DNA from: Dysidea avara
Lineage: Eukaryota > Porifera > Demospongiae > Dictyoceratida > Dysideidae
Direction: 5' to 3'
Length of the DNA: 64,000 nucleotides
Assembly: GCF_963678975.1 (NCBI RefSeq)
Contig: NC_089275.1
Location: 15,407,682 to 15,471,681 of the forward strand
In this document: positions 1 through 64,000 of the stretch, piece by piece
Layout of the letters: each line of letters opens with the position of its first letter
How positions within the stretch are numbered: position 1 is the stretch's first letter
The notes under the pieces: generated by a model
What the model was told of the DNA's origin: nothing
The model's database searches: none
The model's input: the letters and a program-made list of their open reading frames with translations, nothing else
Made by a program: the position numbers and the translations under genes

Positions 1-43
1 TCGTGGAGTTACCATTACTGAAATACCACAATGTCTGAGTTGA
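1..43 (+). CDS. 3' end of array copy A (secreted six-Cys protein), partial
   Basis: The first bases are the end of exon 3 of another copy of the array gene, cut by the window edge. The frame reads RGVTITEIPQC then L-S-stop, ending in TGA at 41-43. It matches the last 13 codons of copies B to G except that the penultimate residue is Leu (CTG) where others have Pro (CCG or CCA). The array therefore continues to the left of the window. Whether copy A is otherwise intact cannot be seen. An ATTAAA-type polyadenylation signal lies in the following 150 bp, as in the other copies. Confidence 0.85.
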   Translation, partial: RGVTITEIPQCLS

Positions 44-239
44 AACTTGAATACTGCATGTATGAATTATGGAATCTGATATGGACATGATTTATTAAAA
101 TATATTGTGTATCATGGATGTATATTAATTTTTGTGTTTTATAAGAAATTAAAGTTATATTCTAAGCAAATAGCTGCAGCTGTTGCAGGTAGAGATGCAA
201 TGATAGTACCAGTATAATTTCATAAATCAAGACACACGA

Positions 240-1075
240 TAGTGTGTCGTGCGGCCCAAGAAGCCGGCGCGCCACACCGTGAGTATATTGACAGGAAGAA
301 CGAAAATGTCATTTTCACACCTTTGTATCTCGGTGATCACTTATCTGATTGGAACCAAATTTGCTACACAGTTGCCCGCCAGCCAAGGGAGTCTACATTC
401 CAAATCTGAAGGAAATCGCTCCAGCCATTTCCGAGATACGAGCTTCCAAAGTTTCGTTTTTTTTTCTTCGTTTTTTTTTTTCTTCTTCTTCTTCGTCTTT
501 TCGCACACTTGCAAAAATTGCTATAACAAGCAAACGCGTACTCCGATCGCCTTGAAATTTGGCACACAGAAAGGGAGTCCAAAGGCGAATCCTAGCATCG
601 AATTTGGTACAAATCCGATGAATGGTTCAGGAGTTATGACCGATTATTCGCGTAAAACAAGATCGATTTGTTGTCACGCCTACAGGGTAAACCTCTTCAT
701 GGAATGAGTTGAAAATTGCTATGTAGATGGAGTAACCATCGTAGGAGTGCCTTTTGGTAGTTTGAAAGGAATCGAGATAAAGACCACGGAGATATGACAC
801 AAAACCCAACCTGTGTCACAATTACGCGATCGATTTTTATGAATAAAAAAGTATTAGTTTTCACGCCTACTAGGCAAACCGCTTAGAGCAATGAGCTAAT
901 AATCTTCATAGAAAGTCCTTGCAGTAGTACAGATGAATCGGATTACAAACCACTGAGTTATGATTCGAAAGCCAACTCCGTGTAGCAAATGCGAGATCGA
1001 GATACTCTAATAGAACAGTCACCCTAATAGAGCATACGACTAATTTATTTACTCCATTATAGAATTTTATTACAT
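240..1075. other. unclassified interspersed sequence with a T/CTT-rich tract
   Basis: This stretch is not shared with the spacers behind the other gene copies, so it is probably an insertion. It contains a T-rich tract near 453-500 that gives a spurious poly-Phe reading, and CpGs at several places. A 152-codon frame (249-707) crosses the tract, but its composition is not protein-like. At 1005-1035 it carries the dispersed TCTAATAGARCAGTCA motif. The family is not recognised. Confidence 0.35.
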
Positions 1076-1079
1076 CACA

Positions 1080-4000
1080 AGTTATTCTGTAGGGAGTTCA
1101 GCTGCAAACAGTTAATCTTATAGACAGTTCAGCAAGAAGACAGTCACCATGTGGAGAGTTAAGCAAATATATCACTATAGAGATTCAGAACATTACAAGT
1201 CACACTGAAGAAAGTTCAGCTATAAACAAGTCATGCACTGTGTAGAGAATTCAGCTACAATTAAGTCATTCTCTAGAGAATTCATTTGCACAGAATTCAG
1301 CTACACACAAGTCACTGTGGAGAGAGTTCAGCTACAAACAAATTACCCTTTAGAGTGATCAGCTACAAACAAAACACTTTGCAGGGTGTTCAGCTGCAAC
1401 AAATCAACCTTTAGAGCGATCAGCAATGAACAAATCAACACAAATCTACCTGTAGAGAGATCAGCTAGAAACAAATCACCCTGAAGAAAGTTCAGCTACA
1501 AAAAATCACCCTGTAGAGACATCAGCTAGAAACTATACACAATGTAAGGAGTTCAGCTACAAGCAATCACCCTGTAGAGAGTTCAGCTAAAACAAATCAA
1601 CCTGCAGAGAGATCAGCTACAAACAAATCACCTTATAGAGAGTTCAGCTACAAACAGATTACCTGTAGAGAGATCAGCTACAAACAAATCACCTTATAGA
1701 GAGTTCAGCTACAAACAGATTACCTGTAGAGAGATCGGCTACAAACAAATCAACCTGCAGAGAGATCAGCTACACACAAATCAACTTGTAGAGAGATCAG
1801 CTACAAACAAATCACCCTGTAGAGAGATCAGCTAGAAACTACACACAATGTAAGGAGTTCAGCTACAAACAAATCACCCTGTAGAGAGATCAGCTACAAA
1901 CTAGACACAAAGTAAAGAGTTCAGCTACAAGTAAATTACCCTGTAGAGAGTTCATCTACAAACAAATCAACCTGTAGAGCAATCAGCTAGAAACAAATCA
2001 CCCTGAAGAGAGGTCAGCTACAAAAAATCACCCTGTAGAGAGATTAGCTAGAAACAAATCACCCTGAAGAGAGGTCAGCTACAAAAAAATCACCCTGTAG
2101 AGAGATCAGCTACAAACAAATTGCCCTGTAGAGAGATCAGCTACAAGCAAAACACCCTGTAGAGAGTTCAGTAACAAAGAAACCACCATGTAGAGAGTTC
2201 AGCTACAAACAAATTACCCTGTAGAGAGATTGGCTACAAACAAATCAGCCTGTAGAGAGTTCAGCTACAAAAAATCAACCTGCAGAGAGATCAACTACAA
2301 ACAAATCACCTTACAGAGAGTTCAGCTACAAACAAATTACCCTATAGAGAGATCGGCTACAAAAAAATCAACCTGCAGAGAGATCAGCTACACACAAATC
2401 AACTTGTAGAGAGATCAACTACAAACAAATCACCCTGTAGAGAGATCAGCTAGAAACTACACACAATGTAAGGAGTTCAGCTACAAATAAATCACCCTGT
2501 AGAGAGTTCAGCTAAAATAAATCAACCTGCAGAGAGATCAGCTACAAACAAATCACCTTTTAGACAGTTCAGCTACAAATAAATTACCTTGTAGAGAGAT
2601 CGGCTACAAACAAATCACCCTGCAGAGAGAACAGCTACACACATATCAACTTGTATAGAGATCAGCTACAAACAAATCACCCTGTAGAGAGATCAGCTAC
2701 AAACTAGACACAAAGTAAGGAGTTCAGCTACAAGCAAATTACCCTGTAGAGAGTTCATCTACAAACAAATCAACCTTTAGAGCAATCAGCTAGAAACAAA
2801 TCACCCTGAAGAGAGATCACCTACAAAAAAGTACCCTGTACAGAGTTCAGCTACAAACAAATTACCCTGTAGAGAGATCGGCTACAAACAAATCAACCTG
2901 TAGAAAGATCAGCTACACACAAATCAACTTGTAGAGAGATCAGCTACAAACAAATCACCCTGTAGAGAGATCAGCTAGAAACTAGTCACAATGTAAGGAG
3001 TTCAGCTACAAGTAAATCACCCTGTAGAGAGTTCAGCTAAAACAAATCAACCTGCAGAGAGATCAGCTACAAATAAATCACTTTATAGACAGTTCAGCTA
3101 CAAACAAATTACCTTGTAGAGAGATTGGCTGCAAATTAATCAACCTGCAGAGAGATCAGCTACACACAAATCAACTTGTAGAGAGATCAGCTACAAACAA
3201 ATCACCCTGTAGAGAGATCAGCTAGAAACTAGATACAATGCAAGGAGTTCAGCTACAAGCAAAATCACCCTTTAGTGAGTTCAGCTACAAACAAATCAAC
3301 CTGCAGTGAGATCACCCACAAAAACGCACTTGTACAGAGTTCAGTTACAAACAAATTACCCTGTAGAGAGATCAGGTAGAAGAATTCACCTTGTAGAGAG
3401 TTCAGCAACAAAGAAACCACCATGTAGAGAGTTCAGCTGCAAACAAATCACCCAGTAGAAAGATCAGCTAGAAGAAGTTACCTTGTAGAGTGTTCAGTTA
3501 CAAAGAAACCATCATATAGAGAGTTCAGCTACAAAGATATTACCCCATAGAGAGTTCAGCTAGAAGAAGTCACCTTGTAAAGAGTTCAGCTACAAAGAAA
3601 CCATCATGTACAAAGTTCAGCTACAAAGAAACCACCTGTACAGAATTCAACTACAAACAAATCACCCTGTATAGAGGTCAGCTAGAAGAAGTTACCTTGT
3701 AGATAGTTCAGCTACAACAATTCACCCTGTAGAAAGATCAGCTAGAAGAAGTCACCTTGTAGAGTGTTCATTTACAAAGAAACCATCATGTAGAGAGTTC
3801 AGCTGCAAACAAATCACTCTGTAGATAGTTCAGCTACAAAGAAACCGCCATGTAGAGAGTTCAGCCTCATACAAACCACCTTGTAGAGAATTCAACTACA
3901 ACAAATCACCCTGTAGAGAAGAAGTTATCTTGTAGAGAGTTCAGCTACAAAGAAACCATCATGTAGGGAGTTCAGCTACAAAGAAACCACCATGTAGAGA

Positions 4001-4335
4001 GTTTAGCTACAAACAAATCACCTGTATAGAGTTCAGTTAGAAACAAATCACCCCGTAGAGAGATCAGCTGGACGAAGTCACCTTATAGAGAGTTCAGCTA
4101 CAAAGAAACCATCATGTAGAGAGTTCGGCTGCAAAGACACCACCATGTAGAGAGTTTAGCTGCAAACAAATCACCTGTAGAGAGTTCAGCTAGAAACAAA
4201 ATACCCTGTAGAGAGACCAGCTAGAAGAGGTTACCTTGTAGAGAGTTCAGCTACAAAAGAAACCATCCTGTATATAGTTCAGCTACATTTCAAGTCACCC
4301 AGTAGAGAGATCAGCTGTAAAAAAATATCTTGTGG
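1080..4335. repeat. 31-bp tandem satellite array (~3.25 kb)
   Basis: About one hundred imperfect copies of a ~31-bp unit, roughly GTAGAGAGATCAGC followed by TACAAACAAATCACCCT. Common variants swap ATCAGC/TTCAGC, ACAAAC/AGAAAC and CTGTAG/CTGCAG/TTATAG. A rare variant containing AGAAACTA..CACAATGTAAGG recurs at about 1528, 1834, 2452, 2977 and 3224. These spacings are close to whole multiples of 31, which indicates block amplification. No open reading frame runs through it. It sits between copy A and its downstream module, whereas the other spacers lack it. Confidence 0.93.
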
Positions 4336-4531
4336 GGAATAATGGGCATGTAATAAATATATGTATATAATTTGTATAATTACTAATAAAATCAAAAATA
4401 ATTGAAGTACTAAAATTCTTCTTTAAGTTCTTTTCTTCTTCCTGTAGTAAAGAAAAAAACACATGGGTTAAAAAAGCCCCAAAGCCAGCCATAGGCCGGC
4501 TTTGCAGTATACAAATACAAAAAGAAGTGAT

Positions 4532-4857
4532 ATCTAATCAAAAACAGCCAAGCTGTAAAAAAAGGTGCGGCCCCCAACTAGGCCATGGTGAAAAAATATG
4601 TGAAATCCAAGGTGGCGGCCAAGAAATGGCTGTGATGGTAGGTTAATGGTAAAAATTTTAATAACGACAATTCAAGTGAATTTTGTGCCACTTGGTCTTG
4701 GCATCAAATTCACCTGAATTGTCGTTATTAAAATTTTTACCATTAGCCTACCATCACAGCCATTTCTTGGCCGCCACCTTGGATTTCACATCTTTTTTCA
4801 CCATGGCCTTGTTGGGGGCTGCACCTTTTTTTACAGCTTGGCTGTTTTTGATTAGAT
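4532..4857. mobile_element. foldback element (about 150-bp inverted arms)
   Basis: The two halves are near-perfect reverse complements meeting near 4695. The outer ends read ATCTAATCAAAAACAGCCAA and its complement; the centre carries TTTTAATAACGACAATTCA and its complement. The same family forms the arms of the element at 7003-7656. The arm contains a lysine-rich reading (KKAMVKKDVKSKVAAKKW in related arms), disrupted here. This is a non-autonomous foldback or MITE-like element; no transposase is present. Confidence 0.85.
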
Positions 4858-4869
4858 TGTAATATACAT

Positions 4870-6050
4870 GAACACACCTGGTGATCAGGTTATCATAACA
4901 CTTTCATTATTACATACTTGTACTTGTTGTCATGGCAATTATTCTTACTCTTAGATGCCATGCACCTGACAGCTTGGGGCTCTACTACACAGTAATATAA
5001 ATGAATTTTATTACTGTACACAACCTATATAAGTTAACACATAACACAGAGATAGTTACACTGAACAACTAGCGAAGTGAAAAGATTGTCATAAAAGCAA
5101 TAAAATGTCAACTTTTTCTGTGGCTTTGTTAAAGTATTTGACTAATTTCAGAAGGACTGCTACTCTTTGATCAATGTTTGTACCAAATACTGTAATATAA
5201 CAGTCAACCACTATCAGACAGATTGTATGTATTTTATTTTAAAACGCTGTAGATAAAATAATAATTTATCTGTAACAATACAGTGACAACAGTCTAAAAT
5301 ATTATCTCAGGCCTTCTGTATAATAATCTGAAATATTCTTGGGCATGTCCCCAGATCCCATAATAGCATCCATATCTTCTGTATTATTCAAACTCCACTG
5401 TGTAATTTTATTTGCAAAGTTGCCATACCCACCACTCTCTAGCCTGCTGCACCACACCTGCCAAGAGTATATGTAAGTGTCAGAAAAGTCATGCTCTCCT
5501 TGGCTTTTCTTAAGTTGCTTATATATGCAGTGTAGTTTTGTGACTCTCCTCAAAATGCTTGTCTTTACTACACAATTAAGTAGTTGAGCATTGCATTTCC
5601 ACTTTAACACAATTTTCAGCTCTGGTGCACTTCCAACTAAATCTTCTTAAAGTTATGTTGATGATACGATCTGAACAATAAAGTATACAAGACGGAACAG
5701 TTTGTAAAATGCTTTATGTAGCTTTCACTTAGTTATAACTTGCAAAAAATGTCTTGAGATTGCACATGAGCTACTGTCCCTGAGAGCATTGGATATATAC
5801 ACTGTACTATAGATATTTACTGAAACAACCACAATGTCATCTAGTTTACTAAGAACTTTGTAACATAATATAGTTTCATTGTATCTTTTGAATATAATAA
5901 GTATACACAACCTTTAATTTTAATGCAGTCACAATGAAAGTATTATATTTATTTGATGAACAGGATTATACTTGGTACCAGAGTACATGAAATGTAGTAC
6001 TGATAGTGATCTATATCGGGACATGTGTATGGAGTTACAATCTTCACCCT
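4870..6050. repeat. downstream spacer module of the array (copy A side)
   Basis: Starting near CTGGTGATCAGGTTATCATA, this block recurs behind copy B (15200-15410), copy E (37140-38280), copy F (43680-44280) and in part behind C (22230-22265). It contains the candidate minus-strand terminal exon at 5302-5645. The sharing shows that the duplicated unit is larger than the gene. Apart from that exon no coding sequence was recognised. Confidence 0.7.
5302..5645 (-). CDS. candidate terminal exon of a minus-strand gene, unknown product
   Basis: An open frame of about 114 codons on the minus strand begins just after an AG (TTTAAG) and ends at TAA. It starts EDLVGSAPELKIVLKWK and ends NISDYYTEGLR. 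Composition is protein-like: K-rich first half, acidic second half. Related sequence occurs on the same strand at about 37505-37800 and 44070-44280, but both carry stops and indels, so they look like pseudo-exons. The acceptor is weak, and upstream exons are not proven; candidates lie between here and copy B. No family is recognised. Confidence 0.4.
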
Positions 6051-7002
6051 AAATATGCAGAAAATATATTTATCCTGGACTCTGTAGTGACTCCATTATC
6101 CTCCACAATGTGTAGTGTAGGCATATTCCAATGGAGCACAACACCTGAAATGTGGAACCTCCTCTGTATTCAGTGTAAACTTGAGCAATGTTGATTGACA
6201 CCAGTTAAGGGCAGAAACTAGAAATATGATGATCCTTGATGAAGGTTTTGTGGATTATGCATCTATCCAGCCAAACAAATTAATATTCTAAGAAATCAAC
6301 ATGTACCACTGATAGAGGTGTCAATAGATACTCATACATGCAAGCACCATTAGGCATATGTATCTTATGATTCTTGATGAAGAAATGTTATTTAATAGAT
6401 GATTGGTTATGATTTATATTTATATAAGGCATAAGATCATTGAAAACCTTTGATATGCACATTCTACATGCCACAAAACTATCAATAAACTATTATTATC
6501 ATGTACATTTCATAATCAGGCTATGATATTTAAACAAGCTTTCACGCATATGACTGTTCCATTATGCAATCAATTATCATAATACAAAAGAGTACTGCAG
6601 TACTATTCTACCAAATATTTTTACTACTCGATACTTCAGTGTGCTATAATGCCTTAATAAATAAAGTAATATCCATTTGGTTCCACATGCAGTACATAGA
6701 GATAATAAGCCACTCTCTAGAGTTCCTATGGATACATATACATGAAATTGACAAGGAGTAAACATCCTGACTGCCTGGAAGACTCCTGTAAGTGTTCGAG
6801 TGTTAATTGGATGGCTGCAGGTTTGAGGCTGCCCAGGTCCAGTCATGGATATTTTCTCGGATGCATATTTTGTGTTGCATAAAAATAAAGTTATATTCTA
6901 AGCAAATAACTGTAGCTATTGCAGGTGTGTTATACTAACTGATCTACTCTAATAAAGCAGTCAGGTTGCCTGATCATTAATAGTTTTATGCCCATTAGAG
7001 GT
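6051..7002. other. spacer without recognised gene
   Basis: AT-rich sequence with only short chance frames on both strands. The 89-codon minus frame at 6577-6846 has no splice or start context and no recognisable motif. Near 6880-6965 there is a fragment like the 3' flank of the array genes, including a (T)CTACTCTAATAAAGCAGTCAG motif. Confidence 0.5.
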
Positions 7003-7656
7003 GAATTTGGTGCCGTTTGGTCAATTGGCACAAAATTCACCTGAATTGTTGTTATTAAATTTTTTACCATTAACCTACCATCACAGTCATTTCTTGGCCA
7101 CCACCTTGGATTTCACATCTTTTTTCACCATAGCCTTTTCAAGGGCCGCACTCCTTTTTTTACAGCTTGGCTGTTTTTGATTAGATTTCACTTCTTTTTG
7201 TATTTGTATACTCCAAAGCCGGCCTATGGCCAGCTTTGGAGTATACAAATACAAAAAGATCAAATACTTCAATCAAATACTTCAATCAAATACTTCAATG
7301 AAACTACAGAAAAAGTTGACACTTTATCTGTTTTATAACAATCTTTTCATTTCAGTATGTTGTGATAAATAAAATCTAATCAAAAACAGCCAAGCTGTAA
7401 AAAAAGGTGCGGCCCCCAAAAAGGCCATGGTGAAAAAAGATGTGAAATCCAAGGTGGCGGCCAAGAAATGGCTGTGATGGTAGGTTAATGGTTACATTTT
7501 AATAACGACAATTCAGGTGAATTTTGTGCCGCTTGGTCTTGGCATCAAATTCACCTGAATTGTTGTTATCACAACATACTGAAATGAAAAGATTGTTATA
7601 AAACAGATAAAGTGTCAAGTTTTTCTGTAGTTTCATTGAAGTATTTGATCAATTCA
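7003..7656. mobile_element. composite foldback element, second copy of the 4.5-kb family
   Basis: Arm 7025-7200 is the reverse complement of 7375-7563, and 7256-7372 is the reverse complement of 7564-7655. Between them lies a tight palindrome (7207-7247, GTATACTCCAAAGC and its complement). The minus frame at 7087-7272 ends in a Lys-rich tail (AMVKKDVKSKVVAKK). A small direct repeat (CAAATACTTCAAT three times) lies at 7262-7300. The outer arm resembles the spacer sequence at 5085-5155, so the element may have captured or duplicated its flank. Confidence 0.8.
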
Positions 7657-8021
7657 GAAGGGCTGCTACTCCTAGCTCTGTATGTATTGCTTTTAAAAGC
7701 TACTATAATTTACCACCACAACAGCAACCACAAAATGATAAATTATCAGAAAGAAAGAAGTAGCTATAACCTGACAGTATGTATAGTGTATCACAGATCA
7801 AGCCATAACTGCTTAAACTAGGACATAAATGAACCATGACAGCTTGTCATGGTTTGTGAGAGACAACAATATCACTTGTCTTTGTGGAACATCCTGGCTA
7901 GCCAGCTAGAGAATATATTAATTCTTTATCATGTTATCATGCTATTTACAAGTGACTGCACAAAACTATTTTTAACTCAAAAGATGGTTAATGTCTAGTG
8001 TTGTGTTGTAAATCCCGAATT

Positions 8022-8073
8022 AGATTTGTGGAATTTTCCACTTCCACATACAAGAGGAAAATTCCACAAATCC
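8022..8073. repeat. short hairpin
   Basis: GATTTGTGGAATTTTCC and its near-exact complement GGAAAATTCCACAAATCC flank a 16-base loop. It resembles the tip of a small foldback element; no function is assigned. The surrounding 7660-8530 holds no recognised gene. Confidence 0.6.
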
Positions 8074-8579
8074 AATCAACTGTTTACATGGTGCTTAGGA
8101 TATCATTTCCCAACGATAGTTGGCATATTATTATAAATAAAATACGAAGTATACAATTATACTCTTTGGATGTACTTTCAGCACAGCATAAACAAATACT
8201 GCTTGTATCTATTCCATTTTTGTTTTCGTGTTGGAACTATTAGTCAAAAAAATTTTCTTAAGCTCAAACAGAACAGATCACAAGCACCAATATTGAATAG
8301 CATTGGAGTCATTAATAGATTTGTTGTCTTATTTACCTTACATAGTATAGGGAATTTTTTGAACTAGCTAGTTGTTTCAGTACTGACTAAAGACAGAGTT
8401 AGTGTAAGGAAGACTGCTTTTGCTGAGTCAGAACTATGAAATATATTCTATAGCAATATTTGATGTTGCAAAATAAGATTTAACAATGAAACATTGCTGT
8501 GGAATGATTATTTGTTATATATAGCAGCTATATTAACATCCTCAGAGTGGATTCACCACTGAACTATGTATAGTAAATG

Positions 8580-10030
8580 TCTTTGTTGCTTGTTTGCTGA
8601 ATTAGAACATATCATTATGTTTATACTACACAAAATGATTATCATTCTTGGAGCAGCACATCAACTGGTCACTAACTTGATATTGTTATCACAACAAGTT
8701 ACAAATGAATGAACAAGTGTAGTAAACTAGTAAACACTCAGTATAGGATAAATAATACAATTCTTGTGTATCGACTATTGTGTGGAACAAGGAAGGAAAT
8801 TCTGTGTTGTGATCTCATCAACGGTCCATTAGATCCCTAATCCCATTGTTTTCATAATTAATCAAATAACCAACTTTCAAGATTCACTAAGCTACACATT
8901 CATGTACAGAATATAGCAATACAATACAGGATATTTTAAAGCCATGTAACTCACTTATTGCTCCTGCCACAGTGCAGCAGCAGTAGCAGCACAGAATTGA
9001 AAAAATCTTGTAAGACTTCATCTTAATGTACCATAAAATTGCCACACCACAAGTATTCTTTTCTTGCTACTTTAATTTACTGTATACACAGTAGCTATGT
9101 AGTACTGATATTTCTCACAACATCTGCTAACAGAACCAAAAAGGCTAAGTATGGCTAAAAACCTTGATGTGGGAAATTTGGTGTGTGAAAAGAAAGTAAC
9201 TCACTGGTACTATAGCTTGTCTTCATGGAACATCCTAGCTGGACAGTTATTATACATTAACTATAATCTAAACAAGTTACAAGTGAGTGAACAAAAAATA
9301 TTTTTAACTAACCAATTAGTTTATTTATGTTTGGTGATGTGCACAATTTCTTGTTAAAGCTGGTAATGTATACTTCCCACTGTTTGGAAGAAGAAGATTC
9401 CAAAATTCAAATCAAAATTTGACATGCTGTCATAACTAGTGGATTATTAGGCCACATAAACTTAATTATAGACTTATTTTCTCATCCACATCCACATCCA
9501 CATCACCATTTTTCTTACCTCATCAAGGATGTTTTGCACAACTGGTGGCTAAGGGAGGCCAATGAGCACCTTTTATAGTTGGTACCTTGTTAGAGTAGTC
9601 TAAGAAAATTGCATTTTGAGTCATTTTAGGTAGCTAATTCAGCTAGTTATCTAGTTAGTGGAAATAAAATAAGAATCTGCCCTCCCACACTGCTATAAAT
9701 TCAAGTACAGGAGGATAAGAAACTAATAAATAAGTTTATGTAGCCTTATGGATGTTTAGTGACAAAATGTTGTAAGTACTGTACACATGCTAATACACAG
9801 TTACATGTGTACTTCAAACATGATGTATATAGTAGGATATCAAACTGCAAAGTTGACAAAAGTTCAAAGCTCCAAATATCTTGCACCATGCACTCAAAAG
9901 ATATGATGGACTGATAAAGCTTAGAACTATTAGTAGTAGTACCGTAGTTTTTTTTGTACAGAATCAAAAAAAATATTGTATCAATTGTTTCTCCAAGTTT
10001 CATGTTATTTCCTCAGCATAAAGAACTACA
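8580..10030. repeat. upstream-distal spacer module (A-B interval)
   Basis: This block has sister copies at about 17240-18260, 27180-28960, 34340-35040, 38930-40140 and 46170-47260. Landmarks are AGGATAAATAATACAATTCT, GGAACAAGGAAGGAAATTCT and TTTGGTGATGT. Minus-strand pieces have exon-like donors (for example GATGAG then GTAAG near 9519), but the frame before it has an in-frame stop here. No intact gene was found. Confidence 0.75.
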
Positions 10031-10053
10031 ATGTATTCACATACACTGCACAA

Positions 10054-10499
10054 TAGGGACCCGCCGATTATGCTGGCATAATTATGAGCATAATAGGTGC
10101 CTGAAAGCATTGAGCATAATGCTAGCATAATAGGTAGAATATTTGTGTAATAGTATGAATTCTTGCTTATCAAAATAGCTATCACAGAAAGATCGATATA
10201 CTCTAATAGAACAGTCAGTAACTCTAATAGAAAAATCATATAGCTGACTGTTCTATTAGAGTATATCGATCTTTACTGTGATATGCACTTTGACAAGTAA
10301 GTTTGTGCTGCAGCCACTTATTATTTATCCATAAATTGGAAATTATTAGCAGAGCATGAGAACTGAGGCATAAATAATTGGGCATAATTTGAGCATAATG
10401 GGTAAGTATTGAGCATAAATTTAAGCATAATAGGTAAATTTTTGAGCAGTGCAGCATACCATAATAGGTAAAATTATGAGCATAATCGGCGGGTCCCTA
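10054..10499. mobile_element. hAT-like non-autonomous element with 8-bp target duplication
   Basis: The ends are inverted (TAGGGACCCGCCGATTATGC and its complement), and the element is flanked by perfect 8-bp direct repeats CTGCACAA (10046-10053 and 10500-10507). An 8-bp duplication is characteristic of the hAT superfamily. Inside are degenerate AGCATAATAGGT repeats and a nested hairpin around 10190-10275 carrying ATACTCTAATAGAACAGTCA. No transposase frame is present. The open frames on the minus strand across it are chance readings. Confidence 0.9.
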
Positions 10500-10987
10500 C
10501 TGCACAACATGTACAATTATCCCTCTTCTCACACAGTACCACATATGTATGTCCAACTTTATTTTGGCAAGGCTAGAACTACTCAACTTGGAAATACCGA
10601 TAAAAGCTCTTAAAATCCTTTAACTATATTTTGGCTAATATAGTTAGGATTGCTAAAGAAAATGCACACATCAACATCATCTGGGTGTCATAATGACTTA
10701 TTTTACATGGAATTCTACCAATCAGTTGTTTATAATAAGATAATTTATTATTATACAAGTATATATGTAAATATATATATGTAAACATACATCAAGCGTA
10801 AGCTTATAATAAAACTATGGACCATTCATGTACCATCATCAGTATGTGTACTATTATAAGTGATATCACCATAGGTGCGAAATTGTTTAGGTTAAGTTAA
10901 GACTATACAGCTTTGTTATTAACAAGATAACCACCTATGCAAGCCTTCAGGTTCTTTCTACACTACTACTGGTCATTCAGAACTAAC

Positions 10988-11104
10988 CTCCTCGTCACTT
11001 CCTACCAATTGACATACTAACACTATTGCTATGATAATAACTTGACTGGATGATTGACCAGCAAGTTCTGGAACATTGACAAAATGAATTATTTCTCTCA
11101 ACTC
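10988..11104 (-). CDS. candidate minus-strand exon, unknown product
   Basis: A 39-codon open frame ends exactly at a GT donor (GAGGAG then GTTAGT). It reads ELREIIHFVNVPELAGQ, then SSSQVIII, ending QLVGSDEE. The same length and frame are kept at 40565-40681 (minus) and, in the inverted module, at 19318-19434 (plus), with different amino-acid substitutions; the copy near 29390-29510 has a frame-shifting insertion. A weakness is that the best acceptor (CTGCAG) is followed by an in-frame TGA for this frame, and a second frame is also open. No family assigned. Confidence 0.3.
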
Positions 11105-11571
11105 TCAAAGGTAACTGCAGATTACATAGTTGCAGTGAAATCTCACTTACGTAGCTAGCACGTCTACAATAGGTAACCAACCTCATCACATTAAACACAA
11201 CCAATAGGTCAAAAACATAGTGAGACATGCTTCATTAATAAGACCATCTCAATATGCGCCCTATTAATGTGGTTTAAATGTACTGATAAAAAGAATGATC
11301 AAACTGTAGCTAGTGGAATGTTGTTAAAGAGAAGTAGTAGTCTACTTGTCATTGAAAAGTTAAGAGAACCTGGGTACAGTTACTAAAGTTGAGCATTGGA
11401 AATTATGTACAACTATATGTATTAAGAATTCTGTAGAATTATTGATAATCATTTCAGGCAGAACTATCCAATATATAAACAACTACAGTAATGTGTATAA
11501 GATATAAAGATATGAATAATTGGAGCAATATAATATTACTTCATAATATTGACAACCCTTAATATAATATG

Positions 11572-12612
11572 TACCACTCTGCGTGGGCAGTTCAAAGGCA
11601 CCGCCAGTGCCATAATTTGTATATTGCACTGCTGCAGACCGCAGCGAGTGCATTATAACTTATAATGCACTGGTTGCGGTTTTTTAGACCACAACTAGTG
11701 CATTACGCACCGACCGCAGTGCAATATACAGATATTGCACTGGCTGCGGTTTTGCAAGTGCAGCATAGCACAAGTGCCGGTGGCAAAGACCACTACGACA
11801 CCTCACCTAATAGGTGGAAAGACACTTGACAGATCACTCGAATTCTTTTATAGCCTGACATGTAAAGGTCGATTGTGGGCCATAACGCCACCAATACGTA
11901 TAATGTTTACAAGCAGCCAATGGCGATCGAAAAAGCCAACACGGGTGGCCACAACTCTAGTCTACATATATATAAACGTACTTATACACCTTACTAGTCT
12001 GGTGCCATCTTAGGCCAGATTAAACTGTAGTCCACTTCGACAATGACTCAATAAAACAAATATATTCTAAATACTATAACCTTTATGTTCGATTGTGGTA
12101 ACCAGTTTTGTCATGCCACCAGATTCGAGTTTAGCAAGTGTGAATAGTAAGAATTAGACTAGTATCGTTTAGTAGTTAGGTTTTGTTCTACTTTTTTTCG
12201 CTCGAGAGAATCACTATGGCGATTAGTCTGGCGCTTAGTCTATATGGCGATTGAGTGATCACACTGGCATGCTGAGCACTACATGATGAGAGTCAAACAG
12301 CGAATGCAGGTTAGTGATATAACCCATAGCGTACTAGCTTTCAATATCTCAGGTGGCTGCAGTACTGCAGGGGGAACATCATCGCAACGTCCGGCTTGGT
12401 TACCCACAATCGATGTTAGAAACTTGGCCTTTATAAGTGTTACAGCTGTCTTGTGAGACTGTCCCCACCTATTAGGTGAGTGGTACATAACAGTTATACA
12501 ACGTGCACTCGTGCTCTGCCTGTATAAACGCACTTGCCTTCGGGCCTAACGGCCCTCAGGCTCGTGCGTTTATATCAGGCAGAGCACTCGTGGCCGTTCT
12601 ATAACTATATAA
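11572..12612. mobile_element. CpG-rich foldback insertion unique to the copy B module
   Basis: Comparison with the sister modules before D (near 29880) and F (near 41105) shows that about 1.04 kb is present only here, between CCCTTAATATAATATG and TATAGCATCACGCAATC. It contains inverted sequences (TCACCTAATAGGTGG near 11803 and its complement near 12466), a hairpin near 11615-11700 and a strong palindrome at about 12489-12607. CpG content is much higher than in the flanks, which suggests a recent insertion. The frames at 11735-12013 and 12279-12533 lie inside it and are not convincing genes. Confidence 0.75.
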
Positions 12613-12783
12613 TATAGCATCACGCAATCAATGGTCACTGCAGTTATAATATTTATCTCACCTCATTACTTGTACTGGACATCAGAGCAATACAATTAGT
12701 CAACTTCAACAATCTAAAAGCAAAAACAATGTATACATGCATACATATTATTGTGCCTGTTATGAAAATGTGCATATCTTTAC

Positions 12784-12855
12784 CTGTCCCCTCTTCTTCT
12801 CAATCTTGGCATGCTTTGCCATTAGCCAGACACAAGATGCCTCATCAACCAATCC
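12784..12855 (-). CDS. candidate minus-strand internal exon (copy B module)
   Basis: A 72-bp phase-0 exon with a good acceptor (TGTCTCTGTTAG) and donor (GGACAG then GTAAAG). It encodes 24 residues beginning GLVDEASCVWLMAKHAK and ending EKKRGQ. The identical reading is kept at 41275-41346. The sister at 30056-30136 differs by a 9-bp in-frame insertion, and both splice sites are kept in all three. Frame-preserving change plus kept splice sites make this the best supported piece of the companion gene. The protein family is not recognised. Confidence 0.5.
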
Positions 12856-13904
12856 CTAACAGAGACACAACAATAAGATAAACACAACACTGAAACATAC
12901 AGAATGATCCTTCACACTAGAGGATACTCATCACAACAGAAACTGGGTTACCAGTCCAACTGCTCTTTAGTGCTTTAATGCAATGGAAATTATATGACTG
13001 TTCTATTAGAGTAATATAATAACACTTTAGAGGAATCCTAAAAAGTGACTACTCTATTAGAATACTTCACAAGCAGATGTGTGCTACATATGTACAATAG
13101 TTTAATGGCTACAACTGACAGAGATTTTTTGGGGTGTGACCACACAACTTCGAGTTCGTATCAAAACATTTAGGTACATATAATACAAACTTTGGTTATT
13201 AAAATACCATATTAAAAAGAAGAAGTGATAGTCATCACACAATTCCTTCATCAGATTGGTACTGCTACAGAAAATCTTATCCTCATCAGGAATGCTGACA
13301 TACGTAGCATGGCTCTGGGTACTGTGAACAAGCAGTCAAATAAAATAAATACAGTCTGAAAGTGTTTTAAGAAATTACAGCCAACAAATACTCTAAAAGT
13401 ACATAAAGTTTGTCCAAACTCAGAGAATGAATAGTGTTATTACTACTTGTGAAAACAATGGTTTCAAACCAAGTAATCAATAAAACTGTGGAAAGTACTT
13501 TTTACAATATCACACAACCTTTGGCATACTTTAAAAGTTTAAACAGCTTCCCCATAATAGTCCATAGTATTCCAATTATCTATTGCAACTACACTGTATG
13601 TTCATTTACACTCAAGATGTACAGGTGGAGAGTGTACACTGTTTAGCTTTCTGTGTACACATAGTAATTGTTCATAGTACTAATTGCTGATATTTAAATA
13701 TTAAAAAAAGTTGCAAAAAACAGTGCATAAATTGTGCTATCCACACGTCTTCACACATCACAAATTTGATGACTAGGTGCTGTACAATTTTGTAAATAAC
13801 TCTAACAGTAAATGTTGTTTGTGACAGCCTAATGGTGGATCTGTGATAAATACATATACTAGTGGATCTTTCCTTTCTAAGTATGAGTCACACTTCATAT
13901 AATA

Positions 13905-13959
13905 TTCATTGAAATTCTTCACATCAATGATCATTTAGGTAGTTAGTAATAGTATAAAA
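13905..13959 (+). promoter_or_regulatory. copy B promoter: TTCN3GAA site and TATA box
   Basis: A palindromic TTCATTGAA lies at 13905-13913 and a TATAAAA box starts at 13953, exactly 90 bp before the ATG at 14043. The same arrangement precedes every full copy. A transcription start about 30 bp after the TATA would leave a ~60-base leader. TTCN3GAA is the consensus bound by STAT factors; that this site binds STAT is inference. Confidence 0.65.
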
Positions 13960-14042
13960 ACCATTAGAGTTTGTACTTACTTCACTTCAACTAATCATTA
14001 CTTATCAGTGATAAACTTGTTAACATTACAAGATAATTTACA

Positions 14043-14788
14043 ATGAAGATCTTCTCACTGGCTATTGGATGTTTCTTGATCATTAGCACTCTGCACTCTT
14101 CTTCTTCAGCTGCTCCTACTCTACAACTACAACAACATCAAGCTCCTCTTTCACATGTTAAACGAAATCAAGATGACAGAAATGCTTTATTCATTGCATA
14201 TAGTTGTCGGATAATGACAACAATTAATATTGTCAGAGATAAACTTGCCGTAAGTTCAACACAGACACTATATTAAATACATATTTATGTATATTGTTCT
14301 GTTACAGTCTATGCCTGTAGAGCAATGTGCTAGGGGACCATTATTTACACTTCAAGGTGGACTTCTAACACGTTACCAACAGCTCGATGCACCTCAGTGT
14401 ACTAATATTACACACATTAATGCTTTCTTGTTCAAACTAGTGTTCATGTCAAATGATCCTCAAACACGAGACATCCTTTATCACTTACAAGTGGCAACAG
14501 CTAATCTTAATCATATTCATGTGAGTTGAAACCAAACCCTCTACATTAACATGTGCAGTGTTTATATGATGTTTTGTGTTTGTTACACAGCTGGATCTAA
14601 CAGGAGTGTACTGTCCAACTTTCACTTTCACTGAATATGTACAAATATATAGACACATGGACCAAGTGTTCCATAATCCTGACAGTTTGTACTGCATACT
14701 CACCTCCCTAAACCATCACCTTCTTCCACTGTTAACAAATGAAGATCGTGGAGTTACCATTACTGAAATACCACCATGTCCAAGTTGA
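14043..14788 (+). CDS. array copy B: secreted six-cysteine helical protein (intact)
   Basis: Three exons, 14043-14249, 14308-14520 and 14591-14788, joined by 58-bp and 70-bp phase-0 introns with GTAAGT/ACAG and GTGAGT/ACAG ends, give 205 residues. Residues 1-24 form a signal peptide (MKIFSLAIGCFLIIST..SSAA). A short Q-rich stretch ends at a dibasic K40-R41, a possible prohormone-convertase site. After it come six cysteines (55, 76, 100, 148, 175, 203), one N-glycosylation site (N102-I-T) and helix-favouring stretches around 45-70, 104-118, 120-143 and 154-190. The start follows the conserved TATA at -90, and ATTAAA lies at 14894-14899. No known family was recognised; a cytokine-like helical bundle is a hypothesis from size, phase-0 introns and secretion. 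Confidence 0.88.
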
Positions 14789-17240
14789 AACGTGAATACT
14801 GCATGTATGAATTATGAAATCTGATGATTTACTGAAATAATAATAATATATTGTGTATCATGGATGTACATTAATTTTTGTGTTGTATAAGAAATTAAAG
14901 GTATAATATGAACAAAATAGCTGCAATGATAATATCAGCATAATTTTTTTTTAAATATTAGATACATGGAAATATGTATTAGAAAAATTTACTGTTTGCA
15001 CTGTTTCATTAAGAAACTGAAACTTTAATAATGAAGTGACAATTCTAATACAAGTTATACTAAGCAGTCAGGTAGACTGATCATTAATACTGGTATAATA
15101 TACAATATATTTTATGTACATTAGAGGATGTTTCAAAACTATCTATGTTATGCTAATGTGTTTATAATTGTACTCCATTAAACAAAATTGTAGAGAAGCC
15201 ATGATATGCATGAATACTACCTGGTGATCAGGTTATCATGACACTTCCATTATACTTGTTGTCTTGGCAATTCTTACTCTTAGATGTCATGCACCTGACA
15301 GCTTGGGGTTCTACTATATGGGGTTCTACTAGTAAATTTTATTTCTGTACACAACTTATATAACACAACACAGATATAGATACACTGAATAATAATTATT
15401 AGTGAAGTAAGATTGTCAATCTGGTGGTGGCTTATGCAGCAGAGGCCAGTATACCAGGGCATGCCCATGACATGTTTAAAATATAGACCTAAATTGACAT
15501 CTTACTAGTGTAGTTGGATGGTGTGTTCAATGAGCCACTTGTGACTTGATCATTGAAATAATTATAGACATTTTGAGGCAATTTATACCAATCCTATGTC
15601 ACAGGCTGTTTCATGGATTAACAAGGTACAACATAAACTCTGCTTTCAAAGGAATGAACAAGAAGTGTAAGCATGTCTGGCAAGCATTGTAGCCATCCAT
15701 ACAAGTCCAAGCAACAAACAAAAGTTAACAGGCCACCTTCCATTGGGTGTGCTGCCTGGATGGATCAAGAAGTGTGACCATCTGTTACCTGCTCAAATAA
15801 GTGCACGTAATAATTAAATTCTACAAGCTTAATATAGTAACATGTCAGGTTTGCATGCTCATCATAATTGTTATTGTCACACTATAATGATTTGGTGCTT
15901 GACCAGAATTAATGAACCTCAAATATTCCTATTACTCAGGCAATAGTGGACCTAAACTTGTGAAATCAGCAATATTGATTTACATATCATTGTGTGTGCA
16001 TTGTATACTATACATTTGTTACTGATACTCTACAATGCTGTCACCATAGCAATTAGTGTATGCTTGCTGCATAATACATTTATATACTTTAGTTATTTTG
16101 CATATTTTATCAGTTCTTGTGTGTGTTTGTGTGTGTTATTAAGTGTTTATCCAACTACTTTAGGGGAAATTGGGTGCATATTGCTGAACAATTAAAGTAA
16201 ATATTTACCCAGTCCAAAATAACTGTATGTGTTATCACTGAATGCTAAATGTAATTAAAATTGATGTGTCGCAATTAAGTGTGCTGATCTTTGTTGCAAT
16301 TTTGCTACTGAATATTGTTGCTGAATGTTGCTTCTGCTGAATATCGTAGCGTCTGTGCACAGTATTGTCTGTGCAGCGATTGTTGCAATGTTTGTTGTAC
16401 TTGAATACTGTAATGCTTGTTGCGACTAAATGTTAATAATGTTGCTCACAGTTAGCTGAATGTGTGTGAAGCACAGAGCAGTTATACACGTGCGCAAGCA
16501 TTTCCAATGCAGCATATGCAGTGTTGTAATGTTGGGCGTCAGTACCATTGGGTGTAAGTAATGCTGGATGTACTATGTAGCAAGTGAAGTTAATTGTGAC
16601 AGTCATAGCACATGTACATTTTCTACCCAAGCTGATGCATCCTACCTCAGTTGCCCTACCTCCCCAAAAGAGTTGTACGTATTTGTGCATATGTATGCGT
16701 GTCTGTATAGTGATGTGTTGTTGTAATATGTTGTGGTCACATGCCATAATGTTATAGAGCTTGGTGTGGTGGAAGGACGGTTTGTGTGGGAAAGAATTCA
16801 GTAATGTGTCGTGGTATGCATGTTCTTTGTATGTACTCAAGGTAGCATGTTACATTCTAGACAGTTTTATGCATTTCCAGCACCTTTAAAGTTTCCACAC
16901 TTATTATCATCTTTATAACAACTCGATGTTTACAACAGTTAGTCAACCAACATCAAACTTGATTAAACTCTGTGGAAATTCTTTATTCCACATAGTAGGA
17001 CAGATATTGACCAAACAACAGTTATTATAATCCTGTACATTTTGCCTAGTTAGCAGATATAGTTAGGATTGCTACACACATTCACTGCTACTAGCTAACT
17101 ATATTGTATAATCTTCTCTTTATTGATTATAATGAGGATGTATCCTCCTGATCTTCAACCTCATGAGTGCATGTGGGATTATTACAAGGAAAGTTATCTC
17201 TATTTCTTACAGGTATTTACTGAAAGGCTGTTAGGTTTCT
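14789..17240. repeat. downstream module of copy B
   Basis: Collinear with 43233-46170 behind copy F, including ACTGTTTCATTAAGAAACT, the GATCAGGTTATCAT block, a GTGTGTG-rich stretch and runs of TGTTGC-type repeats near 16290-16430. The 135-codon minus frame at 16433-16840 is only partly kept in the sister and is not supported as a gene. Together with the shared upstream module this shows that B and F units are duplicates of one segment of at least 6 kb. Confidence 0.75.
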
Positions 17241-18260
17241 TTAGATCAATCTTGCGTGCCATGTTATATTTTGCAGCAAACTACTTGCCATTAACAAGTT
17301 ACAAATGAATGGACAAGTGTAGTAAACTTAGTCTAGTAAACACTCAGTATAGGATAAATAATACAATTCTTGTGTATCAACTATTGCATGGAACAAGGAA
17401 GGAAATTCTGTGTTGTAATCTCATTAACTAACCATTAGATCCCTAATCCCATACATTCTATCCTAATTAACCAAATAATTATTTTTCACGAAAATATTCA
17501 CAGGCCAGCAGTACAAAATTTTAAAAAATTCTTAACATTTTTCTAAGATTTCATCTTAACAAACATAATAATTTCCAAACACAAACATTATTTTTCTTGA
17601 TACTTTAATTTACTGCATGCACAGTGGCTATGTAGCAGTGATATTTCTAACCACATCTGCTAACAGAACCAAAAAGGCTAAGTATGGCTAAAGCACCTTA
17701 CTGAGATTTAATGTGTGGAATCTGGTGCGTGAAAAGAAAAGTAACTCATGGGTATTATAGCATGTCTTCATGGAACATCCTGGCTGGACAGTTATTATGT
17801 TGTTATAGTCTAAACAAGTTACAAGTGAATGAACAAAAATATTGTAGCTAACTACCTAATCAATAAGTTAATTAATGTTTGGTGATGTGATATACAATTT
17901 CTTGTTCAAGTTGGTAATGTATACTTCCTACTGTTTGGAAGAAGAAGATTCCAAAATCTAAATCAAAATTAAACATGCTGTCATAACCAGTGGATTATCA
18001 TATGATCCTTATATGGTATCCCCTTAATGAATGCTACTAAATATGGTAAGTACTGTACACATGTTAATACACAGTTAAATGTGTACTTCAAACATGATGT
18101 AGTAGGATATCAAACTGACAAAAGTTTAATGTCCCACCACTCAATATTTATCATGCAGCATTATAATGCTTAAAACCATATATAATTTTGTACAGAAGTA
18201 CTAAAACAATGAACCAATTGCTTCTCCAAGTTTCATATTATTTCCTCAACAAATTGTAGC
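17241..18260. repeat. spacer module (B-C interval)
   Basis: Sister of 8580-10030 in the same orientation, with the GGAACAAGGAAGGAAATTCT, TTTGGTGATGT and TTCCAAAATC landmarks. No intact gene was seen. Sequence from 18260 to about 19000 is AT-rich with weak similarity to 35050-35600 and no recognised gene. Confidence 0.65.
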
Positions 18261-19077
18261 CACATAGACTGTAGCTACAACTGTTTCAGATTTACAATTA
18301 GGTTGAAACTCTGTGTCAACTGTAACCTACCACTATAATCATTTTCAATACAAACACAAATTCTTGTTGTATGCAATTCCAGTTAGCTAACAATCATTAA
18401 TACCCATGCTCACTGGATTACCTTACTCACACTGAAAGAATTGCCAACAAGTACTGAATTTTCTTAAAGTACATTAATAGCAAATTAAAATAGATCTGAA
18501 TTTTAGTTTCATGACACTTTGACATCATTATTTTGGTACCTAATCACTGAAATGTAGCAACAAATCAACTACAAGAGTTGTAACTATCAACTCAATGTTT
18601 GGTGATATGTACAACTGTATGATGATTTCTGTCCTACTGTGGAACATTTAGGATATCATTTTCCTTTCGTACACGGTATTCTTGAAGTTGACTTAATTAG
18701 ATAAATAAATTATGAATGATGTAGAAAATTATATCTTCTAAGTTGGAATTACTTATTAACTACTAAAGTAAACCCCCAATCAAGGAATAGTTAAGGGAAA
18801 TTAAACAAAGTGGAAGGAAAGCAGCTAAGGAAGGTTCTAAGTCCCAAATATTATGCATCTCCCATTCCAAAATTGTCACTTACAACTATAGATAACTTAT
18901 ACTTAGCATAGGCAACAGTTACCTAAATTCTGCAAACTTTTATCAAAGTGACACACAGCTACAATGTAGGATGAGTCTTAAAAAGCAAGTTTGCGAACAT
19001 TTATCATGATATCATGATAAGGCCACATAAACTTAATTATTAGTTCTGATCCCCTCTTACATCGCTGTTTTTCTTAC

Positions 19078-19131
19078 CTCATCAATCACAAATTTCTCTA
19101 TCACTGGTGGCTGAGTGCAGCCATCTAGCAC
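19078..19131 (-). CDS. candidate minus-strand exon with strong donor
   Basis: On the minus strand 18 open codons, VLDGCTQPPVIEKFVIDE, end exactly at GAG followed by GTAAG. The sisters near 9519, 28400 and 39598 keep the donor but carry a TAG where this copy has CAG. This reads like the least damaged copy of a decayed exon. The upstream boundary is unclear and no family is recognised. Confidence 0.25.
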
Positions 19132-19317
19132 TTTTAAAAGTTGGTACCTTGCTAGAGCAGTCTAAGAAAATGCATTCCGACCCATTTTAGCTACAGTAGT
19201 TAGTGCTGAAAAATAAAATAAAAATCCACCCTCCCACACTGACATTTTGAATACAGGAGGATGAGAAACTCATTATTAAGTTTATGAGTCCTATATGTAA
19301 TCTGCAGTTACCTTTGA

Positions 19318-19434
19318 GAGTTGAGAGAAATAATTCATTTAGTCAATGTTCCAGAACTTGTTGGTCAATCATCCAGTCTAGTTATTATCATAGCAGTAGT
19401 GTTAGTATGTCAGTTGGTAGGAAGTGGGGAGGAG
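19318..19434 (+). CDS. candidate exon, inverted copy of the 10988-11104 exon
   Basis: Same 39-codon frame and donor (GGAGGAG then GTGAGT) as at 10988-11104 but on the plus strand because the module is inverted. Substitutions include F to L, A to V and Q to L. The exon cannot now belong to the same transcript as its former neighbours, so it is probably orphaned. Confidence 0.22.
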
Positions 19435-19639
19435 GTGAGTTCTGAATGACCAGTAGTAGTGTAGAAAGAACCTGAAGGCTTGCATAGGTGATTATCTTAT
19501 TAGTAACAAAGCTGTATAGTCTTAACTTAACCTAAACAATTCGGCACCTATGTTATAACAGTACACATACTAATGATGGTACATGAATGGTCCATATAGT
19601 TTTAAGTGATAAGCTTACAGGTATTTTACTGTATTTATA

Positions 19640-19881
19640 TGTGACCGAATTTTGGAAAATCACCCATATGGGTGCATGTGAATTTTCATGTTTATTGGGT
19701 TACTATTACAAGCAGAGGAGAGTTATAAATATATTTCTAGAGTTTTCTAGTAATTTAAAGTATTGAGAATGGCTTAAAACCATCAACAAGTAGATTTGCA
19801 CTATAAAGCTTGTTATTTGGTAATTAAATATTTTAAGTGTCAAATGCGCCAATATGGGTGATTTTCCAAAATTCGGTCACA
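19640..19881. mobile_element. TA-inserted MITE, TGTGACC family (242 bp)
   Basis: Terminal inverted repeats are long (TGTGACCGAATTTTGGAAAA and its complement, continuing into CACCCATAT). The sister sequence near 29170 gives the empty site, with the element inserted in a TATATA run. Relatives in this window are at 23061-24353, 61977-62596 and, one end only, 51551. TA targeting suggests Tc1/mariner mobilisation; no transposase is present. Confidence 0.85.
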
Positions 19882-20880
19882 TATCATAATGGATTATCTC
19901 ATTACAAACAACTGATTGGTAGAATTCCATGTAAAATAAGTAATTATGACACCCAGATGATGTTGATGTGCACATTTTCTTTAGCAATCCTAACAATATT
20001 AGCCAAAATATAGCTAAGGGATTTTAAGAGCTCTTATGGGTATTTCCAAGTTGAGTAGCTCTAGTCTTGCAAAAATAAAGCTGGACATACATATGTGGTA
20101 CTATGTGAGACATCCTGGCTAGCCAGTGAGTACACAATATTCCTTCATCATGTTTTCTAAACAAGCTACAAATGAGTGAACATATCATTAAATTCTTTGC
20201 AACTAACAAGATGGTTAATGTTTGGTGATGTGTACAATTTCTGTCCTACTATTTGGAATAAAGAAATTCCACAGAGTTTAATCAAGTTTGATGTTGGTTG
20301 GCTAACTGTTGTGAACATTGCATGAGGATGTCATTTCGCTTCCCTACACAAAGTTGCACAGTGACATCACATAAAAATTACTGACATCAAGGAAACTACA
20401 GAGTATTAATATTCTTGGCTCCATAGTGCACTGCTAATAAGAGCCATACAAAATTATTATGAGTATATATGTTACAATGTTTATATAGCTAGGTAGATAT
20501 CAGCTATGTAAGCTTTCCTTTAAAATGGCACTGTTCTCCTTAAAGATTCCTTAATGTTTATATACCCTGTATCATACCTAAGTGTAGAAATTAAATCTTT
20601 CTTCAATGCAAGTTTTTGTCTTATGAAATTAGTGTACAATTGTAACTACTGTAGCTACAAGAATTACCAGATACATAAAAGTTCCATACTCGTGTAATTA
20701 CATAGGACTCATAGATTACTACTGGTACTATACATCTATACAGCTTGATAGCTTGCTAGTTGTTTATGATTACTTAACAATGAACATACAGATATTTCTT
20801 TTCCATGAATACATTCCTTTCCATGAATACATGTAACTACGTATAGTGTGTTATACAATCATACATTTACCAGTGTAATA

Positions 20881-20936
20881 TTCTCTGATATTCTTCACAT
20901 CAATGATCATTTAGGTAGTTAGTAATAGTATAAAAA
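20881..20936 (+). promoter_or_regulatory. copy C promoter: TATA box, degenerate TTCN3GAA site
   Basis: TATAAAAA starts at 20929, 90 bp before the ATG. The palindromic site is TTCTCTGAT (20881-20889) and so has lost its last base relative to the other copies. Confidence 0.6.
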
Positions 20937-21018
20937 CCATTAGAGTTTGTACTCACTTCACTTCAACTAATGTTTACTTATCAGTGATAAACTTAGTGAC
21001 ATTATAAGATAATTTACA

Positions 21019-21759
21019 ATGAAGATCTTCTCACTGACTATTGGATGTTTCTTGATCATTAGCATTCTGCACTCTTCCTCTTCGGCTGCCCCTACTCTAC
21101 AACTACAACAACATCAAGCTCCTCTTTCACATGTTAAACGAAATCAAGATGACAGAAATGCTTTATTCATTGCATACAGTTGTCGGATTATGACAACAAT
21201 TAACATTGTCAGAAATAAACTTGCTGTAAGTTCAACACAAACACTGTGTACATATTTATGTATATTGTTCTGTTACAGTCTATGCCTGTAGAGCAATGTG
21301 CTAGGGGACTATTATTTACACTTCCAGGTGGACTTCTAACACGTTACCAACAGCTCGATGCACCTCAGTGTACTAATATTACACACATTAATGCTTTCCT
21401 ATTCAAACTAGTGTTCATGACAAATGATCCTCAAACACGAGACATCCTTTATCACTTACAAGTGGCAACAGCTAATCTTAATCATATTCATGTGAGTTGA
21501 AACTAAACCCTCTACATTATCATGTGCAGTGTTTATATGATGTTTTGTGTTTGTTACACAGCTGGATTTAACAGGAGTGTACTGTCCAACTTTCACTTTC
21601 ACTGAATATTTACAAATATATAGACACATGGCTCAAGTGTTACATAATCCAGACAGTTTGTACTGCATACTCACCTCCCTGAACCATCACCTTCTTCCAC
21701 TGTTAACAAATGAAGACCGTGGAGTTACCATTACTGAAATACCACAATGTCCGAGTTGA
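21019..21759 (+). CDS. array copy C: secreted six-cysteine helical protein (intact)
   Basis: Exons 21019-21225, 21279-21491 and 21562-21759, with 53-bp and 70-bp phase-0 introns, encode 205 residues. Relative to copy B it has A7T, T16I, D66N, P80L, Q85P, S117T, V157L, D164A, F167L and P202Q. All six post-signal cysteines, K40-R41 and the N102 sequon are kept. This copy keeps the CpG form of the codon before the last (CCG). The spacer upstream is rearranged, but the promoter box is kept, so it may be expressed. Same unknown family as B. Confidence 0.88.
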
Positions 21760-22494
21760 AGCATGTATGAATTATGGAATCTAATATGGACATGATTTAT
21801 TAAAATATATTGTGTATCATGGATGTACATTAATTTTTGTGGTACATAAATAAGCAAATTAAAGTATTAATTTTTGTAGTACATAAATAAGCAAATTAAA
21901 GTTATAATTAGTCTAAGCAAATATGTAGCTGTAGCTATTGCAGGTGGGGATACGATGATACTACCAGCATAAATTTATAAATAATAGAAGTATATGGAGT
22001 AAGAAAATCTACTGTTTGTACTGTTTCAATAATAAAACAGTAAAAATTCCAACACAAGTTATACTAACTGATCTACTCTAATAAAGCAGTCAGGTAGACT
22101 GATCATTAATACTGGTATAATATACCAATATATTTTATGCATATTATAGGACTGTGCTATCACTTCTATGCTAATCTGTTTATACACTTGTACTCCATTA
22201 AGCAAAAATGTGGAGAATCCATGATATGCATGAACACTATGAGGTGATCAGATTATCATAACATTTAGATTGCTATGGTGCATTGGTAAAGAACCTAGAT
22301 GTGTAATGGTTATTGCAACATTTGTTGGGATAAATATATATAGGCAATAATCAACAGTGAGACACTACCAAGAAGTGATTATTTGTTTCTTCAAAAATGC
22401 AGCAACTAACAAGAGAATCTGGCTTTCAACTGCCTACAACTTAGCATGTTTGTGCCCTTCCCCTTGCCAGCTCCTGGATCCACCCCTGTATTGT

Positions 22495-23040
22495 AACATT
22501 TCTTGGAATATATATATATATACCACACCTGTGGTTGAGATCAAAAGCGCCGCGCTGTGGTATATAACTGATATAGCAAACTGTGGTATATACCACGCTT
22601 TGTGGCTACGCTTACCATATATGGTGTAACTTCACACATTCCGCGAAATCCTTATCTAAACGGTAGACAAGTCTCTAATAACAAGCGCCAACAATTATTC
22701 ACCTCAGGAACTGGAAAAAGTTTCGATGAACTCTTGTCTCCTTCGTGGGTAACTCACTATAATCGCGACTATGTGGGCGTGGCACCTCTAAAGTGTAAAA
22801 CGTCTGATCCACCAAGAATTTCTATTGATTTCCATCTCCAGGAGGTGCTGTTTCACTATAACTTACTATCTATAATCGTTTTCATCTACTGGGGTGTAGA
22901 ATATAACAGTTATAACACGATTACTCGGGATATGACTAAATATACGCACTCTCACTCGAGCGCTGCGCGCTCTCGTGAATCGTGCGTATAATTTAGTCAT
23001 ATCCGTCGTGTGCGTGTTATAACTATAAAATATATAATGT
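22495..23040. mobile_element. CpG-rich foldback sequence
   Basis: Two palindromic parts: ACCACACCTGTGG and GTGGTATATACCAC pieces near 22520-22610, and a strong inverted pair at about 22905-23030 (AGTTATAACACG..TATGACTAAATATACGCAC and its complement). Ends resemble those of the 11572-12612 insertion. The 129-codon frame at 22602-22991 runs through the palindrome and is not believed. Confidence 0.6.
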
Positions 23041-23060
23041 ATACTTTTTACCATAAATTA

Positions 23061-24353
23061 TGTGACCCTACTTTGGAATACCATACAGTTGGCATATCAG
23101 TCAATTTTCTTTTTTATAGCTAAACTGAAGCACTGAGTTATTATCTATCTTGTGTGAAAAATTTGTGATGATACATTGAAGCATTCCAAAGATATGGCTA
23201 ATTTACTGTCTAATACATAACAAACTAACTATTCAATATCAATTTATAAAACTGTATAGTGATCAGGGGTTAGATCAGATTAGATTAGATTAGATTATCG
23301 ATTTTTGTCAAAAGACAAGGGTCACACAAAAGGCAAAGCCTGCAAACGTACTCCCCTTACAAAGACATACATACATACATACAGTTACAAGTACAAAATA
23401 AAACATACAGCAAAAACATGACACACGACAACTACATACCTATACAAAAAGAAAACAAAGAGAAAATTACAAAATCAGGTTAGCTGAGCAGAAATCGACG
23501 AAGTGCCATCCGAAAAGGAATTGCTTTGGAAATTTGTAAAATTTCTACAGGTACTGAGTTCCAAAGAAATGGAAAATTTATTAAAAAAAGAAAAACAGTA
23601 TGCGTTAATGGTAGATGATGATGTGGTAAGTGAAAGTGAATGGGATCTAGTATTGGTGCTTGAAAACTTGAAATGTGAGTTGAATGGGATAGAAACTCTG
23701 TCATGTAAAATATTGTGTACTTGAGTGATAGTAAAATAGGACTGACGAGTATGGAGCGCAGGCCATCTTAGGTCCTGCAAACAAGATGTAGAAGATTTGG
23801 ACCAGTTATGTGAATGAGGATTCCATCTGCTACCACACACCCAGCATGCAGCTCGTCTCTGAATTGCTTCTAGTCTATCAATGTCTCTGGCAGTGTGTAA
23901 ATACCATACAGGTGAGGCATAGTCTAGTAATGGTGTGACACTATTGATGACAAAATCACTGTTGACAAAGATCTCCATTCTTACAATCTAAAATGGATGA
24001 AAAGAGTTATTTTAATCATGTGTTCTTTGTGCTTTTCCTCAATTAAATCACTTGTATTATTGTCTAAAGACAAGTAAATGTTTGGTTTTAGGAATGAACA
24101 AATCACCCAATTTGTAAGTTAATTACTGTCCCACACACTGTGAAACTACTACATGGTCTGATATAATTGAGTATATCTCCTAGAATAAAGCAGCTATATA
24201 TTGGTGTGAAATTTTACAGCAAAGAAAGCTTAATAGTTGCTTTATCAAACTGTACAAAAAAATTAATTTTAAAAAATCTCTGAAATTTTAAATTGAGTAT
24301 TCCCACAAATTTTGCACGTACCCAAATGTATGGTTTTCCAAAATAGGGTCACA
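23061..24353. mobile_element. TGTGACC-family MITE interrupted by a LINE fragment
   Basis: Left end TGTGACCCTACTTTGGAATA, right end the inverted form ending GGGTCACA, both next to TA. Internal sequence matches the uninterrupted 620-bp element at 61977-62596 in opposite orientation. The excess length is explained by the LINE at about 23271-23945. Confidence 0.85.
23271..23945 (-). pseudogene. 5'-truncated non-LTR retrotransposon, reverse transcriptase C-terminal part
   Basis: On the minus strand the frame reads SVTPLLDYASPVWYLH, then DRLEAIQRRAACWVC and a C-terminal segment ending before a 3' tail of repeated AATCT units (plus strand about 23272-23297). LDYASPVW followed by LE.IQRRA is typical of CR1/L2/Jockey-like LINE proteins just after the RT domain. 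The catalytic domain is missing. Insertion is inside the MITE, and the pre-insertion sequence is visible in the copy at 61977-62596. Confidence 0.82.
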
Positions 24354-24632
24354 TATTACATTGGCATTGTTTATTTTATAGTTTTATTTTACTTGGTTTT
24401 TAGTTACATATTTCTACCTACAAAATTTGAGTTACCTGAGTTTCCACCCATATTTGGGTTAAACTGATCTACCTATTATTTTTTACTGTGACCTCTGCTG
24501 GAATGAGCAAGAAGTGTAAGCATATCTGGCAAGCATTGTAACCATCCAAACAAACAGTCTATAGATTCTAGACAATTTTATACATTTCCAGCACCTTTCA
24601 AAGTTTCCACACTTATTATCATCTTTATGACA

Positions 24633-26170
24633 AGGATGAAAGGGAAAGGTTGTTCAGTAAATGAACTGATAAATGGACCATGACTGCCAACACTTGAGAT
24701 GTACCCTTACTTTTTTTCAATTTATGTCAATGACTTGCCAAATGTCACAGTTATTTCTTTGTCTGACACTATTATGTATGCAGATGATATTGACCTGCAC
24801 TTCAGCCACAGTGACCTTTCTGTAGTTGAAAATATTCTTCATGCTGATGTTGAGAATGTATCCACATGGCTGATTGTTAACAGATTGAGATTGAATGTAA
24901 TAAAGTCATTATGTATGCTGATTGGTTCCTGCCAGAGAACTAAAGGACAGAATCATAATAACATTGAATGGTGGTATTTAAAAGCAGGTTTGTACTACCA
25001 AGTATCTAAGTCTATATCTAGATCAACATCTTACTTGGCAAGCTCATGCGGATTATGTTCTGAGTAGAGTTAGAAACTTCATGCTGTAAATCGTGTTAAG
25101 CCTACTTCCCCTAAGAGTTATTCAGTTGTTGTATCAAGCTTATATAGCTACTACCAGTTTTGGATTACTGTGATACTGTGTGGTCACCATCAAACTCTAC
25201 TAGTACTCGTCATCTGGAGAGACTTCATTCTAAATTTACTTTATGTATGCATCATTGCTTTTTTCATTAATTTTAACTTGCAATGAACTATAACTGAAAG
25301 GCGTACTTTTCATACAGCGTTAGAGGTTTTTAGAATTGTTAATAAGATCTCTCCTCCTTATTTACATAGAATATTCTCTTATGCTGTGGATGTCATTGGT
25401 CACTCTGCAGTAGAAGTCAGCGTTGAAACCGGGTCGGGTCATCCGGGTCTGACCCGGATTGGATCACGTGAGAAACGAAATGTTCGTTTGACGACGTGGA
25501 ACTTATAAACGCTATCGCGTAGCTCTTTCGTGAGCCACGCCCACTCATCGCATTACCAACATATACTCAGTCACGCCCATTTGTTAGTAAGTGCAGTATG
25601 TAGCACGAAACTGAGGGTATCTATGGTGAGGGGTAGCTATTGTCAGTAGGTGAAGACCTTTTTTTTTTTTTAGTCTTCAACCTACAGCTAGGCTGAAGTT
25701 GCAATATTTACTCAACACGAATCGAACGCTCAAAATGTAGACTCGTTCGCTCGCTCGAGACTAGCCGAAACACGTCTCGGCTTTAATTAATCCTGGTCAC
25801 ATCCAGGTCAATCCGGGTCACATCCGAGTCAAATCCGGGTCAGTGGGTCATCCGGGTCAGCAGTAGTGACCCGGTTTCAACGTTGGTAGAAGTGTACACA
25901 GATTGTTTGCTGCTAGTGTGAGAATTAATTAGAATTAATTATAGTAAGCATTTAGGGGCACAGCCACTTGGAACAGTTTACCTAAAGTACTGTACGGTGC
26001 TAAAACTGTCAATGAATTTTAAAAATTGTATTGTGTGTGATGTAGCTACTTTTACTTGTGTGTGTATAGGTGTACTGTATCTTATATTTTATTGTTGTCT
26101 CAGGGCACAGCTGAAAACCAGCCTTCCTTGGCTGATACTGTTTTCCTGGACTTTAATACTTGGAAAATAC
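24633..26170 (+). pseudogene. degenerate LINE (reverse transcriptase) fragment in the C-D spacer
   Basis: From 24699 the frame reads FSIYVNDLPNV and MYADDIDLHF, which is the RT motif with YADD. Later parts are frame-shifted and end with the C-terminal segment matching 33600-33889 (NKISPPYLH..GTATWNSLPKAL). Comparison with 16900-16940 and 45840-45870 shows that this segment is absent from the B and F modules, so it is an insertion. It is interrupted by the element at 25421-25883. Not functional. Confidence 0.78.
25421..25883. mobile_element. GC-rich inverted-repeat element inside the LINE
   Basis: Ends CGTTGAAACCGGGTC and GACCCGGTTTCAACG are inverted repeats. Internal repeats of GGGTCATCCGGGTC lie at both ends. 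The uninterrupted paralogue near 33735 reads straight from GTCTG into GTAGAAGTGTACAC. CpG density is high, so insertion is probably recent. Confidence 0.8.
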
Positions 26171-26319
26171 GTTAGTCAGCCAACATTGAGCTTGATTAAG
26201 CTCTGTGTAAATTCTTTATGTCACATAGTAGGACAGAAATTGTACACAACAGCAAACAACACTTCTTAATATCCTGTATATTTTGCCTAGTTATAGCAGA
26301 TAATTATATAGTTGGGATT

Positions 26320-26962
26320 TTTTTTTTCCCGGGCTAGATGTAATGCCCTTTCCTACCACCCCCAGCACAAGAGGCAAACGTGCTGGACAAGAACTGAAAA
26401 ACGGGACATCTAAAAGTCCCTAGGACCATTTGTTAGGCCCATTTCCGGGGAAGCATCTGGTGATCTAAACGAGATGGAGCGGCTTCCACGGATGCACATC
26501 GTCGCTGACCTCAACAGGGAGAAAGACAGGGTACAGCGAATCCACGCCAGAGTACTACTGTATGATAAAGCACTGTGTTTGGAAAGGAGCTCAGCAAGCC
26601 GGCGATAAAATGTGATGGCTTCCTTTCCCATGCCCCCAGTTGTGGCAAACACCAATGGAGTAAAAGATGCAAACTCCACCATGATCAATAGCTCTTTGAA
26701 GCTGTGAAGAGAGACCATTTCTGATCTCAAGAGCCCGTTTCTTAGAAGCCTCACGGCGGTGTTGGTGAACCTGAGCCTTGATGGATCGAGTATCTGGGGG
26801 ATGAGCATGTGCTACCTGACTAATAATCAAGTCTTTTAATGGTGCAGTAATTCGCAGGGAAGCATCAAACTGAGATTCACAGAAAGCTGTAGGGTCACCC
26901 ATACCGAGCCCACCGAAACGACATGGCAAAGAGAACAACTCACGTTCACCGGTGGCGCATGC
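26320..26962 (-). pseudogene. 5'-truncated LINE fragment with 17-bp target-site duplications
   Basis: Perfect 17-bp direct repeats, ATTATATAGTTGGGATT, flank it (26303-26319 and 26963-26979), and the minus strand ends in a short A run. The minus strand encodes CATGERELFSLPCRFGGLG and, after a frameshift, FATTGGMGKEAITFYRRLA and ATMCIRGSRS, the C-terminal region of a non-LTR RT protein. The empty site is visible near 34155. Not functional. Confidence 0.9.
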
Positions 26963-27179
26963 ATTATATAGTTGGGATTGCTACCCACATCCACTGTTAC
27001 TAGCTAACTATTTGTATAAAATCATACGATGTTTATTCTAATGAGGAATTCTGTAATATTATATCCTCGTGATCTTCTAACTCACGTGTGCATATATGGG
27101 AATATTACAAGGAAGGTAATACTATTTTAAATTTTTCTATTTTTTACTGGTATTTACTGAAAGGCTGTTAGGTTTCTTT

Positions 27180-28960
27180 AGATCAATCTTGCGTGTTATG
27201 GTATATTTTGCAGCCAACTACTTGCCATTAACAAGTTACAAATGAATGAACAAGTGTAGTAAACTAGTAAACACTCAGTATAGGATAAATAATACAATTC
27301 TCGTGTATCAACTATTGTGTGGAACAAGGAAGGAAATTCTGTGTTGTGATCTCATCAACTAACCATTAGATCCCTAATCCCATTCTATCCATAATTAATC
27401 AAATAACCATTTTTCAAGGAAATGTTCACAAGCTACAAGTTCATACACAGAATACCCCAACACAAAACATATTGGATCATACTTTTAAAGTCCAACACAA
27501 AACATACCGGATACTTTTAAAGCCATATAACTCGTGTCTGGGTCACTTTATGCCAGAAACACTTGCTCAAGTGGCTACTGCTTGTTGTGTGTCGAAGAAA
27601 ACTGTACGGTCACAGTTTGAGCAGGCTGCTCATATTGCCATCTCCTGCTCTTACAGAATTTTCATTTCTAGAGCTTTCCCAGAGTGGGATCTATTGGACC
27701 TCTTCACCTGAACATTGTTACTGTGTATTTAATTTTGTACTGTATGTAAGTCTTGCCAGGGCTCCTGCACTGATCACTCTTTGGCTATCAGTGTATGGTA
27801 ACCCTGAGTCTAGGCCCCTGTTTGTATACTATATATTGTCTAAATAATCAACAAGACATTTACCATCATCACTTATTCTAGTTTCTGTCACACTGCAGCA
27901 GTATAACACAAACAAATTTTCTTAATGTATCCAAGACTTCATCTTAATCCAACCACAAGTATTCTTTTCTTGCTACTTTAATTTACTGTATACACAGTAG
28001 CTATGTAGTAGTGATATTTCTAACCACATCTGCTAACAGAACCAAAAGGCTAAGTATGGCTAAACACCTTGTTGGTACTTAATGTGTGAAATTTGGTGTG
28101 TGAAAAAGAAAGTAACTCACTGGTACTATAGTTTGTCTTCATGGAACATCCTAGCTGGACAGTTATACATTAATTATGGTGTAAACAAGTGAACAAAAAG
28201 TATTTTTAACAAACCAAATAGTTTATTAATGTTTGGTGATGTATACAATTTCTTGTTAAAGCTGGTAATGTATACTTCCCACTGTTTGGAGAAGATTCCA
28301 AAATCCAAATCAAAATTTGATACCTGTGGATTATTAGGCCACATAAACTTAGTTATTAGATTTATTTTCTCATCCACATCCGCATCACAATTTTTCTTAC
28401 CTCATCAAGGATTTTTTGCACAACTGGTGGCTAAGGGAGACCAATGAGCATCTTTTATAGTTAGTACCTTGCTAGAGTAGTCTAACAATTTTGCATTTTG
28501 AGTCATTTTAGCTAGCTAAGTCAGCTAGTTATCTAGTTAGTAGAAATAAATTAAAATTCTTCCCTCCCACACTGCTATAAATTTGAGTACAGGAGGATGA
28601 GAAACTAATAAATAAGCTTATGTGGCCTTATGGATGTTTAGTGACTAAATATGGTAAGTACTGTACACATTTTAATACACAGTTACATGTGTACTTAAAA
28701 CATGATGTAGCTAGTAGGATGCCAAACTGCAAAGTTGACAAAAGTTCAAAGCTCCAAATATCTTGCACCATGCACTCAAAATATATGATGGACTGGTCTG
28801 TAGTATGAAGCTTAGAACTAATAATTAATAAGTAGTAGTACCATAGTTTTTGTACAGAATTTAAAAAAAAAATTGTTTCTCCATATTTCCGCAACATAGA
28901 GAACTCCAATGTAGTCACATACACTGTACAACAATTATCCCTCTTCTCACATAGTACCAT
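27180..28960. repeat. spacer module (C-D interval)
   Basis: Sister of 8580-10030, same orientation. Between about 27535 and 27870 there is extra sequence absent from the sisters, with open frames on the plus strand (FPEWDLLDLFT); it may be a LINE 3' fragment. The minus donor near 28400 (GATGAG, GTAAG) is kept, but the frame has a stop. Confidence 0.65.
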
Positions 28961-31420
28961 ACATGTATGTCCAACTTATTTTTGCAAGACGAGAGTTACT
29001 CAGCTTGGAAATACCCATAAGAGCTCTTAAATCCTTTAGCTTTGTTTGGCTAATATAGTTAGGATTGCTAAAGAAATGCACATATCAACATCATCTGGGT
29101 GTCATATCGACTTATTTTACATGGAATTCTACCAATCAGTTGTTTGTAATGAGATAATTATGATATATAAATACAGTAAAATATCTGTAAGTTTATCACT
29201 TAAAACTATGGACCATTCATGTACCATCATCAGTATGTGTACTATTATAAACAATAGCACCACATGTACTGAATTGTTTAGCATTGTTCAGCTAAGACTA
29301 ATACAGTTTTGTTATTGACAAGATAATCACCTATGCAAGCCTTCAGGTTCTTTCAACACTACTACTAGGTCATACAGAACTAACCTCCTCATCACTTCCT
29401 ACCAATTGACATACTAACAACTAACACTATTGCTATGATAATAACTTGACTGGATGATTGACCAGCAAATTCTGGAAACTTGACAAAATTAATTATTTCT
29501 CTCAACTCTCAAAGGTAACTGCAGATTACATAGTTGCAGTGAAATTTCACTTACATAGCTAGCACTTCTACAATAGGTAACCGACCTCATCACATTAAAC
29601 ATAACCAATAGGTCCAGAACATAGTAAGACATTCAAGCTTCATTAATAAGACCACCTCAATAGGTGCCCTATTAATGTGGTGATGGAAAAGCTGGGTACA
29701 GTTACTAAAGTTGAGCATTGGAAATTATGTACAACTATATGTACTAAGAATTCTGTAAAATTATTGATAATCATTTCAGACAAAACTGTCCAATATATAA
29801 ACAACCACAGTAATGTGCTAAAGATATGAACAATTGGAGCAATATAATGTTACTTCATATTATTGAAAACCCCTTATTATAACATATAGCATCACGCAAT
29901 CAATTTTCGTTGCAGTTACAGCATTTATCTCACTTCATTAAATGTACTGAATATCAGAGCAATATAATAAGTCAACTTCAATAATCTAAAAGAAAAAACA
30001 ATGTATGCATACATACATATTATAGCATCTGTTATGAAAATGTGCATATCTTTACCTGTCCCCTATTCTTCTCAGTCTTGTCATGCTTTGCCAGTAGCCA
30101 GACACACTCTTTTAAAGATGCCTCATCAACCAATCCCTAACAGAGACACAACAATAAGATAAACACAACACTGAAGCATACAGAATGACCCTTCACACTA
30201 GAAGATACACATCACAACAGAAACTGGGTTACTAATCCAACTGCTCTTTAGTGTTTTTAATGGCATGGAAATTATAGGACTGATCAATAATTATTGTGAA
30301 AGGAATTGACAAAACCAGGCTTCTACACACATCCAATTCTTTGACTTTAACTGCTGGTAACTTTACAACTCAGTATACCATTGGACTACAAGTTTCACAA
30401 AATTCTGTCACTGCATTATGCAATAACAGGCCAATATTTGAAAGTGATAGCTTACTCCTATATTGAGTCATGGTCCTTCAAAGTCGCAAATCCGGATGTG
30501 TGTGGAAACCTGGTTTTGTCACATCTGGTCACAATTAGAGTAATATACTAACAGTTTAGAGGGATCGTAAAAAGTGACTACTCTATTAGAATACTTCACA
30601 AGCAGATGTGTGCTACATATGAACAATAGAATGTCTACAACTGACAGAGATTTTTAGAGTGTGACCACACAACTTCAAGTATCAAAACATTTAGGTACAT
30701 TATAAAATATATTTTGGTTATTAGAGTGCCATATTAAAAAAAAGGAAGTGATAGTCATCACACGATTCCCTCATCATATAGGTACTGCTACAGAAAATCT
30801 TATCCTCATCAGGAATGCTGACATAGCATGGCTTTGGGTACTGTGAACAAGCAATTAAATAAAATAAATACAGTCTGAAAGTGTTTTAAGAAATTACAGC
30901 CAACAAATACTCTAAAAGTACATAAAGTTTGTCCAAACTCAGAGAACGAATAGTGTTATTACTACTTGTGAAAACAATGGTTTCAAACCAAGTAATCAAT
31001 AAAACTGTGGAAAGTACTTTTTACAATATCACACAACCTTTGGCATACTTTAAAAGTCTAAACAGCTTCTCCATAATAGTCCATAGTATTCCAATTATCT
31101 ATTGCAACTACACTGTATGTTTATTTACACTCAAGATGTACAGGTGGAGAGTGTACACTGTTTAGCTTTCTGTGTACACATACTAATTGTTCATAGTACT
31201 AATTGCTGATTTTTAAATTTTAAAAAAGTTACAAAAAACAGTGAATAAATTGTGCTATCGACATGTCTTCACACATCACAAATTTGATGACTAGGTGCTG
31301 TACAATTTTGTAATAACTCTAACAGTAAATGTTGTTTGTGACAGCCTAATGGTGGATCTGTGATAAATACATATACTAGTGGATCTTTCCTTTCTAAGTA
31401 TGAATCACACTTCATGTAAT
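28961..31420. repeat. proximal upstream module of copy D
   Basis: Collinear with 10530-13900 (B) and 40130-42345 (F). It lacks the 11572-12612 insertion but has about 260 bp not present in F (around 30280-30540). Minus-strand candidate exon at 30056-30136. The sister of the 39-codon exon (29390-29510) has an insertion and loses its frame. Confidence 0.7.
30056..30136 (-). CDS. candidate minus-strand internal exon (copy D module)
   Basis: Sister of 12784-12855 with nine extra bases (three codons, giving EASLKECVWLLAKH) and kept acceptor and donor. It encodes 27 residues. The length difference is a multiple of three and substitutions are spread, as expected for a coding exon. Confidence 0.45.
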
Positions 31421-31421
31421 A

Positions 31422-31477
31422 TTCTCTGAAATTCTTCACATCAATGATCATTTAGGTAGTTAGTAATAATATAAAAA
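31422..31477 (+). promoter_or_regulatory. copy D promoter: TTCTCTGAA and TATA box
   Basis: TTCTCTGAA at 31422-31430; TATAAAAA begins at 31470, 90 bp before the ATG. The promoter is intact although the gene has a nonsense codon. Confidence 0.6.
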
Positions 31478-31559
31478 CCGTTAGAGTTTGTACTCACTTC
31501 ACTTCAACTAATCATTACTTATCAGTGATAAACTTAGTAACATTATAAGATAATTTACA

Positions 31560-32305
31560 ATGAAGATCTTCTCACTGGCTATTGGATGTTTCTTCATCAT
31601 TAGCACTCTGCACTCTTCCTCTTCAGCTGCTCCTACTCTACAACTACAACAACATCAAGCTCCTCTTTCACATGTTAAACGAAATCAAGATGACAGAAAT
31701 GCTTTATTTATTGCATATAGTTGTCGGATACTAACAACAATTAACATTGTCAGAGATAAACTCGCTGTAAGTTCAACACAGACACTATGTTACATACATA
31801 TTTATGTATATTGTTCTGTTACAGTCTATGCCTGTAGAGCAATGTGCTAGGGGACCATTATCTACACTTCAAGGTGGACTTCTAACACGTTACCAACAGC
31901 TCGATGCACCTCAGTGTACTAATATTACACACATTAATGCTTTCCTATTCAAACTAGTGTTCATGACAAATGATCCTCAAACATGAGACATCCTTTATCA
32001 CTTACAAGTGGCAATAGCTAATCTTAATCATATTCATGTGAGTTGAAACTAAACCCTCTACATTGACTTGTGCAGTGTTTATATGATGTTTTGTGTTTGT
32101 TACACAGCTGGATCTAACAGGAGTGTACTGTCCAACTTTCACTTTCACTGAATGTTTACAAATATATAGCCACATGGACCAAGTGTTCCATAATCCAGAC
32201 AGTTTGTACTGCATACTCACCTCCCTAAACCATCACCTTCTTCCACTGTTAACAAATGAAGATCGTGGAGTTACCATTACTGAAATACCACAATGTCCAA
32301 GTTGA
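31560..32305 (+). pseudogene. array copy D: same gene with nonsense codon R123*
   Basis: Exons 31560-31766, 31825-32037 and 32108-32305. Splice sites, start and the exon 3 frame are intact, but codon 123 is TGA (31984-31986) where intact copies have CGA. The truncated product would have 122 residues and lack cysteines 148, 175 and 203. L12F, F82S and the stop are shared with copy E. It also has T to I in the exon 2 helix (QVAIANL). The stop is a C-to-T change at a CpG. It is either a young pseudogene or a truncated secreted form. Confidence 0.85.
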
Positions 32306-32660
32306 AACTTGAATACCGCATGTATGAATTATGAAATCTAATATGGACATGATTTACTAAAATAATATATTGTGTATCATGGATGTACATTAATTTTTGT
32401 GGTGCATAAATAAGCAAATTAAAGTTATAATTATTCTAAGCAAATATGTAGCTGTAGCTGTTGCAGGTGGGGATACGATGATACTACCAGCATAAATTTA
32501 TAAATAATAGAAGTATATAGAGTAAGAAAATCTACTGTTAATACTGTTTTAATAATAAAACAGTAAAAATTCCAACATAAGTTATACTAACTGATCTACT
32601 CTAATAAAGCAGTCGGGTAAATGGGTATAATATGCAAATATATTTTATGCATATTATAGG

Positions 32661-33017
32661 TAGAGGTGTGCGATGACTAATTTAGACATATCTCAATATT
32701 TCCTTTGAACTTATCTCGATTATCTAATATATCTCGATAACTGAAACAATTATTTATTTTAGTAAACTGAGAATATTGTAACCATTAAAGTAAGCAAATT
32801 GCAATTTGAAGACTATAAAAAAGTGAAAAATGTTAGTCTTATCACTGTTCCCAAGTGGTAGGAGAGTTGGAGCCCCCAGGAGGTGCCTACGCCATCAGGT
32901 GTACAAATAATTTACGGAAGTTTACTATTATCTAGATTAATAAGCCTATAATCCTTATCTCGATAAGTCTTATGATATCTCGATAATCGAATATATCTGG
33001 ATAATCGCACACCTCTA
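32661..33017. mobile_element. hAT-like MITE with 8-bp target duplication and visible empty site
   Basis: Terminal inverted repeat TAGAGGTGTGCGAT (left) and its complement, flanked by ATTATAGG at 32653-32660 and 33018-33025. The sister sequence behind copy C near 22143-22156 has a single ATTATAGG and so shows the empty site. Subterminal TATCTCGATAA motifs repeat. A relative lies at 48931-49281. No coding capacity. Confidence 0.92.
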
Positions 33018-33101
33018 ATTATAGGACTGTGTATAGATTCTAGACAATTTTATGCATTTCCAGCACCTTTCATATTTCCACACTTATTATCATCTTTGTG
33101 A

Positions 33102-33889
33102 CAAGGATGCAAGGGAAAGGTTGTTCAGTAAATGAACTGATAAATGGACCATGACTGCCAACACTTGAGATGTGCCCTTACTTTTTTTAAATTTATGTCA
33201 ACAGATTGAGATTGAATGTAATACAGTCATTATGTATGCTGATTGGTTCCTGCCAGAGAACTAAAGGACAGAATCTTACATTAGCATTGAATCGAGGTAC
33301 AGTATGTGTATTTAAAATCAGGTTTGTACTACCAAGTATCTAAGTCTATATCTAGATCAACATCTTACTTGGCAAGCTCATGTGGATTATGTTCTGAGTA
33401 GACTTAGAAACTTCATGCTGTAAACCGTGTTAAGCCTACTTCCACTAAGAGTTATTCAGTTGTTGTATCAAGGTAATATACTATCAGTTTTGGATTACTG
33501 TGATGCTGTGTGGTCACCATCAAACTCTACTAGTGCTCGTCATCTGGAGAAACTTCATTCTAAATTTACTTTATGCATCATTGCTTTCTTCCATTAATTT
33601 TAACTTGCAATCAACTATAACTAAAAGGCGTACTTTTCATACAGCGTTAGAGGTTTTTAGAATTGTTAATAAGATCTCTCCTCCTTATTTACATGGAATA
33701 TTCTCTTATGCTGTGGATGTCACTGGTCAGTCTGGTAGAAGTGTACACAGATTGTTTGCTCCTAGTGTGAGAACTAATTATGGCAAGCAGTCACTGGCAT
33801 TTAGGGGCACAGCCACTTGGAACAGTTTACCTAAAGCACTGTACGGTGCTAAAACTGTCAATGAATTTAAAAAATTGTATTGTGTGTGA
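33102..33889 (+). pseudogene. LINE fragment in the D-E spacer, RT C-terminal part
   Basis: Same insertion as 24633-26170 but shorter; the YADD part is deleted. The last frame, 33500-33889, encodes a 129-residue C-terminal segment with KRRTFHTALEVFRIVNKISP and GTATWNSLPKALYGAKTV before the stop. It provides the uninterrupted reference for the 25421-25883 insertion. No catalytic domain. Confidence 0.75.
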
Positions 33890-34019
33890 TGTAGCTACTT
33901 TTACTTGTGTGTGTGTATAGGTGTACTGTATCTTGTATTTTATTGTGCTCTCAGGACACAGCTGAAAACCAGCCTTCCTTGGCTGATACTATTTTCCTTG
34001 ACTTTAATATTTGGAAAAA

Positions 34020-35040
34020 AAGTTAGTCAGCCAACATTGAGCTTGATTAAGCTCTGTGGAAATTCTTTATGTCAGTAGGACAGAAATTGTACACATCAGC
34101 AAACAACACTTCTTAATATCCTGTATATTTTGCCTAGTTATAGCAGATAATTATATAGTTAGGATTGCTACCCACATCCACTGCTACTAGCTAACTATTT
34201 GTATAAAATCATATGATGTTTATTCTAATGAGGAATTCTGTGATATTATATCCTCATGATCTTCTACCTCATGTGTGCATATTACAAGGAAGGTTATACT
34301 ATTTTAAATTTCTCTATTTCGTACTGATATTTACTGAAAGGCTGTTAGGTTTCTTTAGACCAATCTTGCGTGCTATGTTATATTATTATTGCAACCAACT
34401 ACTTGCCATTAACAAGTTACAAATAAATGGACAAGTGTAGTAAACTAGTAAACACTCAGTATAGGATAAATAATACAATTCTTGTGTATCAACTATTGTG
34501 TGGAACAAGGAAGGAAATTCTGTGTTGTGGTCTGAGCAATGGACCATTAAATCCCTAATCCCATTCTATCCATAATTAATCAAATAACCATTTTTCAACA
34601 CACTATCCATGAGCTACAAATTCATGCACAGAACATCCCAACAATTCTTGTGTATAAACTATTTTGTGGAACAAGGAAGGAAATTCAAGTATAGCTAAAA
34701 CACCTGTTGGTACTTACTAAACTTAATGTGTGGAATCTGGTGCATGTGAAAAAGAAAGTAACTCATCGGTACTGTTACTATAGCTTATCTTCATGGAACA
34801 TCCTGGCTGGACAGTTATTATACATTACTTATAATCTAAACAAGTTACAAGTGAGTGAAAAAAAGATAGCTATTTGTATAAGTTTATTAATGTTTGGTGA
34901 TGTGCACATAATATTACAATTAATTCTGGTTCAAGCTGGTAATGTATACTTCCTACTGTTTGGAAGGAGAAGATTCCAAAATCCAAACCAAAATTTGAAA
35001 TGCATTGTCATAACCAGTGGATTATCATATGATCCTTAAG
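34020..35040. repeat. spacer module (D-E interval)
   Basis: Sister of the 26170-27430 and 46000-46990 blocks. It contains the empty site of the 26320-26962 LINE near 34153-34169. Sequence 35041-36000 has no recognised gene. Confidence 0.65.
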
Positions 35041-36004
35041 CCCCAAATATCTTGCACCACTCAAAATTTATGATGGACTGCTCTGCAGTCTGCAGTAGTA
35101 TAAAGTTCAGAATCATTAGTAGTAGTAGTAGTAGTTTTGTACAGCATTATGCAAAGAATAATGTACCAACTGTTTCTCCAAGTTTCATAGTATTTCCTCA
35201 AACATCTGTAACTGACAACTCAATGTTTGGTGATATGTACTACTGTGGAAATCATTTAGGATATCATTTCCCTTCCCTACACGGTATCCTTAATGGTAGC
35301 TTAGATAAAAGTGAATAAATAAATCATGATTGATGTAGAAACTTAAATCTTCCCTATTTATAAACTATTAAAGGAAGCCCCCAATCAAGGAATGTTTAAG
35401 GAGAATTAAAAAGGAAAGCAGCTAATGAAAGTTCTAAGGACCAAATATTATGGATCTCATCCAAAATCGAGATTTACAATTCAGCTGTAACTTATACTTA
35501 GCACTGACAACAGTTACTAACTTTGTAAACTTTCATCAAAGTGGCACACAGCTATAGTTTAGGATGAATGTTTTAAAAAGCAAGACTACACACATTTATC
35601 ATGATAGCATACAATTTTCTAAAAGGTAAAAGTTTAAAATTAAGTAAACATATTTTAATTACTAATTTTTCTTGCTATGTTCTCACTAATTCCAATGACT
35701 GTAAAATAATGTTCATCATAAAATTAGTATTAGTGAAGTTAAAAAGAAATGCTTCAATACATACACATAACTGTGTATTAATACGCCCCAAATAAATAGC
35801 ATGTATATTGTATATACTGTACAGTGATTGAATTTAATCCCTTTGTTACAAAAAATTGTGCATAATTGTGTAACAGTGTAATGGGTGTATACAGTAATAT
35901 CAATATTGATCATTGGACATAGTAACATATTTCCTTTCCAAGTATTTTCTCCATACCATAACAGCACATTTAACCATGAAAATGTAAATCATCAAAGTGT
36001 GATA

Positions 36005-36060
36005 TTCTCTGAAATTCTTCACATCAATAATCATTTAGGTAGTTAGTAATGATATAAAAA
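36005..36060 (+). promoter_or_regulatory. copy E promoter: TTCTCTGAA and TATA box
   Basis: TTCTCTGAA at 36005-36013 and TATAAAAA from 36053. The TATA-to-ATG distance is 81 bp because nine bases of the leader are missing. Sequence upstream of the promoter does not match the B, D and F modules. Confidence 0.6.
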
Positions 36061-36133
36061 CTGTTACAGTTTGTACTCACTTCACTTCAACTAATCATTA
36101 CTTATCAGTGATAAACTTAGAAAATAATTTACA

Positions 36134-36879
36134 ATGAAGATCTTCTCACTGGCTATTGGATGTTTCTTCATCATTAGCACTCTGCACTCTTCCTCTTCAG
36201 CTGCTCCTACTCTACAACTACAACAACATCAAGCTCCTCTTTCACATGTTAAACGAAATCAAGATGACAGAAATGCTTTATTCATTGCATATAGTTGTCG
36301 GATAATGACAACAATTAACATTGTCAGAGATAAACTTGCTGTAAGTTCAACACAGACACTATGTTAAATACATATTTATGTATATTGTTCTGTTACAGTC
36401 TATGCCTGTAGAGCAATGTGCTAGGGGACTATTATCTACACTTCAAGGTGGACTTCTAACACGTTACCAACAGCTCGATGCACCTCAGTGTACTAATATT
36501 ACACACATTAATGCTTTCCTATTCAAACTAGTGTTCATGACAAATGATCCTCAAACATGAGACATCCTTTATCACTTACAAGTGGCAACAGCTAATCTTA
36601 ATCATATTCATGTGAGTTGAAACCAAACCCTCTACATTATCATGTGCAGTGTTTATATGATGTTTTGTGTTTGTTACACAGCTGGATCTAACAGGAGAGT
36701 ACTGTCCAACTTTCACTTTCAATGAATATTTACAAATATATAGACACATGGACCAAGTGTTCCATAATCCAGACAGTTTGTACTGCATACTCACCTCCCT
36801 AAACCACCACCTTCTTCCACTGTTAACAAATGAAGATCGTGGAGTTACCATTACTGAAATACCACAATGTCCAAGTTGA
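36134..36879 (+). pseudogene. array copy E: same gene with nonsense codon R123*
   Basis: Exons 36134-36340, 36399-36611 and 36682-36879. Codon 123 is TGA (36558-36560), the same mutation as in copy D, and L12F and F82S are shared too, so D and E descend from one already mutated copy. The rest of the frame is open; exon 3 has V146E and T154N. Splice sites are intact. A 122-residue product is possible; otherwise a pseudogene. Confidence 0.85.
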
Positions 36880-37139
36880 AAATTGAATACTGCATGTATG
36901 GATTATGGAATCTGATATGGACATGGTTTACTAAAATATATTGTGTATCATGAATGTAAATTAATTGTGTTGTATAGAAAATTAAAGTTATAAATTATTT
37001 TGAGCAAATAGCTATTGCAGGTGGGGAGGTGAGATAATGCCAGCACAATTTTATAAATATTAGGTACGAGTATGAAGTAAGAAAATCTACTGTTTGCACT
37101 GTTTCATTAAGAAACTCTGAAAAAAGTCATGATACGCAT

Positions 37140-38280
37140 GAACACTACCTGGTGATCAAGGTATCATAACGCTTCCATTATTATCATGGCAATTACTCTA
37201 TACATTTCTTACCCTTAGATGTCATGCAACTGACAGCTTGAGGGGCTCTACTATATTCATACTGTACACAACATGTATCACACGTAACACAGAGATAGAT
37301 ACACTTAATAATTAGTGAAGTGTTATAAGACATGAAGCTTCATTGAAGTATTTGACTATGTAATTTCAGGAAGACTGCCACTTTTGATCAATGCTTTTTC
37401 CAAATGTTTTAATATAACAGTCAACCACTATCAGACACATTGTGTGTATTTCATTTAAAAGGCTCTAGCTAAAATAATTTATTCGTAACAATACAGTGAG
37501 AATGGTCTATTATCTCAAGCCTTCTGTATAATGATCTGAAGGGGGCATGTCCCCTGACCCACATAATGGCATACAAGTCCATATCTTCTGTATTTAATCA
37601 AGTTCCATTGTGTAATTTCATGTACAAAACTTCCATACCCTCGACTCTCTAGTCTACTGCATCACACTTGCCAAGAGTATAAAAGTCATGTTCTCCTTGG
37701 CTTTTCTTAAGTTGCTTATGTAGTGTAATTCCGTGACTCTCCTTAAAAAGCTTGTCTTTACCACTTTAACCCAGTTTGCAGCTCTGGTGCACTTTCAGCT
37801 ACAGTTATGTTGATGATATAAAAATAAAGTATACAAGATGGAACAAATTGTATAATGCTGTATGTGCTATAGCTTATACATGCTTCAGTTTAGCATTATA
37901 AAATCTATGATCACCTAGTTCTAACTTGCTAATAATGTCTTTAGATTGTACACGAGCTACTGTCCCTGAGAGCACTGAATATTATACAATAATAGCTTTA
38001 TAAACATTAATTTTAAGGAAGTTTCAATGAAGCAACCACAATGTCATCTAGTTTTATAACATGGCTTTGTAACATAATATAGTTTCATTGTATCTTTTGT
38101 GAATATAATAAGTATACACAACCTTTAAATTTTATGCAGTATAGTCTTTGTACACAATAATAACAAATTGAAGAACAGGATTATACTTGGTAACAGAATG
38201 CATTAAATGCAGTACTGATAGTGATCTATATCACTAGAGTCATGTGTATGGAGTTACAATCTTCACCTGAAAATTATTAT
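37140..38280. repeat. downstream module of copy E with decayed minus-strand exon
   Basis: Collinear with 4870-6050. The sister of the 5302-5645 exon lies at about 37505-37800 and is broken by stops and indels (for example a TAA soon after the GLKW stretch). Confidence 0.65.
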
Positions 38281-38975
38281 CTCAATCTGAATGTGACCAG
38301 TTTCCGGAAACTTCAGAAACTTCCCTGGAGCCGCCCCTGGGACCACCCCAGGATTCACTACTGAGCTATGTATTAATGTCATATTTTGATCATGTTACTG
38401 AATTAGAACATATCATTATGTTTAAACTACACAAAATGATTATTTTTATTTATTTATTTATTTTATTTATTAAGGCTTTACAGCACAAGTGCTGAAGGTC
38501 CAAGTGCTGAAGATCTGTAGAACACCTGGTCCTACAGCGAGTCCTACAGCCTGTTTAAAGTTGTTACATAAAGTGTGTTTGAACAAGTTGATGTTGTGCT
38601 ACTTCTAAAAACCAGGCGCCATGGAGCTAGCTAACTCATCTGGAATTAACTATAGACAGTATATGAATCAACCGACTATGTATTACTATTTTAAACTCGT
38701 ATTTAGTAATTCATGGCTATTTATGGCTATGTACATAGCTTGCTACACTGCTGCTCTGGCTGAAGATTGTGATTGCTTTATTAGAGTGATTGACTGCTCT
38801 ATTAGAGCATCTCAATCTGAACATGACCAGTTTCCGGAAACCTCAGAAACTTCCCTGGAGCTACCCCTGGAACCACCCAAGGATTCACTACTGAGCTATG
38901 TATTAATGTGTTATTTTGATCATGTTACTGAATTAGAACATATCATTATGTTTATACTACACAAAATGATTATCA
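38280..38975. repeat. 165-bp direct repeat flanking a LINE 3'-tail-like insertion
   Basis: 38280-38444 and 38811-38975 are near-identical (CAGTTTCCGGAAAC..CAGAAACTTCCCTGGAG). Between them is a (TTTA)n run, a segment like a LINE 3' end (GGCTTTACAGCACAAGTGCT) and hairpin motifs with CTCTATTAGAG. The 146-codon frame at 38621-39061 crosses the second repeat and is not supported as a gene. Confidence 0.65.
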
Positions 38976-40140
38976 TTCTTGGACCAACACATCAACTGGT
39001 CACTAACTTGATATTGTTATCAAAACAAGTTACAAGTGAATGGACAAGTGTAGTAAAGTAGTAAACACTCAGTATAGGATAAATAATACAATTCTTGTGT
39101 ATCAACTATTGTGTGGAACAAGGAAGGAAATTCTGTGTTGTGATCTCACCAACTGACCATTAAATCCCTAATCCCATTCTATCCATAATTAATGAAATAA
39201 CCATTTTTCAGGAAAATGTTCACTAGCTACAAATTCATGCACAGAATATCCCAACAATTTGGTGTGTGAAAAAGAAAGTAACTCACTGGTACTATAGCTT
39301 GTCTTCATGAAGCATCCTGGCTGGACAGTTATTATACATTAATTATAATCTAAACAAGTTACAAGTGAGTGAACAAAAAATATTTTTAACTAACCAATTA
39401 GTTTATTAATGTTTGGTGATGTATGCAATTTCTTGTTAAAGCGGGTAATGTATACTTCCCACTTTTTGGAAGAAGAAGATTCCAAAATCCAAATCAGAAT
39501 TTAACATGCTGTCATAACCTGTGGATTATTAGGCCACATAAACTTAATTATTAGATTCATTTCTCATCCACATCCGCATAACCATTTTTCTTACCTCATC
39601 AAGGATTTTTTGCACAACTGGTGGCTAAGGGAGGCCAATTAGCACCTTTTATAGTTGGTACCTTGCTAAAGTAGTCTTTTAAAAGTGCATTTTGAGTCAT
39701 TTTTAGCTAGCTAATTCAGCTATCTAGTTAGTAGAAGTAAAATAAAAATCTTCCCTCCTGCACTGCTATAAATTTGAGTACAGGAGGATGAGAAACTAAT
39801 AAATAAGCTTATGTAGCCTTATGGATGTTTAGTGACTAAATATGGTAAGTACTGTACACATGTTAATACACAGTTACATGTGTACGTACTTCAAACATGA
39901 TGAGTAGGATATCAAACTGCAAAGTTGACAAAAGTTCAAAGCTCCAAATATCTTGCACCATGCACTCAAAATGTATGATGGACTGGTCTGTAGTATAAAG
40001 CTTAGAACTAATAAGTAGTAGTACCATAGTTTTGTACAGAATTTAAAAAAAAATAGTAACAATTGTTTCTCCAAGTTTCATACTATTTCCTCAACATATA
40101 CTGCACAACAATTATCCCTCTTCCCACATAGTACCACATA
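38976..40140. repeat. spacer module (E-F interval)
   Basis: Sister of 8650-10030 with the same order of landmarks. No intact gene. The minus donor near 39598 is kept. Confidence 0.65.
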
Positions 40141-40564
40141 TGTATGTCCAACTTATTTTAACAAAACTAGAACTACTCAGCTTGGAAATACCCATAAGAG
40201 CTCTTAAAATCCTTTAACTATATTTTGGCTAATATAGTTAGGATTGCTAAAGAAAATGCACACATCAACATCATCTGGGTGTCATAATGACTTATTTTAC
40301 ATGACATTCTACCAATCAGTTGTTTGTAATGAGACAATTATGATATATAAATACAGTAAAATACCTGTAAGGTTATCACTTAAAACTATGGACCATTCAT
40401 GTACCATCATCAGTATGTGTACTATTATAAACAATAGTCCCGTAGGTACTGAATTGTTTAGCATTGTTCAGTTAAGACTAATACAGTTTTGTTATTGACA
40501 AGATAATCGCCTATGCAAGCCTCCAGGATCTTTCTACACTACTACTAGTTCATTCAGAACTCAC

Positions 40565-40681
40565 CTCCTCTTCACTTCCTACCAATTGACATACTAACAC
40601 TGTTGCTATGATAATAACTAGACTGGATGATTGATCAGCAAATTCTGGATCATTGACAAGATGAATTATTTCTCTCAACTC
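40565..40681 (-). CDS. candidate minus-strand exon (copy F module)
   Basis: Sister of 10988-11104 with the same 39-codon length and a better donor (GAGGAG then GTGAGT). Reads ELREIIHLVNDPEFADQ.. and ends QLVGSEEE. Same caveats about the acceptor. Confidence 0.3.
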
Positions 40682-41274
40682 TCAAAGGTAACTTCAGATT
40701 ACATAGTTACAGTAAAATCTCACTTACATGGCTAGCACTTCTGCAATAGGTAACTGACCTCATCACATTAAACACAACCAATAGGTCCAAAACATAGTAA
40801 GACATGCTTCATTAATAAGACCATCTCAATAGGTGCCCTATTAATGTGGTTTAAATGTACTGATAAAAAGAATGATCAAACTGTAGCTAGTGGAACATTG
40901 TTAAAGAGAAGTAGACTACTTGTCATGGAAAAGCTAATAGAACCTGGGTACAGTTACTAAAGTTGAGCATTGGAAATTATGTACTAAGAATTCTGTAAAA
41001 TTATTGATAATCATTTCAGGCAAAATTGTCCAATATATAAACAACTACAGTAGTGTGCTAAAGATATAAAGATATGAATAATTGGAGCAATATAATAATA
41101 TTGACAACCCCTATAGCATCATGCAATCAATGTTCACTGCAGTTACAACATTTATCTCACCTCATTACTTGTACTGAATATCAGAGCAATACAATAAGTA
41201 AACTTCAACAATCTAAAAGTAAAAACAATGTATACATATTATTGTGCCTGTTATGAAAATGTGCATATCTTTAC

Positions 41275-41346
41275 CTGTCCCCTCTTCTTCTCTATCTTGG
41301 CATGCTTTGCCATTAGCCAGACACAAGATGCCTCATCAACCAATCC
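41275..41346 (-). CDS. candidate minus-strand internal exon (copy F module)
   Basis: Same 24-residue reading and splice sites as 12784-12855. Identity at the protein level with the B module exon is consistent with the recent duplication of the B and F units. Confidence 0.48.
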
Positions 41347-41438
41347 CTAACAGAGACACAACAATACGATAAGCACAACACTGAAGCATACAGAATGACC
41401 CTTCACACTAGAAGATACACATCACAACAGAAACTGGG

Positions 41439-41774
41439 TTACCAATCCAACTGCTCTTTAGTGTTTTTAATGCAATGGATATTATATGACTGTTCTATTA
41501 GAGTAGCTTTAGAGGAATCCTTAAAAGTGACTACTCTATTAGAAATATTCCACAAGCAGATGTGTGCTACATATGTGTACAACAGTAGATTTTTAGAGTG
41601 TGACCACACAACTTCAAGTGCTAAAACATTTAGGTACATATAATACACACTTTGGTTATTAGAGTGCCGTATTAAGAAGAAGTGATAGTCATCACACGAT
41701 TCCCTCATCAGATTGGTACTGCTACAGAAAATCTTATCCTCATCAGGAATGCTGACATAACATGGCTCTGGGTA
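41439..41774 (-). CDS. candidate minus-strand exon or decayed exon
   Basis: After an acceptor-like TTGTTCACAG on the minus strand the frame opens YPEPCYVSIPDEDKIF, then CSSTNLMRESCDDYHFFL, and stays open to the stop at 41439. The B sister (near 13260-13330) has a 4-bp insertion that shifts this frame. In the D sister the first part is open, but it stops early. The true 3' end is unknown. No family recognised. Confidence 0.3.
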   Translation of the reverse strand, partial: YPEPCYVSIPDEDKIFCSSTNLMRESCDDYHFFLIRHSNNQSVYYMYLNVLALEVVWSHSKNLLLYTYVAHICLWNISNRVVTFKDSSKATLIEQSYNIHCIKNTKEQLDW

Positions 41775-42348
41775 CTGTGAACAAGCAATTAAATTAAATA
41801 AATACAGTCTGAAAGTGTTTTAAGAAATTACAGCCAACAAATATATACTCTAAAAGTACATAAAGTTTGTCCAAACTCAGAGAATAAATAGTGTCATTAC
41901 TACTTGTGAAAACAATGGTTTCAAACCAAGTAATCAATAAAACTGTGTAAAAAGCACTTTTTATAAGTCTAAACAGCTTCCCCATAATAGTCCATAGTAT
42001 TCCAATTATCTATTACAACTACACTGCATGTTCATTTACACTCAAGATGTACAGGTGGAGAGTGTACACTGTTTAACTTTCTGTGTACACATACTAATTG
42101 TTCATAGTACTAATTGCTGATTTTTAAATATTTAAAAAGTTGCAAAAAAGTACATACATTGTGCTATCCACATGCATGTCTTCAAGTCTTCACACATCAC
42201 AAATTTGATGACTAGGTGCTGTACAATTTTGTAAATAACTCTAACAGTAAAATTAATGTTGTTTGTGACAGCCTAATGGTGGATCTATGATAAATACACA
42301 TACTAGTGGATCTTTCCTTTCTAAGTATGAATCACACTTCATGTAATA

Positions 42349-42404
42349 TTCTCTGAAATTCTTCACATGAATGATCATTTAGGTAGTTAGTAATAGTATA
42401 AAAA
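42349..42404 (+). promoter_or_regulatory. copy F promoter: TTCTCTGAA and TATA box
   Basis: TTCTCTGAA at 42349-42357 and TATAAAAA from 42397, 90 bp before the ATG. Confidence 0.6.
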
Positions 42405-42486
42405 CCATTAGAGTTTGTACTCACTTCACTTCAACTAATCATTACTTATCAATGATAAACTTAGTGACATTATAAGATAATTTACA

Positions 42487-43232
42487 ATGAAGATCTTCTC
42501 ACTGGCTATTGGATGTTTCTTGATCATTAGCACTGTGCACTCTTGCTCTTCAGCTGCCCCTACTCTACAACTACAACAACTTCAAGCTCCTCTTTCACAC
42601 GTTAAATGAAATCAAGATGACAGAAATGCTTTATTCATTGCATATAGTTGTCGGATTATGACAACAATTGACATTGTCAGAGATAAACTTGCTGTAAGTT
42701 CAACACAGACACTATGTTAAATACATATTTATGTATATTGTTCTGTTACAGTCTATGCCTGAAGACCGATGTGCTAGGGGACCATTATTTACACTTCCAG
42801 GTGGACTTCTAACACGTTACCAACAGCTCGATGCACCTCAGTGTACTAATATTACACACATTAATGCTTTCCTATTCAAACTAGTCTTCATGACAAATGA
42901 TCCTCAAACACGAGAAATCCTTTATTACTTACAAGTGGCAACAGCTAATCTTAATCATATTCATGTGAGTTGAAACCAAACCCTCTACATTAACATGTGC
43001 AGTGTTTATATGATGTTTTGTGTTTGTTACACAGCTGGATTTAACAGGAGTGTATTGTCCAACTTTCACTTTCACTGAACATTTACAAATATATAGACAC
43101 ATGGGCCAAGTGTTCCATAATCCAGACAGTTTGTACTGCATACTCACCTCCCTAAACCATCATCTTCGTTCACTGTTAACAAATGAAGATCGTGGAGTTA
43201 CCATTACTGAAATACCACAATGTCCAAGTTGA
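42487..43232 (+). pseudogene. array copy F: same gene with nonsense codon R41*
   Basis: Exons 42487-42693, 42752-42964 and 43035-43232 with intact splice sites. Codon 41, the Arg of the dibasic site, is TGA (42607-42609), leaving only the signal peptide and leader. Further changes are S20C (HSCSS), H32L, V73E with E74D, D124E and H128Y in exon 2, and Y156H, D164G, L185R and P186S in exon 3. It has drifted more than the others, as expected of a pseudogene. The stop is again a CpG transition (CGA to TGA). Confidence 0.87.
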
Positions 43233-45024
43233 AACTTGAATACTGCATGTATGAATTATGGAATCTGATATGGACATGATTTACTAAAATAATATATTGT
43301 GTATCATGGATGTACATTAATTTTTGTGTTGTATAAGAAATTAAAGGTATAATATGAACAAAATAGCTGTAGCTGTTGCAGGTTGGGATGCGATCATAAT
43401 ACTGAAATAATTTTTAAAAATAACAGATACATGGAGATATGCAGTAGAAAATTCTGCTGTTTGCACTGTTTCATTAAGAAACTCTAATAACAAAGTGACA
43501 ATTCTAATACAAGTTATACTAAGCAGTCAGGTAGACAGATCATTAATAATGGTATAATATACCAATATATTTTATGTACATTAGAGGATGTTTCAAAACT
43601 ATCTATATATGTTATGCTAACGTGTTTATAATTGTACTCCATTGAACAAAATTGTAGAGAAGCCATGATATGCATGAACACTACCTGGTGATCAGGTTAT
43701 CATAACACTTCCATTATACTTGTTGTCATGGCAATTCTTACTCTTAGATGTCATGCACCTGACAGCTTGGGGTTCTACTATATGGGGTTCTACTAGTAAA
43801 TTTTATTACTGTACACAACTTATATAACACATAACACAGAGATAGATAGTGAAGTAAGATTGTTATAAAACAGATAAAGTGCAACTTTTTCTGAAGCATC
43901 GTTGAAGTATTAGACTAATTTCAGAAGGACTGCCACTCTTCCGGTCCATTGTTATTATCAATGTTTGTACTAAATACTCTAATATAACAGTCAACCACTA
44001 TATATCAGTCTGTATTTCTTTTTAAAAGCTTTAGCTAATATAATTTATTTGTAACAATACAGTGAGAACAGTGTCTCAGACTTTCTGTATAATAATCTGA
44101 AATATTCCTGGGGGCATGTCTTCTGTATTTTCACATTCCATTGTGTAATTTCATTTACAAAAGTGCTGTACCCTTTCTTCTCTAGCCTGCTGCATCACAC
44201 CTGCCAAGATTATAAGGATCAGAAAAGCCATGCTCTCCTTGGCTTAGTTTTCTTAATTAAGTTGCTTATGCAGCGTAAGCAATCTGGTGGTGGCTTATGC
44301 AGCACAGGCCAGTACCAGGGCATGACCTTGACATGTTACAACATGTTTAAAATATAGACCAATGTAAAGTTAATTGACATCTTACTAGTGTAGTTGGATG
44401 GTGTGTTCAATGAGCCACTTGTGACTTGATCATTCAAATAATTATAGACATTTTGAGGCAATTTATAACAATCCTATGTTACAGACTGTTTCATGGATTA
44501 ACAAGGTACAACATAAACTCTGCTTTCAAAGGAATGAACAAGAAGTGTAAGCATGTCTGACAAGCATTGTAGCCATCCAAACAAGCAGTATATAGATGTA
44601 GTTTGTTGCCCCAACAACAAACAAAAGTTAACAGGCTACCTTCCATTGGGTAGGCTGTCTGGATGGATCAAGAAGTGTGACCATCTGTTACCTGGTCAAC
44701 TAAGTGCACGTCATAATTAAATTCTACAAGCTTAATATAGTAACAGGTCAGGTTTTGCATGCTCATCATAATTGTTATTGTCACACTATGATGGTTTGGT
44801 GCTTGACCAGAATTAATGAACCTCAAATATTCCTATTCCTCAGGCGATAGTGGACCTAAACTTGTGAAATCAGCAATATTGATTTACATATCATTGTGTA
44901 TGTATTCTATACTATACACTTGTTACTGATACTCTGCAGTGCTGTCGCCATAGCAATTAGTGTATGCTTGCTGTATATATATTTATATACTTTAGTTATT
45001 TAGCACATTTTATCATTTCTTGTG

Positions 45025-45079
<55 letters not shown>

Positions 45080-46170
45080 TATTAAGTGTTTATCCAACTA
45101 CTTTGGGCGCATATTGCTGAACAATTAAAGTAAATATATACCCAGTCTAAAATAACTGTATGTGTTATCACTGAATGCTAAATGTCATTAAAATTGATGT
45201 GTCGCAACTAAATGTGCTGATCTTTGTTGCAATGTTGCTGCTGAATATTGTTACTGAATGTAGCTGCTGCTGAATATCATAGCGTCTGTGTGCAGTAAAG
45301 TCTGTGCAGCGACTGTTGTAATGTTTGTTGCGCTTGAATGTTGTAATGCTTGTTGCGACTAAATGTTTGTAATGTCACTCACAGTTAGCTGAATGTGCAT
45401 GAAGCACAGGGAAGTTATACATGTGTGCAAGCGTTTGCAATGCAGAATATGCAGTGTCATAATGTCCGGTATCAGTACTGTTGGGTGTAAGTAATGCTGG
45501 ATATGTAGTAAGTGAAGTTAACTGTGACAGTGATAACACATGTACATTTTCTACCCAAGCTGATGCATCCTATCTCAGTTTCCCTACCTCCCCCAAAGAG
45601 TTGTATGTATATTTGCATATGTATGCGTGTCTGTATAGTGATGTGTTGTTGTAATATGTTGTGGTCACATACTGTAATGTTATAGAGCTCAGTACGGTGG
45701 AAGGGTGGTTTGTGTAGGAAAGCCTGCAGTAATGTGTCGTGGTATGAATGTTTGTATGTACTCAAGGTAGCACGTTAAATTTTAGACAATTTTATGCATT
45801 TCCAGCACCTTTTAAAGTTTCCACACTTATTATCATCTTTATGACAACTTGATGTTTACAACAGTTAGTCAACCAACATCAAACTTGATTAAACTCTGTG
45901 GAAATTCTTTATTCCACATAGTAGGACAGATATTGACCAAACAACAGTTCTTATAATCCTGTATATTTTGCCTAGTTAGCAGATATAGTTAGGATTGCTA
46001 CACACATTCACTGCTACTAGCTAACTATATTGTATAATCTTCTGTTTATTGATTATAATGAGGATGTATCCTCCTGATCTTCAATCTCATGAGTGCATGT
46101 GGGATTATTACAAGGAAAGTTATCTCTATTTTTTTACAGGTATTCACTGAAAGGCTGTTAGATCAATCTT
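43233..46170. repeat. downstream module of copy F
   Basis: Collinear with 14789-17240. It also has the 43860-44280 piece with a decayed sister of the 5302-5645 exon (GTATTTTCACATTCC region). A (GT)n microsatellite interrupted by TTT lies at about 45020-45080. Confidence 0.72.
45020..45080. repeat. (GT)n microsatellite
   Basis: Three GTGTGTG blocks separated by GTTTGTG. The sister near 16120-16140 has only a few units, so the tract expanded after duplication. Confidence 0.9.
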
Positions 46171-47260
46171 GCGTGCTATGTTATATTTTGCAGTCAACTA
46201 CTTGCCATTAACGAGTTATAAATGAATGAACAGGTGTAGTAAACTAGTAAACACTCAGTATAGGATAAATAATACAATTCTTGTGTATCAACTATTGTGT
46301 GGAACAAGGAAGGAAATTCTGTGTTGTGATCTCATCAACTAACCATTAGATCCCTAATCCCATTCTATCCATAATTAATCAAATAACCATTTTCAAGAAA
46401 AACTTCACTGGCTACACATTCATGCACAGAATATCCCAGCACAAAATGTACAATATATTTTTAAAGCCACATATTCTAGCTCCTGTCACAGTGCTGCAGC
46501 TGCACAAATTGAAAGATTTTCATAATGTTTTCTATGAATTTATCTTAACGAAACATAAAAACTATACAAACACAAACATTATTTTTCTTGCTACTTCAAT
46601 TTACTGTATGCACAGTATAGCTATGTACGTAGTAGTGATATTTCTAACCACATCTGCTAACAGAACCAAAAAAGGCTAAGAGGTACTTACTAAGACTTAA
46701 AGTGTGGGATCTGGTGTGTGAAAAAGACAGTAACTCACCGGTACTATCTTGTCTTCATGGAACATCCTGACTAGACAGTTATTATACATTAATTATAATC
46801 TAAACAAGTTACAAGTGAGTGAACAAAAACTATTTGTAGCTAACCAATATGTTTATTAATGTTTGGTGATGTATAATGTCTTGTTCAAGCTGGTAATGTA
46901 TACTTCCTACTGTTTGGAAGAAGAAGATTCCAAAATCCAATCAAAATTTGACGAACTCTCATAACCAGTAGATTATCATGATATCCTTATATGGTATCCC
47001 TTAATGAATGCCTTAATGACTAAATATGGTAAGTATTGTACACATGTTAATACACAGTTACATGTGTACTTCAAACATGATGTAGTAGGATATCAAACTG
47101 TAAAGTTAACAAAAGTAATATCTTGCACCACTCAAAATATTTATGATGGACTGGTCTGCAGTAGTATAAAGCTCAGAACCATGCATGATTGTGCAAAATT
47201 ACATAATACAAAAATAATGTACCAATTGCTTCTCCAGGTTTTCATGCATTATTTCCTCAA
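46171..47260. repeat. spacer module (F-G interval)
   Basis: Sister of 17240-18260 and 8580-9470, shorter. No gene recognised; 47261-47400 is unassigned. Confidence 0.6.
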
Positions 47261-47407
47261 GCATTTGTAACTAACAGCTCATTGTTTTGAAAAGTTTCAA
47301 ATCAACCACTAGGTACAGTGTGTACAATATACATGTTACAGTAGTTATTTATGACACGTTAACATATTTCCTTTCCAAGTATTTTCTCCATAACATCACG
47401 TTTAATG

Positions 47408-47463
47408 TTCCCTGAAATTCTTCACATCAATGATCATTTAGGTAGTTAGTAATAGTATAAAAA
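47408..47463 (+). promoter_or_regulatory. copy G promoter: TTCCCTGAA and TATA box
   Basis: TTCCCTGAA at 47408-47416 and TATAAAAA from 47456, 90 bp before the ATG. The spacer bases of the palindrome differ from the other copies, but both half-sites are kept. Confidence 0.62.
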
Positions 47464-47545
47464 CCATTAGAGTTTGTACTCACTTCACTTCAACTAATCA
47501 TTACATATCAGTGATAAACTTGTTAACATTATAAGATAATTTACA

Positions 47546-48291
47546 ATGAAGATCTTTTCACTGGCTATTGGATGTTTCTTGATCATTAGCACTCTGCACT
47601 CTTCCTCTTCAGCTGCTCCTACTCTACAACTACAACAACATCAAGCTCCTCTTTCACATGTTAAACGAAATCAAGATGACAGAAATGCTTTATTCATTGC
47701 ATATAGTTGTCGGATACTGACAACAATTGACATTGTCAGAGATAAACTTGCTGTAAGTTCAACACAGACACTATGTTAAATACATATTTATGTATATTGC
47801 TTTGTTACAGTCTATGCCTGTAGAGCGATGTGCTAGGGGACCATTATTTACACTTCCAGGTGGACTTCTAACACGTTACCAACAGCTCGATGCACCTCAG
47901 TGTACTAATATTACACACATTAATGCTTTCTTATTCAAACTAGTGTTCATGACAAATGATCCTCAAACACGAGACATCCTTTATCACTTACAAGTGGCAA
48001 CAGCTAATCTTAATCATATTCATGTGAGTTGAAACCAAACCCTCTACATTAACATGTGCAGTGTTTATATGATGTTTTGTGTTTGTTACACAGCTGGATC
48101 TAACAGGAGTGTACTGTCCAACTTTCACTTTCTCTGAATATTTACAAATATATAGACACATGGACCAAGTGTTCCATAATCCAGACAGTTTGTACTGCAT
48201 ACTCACCTCCCTAAACCATCACCTTCTTCCACTGTTAACAAATGAAGATTGTGGAGTTACCATTACTGAAATACCACAATGTCCGAGTTGA
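47546..48291 (+). CDS. array copy G: secreted helical protein, open, with extra cysteine
   Basis: Exons 47546-47752, 47811-48023 and 48094-48291 give 205 residues with 58-bp and 70-bp phase-0 introns. Signal peptide, K40-R41, N102 sequon and all six cysteines are present. Differences from B are M58L, N62D, Q75R, Q85P, S117T, T154S, V157L, R193C and P202Q. R193C adds a seventh cysteine ten residues before C203 and is a CpG transition (CGT to TGT). This is the last copy of the array in this window. The downstream flank diverges from the other modules after about 48.6 kb. Confidence 0.87.
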
Positions 48292-48930
48292 AACTTGAAT
48301 ACAGCATGTATGAATTATGGAATCTGATATGGACATAATTACTAAACTACTAAATATATATTGTATATAATGGAAGTGTGATGTATAGAAAATTAAAGTC
48401 TAAACAAATAGCTGTAGCTATTGCATGTGGGATGCAGTGATAATTTCAACATATTTTAGGTATCTATGTAGAACTATAATCATTATAAAAATAATAAAAA
48501 ATGCATGTTTTGTTAAAACTCAAAAATTCTAATACTAACTTATCTACTCTAATAAAGCAGTCAAGTAGATTGATCATTATTAATACTGTATCAAACAGTT
48601 ATAATAACACAGTACTAATGGACAAACAGTAATTGATAATAAAAATGTGCACGTGGTAGTATAATCCTGTCAACATAAAAATTATAACCACTTATGCTCA
48701 AATTGAATATATAATAGCTTTAATAGGTAGCTTTGAATGAAAGGCACCATGTGAATATCACATTACCTTTTTTGCAAATCCAGTCACATGGGCACTGCAG
48801 TCAAGTGTTACTGAAAGCACCATAGCAGCTAAAAATAGTAGCAGGCAACATGTTCCAAACTCAATAAGAAGCCAAAATTATAGGTTGTGGCAAATTTTTC
48901 TCAAAATTCAGTTGTGATGTAACTAAATTT

Positions 48931-49281
48931 TAGATGTGTGCGACTATTTAGATATATCTGATTATTGAGATATCGTAAGACTTATCAAGATAAGGATGAC
49001 AGGTTTATTATTTTATCTAGATAATAGTAAACTTCCATAAATTTCTTGTATACCAAAGAATATTTGATGGTGTAGACACCTCCTGGGGGCTCAACGGCCA
49101 ACCACTTGGAAACATTGTTAAAACTAGCATTTTCACTTTTTTGTACTCCTTGCAATTTGCTCACTTTGTTGACAGTTAAGCACAATAAACATTTGTTTCA
49201 ATTTTTGAAATATGTTAGATAACTGAGATAAGTTTAAAAGAAATATCGAGATATGTCTAAATTTGTCATTGCACACCTCTA
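48931..49281. mobile_element. second hAT-like TAGA(G/T)GTG MITE
   Basis: Same family as 32661-33017, in opposite internal orientation. Left end TAGATGTGTGCGAC, right end GCACACCTCTA. Flanking 8-mers CTAAATTT and CAAAATTT differ at one base, as expected for an older insertion. Confidence 0.85.
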
Positions 49282-49289
49282 CAAAATTT

Positions 49290-49890
49290 ACCCTCACATA
49301 GGAAACATGTTAAGAAATTTTGTAAGAAAGATGACTACACATGGCACTATGTGCGAGACATTTTCATGCTGTGTAGAAATCAGTGGCAATTCTAGACATG
49401 ACCTTCAGGTGGGGCCAAGTAGAGAACAGCATGACTATTGCTGCAATATAAAATAGAATTTCTGGGGGTCTAGATCTGGGGGGAAACCCCCAGACGCTGC
49501 AGGAATTTTTGAAGGCTTGAAAAACAAGCCTAAAATTTATGCTAAAAACATGAAAAAATGCTAAAATAACCAATGCCAATCTATACTGCAACTTTTCCTC
49601 AAGATTGTGTTACATTATCAACTGTAACTGTACGTACCTACAAGTTTCTTTTTTTTTGTAAAATCACACCAATTACAGCTCAGAAAACAAAAATATCATA
49701 ACTTATCCATGCTACACAACTAAATTACGACGCAGAATGTAACAAAAATAACAATGAAAACTGTTGATTTGCTACATGCAAGAATGTTGTATTTATACAG
49801 CTCCATACATAGCAGCTATATTATACCAAATTCAAAAATAAAGACCTATCACTCTGTTCAATAGAAACTTGTTGAAACCTAATTATAGTT
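49290..49890. other. spacer, probable transposon remnants
   Basis: Contains a G-rich/C-rich hairpin at about 49460-49495 (CTGGGGGTCTAGATCTGGGG..CCCCCAG) in sequence like the end of a non-autonomous element. No gene recognised. From about 49600 on it may be 3' untranslated or flanking sequence of the next gene. Confidence 0.4.
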
Positions 49891-49913
49891 GTACTCAGTA
49901 CAAACATGAGCTG

Positions 49914-50620
49914 CTAATTGTTTTCTCCACTATCATAACCTTCACCAGCTGCCGCCGGTGGTTGAGGAGATGTTTCTTTATCATCTTTATCTTCTCCCTC
50001 AGTGTGATGACTAGATGAAGAGCTTGATGATGATGACGATGAAGCTTGGCTTTGTGAAGATTCTGGACGCTTGTCAGCATCTTCTGCTGAAGGTGCAGAA
50101 GGAGACTTCTCTTTATCTGGAGATGGAAATTTTTCTTTATCTGGAGAGGAAGACTTATCTGTTTCTGGGGAGGAAGACCTTTCTTTCTCTGGTGTAGGAG
50201 ACATTTCCTTTTCTGGAGTAGGAGACTTTTCTTTCTCTGCTGCAGTTGTAGTAACCTCAATTTGCTGGTCATCAGTAGCCATAGTGATTGAAATGCTTAC
50301 TTCACCTGCTGTTGGTTCATCTTCTGACTCTTTTGGTGTTTCAGTATATTCAGTTTGTTCCTTTGCCATTGATTGTACAGCATCTCCTAATTCAGACCCA
50401 GCCTTGTAAGTCTGTGCAGTATCTTCAGGTTCCTTTGCTTGTTTTGTTTCTTCAGTTTTTGTACTCTCCACCTCATCGGCTTTGCTTGTATCAACAGTGA
50501 CTTCTATAGTTGTAGTAGTTTCTGATTGTGTACTCTCTTCCACAGCAGCAGTGCCATCTCTGGTTTGGTCAGAAACATCTTCAGTTTCCTTTTGGTCTGT
50601 TTCTGGTGGTGGTTGACTTT
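49914..50620 (-). CDS. last exon of an acidic, Ser/Pro/Glu/Lys-rich protein
   Basis: A minus-strand frame of about 235 codons, open from an AG at 50621-50622 to TAG at 49914-49916. It begins SQPPPETDQKETEDVSDQ, is rich in T, E, K and Q, then has repeats of the form SPxPEKE / SSSPDKEK, a run of ten or more serines, and ends GYDSGENN. Such low-complexity, highly charged sequence suggests an intrinsically disordered nuclear or cytoskeletal protein. No domain is seen, so no function is assigned. No in-frame ATG exists near its 5' end, so it must be spliced to upstream exons, which I cannot place. A 71-bp hairpin element abuts the acceptor. Confidence 0.68.
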
Positions 50621-50622
50621 CT

Positions 50623-50693
50623 AAGAAGTGTTATATCCCTACCGTGCATTTCCGTTATGGTATCTTAAGCACAGTAGGGATATAACACTTCTT
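50623..50693. mobile_element. 71-bp MITE-like hairpin next to a splice acceptor
   Basis: Perfect 20-bp inverted ends AAGAAGTGTTATATCCCTAC around a 31-bp loop. On the minus strand its end (ACACTTCTT) lies directly before the AG used as acceptor of the acidic exon. Confidence 0.8.
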
Positions 50694-50710
50694 GTTTTAC
50701 AGTGATTTAA

Positions 50711-50742
50711 TATCAAGAGTCCATAATAATGGACTCTTGATA
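50711..50742. repeat. perfect hairpin between two minus-strand genes
   Basis: Arms TATCAAGAGTCCA and its complement around TAATAA. Function unknown; it could be the core of another small element. Confidence 0.6.
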
Positions 50743-50938
50743 CCATGGACTACTCCTACTTGTTTCAGTACTTTTTATCGATGTGATATGGTCCCTACTC
50801 TAGTTGAAAATTCCATTTTTTTTCGTGTACTTGTTACATTATAATTTGCACAATCCTTTTAGTTTAATCAGTTATTATATGCATACATGTGTTACACAAT
50901 AGCTATAATCTGAGCTCATTACATCACTTCTGCATTAG

Positions 50939-51478
50939 TTAGCTATATTTATATTCTAGTAAAAAGCGAAGCTTGTAGCCATCCCTAATGAATCCTCTGA
51001 GATTTTCATACGAAATAAAATCATAACTGTACCATATAAGACTTTCTTCCCTATCGATGACTCTTTCATGACCGTTGCCTGAACCTTGTTTGATTCCATT
51101 CCCTACGTGTCTCCTTCTCACCGGGTAGCGGTCATCGTTGCCTCGTAATAACGCTACAACACAGTTGCCCTTCAGTGGCCATGTTAAATCTTCATCATAC
51201 TCACCACTCATGAGGTATAAAGACACCGACAGGTAATTGCTTGCTCTCCCAGGTATATTTTGGGCTTGAATACATAAACGCATTTTGTATGCACTACGTA
51301 GGCGCACAAGCGGCACGTAAATTGGTTCACTGAACCATATCCGATCTTCAGGCAATCGGATCCTTTTCTTCGCAAACATATCGTAAGCTATTGGCATTTG
51401 GAATAATTCCTTTCTCACCCACTGTTTATTATACCATCTTTGAGCAGAGTCCATTTTCTCTAGCGTATTTACTTCCAT
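50939..51478 (-). CDS. TRAF-type MATH-domain protein
   Basis: The minus frame ends at TAA (50939-50941). I choose the ATG at 51478 (MEVNTLEKMDSAQRWYNKQ, 179 residues), because the frame further upstream runs into the end of a transposon at 51551. The core has the TRAF/MATH pattern: FSEPIYVPL, YKMRLCIQAQN, YLSVSLYLMSGEYDEDLTWP, then VVALL, and near the end ENLRGFIRDGYKLRFLLEY. In TRAF proteins this fold binds receptor tails and trimerises; whether this protein does is inference. No RING or zinc-finger part is present in this exon, so it is either a MATH-only protein or the last exon of a longer TRAF-like gene. A CACGTG box and a GC-rich stretch lie just upstream (51500-51535). Confidence 0.78.
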   Translation of the reverse strand: MEVNTLEKMDSAQRWYNKQWVRKELFQMPIAYDMFAKKRIRLPEDRIWFSEPIYVPLVRLRSAYKMRLCIQAQNIPGRASNYLSVSLYLMSGEYDEDLTWPLKGNCVVALLRGNDDRYPVRRRHVGNGIKQGSGNGHERVIDREESLIWYSYDFISYENLRGFIRDGYKLRFLLEYKYS

Positions 51479-51550
51479 TTGGCTAGTCTCGCCCTTCTTG
51501 TGGTCTAGGGGCGGGGCTGTGATCACGTGGGTGTTGGCATAGACACTATT

Positions 51551-51775
51551 TGTGACCCAATTTTGGAAAACCATCCTTTGGCACATTGGTCAATTTTCTC
51601 TTTTGTAGCTGAAATGAGGAACTGGGTTTTTATCTACCTTGTGTAAAAATTTCAGCTTAATATCTTTAAGGGTTCCAGAGATATGGTCAATTTACTGTCT
51701 GATACATTACAAGGTAACTTTGCATATTAATGCATTGAATCCTGTGAGTGATTAAGCATGACAAATTGTGACAAA
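51551..51775. mobile_element. one end of a TGTGACC-family MITE
   Basis: TGTGACCCAATTTTGGAAAA and the next ~200 bp match the left part of 23061-23270. The other end is missing; a LINE fragment follows. It sits about 70 bp upstream of the MATH gene ATG. Confidence 0.8.
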
Positions 51776-52036
51776 TCACTTTGTTTACACCATTCCTACT
51801 GTTATAAAGAGACTTCTGATATTCCACTGGCTACAGTATTAGAATACAATTACCCTGGAATCCGTCTCCACCACAAGCTATCATGGGATTCTCACATCAA
51901 TTACATCTGTAACAAGGCAAATCGACTCCTTGGATTCTTAAAAAGAAATCTCCACAATGCGCCATCAGAACAAACAATTGCTCTTACCATCATTAGAATA
52001 CTGCTCAGCTATCTGGGACCCCAGGCTATCATCACA
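51776..52036 (+). pseudogene. LINE fragment, post-RT segment
   Basis: Encodes YPGIRLHHKLSWDSHINYIC and NKANRLLGFLKRNLHNAPSE, typical of CR1/Jockey-like LINE proteins after the RT domain; after a frameshift it continues LEYCSAIWDP. It is cut by the element starting at 52037. Confidence 0.85.
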
Positions 52037-54734
52037 GGTGGGGTCTATTCTACGGAACGGAATGATGGACTAAACTGCAGAACGGAATGCTTTCTCAGAT
52101 TGAAGCTTGCAGCTTACCATTGCTGTACAAGTTATCAGTGGCACTTCCAGCAGGTAATCAAACGTACCCCAAGAAAGATAAAACGAATTTAAGGATCGAT
52201 TGTGGGTTCTTGTTGGTTGTCATTAGTAACGAAGTACTAATTGTGGGAATAGCTGACTCAGTGTGTTCATCTTCGGATATATCAAGTAGGGAACTTAATG
52301 CATGACTTGTTTTTACTAGTATGTGAGTTATTTTTACTTACTTTTACTCTAGAGTATACAGTCGAGGTCCAGCCTTTCTAATCGGCATAAATCAGTATGT
52401 GTATAGCTACACTACAAAGGAAACAAGTGTGGTGACAAGCTGAATCAACTCAGTCTAAGCAGAATCTGAAGGAATTTTGTGCAGTGTGTGAGGAGCAAAC
52501 ATTCAGATACCTCAAGGAGGCTATATTGTGTGAACATCAATGATTCATTAACAGAGTAGTGGACTATTACCAGATATCTCAGCCTGAATACTGAGTTGAA
52601 TTCTGGATGGGGTCTATTTTACAGAATGGAATGCTTTCTGAATCAACTTGCAGCTTGGCTAGCTGCTATCATTGCTGAAATTGCATTTTATCAGTGGAAT
52701 CTCCAGGAAAATGGAATAGGATAATTATAAAACATTAATTAAGTGATTGTTCTACTACCTGATAAATTAAGCAGGTCTCTTCAATTCATTTATTGCATGA
52801 CCAAGACAAGTTTTGTTACTACAATACAGTAGCCAATTGGATGTCAGTTGTTTCTGCTGATCTTGACAAGATAAATAGTTTAGAAGACCACTCAATTTCT
52901 TCAGTTTCAGAGGATTATATCCACAGAGAAATTAACTAGAAAGTTACTGGTGACATGAAAAGGCTAGGTAATCATGGCTTTATTCAGTCTTATAAACAGA
53001 ATATATGGTTGATTGAGTGAGGTATCACTTTCAGAATGTTCAGACGACCAGTGATGAGATGCATGGATTCATCGAATTTTTGTTGCGGTTGGAGACATTA
53101 AATATCCAAAAGCAAACTGACTGTATAATATTAATTCACTTTCTTCATATTTTCTCAATTTTGATCTTGTATACAAATAATTGAATTTTCCTAGTCAATA
53201 GAAATCCTAGAATAAGATGGGAGAGAAACTTATCTTTGTTTACCTATACTGTACAACCAAGAGTTCATAATATTTGTATGGGAGAGAGTGTCTAACTCTC
53301 AGTATGGCCTGTACAAACACCCTGTGTAAAGTTCACCTTTCATCAAATCAACACCTTTACTGGGGATAGAAAACTGTTGATTAGTGTTGCTGAAGGTAAA
53401 GCCTTTGTTCTGAAATAAGGCTGAGCTGTTACTTTAAGCAGGGTGTTTGGTGAATGCATTCAAGTTAGACACTCTCCACCTTGTTATGAACTCTTGGTAC
53501 AACTTCAAAGGAAAATGAAGAAAACATACAGATGAATCAATAAAATCACTACAATAAGGTGAATTACAGACTAGTAAGATCTTGGTTAATTAACGACAGT
53601 GGTTGGAGATTAAAAGTGTGGTAGCTTCTTGTTCTTGAATATGTTGCAAAGTGGAAGTACAAATCAAAATGGGATATCAATTTCATTATGAAAATTTTGT
53701 ATACATAAATAATCTAACATTGCTATTTCATTTGTCCTCCACTTAAATATGCAACAACAGTACTAGTGTCAGTACATTGGCAGTGAGTCTACCTTGAAAT
53801 CTCAACTCTAGAGTAGATCCAACACAGGACAGCCCGTACTGTAACAAATACATGTGATCCCACTGTAATTTGATGGACCAGCTGGACTGGGAATCACTTG
53901 AAAATAGACAAAAAAAATTAGCATGTTTTGTTTGAAGTGAAGCATGTGAAATGTTACACTTAAGAAATCCTAGGATTCTTAGGTGGTATGTAATTAATGT
54001 GTGTTCCATTTCAGGTCTGACTAGATACATTGAAATTACACAGACATCCTAGCTGGTCCAAATCACGTTTTCCTGGTGGGTACGGGCATGGTTTCACATG
54101 CTGCTTATAATTGAGATTTGGCTGATCTTGGAGTTTTGGCATTTAGCCTGATTCAAAGCTAGCAGTCAGACACACCCTTGAATTGTGCAACAGATAAAAT
54201 CAGCTCACTATTGAATACGGCATTAGTCCACTGTACCAGCTGTTAATATATAAATAACTCCATGCATACACTTCAGTGATGTTTGCAGAATATACCCTCC
54301 TTGCGGTCTGCCAAAATATTTGCTCCTCACACACTGCACAAAATTCTTCAAGTTTTAATTCAGCTGGCTCTTTCCTGTTACCAGTATCTTCCTGCTTGCT
54401 TTATTTGTACACTGACTTATGACTTGAAAGGCCAGCCCAGACTAAGTCTAAATAAGAAAAACAGCTCACATAAAGTTCCCTTCCGTAGATGAACCATGGA
54501 TGAACATCACTGATACAGTTCATCCCACAATTAATACTTCGTTACTAATGACAACCAACAAAAACCCACAATCGATCCGTTAATTCTTTTAATCTTATTT
54601 TAATCACCCACTGGAGGTGCCACTGCTAACTTATAAGGGCAGTTTCAGCAATGGTAAGTTGCAAGCTTCAATTTGAGAAAGCGTTCCGTTCTGTGGTTTA
54701 GTCCATCATTCCGTTCCGTAGAATAGACCCCACC
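52037..54734. mobile_element. 2.7-kb element with long terminal inverted repeats
   Basis: Left end GTGGGGTCTATTCTACGGAA and right end its complement; inverted similarity continues for several hundred bases (GTGTGAGGAGCAAACATT near 52490 against its complement near 54310). A further partial copy of the end lies at 52605-52730. No long frame inside encodes a recognisable transposase, so it is non-autonomous or decayed. It interrupts the LINE fragment at 52036. Confidence 0.75.
53257..53497. mobile_element. nested foldback inside the 2.7-kb element
   Basis: Ends CCAAGAGTTCATAA and its complement, followed by GAGAGTGTCTAACT and its complement. About 240 bp, no coding capacity. Confidence 0.7.
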
Positions 54735-56340
54735 CAAGTTATATTCATTCGTATAACTTTATTTAGCATATAGCTGGATGAATGATGGACATACAGTTTT
54801 AAGACTGTAGTTGGAGAAAATTTTAAAAATTAGACCTCCTAGGTTTGAATTTGAAAGCATTTTTGATAGCACTTAGCTAACAAAGCGTATGCTTTGCAAT
54901 GCATACAAAGATTGGTTGGCCTATCTGAGATAGACCTGTTTGATGGTGAAGTGCATATCAAAACAAAATAAGGAGTAGCTAGCATTGTTATATTTGTAAA
55001 TTGATGACATTAGAACTGCGGCTGTTCTATTAGGGCAGTGACTGCTCTATTAGAATAGCTATCTCGATCTTTCCACAAAAATTCAAATTTATTTGCCTCG
55101 TTTTCTTTACAGTGTACAGTTTAGCTTTAACTGTAAAGTACATTTATGACTGTTGTCTTCTATTCGCCCATTGGCTTTCTATACTTCTGAATACACTAGT
55201 ACTGTGAATGCATGATTCTAGTTTCTGGTATCAATATAGTACTGTAGGTCCAAGGGGGGCAAGAGAAGGGCCAGGGGGGGCACAGCACCCCTTGGCCCCC
55301 CCCCTCAGATCCGCCTATGTGCCCAAGTAAAGGGACGGTTAAAAGGACTGGATAAAGGGACTGAGGACATGAGTTAATGGCAGAGTAACTCCAAGTGACG
55401 TGGTACATATTAGAAGTGCAATTTAAAGCTAGTTTCGGCAAATCTATTAGAGCGTCTAAATTAATTATCCCGGGTTTTCTTAAGCACCTATCAACATTAA
55501 GCCCTACTACCCTCCTGGATTACTAGGGAATTAGTGGAGGATTTAGGCCCAATTTGATCAGAAACTTTGCTCCGCTAGTATTTGATTGCTTTAGGCATTT
55601 GTTTAGCTTGAAAGCTATAAGATTTAGCTAATCATTTTCCTGAAGAATATTCCAGCCATACTACATGGAGATTTGACCATTGGTTGTTCGCCAGTTGGTG
55701 AAGAATTAAATTACTATGTCTGGTGGTGGATAGCATTGATAATATAATATTATAATATAATAGCATAGTATATAGTGGCATGTAGCTTTACCACTGCATG
55801 TACGTTGCAGACAGAAGTAACCCATCTGACAGAGGCAGAGTATGACAGTACAACACAGCTAAAATCATGATAAATACAAGGATTTCGGTAGCCCATCTTT
55901 GTAACTGAAAATAAGTAAGGACGTACTGATCATGCTATGGGCTTAAGTCCGTTCATGGATATTGATGGAGAACATACTGTTCTTGGAAATGATCATGATA
56001 ATAACATCAACATAACCTAGGGCCATGGACTAAACCACGAGGAAAAACTAGCATGCATGATGGTGAACACTAAATATCTAGTTCAACACTGACCGCACAA
56101 GTACTATATAGCCAAAGAGTGTAGAAGTCCAGTGAGTTTCACTACAATGGCAGATTTGTGGTTGCATAGAAACCAGAAATCACTAAATGTTACGTAGTCC
56201 CTAATAGAGTAATCACCCTAGCTAATAAAGCAGTCACTCTAATAGAGCAGTCACCCACCAACTAACATTATAATCGGGTGCAAATAAAACACTGCATAAA
56301 TTGTCAATAAACTACAGTTACATTATGTTACACAATATAT
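54735..56340. other. spacer without recognised gene
   Basis: Short frames only. CTCTATTAGAG-type motifs occur at 55025-55070 and 56205-56260. A G-rich/C-rich stretch at 55250-55310 (CCAGGGGGGGCACAGC..CCCCCCCCT) resembles the end of a repetitive element. Confidence 0.5.
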
Positions 56341-56763
56341 CACAACATCTGGAAATTCAGCAAGTCTTCAAAGGCCTCATCCTCATAATGTCCAATCTTT
56401 AAATTCAGCATGAGGTTTGAGGTTGCCTAAGTTCTGATCTCCAATCTTTGGGTCGTACTTTCTTCCACTGTCTTTCTTACTAGCCAATAAAGGTCTATAA
56501 AATACAGGTATTTGCACTATTTGATAGTCAGTGTGAAAATACAGAACAACCAACACACCTAGACTATGACACAGGTATTCCTTAGAAATAAAATACGTAT
56601 AGCAGTAGATTTCCAGACATTCCAGTGCATGGATACACAACAGAAAATTTTTCACAAACCTGCAACACTCGGATACAGGTCACCAGTGCTTGGATACACA
56701 ACACACCTACAATACCCGGATACAGGTCCCCAGTACATAACATGATAGACACATCTACACTGT

Positions 56764-56966
56764 CCGAGAAATCGCCAACTCTGGCGAGTGATAATTGGTG
56801 TTTAATAACTACACAAGAGGTGGCGATTTGAGGTAAGTATTGTTTTTGTCAAGTCTGTACTGCACAGCCATAAAATGATAAAATACTGTTTAATCGTTAC
56901 CTTTTGTAAAATCTTGTGTAAGTATTAAACACCAATTATCACTCGCCAGAGTTGGCAATTTCTCGG
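56764..56966. mobile_element. 203-bp foldback MITE
   Basis: Inverted ends CCGAGAAATCGCCAACTCTG and complement, arms of about 45 bp continuing into AATTGGTGTTTAATA. The interior has no coding capacity. It abuts the palindromic region that follows. Confidence 0.85.
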
Positions 56967-57008
56967 GGAGTTTGTAAAAGGCGGAATAACGGAATATATA
57001 GCGGAATA

Positions 57009-58631
57009 CATCCATACCAAATAAATTCTCTAACATTCACTGAGGAAGAAGTATACTATGTTCTGTGCCAACTTGACCCTAACAAAGCTACTGGTATCGA
57101 CAAAATTAGTCCCAAGGTCCTCAAAAACTGTGCTTTCCCACTAACCCGTCCATTATGCCATCTTTTTAATCTCAGTCTGTCAACTGGGTCAATTCCTGAG
57201 GAGTGGAAGATTCATTTAATTGTACCTGTATACAAATCAGAAGATAGATCTTCAGTAAAGAACTATCGTCTGATCTCCCTCCTCAGCAACACGTCTAAAG
57301 TCCTTGAAACTTTAGTTTATAACAACATAATCAATCACACACTCAGCCATATCACAAATTGTCAATTTGGGTTCCTTCCTGGTAGATCAACTACCCAACA
57401 ACTGTTGCTATACTTGAACAGCATTCATCAAGTCACCACTCAAGGCCATCAAATAGACTCTATTTATTTGGATTTTCGCAAGGCCTTCGATAGTGTTCCA
57501 CATATGAAACTGCTAAATAAATTGAAGTCTTGTGGAATCTCCGGTAATCTCCATAAGTGGTTCAGCAGTTATCTACATAATCGTCTACAATGTGTAAGAA
57601 TCTGTAATTCCATTTCCAACTTACTTCCTGTCCTGTCTGGGGTGCCTCAAGGTAGCACCCTTGGCCCACTGCTCTTCCTGCTATACATCAATGACCTACC
57701 ATCTGTCATAAAATTCTCAAGTATATTCCAGTTTGCTGATGATACCAAACTATCTAAAAGTATTGCTGTTTCTTCTGACCAACTGTGCTTACAAGAAGAT
57801 CTCTACCATTTATTCACCTGGAGTGTTAACAATGATTTTAGATTCAGTGTACCCAAATGCATCCACCTGAGCTTCAACAGTAAATTCACTACCACATATT
57901 CTATTGATGGCTGCCCACTCCCACAGCTTCTTTCTCATTGTGACTTAGGTTTGCAGCTTTCATCAGATATGTCCTGGTTCAAGCACTATCAAATCATAAC
58001 TGCTAAAGCCTATAAATATTTAGGACTGCTGAGGCGTGTCTTCCATAGCTGCCATTCTATCAGAGCCAGAAAACTTCTTTATTTAACTCTAGTGAGATCC
58101 CAGTTAACCTATTGCTCACAATTGTGGAATCCTTATATGATCAAAGATACCACTATTCTTGAAAAAGTACAAAGACGAGCCACCAAGTTCATTCTAGCTG
58201 ATTATGTCAGTGACTATAAAACACGCTTACTCCGGTTAGGTATCTTACCTCTAATGTATATGCTCGATCTCTATGATATTATGTTCCTTGTCAAAGCTTT
58301 ACAACAGCCATCTTCTCAATTTAACATATACAACTACATATCATTTAGCTCTTCCAATACCAGGTCTTCGTCTACTAACAAACTAAATCATGTCCGCACT
58401 AATAGTAACTATGCCAGAAACTTTTACTTTAATAGAATTCCCAGGATATGGAACCAATTACCTTGCATTGACATCAACCAGTCCCTACCAGTCATCAAAG
58501 CTACTATTCAGAACTATTTATGGCAACACTTCACCACAAATTTCTCTCCTGACAATCCCTGCACCTATCATTACTGCTGTAGATGCAGCAAGTGCTATGA
58601 TTCTGGACTGACAATTAACTTTACTTCATAA
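57009..58631 (+). CDS. LINE reverse transcriptase (CR1/L2/Jockey-like), 5'-truncated but open
   Basis: An uninterrupted frame of about 540 codons. It starts in the RT fingers (LTFTEEEVYYVLCQLDPNKA, TGIDKISPKVL), then has IVPVYKSEDRSSVKNYRLIS, GFLPGRSTTQQLL, the DFRKAFDSV motif with its catalytic Asp, SGVPQGSTLGPLLFLLYIND, and FADDT with the two catalytic Asp. After RT come TYCSQLWNP, EKVQRRATKFI, IPRIWNQLP and a C-terminal CCRCSKC cluster. The endonuclease domain is absent, so it cannot mobilise itself. The copy ends in an (AAT)n tail at 58750-58793, the usual 3' signature of such LINEs. An open RT frame suggests recent insertion. Confidence 0.92.
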   Translation, partial: HPYQINSLTFTEEEVYYVLCQLDPNKATGIDKISPKVLKNCAFPLTRPLCHLFNLSLSTGSIPEEWKIHLIVPVYKSEDRSSVKNYRLISLLSNTSKVLETLVYNNIINHTLSHITNCQFGFLPGRSTTQQLLLYLNSIHQVTTQGHQIDSIYLDFRKAFDSVPHMKLLNKLKSCGISGNLHKWFSSYLHNRLQCVRICNSISNLLPVLSGVPQGSTLGPLLFLLYINDLPSVIKFSSIFQFADDTKLSKSIAVSSDQLCLQEDLYHLFTWSVNNDFRFSVPKCIHLSFNSKFTTTYSIDGCPLPQLLSHCDLGLQLSSDMSWFKHYQIITAKAYKYLGLLRRVFHSCHSIRARKLLYLTLVRSQLTYCSQLWNPYMIKDTTILEKVQRRATKFILADYVSDYKTRLLRLGILPLMYMLDLYDIMFLVKALQQPSSQFNIYNYISFSSSNTRSSSTNKLNHVRTNSNYARNFYFNRIPRIWNQLPCIDINQSLPVIKATIQNYLWQHFTTNFSPDNPCTYHYCCRCSKCYDSGLTINFTS

Positions 58632-58746
58632 GTTTAATTAACTCCCGGCTGCCAGCACAGGTTGCTGGCAGACCATCAATGCAACTTTTTCTTCATCTAT
58701 ACCCACCTACACATGTATAATTGTAATTGTATGTTGCATTGTAAAG

Positions 58747-58749
<3 letters not shown>

Positions 58750-58793
<44 letters not shown>
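58750..58793. repeat. (AAT)n tail of the LINE
   Basis: About fourteen AAT units directly after the LINE 3' end and before ACTCGCATCACAACGAACGG, which belongs to the interrupted palindrome. Confidence 0.9.
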
Positions 58794-58795
<2 letters not shown>

Positions 58796-60350
58796 TCGCA
58801 TCACAACGAACGGGCATTTATATGGCTTATGCAATTTATTTATTTATTTATTATTACTTTATGGCAAGTATGCCAAGGGTCTGCAAGCAACTGGTGCTTG
58901 CAGCCTAAAACACAAGTTATACATACATTATAATTACTTAACTAATTATAACTAGCTATAGTGTTTGAAAGTTTGATGGTGGAGAGAGATCGTGACATTT
59001 GCTGCACGGACATAGATAATGGTAGGTACAGTGATTGTCATCGTCAAAATGAGTTACAAAATGATTCCACATAAATTTCTTTAGTTTAGCCTTGATGGTT
59101 GCAATTGATAAATTGGTATTGATTACAGGAAGAGCATTCCACAAACGAGGAAGGCGATGGAAATAAGAGTTTCTATTTAAGTTGGTACTATGGAGACGAT
59201 GTTTGAGTTTATTATGTGTAGAGGATCTGGTGTGACCCTGGGTAAATGTAATGTACCTATTAATGTCAAAGTTTCTAGTGGGTGACTTAAGTGACTTGAT
59301 CGCAAACAAAACATCCTGAATCTCGAGGATATACATGAATGGTAGAAGATGAAGTTCTAATAACCTGGATTTGTAGCTGATATTATAATTATTCAAGATG
59401 TGTTTGGTTGCTCGACGTTGAATACGCTCAAAACATAAGATGTCCTTGATTCGCCATAACTGAGAGCAATAGGTAAGATGAGGACGAATTAAAGTAATAT
59501 ACAGATGTAGCTTGACTGATGGGTAGTGATTGGAACAAAAAGTACGTCGTATCAGAGCCAACAATTTATATGCTTTAGATATTATAGAATTGTAATGTTA
59601 AGGTGATTGTACTGTTACAGCTGTGAACTCATCCCTCGTAGATATCCTTACAATGTAGGGTGATTGCGTGTACTGTTACAGCTGTGAACTACACTGCTTC
59701 GTCACTCATAGATGTCCTAGCGAAATGATTACTATACGCTCTTACTACTACTGTATGTAGCTAAGCTAGAATATACAGTAGTTAGCCATTAGTTTCGTTT
59801 TCGAGTCTTCATCCTTCCAGTGTAGGGATGAAACGAAACGACTGCCACGCCCCCTTTGCTCATGACGTTGGTACCATACTTAACATACAGTACCCGCTTA
59901 CGAAGTGCAAAATTACATTTGATTATAGCTCTTACTAGCTACTACTGTATGTAAAGTATGGTACCAATGTCGCGAGCAAAAGGGGTATGACAGCCGTTTC
60001 GTTTCATCCCTCCACTGAAAGGATGAAGACTTAAAACGAAACTAATAGCTAACTACTGTATATTCTAGCTGTGCTAGCGCAATGATACTTAGCTACATAC
60101 AGTAGTAGTAAGAGCGTATAGTAATCAATTCGCTAGGACGGCTATGAGCGACGAAGCAGTGTAGTTCACAACTGTAACAGTACACGTAATCGCCCTAACA
60201 TTGCAAGGATATCTACGACGGATGAGTTCACAGCTGTAACAGTACAATCACCCTAACATTGTATAAGAAGCCATACTGATATAAAACGCCCATTCGTTGT
60301 GACTCGAGTTATTCCGCTATTCCGTTATTCCTTAGTTTCACCTTTTACAA
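58794..60350. mobile_element. large palindrome (foldback element) carrying LINE insertions
   Basis: 59591-59900 is the imperfect reverse complement of about 59945-60265 (GTGATTGTACTGTTACAGCT, CTACACTGCTTCGTC, GTTTCGTTTCATCCCT). The outer part ACAACGAACGGGC (58803) pairs with GCCCATTCGTTGT (60288), and CGGAATAACGG (56986) pairs with CCGTTATTCC (60322). The left arm has been split by both LINEs. A TATA-free, CpG-containing centre and no long frame suggest a non-autonomous element. Confidence 0.8.
58833..59590 (-). pseudogene. opposite-strand LINE fragment, C-terminal part
   Basis: The minus frame (58956-59590) reads AYKLLALIRRTFCSN, LTYCSQLW, ERIQRRATKHILNNYN, LPRLWNALPVI and ends with a C-terminal CPCSKC cluster. 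It is related to, but distinct from, the protein at 57009-58631. A (TAAA)-type tail lies near 58838-58855. It begins after the RT domain, so it is a truncated, dead copy. Confidence 0.87.
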
Positions 60351-60582
60351 ACTCCCATTTCTCGGACAAAAATGGTATGGGCATTTCACCAGACCCTTTC
60401 TGAAGGGGACGCTTATAATCTCTAATCGATAAGCGACGCCCCGGATAATGGGTCTGCGAGGACGAGACTAATACGATACGTGGAAAAGAAGTGATTTTAC
60501 TTGAATGATGCCTATGAAAGACGTAGTAACAGCGGATGGAATGTGCTAGTCGCGTAAAAAGTTTCTTCCTATTGGCGCTCAT
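60325..60582 (-). CDS. candidate first exon, unknown protein
   Basis: The minus frame starts MSANRKKLFTRLAHSIRC and runs through YPGRRLSIRDYKRPLQKGSG and FLSEKWEFVKG, where AAAAG is followed by GTGAAA, a possible donor near 60341. Basic N-terminal composition would fit a mitochondrial or nuclear protein, but this is a guess. The 3' end lies at the edge of the palindrome, and the motif GGAGTTTGTAAAAGG recurs inverted at 56967. Possibly the exon of a gene disrupted by the palindrome. Confidence 0.4.
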   Translation of the reverse strand: MSANRKKLFTRLAHSIRCYYVFHRHHSSKITSFPRIVLVSSSQTHYPGRRLSIRDYKRPLQKGSGEMPIPFLSEKWEFVKGETKE

Positions 60583-60785
60583 TAATAAGAAATTTGGACA
60601 GGAAAGCCGTTTCTAAGAGACTACCAAGTATGTTTAGTATTTACACTGTTCAATCACAACATTATTTTATATCTAGAGCAAGCAGATCGTAGATGAATTG
60701 ACATTTCAGGTGATCTGCTACAACAGTTCTTAAGATCCTCCCAGTGGATACATCAGCAATGAGATGGTGAGTACAGAATTCTTGA

Positions 60786-60960
60786 ATGTTCAATAATGCT
60801 ATGCTTAGATCAACAAAAGAATTGTTGGAAGCAGAAGAAGAGCTGATTAGAGAACAAATGGAAAAAAAGAACTGGCAAAGCAAAAGGTCGCTTTTGATTC
60901 AGAGGGATACGGCTATAAATACTGATGATAGTGCAAGACCTGAAAACAGTGAGATAGTGC
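60786..60960 (+). CDS. candidate coiled-coil exon, unknown protein
   Basis: The plus frame MFNNAMLRSTKELLEAEEE continues LIREQMEKKNWQSKRS and DTAINTDDSARPENSE. Charged heptad-like sequence suggests a short coiled coil. It stays open to 61007, but the last residues are hydrophobic and unlike the rest, so the exon probably ends earlier. Start and splice partners are uncertain. It is divergent from the minus candidate at 60325-60582. Confidence 0.35.
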
Positions 60961-61198
60961 ATACAGTATTTGATTTACTAGTAGGGTTATCGTTTTGGTT
61001 AGGGTGAAACAATTCTTGGAAAGGCTGACAACAGTAATAGAAAGACTGGAACTGTATTTATATTATAACATCTTTGGGATTGGTTGTTTGAAGAAATGTT
61101 GACTGTAGTGGCAGAGTAACAGAACAAACAGTAGCACTATATGGATAAGAAAAAGACTTTGAATGATTAAATGGTATGTACAACATTCTTTTTGGAAT

Positions 61199-61456
61199 AC
61201 TTTAAAATACAAGACTTTGTGTGTGTAGTTGTGGAAGTTGACATATTAAAGAGACTGACCTCGAAATGGTGAGATGATGTGTACAACATTCATGAGTGAT
61301 TTTTTCATAGCACCATAAACATTGTGTTGTTTAAAATTCGAGGCTTTATGTATGTAGGTATGGAAATTGACGTATTAAAGAGACAGACCTCGAAACGGTG
61401 AGATGATGTGTACAACATTCGTGAGTGATTTCTTCATAGCACCATAAAAATTGTGT
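61199..61456. repeat. tandem duplication, two ~130-bp units
   Basis: Units from about 61199 and 61330 share TATTAAAGAGAC.GACCTCGAAA, GGTGAGATGATGTGTACAAC and TTCATAGCACCATAAA. Differences are scattered substitutions. No gene recognised. Confidence 0.8.
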
Positions 61457-61462
61457 TTACAG

Positions 61463-61589
61463 CAAATTTTGCTAGAAAGAATGCCAGAAAAGCACTAGTA
61501 GAAGAAATAGATTCACCACTGGTGTTTACAGTGAAATGGTTCCTGGACGTGTTGGAAGTGGCAGGAAAGGAAATGCCAGTATCCAAATG
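61463..61589 (+). CDS. candidate internal exon, unknown protein
   Basis: 127 bp between TTGTGTTTACAG and GTAAGTATA. One frame reads NFARKNARKALVEEID, then SPLVFTVKWFLDVLEVAG and KEMPVSK. Partial, decaying repeats of its 3' half with the same donor (AAATGGTAAG) follow near 61670-61705 and 61790-61825. May belong with 60786-60960. Confidence 0.35.
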
Positions 61590-61976
61590 GTAAGTATAAT
61601 ATTGTTGAGGAATTGTGAGTGAAATTTTATCCTTAGAGGGAAGCGTGTACCCAACATCGTGACAGAAGTGACAGGAAAGGAAGTGCTAGTAGCAAAATGG
61701 TAAGTATAACTCTCTTGAGGAATTGGTCGATCAATGAACTTATGTGCTAGGAGTGAAACAGCTAGCCAACATAGTGGTAGAAAAATGCTAGGACCATAAA
61801 TGCCAACAGCAAAATGGTAAGGCTAATATTATTAAGAGATAAGTTGGTAAATGAACTTAATTGTGTTTTATACTGAAACAGCTGAGCTACATAGCACCAA
61901 CTAAACAATAGTCGAGAACCATATGCATTTGAATGCAAAGACAGTGGTACGTACATAATTATTATATGTGACCCTA

Positions 61977-62596
61977 TTTTGGAAAACCATACATCTGGGA
62001 ACATGCAAAATTTGTGGGATTCTCAATTGAAAATTTCAATGATTTTTAAAAATTAAATTTTTTAACATATTCTGATAAAGCAACTATTAAGCTTTCTTGC
62101 TGTGAAATTTCACACCCATAGCTTCTTTTATCTAGGAGATAAACTGAATTATATCACACCATGTAGTAGTTTCACAATGCGTGGGACAACAATTAACTTA
62201 CAAATTGGGTGATTTGTTCATTCACAAAACCAAACATTTCTTGTCTTTACACAATAATACAAGTGATTTAATTGAGAAAAAACACAAAGAGCACATGATT
62301 AAACTCTCAAGAATCTCTTTTCATTGATTTTAGATTGTAAGAATGGTGATCTTTGTCAGCAAAGTGATTTGTCATAAATTTGTCACATCTGATCACTATT
62401 CAGTTCTATAAACTGATTATGAAAAGTTAGTTTGTAATGTATTAGACAGTTAATTGGCCATATCCTTGGAATGCTTCAATGTATCGTCACAAAATTTTCT
62501 CACGAGGTAGATAACCACTAAGTGCTTCATTGTAGCTATAAAAACACAAAATTGGCCAATGTGCCCAGATGTATGGTTTTCCAAAATAAGGTCACA
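61977..62596. mobile_element. intact TGTGACC-family MITE (620 bp)
   Basis: Ends TGTGACCCTATTTTGGAAAA and its complement, next to TA on both sides. It gives the uninterrupted reference for 23061-24353. Open frames inside are chance. Confidence 0.87.
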
Positions 62597-62683
62597 TATA
62601 TGCAACAGTTTATTAATATCTGTACACGTTATAGTATCAAGAGGAAGGAGGACTAGAAGTTTTTGACACACTAAGCGGAGTGA

Positions 62684-63000
62684 CAGTGATTATGGGGGAA
62701 TTGTGCTGTAAATATTATTATTGCAAGTATTAAAATTTTACGCGAATTTTATAACCCAAACCCGGAGTCGCGAATATAGATTAGCGATCACGTGCATGGC
62801 ACAATTACCCCCATCATGACGACGCGTCTCGAGATTGAGACGAGTATAAATACGGGTCCACGTCTTGAAAGGTGGTTCCACCACGGGTAAGCTCGAACCT
62901 CGTCTTGGGATTACGTGCGAAACCCGTAGTTGTCGCGTATTTGCTCAGCTACGGGTATCTTTACGGGATAATTTCGTCCCGTAATAGTCTCTTATTTGGC
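62684..63000. other. CpG-rich segment with hairpin and TATA-like box
   Basis: ATGGGGGAATTGTGC (near 62693) is inverted at about 62802-62817. Next comes CpG-rich sequence with ATTGAGACGAGTATAAATAC (62833-62852), a possible promoter, perhaps of a retroelement. No coding frame follows; at about 63003 it joins LINE-derived sequence abruptly. Confidence 0.45.
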
Positions 63001-63002
63001 TG

Positions 63003-63254
63003 TGTGAAAGGCATACTTTTCATACAGCGTTAAAGGTTTATAGAACTGTTAATAAGATCTCTCCTCCTTATTTACATGGAATATTCTCTTATGCTGTGGA
63101 TGTCGCTGGTCACTCTGGTAAAAGTGTACCCAGATTGTTTGCTCCTAGTGTGAGAACTAATTATGGTAAGCAGTCACTGGCATTTAGGGGCACAGCCACT
63201 TGGAACAGTTTACCTAAAGCACTGTACGGTGCTAAAACTGTCAATGAATTTTAA
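63003..63254 (+). pseudogene. LINE C-terminal fragment, third copy
   Basis: Matches 33625-33889: the frame includes NKISPPYLHGIFSYAVDV and GTATWNSLPKALYGAKTV, then a premature TAA in NEF. The 5' side is replaced by the CpG-rich segment. Confidence 0.8.
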
Positions 63255-63625
63255 AAAACTATATTGTGTGTGATGTAGCTACTTTTACTTGTGTGAGTAT
63301 AGGTGTACTGTATCTTGTAATTTATTGTGGTCTCAGGGCACAGCTGAATATCAACCTTCTTTGGCTGATGCTGTTTTCCTCGACTTTAATATTTGGAAAA
63401 AAAGTTAGTCAGCCAACATTGAACTTGATTAAGCTCTGTGGAAATTCTTTATGTCACATAGTAGGACAGAAATTTACACATCAGCAAACAACGCTTCTTA
63501 ATATCTTGTATATTTTGCCTAGTTATAGCAGAAAATTATAGAGTTAAGATTGCTACCCACATCCTAACTATATTGTATAAAATCATGTGATGTTTATTCT
63601 AATGAGGAATTCTGTGATATTACAG
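63255..63625. repeat. detached fragment of the array spacer module
   Basis: Collinear with 26010-26300 plus 26980-27060, and with 33890-34250 (AGTTAGTCAGCCAACATTGA, TTTTGCCTAGTTATAGCAGA, TTCTAATGAGGAATTCTGTG). It lies 15 kb beyond the last gene copy. Confidence 0.8.
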
Positions 63626-63687
63626 TAGACTTCATAAAAATCTTTACGTTTCAAACCGTTATACGATTCGTAGCACGATGCATATAA

Positions 63688-63997
63688 GGGGGCATCTCCA
63701 AACTGATTTTGTTACGCTTAACGTCATAATGACGCTAACTTCAGACCTCCCTCCCCCGCCTCCTTAACGTCACACTATGAAAGCAATACATTGGCAATAG
63801 AAGCACAAACGTTATATTCTTTACCTGAAAACATAGTCTACAAACAGTATAGCTGTTTAATCACGTCACTTTCTCTGTTCTATAGCTGTTTACACTATAA
63901 CTGCTTTAATAAAAATTAATAACGTCATGGGCTGAACCCTTTCCCCTTAACGTCATTATGACGTTAAGCGTACCAAAATCAGTTTGGAGATGCCCCC
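63688..63997. mobile_element. MITE at the right edge
   Basis: Inverted ends GGGGGCATCTCCAAACTGAT and complement, followed by TACGCTTAACGTCATAATGA and its complement (about 50-bp arms). Flanks are ATAA and TAA; the window ends three bases later, so the target duplication cannot be checked. Confidence 0.85.
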
Positions 63998-64000
63998 TAA

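Follow-up and report, generated by a model that had tools for sequence, protein, structure and literature searches.

A large array of genes for a probably secreted protein

The window, a 64,000-nt stretch of DNA (C4:15407682-15471681), lies in a large array of three-exon genes whose product is probably secreted by means of a signal peptide and, as judged by sequence comparison, belongs to an apparently undescribed family. The observation is real and larger than first reported. An earlier note on this DNA had counted at least seven copies of the gene, and this was borne out: six full copies and the 3' end of a seventh were found, all on the + strand, the seventh starting 703 bases upstream of the window (C4:15406979). 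Each full copy has exons of 207, 213 and 198 nt, with GT-AG borders and phase 0 at both introns. Premature stops, all of them TGA and absent from the earlier note, were found in three of the six full copies (g3, g4 and g5). The features are as follows, in window positions.

1..43, + strand: last codons of the seventh copy (3' end of exon 3); whole copy at C4:15406979-15407724, intact
13953..13959, + strand: TATA box (TATAAAA), 90 nt upstream of the g1 ATG
14043..14788, + strand: copy g1, intact; exons 14043-14249, 14308-14520, 14591-14788
14160..14165, + strand: KR dibasic site of g1, codons 40-41
21019..21759, + strand: copy g2, intact; exons 21019-21225, 21279-21491, 21562-21759
31560..32305, + strand: copy g3, TGA at codon 123; exons 31560-31766, 31825-32037, 32108-32305
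36134..36879, + strand: copy g4, TGA at codon 123; exons 36134-36340, 36399-36611, 36682-36879
42487..43232, + strand: copy g5, TGA at codon 41 (within the KR site); exons 42487-42693, 42752-42964, 43035-43232
47546..48291, + strand: copy g6, intact; exons 47546-47752, 47811-48023, 48094-48291

The genome searched comprises 550.8 Mb in 108 contigs. Exon 1 gave 40 DNA matches, and a protein search of the genome (E<=10) gave 145 exon-level matches, 127 of which were of the window type (subfamily A). These 127 matches correspond to 42 loci within 450 kb (C4:15.299-15.749 Mb) in both orientations. The head-to-tail order described in the earlier note holds within the window. The remaining 18 protein matches comprised nine from three loci on C12 (subfamily C), eight of B type and one at chance level. 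With one B copy as query, nine B loci, some of them partial, were found at C4:14.94-15.64 Mb. All locus counts are lower bounds (at least 42 A, nine B and three C), and together they give at least 54 loci for one secreted-protein design. At C4:15208162-15209028 the matches of a B-type copy lie within one 314-aa frame with few stops.

Sequence was read for 38 of the 42 A loci, those near 15586892, 15609925, 15669529 and 15748447 being left out, and for one C locus (L051) and two B loci (L052 and L053). Identity of the coding sequence was 92.9-99.5% among the 36 read A copies that were compared; this similarity, along with the DNA and protein matches across the genome, excludes chance. Duplicated blocks reach 8.4 kb at 96% identity. 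When a 13-kb unit was queried against 260 kb of the array, its most widely shared part was the gene segment. Two more segments, at about 8500-9500 and 17000-17500 of the window, are common to many places in the array.

The window also contains a long minisatellite with units of about 31 nt, which adjoins the array (1050-4310), and inverted-repeat, MITE-like elements with common sequence, recognized by eye, at about 4490-4860 and 7020-7560. At 56925-58628 on the + strand, a 568-aa ORF encodes a reverse transcriptase (PF00078, E 4.6e-28), and a shorter ORF at 58956-59597 on the - strand appears akin to it by eye. Also on the - strand, an ORF with a TRAF/meprin-type MATH domain (50942-51589, Pfam E 2e-9) is adjoined by a Ser/Glu/Pro-rich ORF that has no Pfam match (49917-50630).

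Introns and promoter

In 35 of the 37 A copies that could be judged, the exons align to g1 without gaps. The length of intron 1 is 50, 53 or 58 nt in subfamily A, as against 67, 89 or 120 nt in the other two subfamilies. For intron 2 it is 54 nt in B, 51 nt in C and, in A, 70 nt (35 of 38 copies). Every subfamily has phase 0 at both introns. Because the exons are free of gaps and the intron lengths differ out of frame, the reading frame is kept only with the predicted introns removed. Of the 38 A copies, 36 carry TATAAA 80-95 nt ahead of the ATG; the distance is 79-83 nt in the one C and two B loci that were read.

The product and its cysteine pattern

The spliced gene encodes a 205-aa prepropeptide with a signal of about residues 1-24 (judged by eye), a KR site at residues 40-41 and 164 aa after KR, which agrees with the lengths given earlier. 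Secretion, as claimed in the earlier note, is probable from the signal-like start of the predicted protein. Subfamily A has cysteines after KR at residues 55, 76, 100, 148, 175 and 203 (spacing X20-X23-X47-X26-X27). The KR site and the six mature cysteines are present in all 30 intact copies. The number of six noticed at first is a property of the window subfamily and not of the whole family, as KR is followed by nine cysteines in the C locus read and by eight or more in a B locus. The length after KR is 164 aa in A, 168 aa in C and at least 202 aa in the stretch of B that was read. The mature part is acidic (K+R minus D+E = -4). Together with the signal-like N-terminus, judged by eye, the mature size fits the helical-cytokine range of about 140-200 aa.

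Subfamilies B and C keep the signal, the pro-region, both phase-0 introns and the cysteine core of A, while identity between the three is about 35-50%. Exon-by-exon alignments with one member of each scored 7.6-18.8 SD above shuffled sequences in all nine comparisons, and the cysteine spacing is kept across subfamilies (X20, X22-23, X47-49, X26-27). B and C share a cysteine in predicted helix C and a second C-terminal cysteine, neither of which is found in A; their last two cysteines lie four residues apart, and C has one further cysteine of its own. Since the two extra cysteines are jointly present or absent, comparison of the three subfamilies suggests that they pair with each other. The pair was either lost by A or gained before B and C diverged. 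KR is replaced by SKG in L053, one of the two B loci that were read, so that cleavage may not be essential there.

Insect odorant-binding proteins are secreted, helical, six-cysteine proteins encoded by tandem genes, and their cysteines show C2-X3-C3 and C5-X8-C6 spacings. The six cysteines, the secretion signal, the predicted helices and the tandem cluster would all suit an all-helical small-molecule carrier built on a similar plan. We consider this the most improbable of the readings discussed here, as both characteristic spacings are missing from the window subfamily, Pfam gave no match and the B and C loci read have at least eight cysteines.

Copy integrity and selection

Copies were scored as intact when they had 205 codons and GT-AG at both introns, and 30 of the 38 read A copies were intact. 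The other eight comprise five with nonsense codons only, one with an N-run that could not be judged, one with an insertion in exon 3 and one with an altered exon-3 start. TGA at codon 41 occurs in two loci (C4:15365503 and 15450168) and TGA at codon 123 in two adjoining loci (C4:15439241 and 15443815); these recurring stops reflect a common duplication or repeated mutation.

The mature sequences of the 30 intact copies are all different. Pairwise pN/pS was 0.48 overall and 0.53 in the mature part. Distinct variants were 74 nonsynonymous to 56 synonymous, compared with 2.39 to 1 expected (P=0.001), and 61 to 40 in the mature part alone (P=0.02), these P values being rough because the copies are related by descent and probably by conversion. 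Purifying selection on the array genes is therefore present and modest. Many copies may be dispensable, given the weak selection, the nonsense codons in five of 38 copies and the loss of KR in one B locus.

These data bear on whether the array is mostly a decaying repeat, in which segmental duplication carries the gene along and most copies stay unexpressed. The copies broken by nonsense alone, the two more with an altered exon 3, the long duplicated blocks and a pN/pS of about 0.5 would all fit such a repeat. We nevertheless regard it as very unlikely: most of the copies read are intact, nearly all of the judgeable ones have gap-free exons, and B and C keep the design at their much lower identity. 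It is also the gene segment that is most widely shared across the array.

Within residues 70-100, 14 nonsynonymous and six synonymous variants were counted, a ratio of 1.04 to the neutral expectation, with no constraint visible on these small numbers. Tandem, near-identical secreted families with one less constrained segment can be recognition molecules, and the product could accordingly be a gamete- or self-recognition ligand, or else an extracellular-matrix component, amplified in the lineage. The small counts in this segment and the lack of any adhesive domain match in Pfam speak against this reading, which we hold to be distinctly improbable.

Database searches and structure models

Pfam gave no match at E<=10 to any of the three subfamilies. 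PDB sequences gave none at E<=0.01 (best E 0.22; the rows at E 0.22-1 are not cytokines), and neither did NCBIfam (best E 0.13, with unrelated names). The earlier statement that the family is not a recognized one therefore stands for these three collections, and a match to a known non-secreted family, which had been named as a refutation, was looked for in them and not found. Among 5.8 billion proteins, the relatives found are all unnamed JGI or ENA entries, with identities as low as 61%; the whole protein retrieved one, the exon-2 frame 11 (including that one) and the exon-3 frame two. Scans of viral contigs and GTDB genomes gave no relatives.

Two AlphaFold2 models were obtained, each with 14 rows and each including intron-coded residues. 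The first, of the C locus read through its introns, had a mean pLDDT of 48.1 and a pTM of 0.29; the second, of exons 2-3 of a B locus with intron 2, had 53.8 and 0.46. Both are all-helix, and in the C-locus model one helix continues through intron-coded residues. In Foldseek the best E was 0.64, and the top rows mix nuclear receptors, globins and designed and other helical proteins. As the models are too poor and no Foldseek match stands out, no fold was assigned, which leaves the comparison with the up-up-down-down bundle of helical cytokines at the level of all-helix models. The helical character proposed earlier is thus retained as likely on the basis of the models, while their low confidence (pLDDT 48 and 54) does not allow a fold to be named.

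The JGI and ENA contigs that hold the relatives are taken to be metagenome assemblies, which is in line with a secreted effector for defence or for managing symbionts, one that would kill or bind microbes and be present in many copies for dose and variety. The large, young array with a different mature sequence in each intact copy, the cysteine stabilization and the pro-processing indicated by the sequence point in the same direction. A mature part as long as 164 aa and of acidic character does not resemble a membrane-active peptide, Pfam gave no match to an antimicrobial family, and selection over most of the protein is mildly purifying and not diversifying. An effector of this kind ranks second among the explanations; it is conceivable, and we doubt it.

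A possible helical ligand as the favored explanation

The explanation that we favor, tentatively and at somewhat less than even confidence, is that the product is secreted and serves as a helical ligand resembling a cytokine or protein hormone, with its receptor on the surface of the same animal's cells. The signal peptide would direct the protein into the secretory pathway, and a cut after the conserved KR would set free the mature part of about 164 aa. Three disulfides would stabilize it in the window subfamily, with one more in B and C. Helical cytokines have introns that lie between helices; according to the low-confidence models here, whose helix borders take in intron-coded residues, helix A would be encoded by exon 1, the A-B loop and helices B and C by exon 2, and the last helix pair by exon 3. 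The soluble helical ligand might then, speculatively, act on a cell-surface receptor of the same animal, and the compact TATA-box genes may have been amplified for dose and perhaps for diversity of the A-B loop. A role in signalling or defence, as suggested in the earlier note, is compatible with what was observed.

Support for the ligand comes from the architecture, cysteine spacing and phase-0 introns that are kept in three subfamilies, from KR in all intact A copies, and from the TATA boxes, the purifying selection, the all-helix models and the part of a STAT domain encoded in this genome. Further support is provided by resemblance to type III interferons, which were recognized by their small size, secretion, clustering, phase-0 introns and lack of detectable similarity (PMC2654155). 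The same paper describes known cytokine families as often without mutual sequence similarity. Four phase-0 introns are also reported for the type I interferon genes of fish (PMC4929537), and two such introns alone are weak evidence for cytokine kinship. Against the ligand, no fold was assigned, no cytokine was matched in Pfam or PDB sequences, selection within the array is weak, nonsense codons break five of the 38 copies and one B locus lacks KR; an antimicrobial or structural product would likewise be compatible with the amplification of near-identical copies.

A partial STAT_bind domain was found at four places in the genome, as similar-scoring matches about 30-60 kb apart on C10 (17768905-17887406), perhaps a duplicated STAT gene. 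The TRAF-type MATH domain in the window and the part of a STAT domain in the genome fit an animal. PMC13203501 reports JAK and STAT for sponges but IL6 for vertebrates only. CRLF3 is reported absent from Porifera (PMC6797617), which would count against the ligand if the animal is a sponge. A stronger version of the ligand hypothesis, that these are ancient, non-vertebrate, true helical-bundle cytokines signalling through a STAT-containing pathway and encoded by dozens of TATA-box genes, is one that we think unlikely. If true, and if the animal is a sponge, it would provide a ligand class for a lineage with reported JAK and STAT but no reported IL6. On the same condition, a ligand function in general would make it possible to test how cytokine signalling originated. 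The subfamilies offer a defined target for expression, structure and localization studies, with a 164-aa mature protein and a predicted extra disulfide in B and C.

Comparison with known systems

Membership of the insect odorant-binding proteins is contradicted by the six-cysteine spacing. The family here differs from them in its KR pro-site, its cysteine spacing and the lack of a Pfam match.

The class II helical cytokines (IL-10 and interferon lambda) are, like the probably secreted proteins described here, small and secreted, of similar length and encoded by clustered genes with phase-0 introns (PMC2654155). Their families show no BLAST-level similarity to each other according to the same source; helicity here comes from weak models. 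IL-10 and IFN-lambda genes have four introns and five exons (PMC2654155), whereas the genes here have two introns. The family also departs from class II cytokines in its KR pro-site, its six to nine cysteines after KR and the absence of a sequence match.

CSF-1 and FLT3 ligand are class I short-chain helical cytokines with three disulfides. While the family here has no sequence match to them in Pfam or PDB, it resembles them in its three predicted disulfides, its probable secretion, its probably helical nature and its size of about 160 aa.
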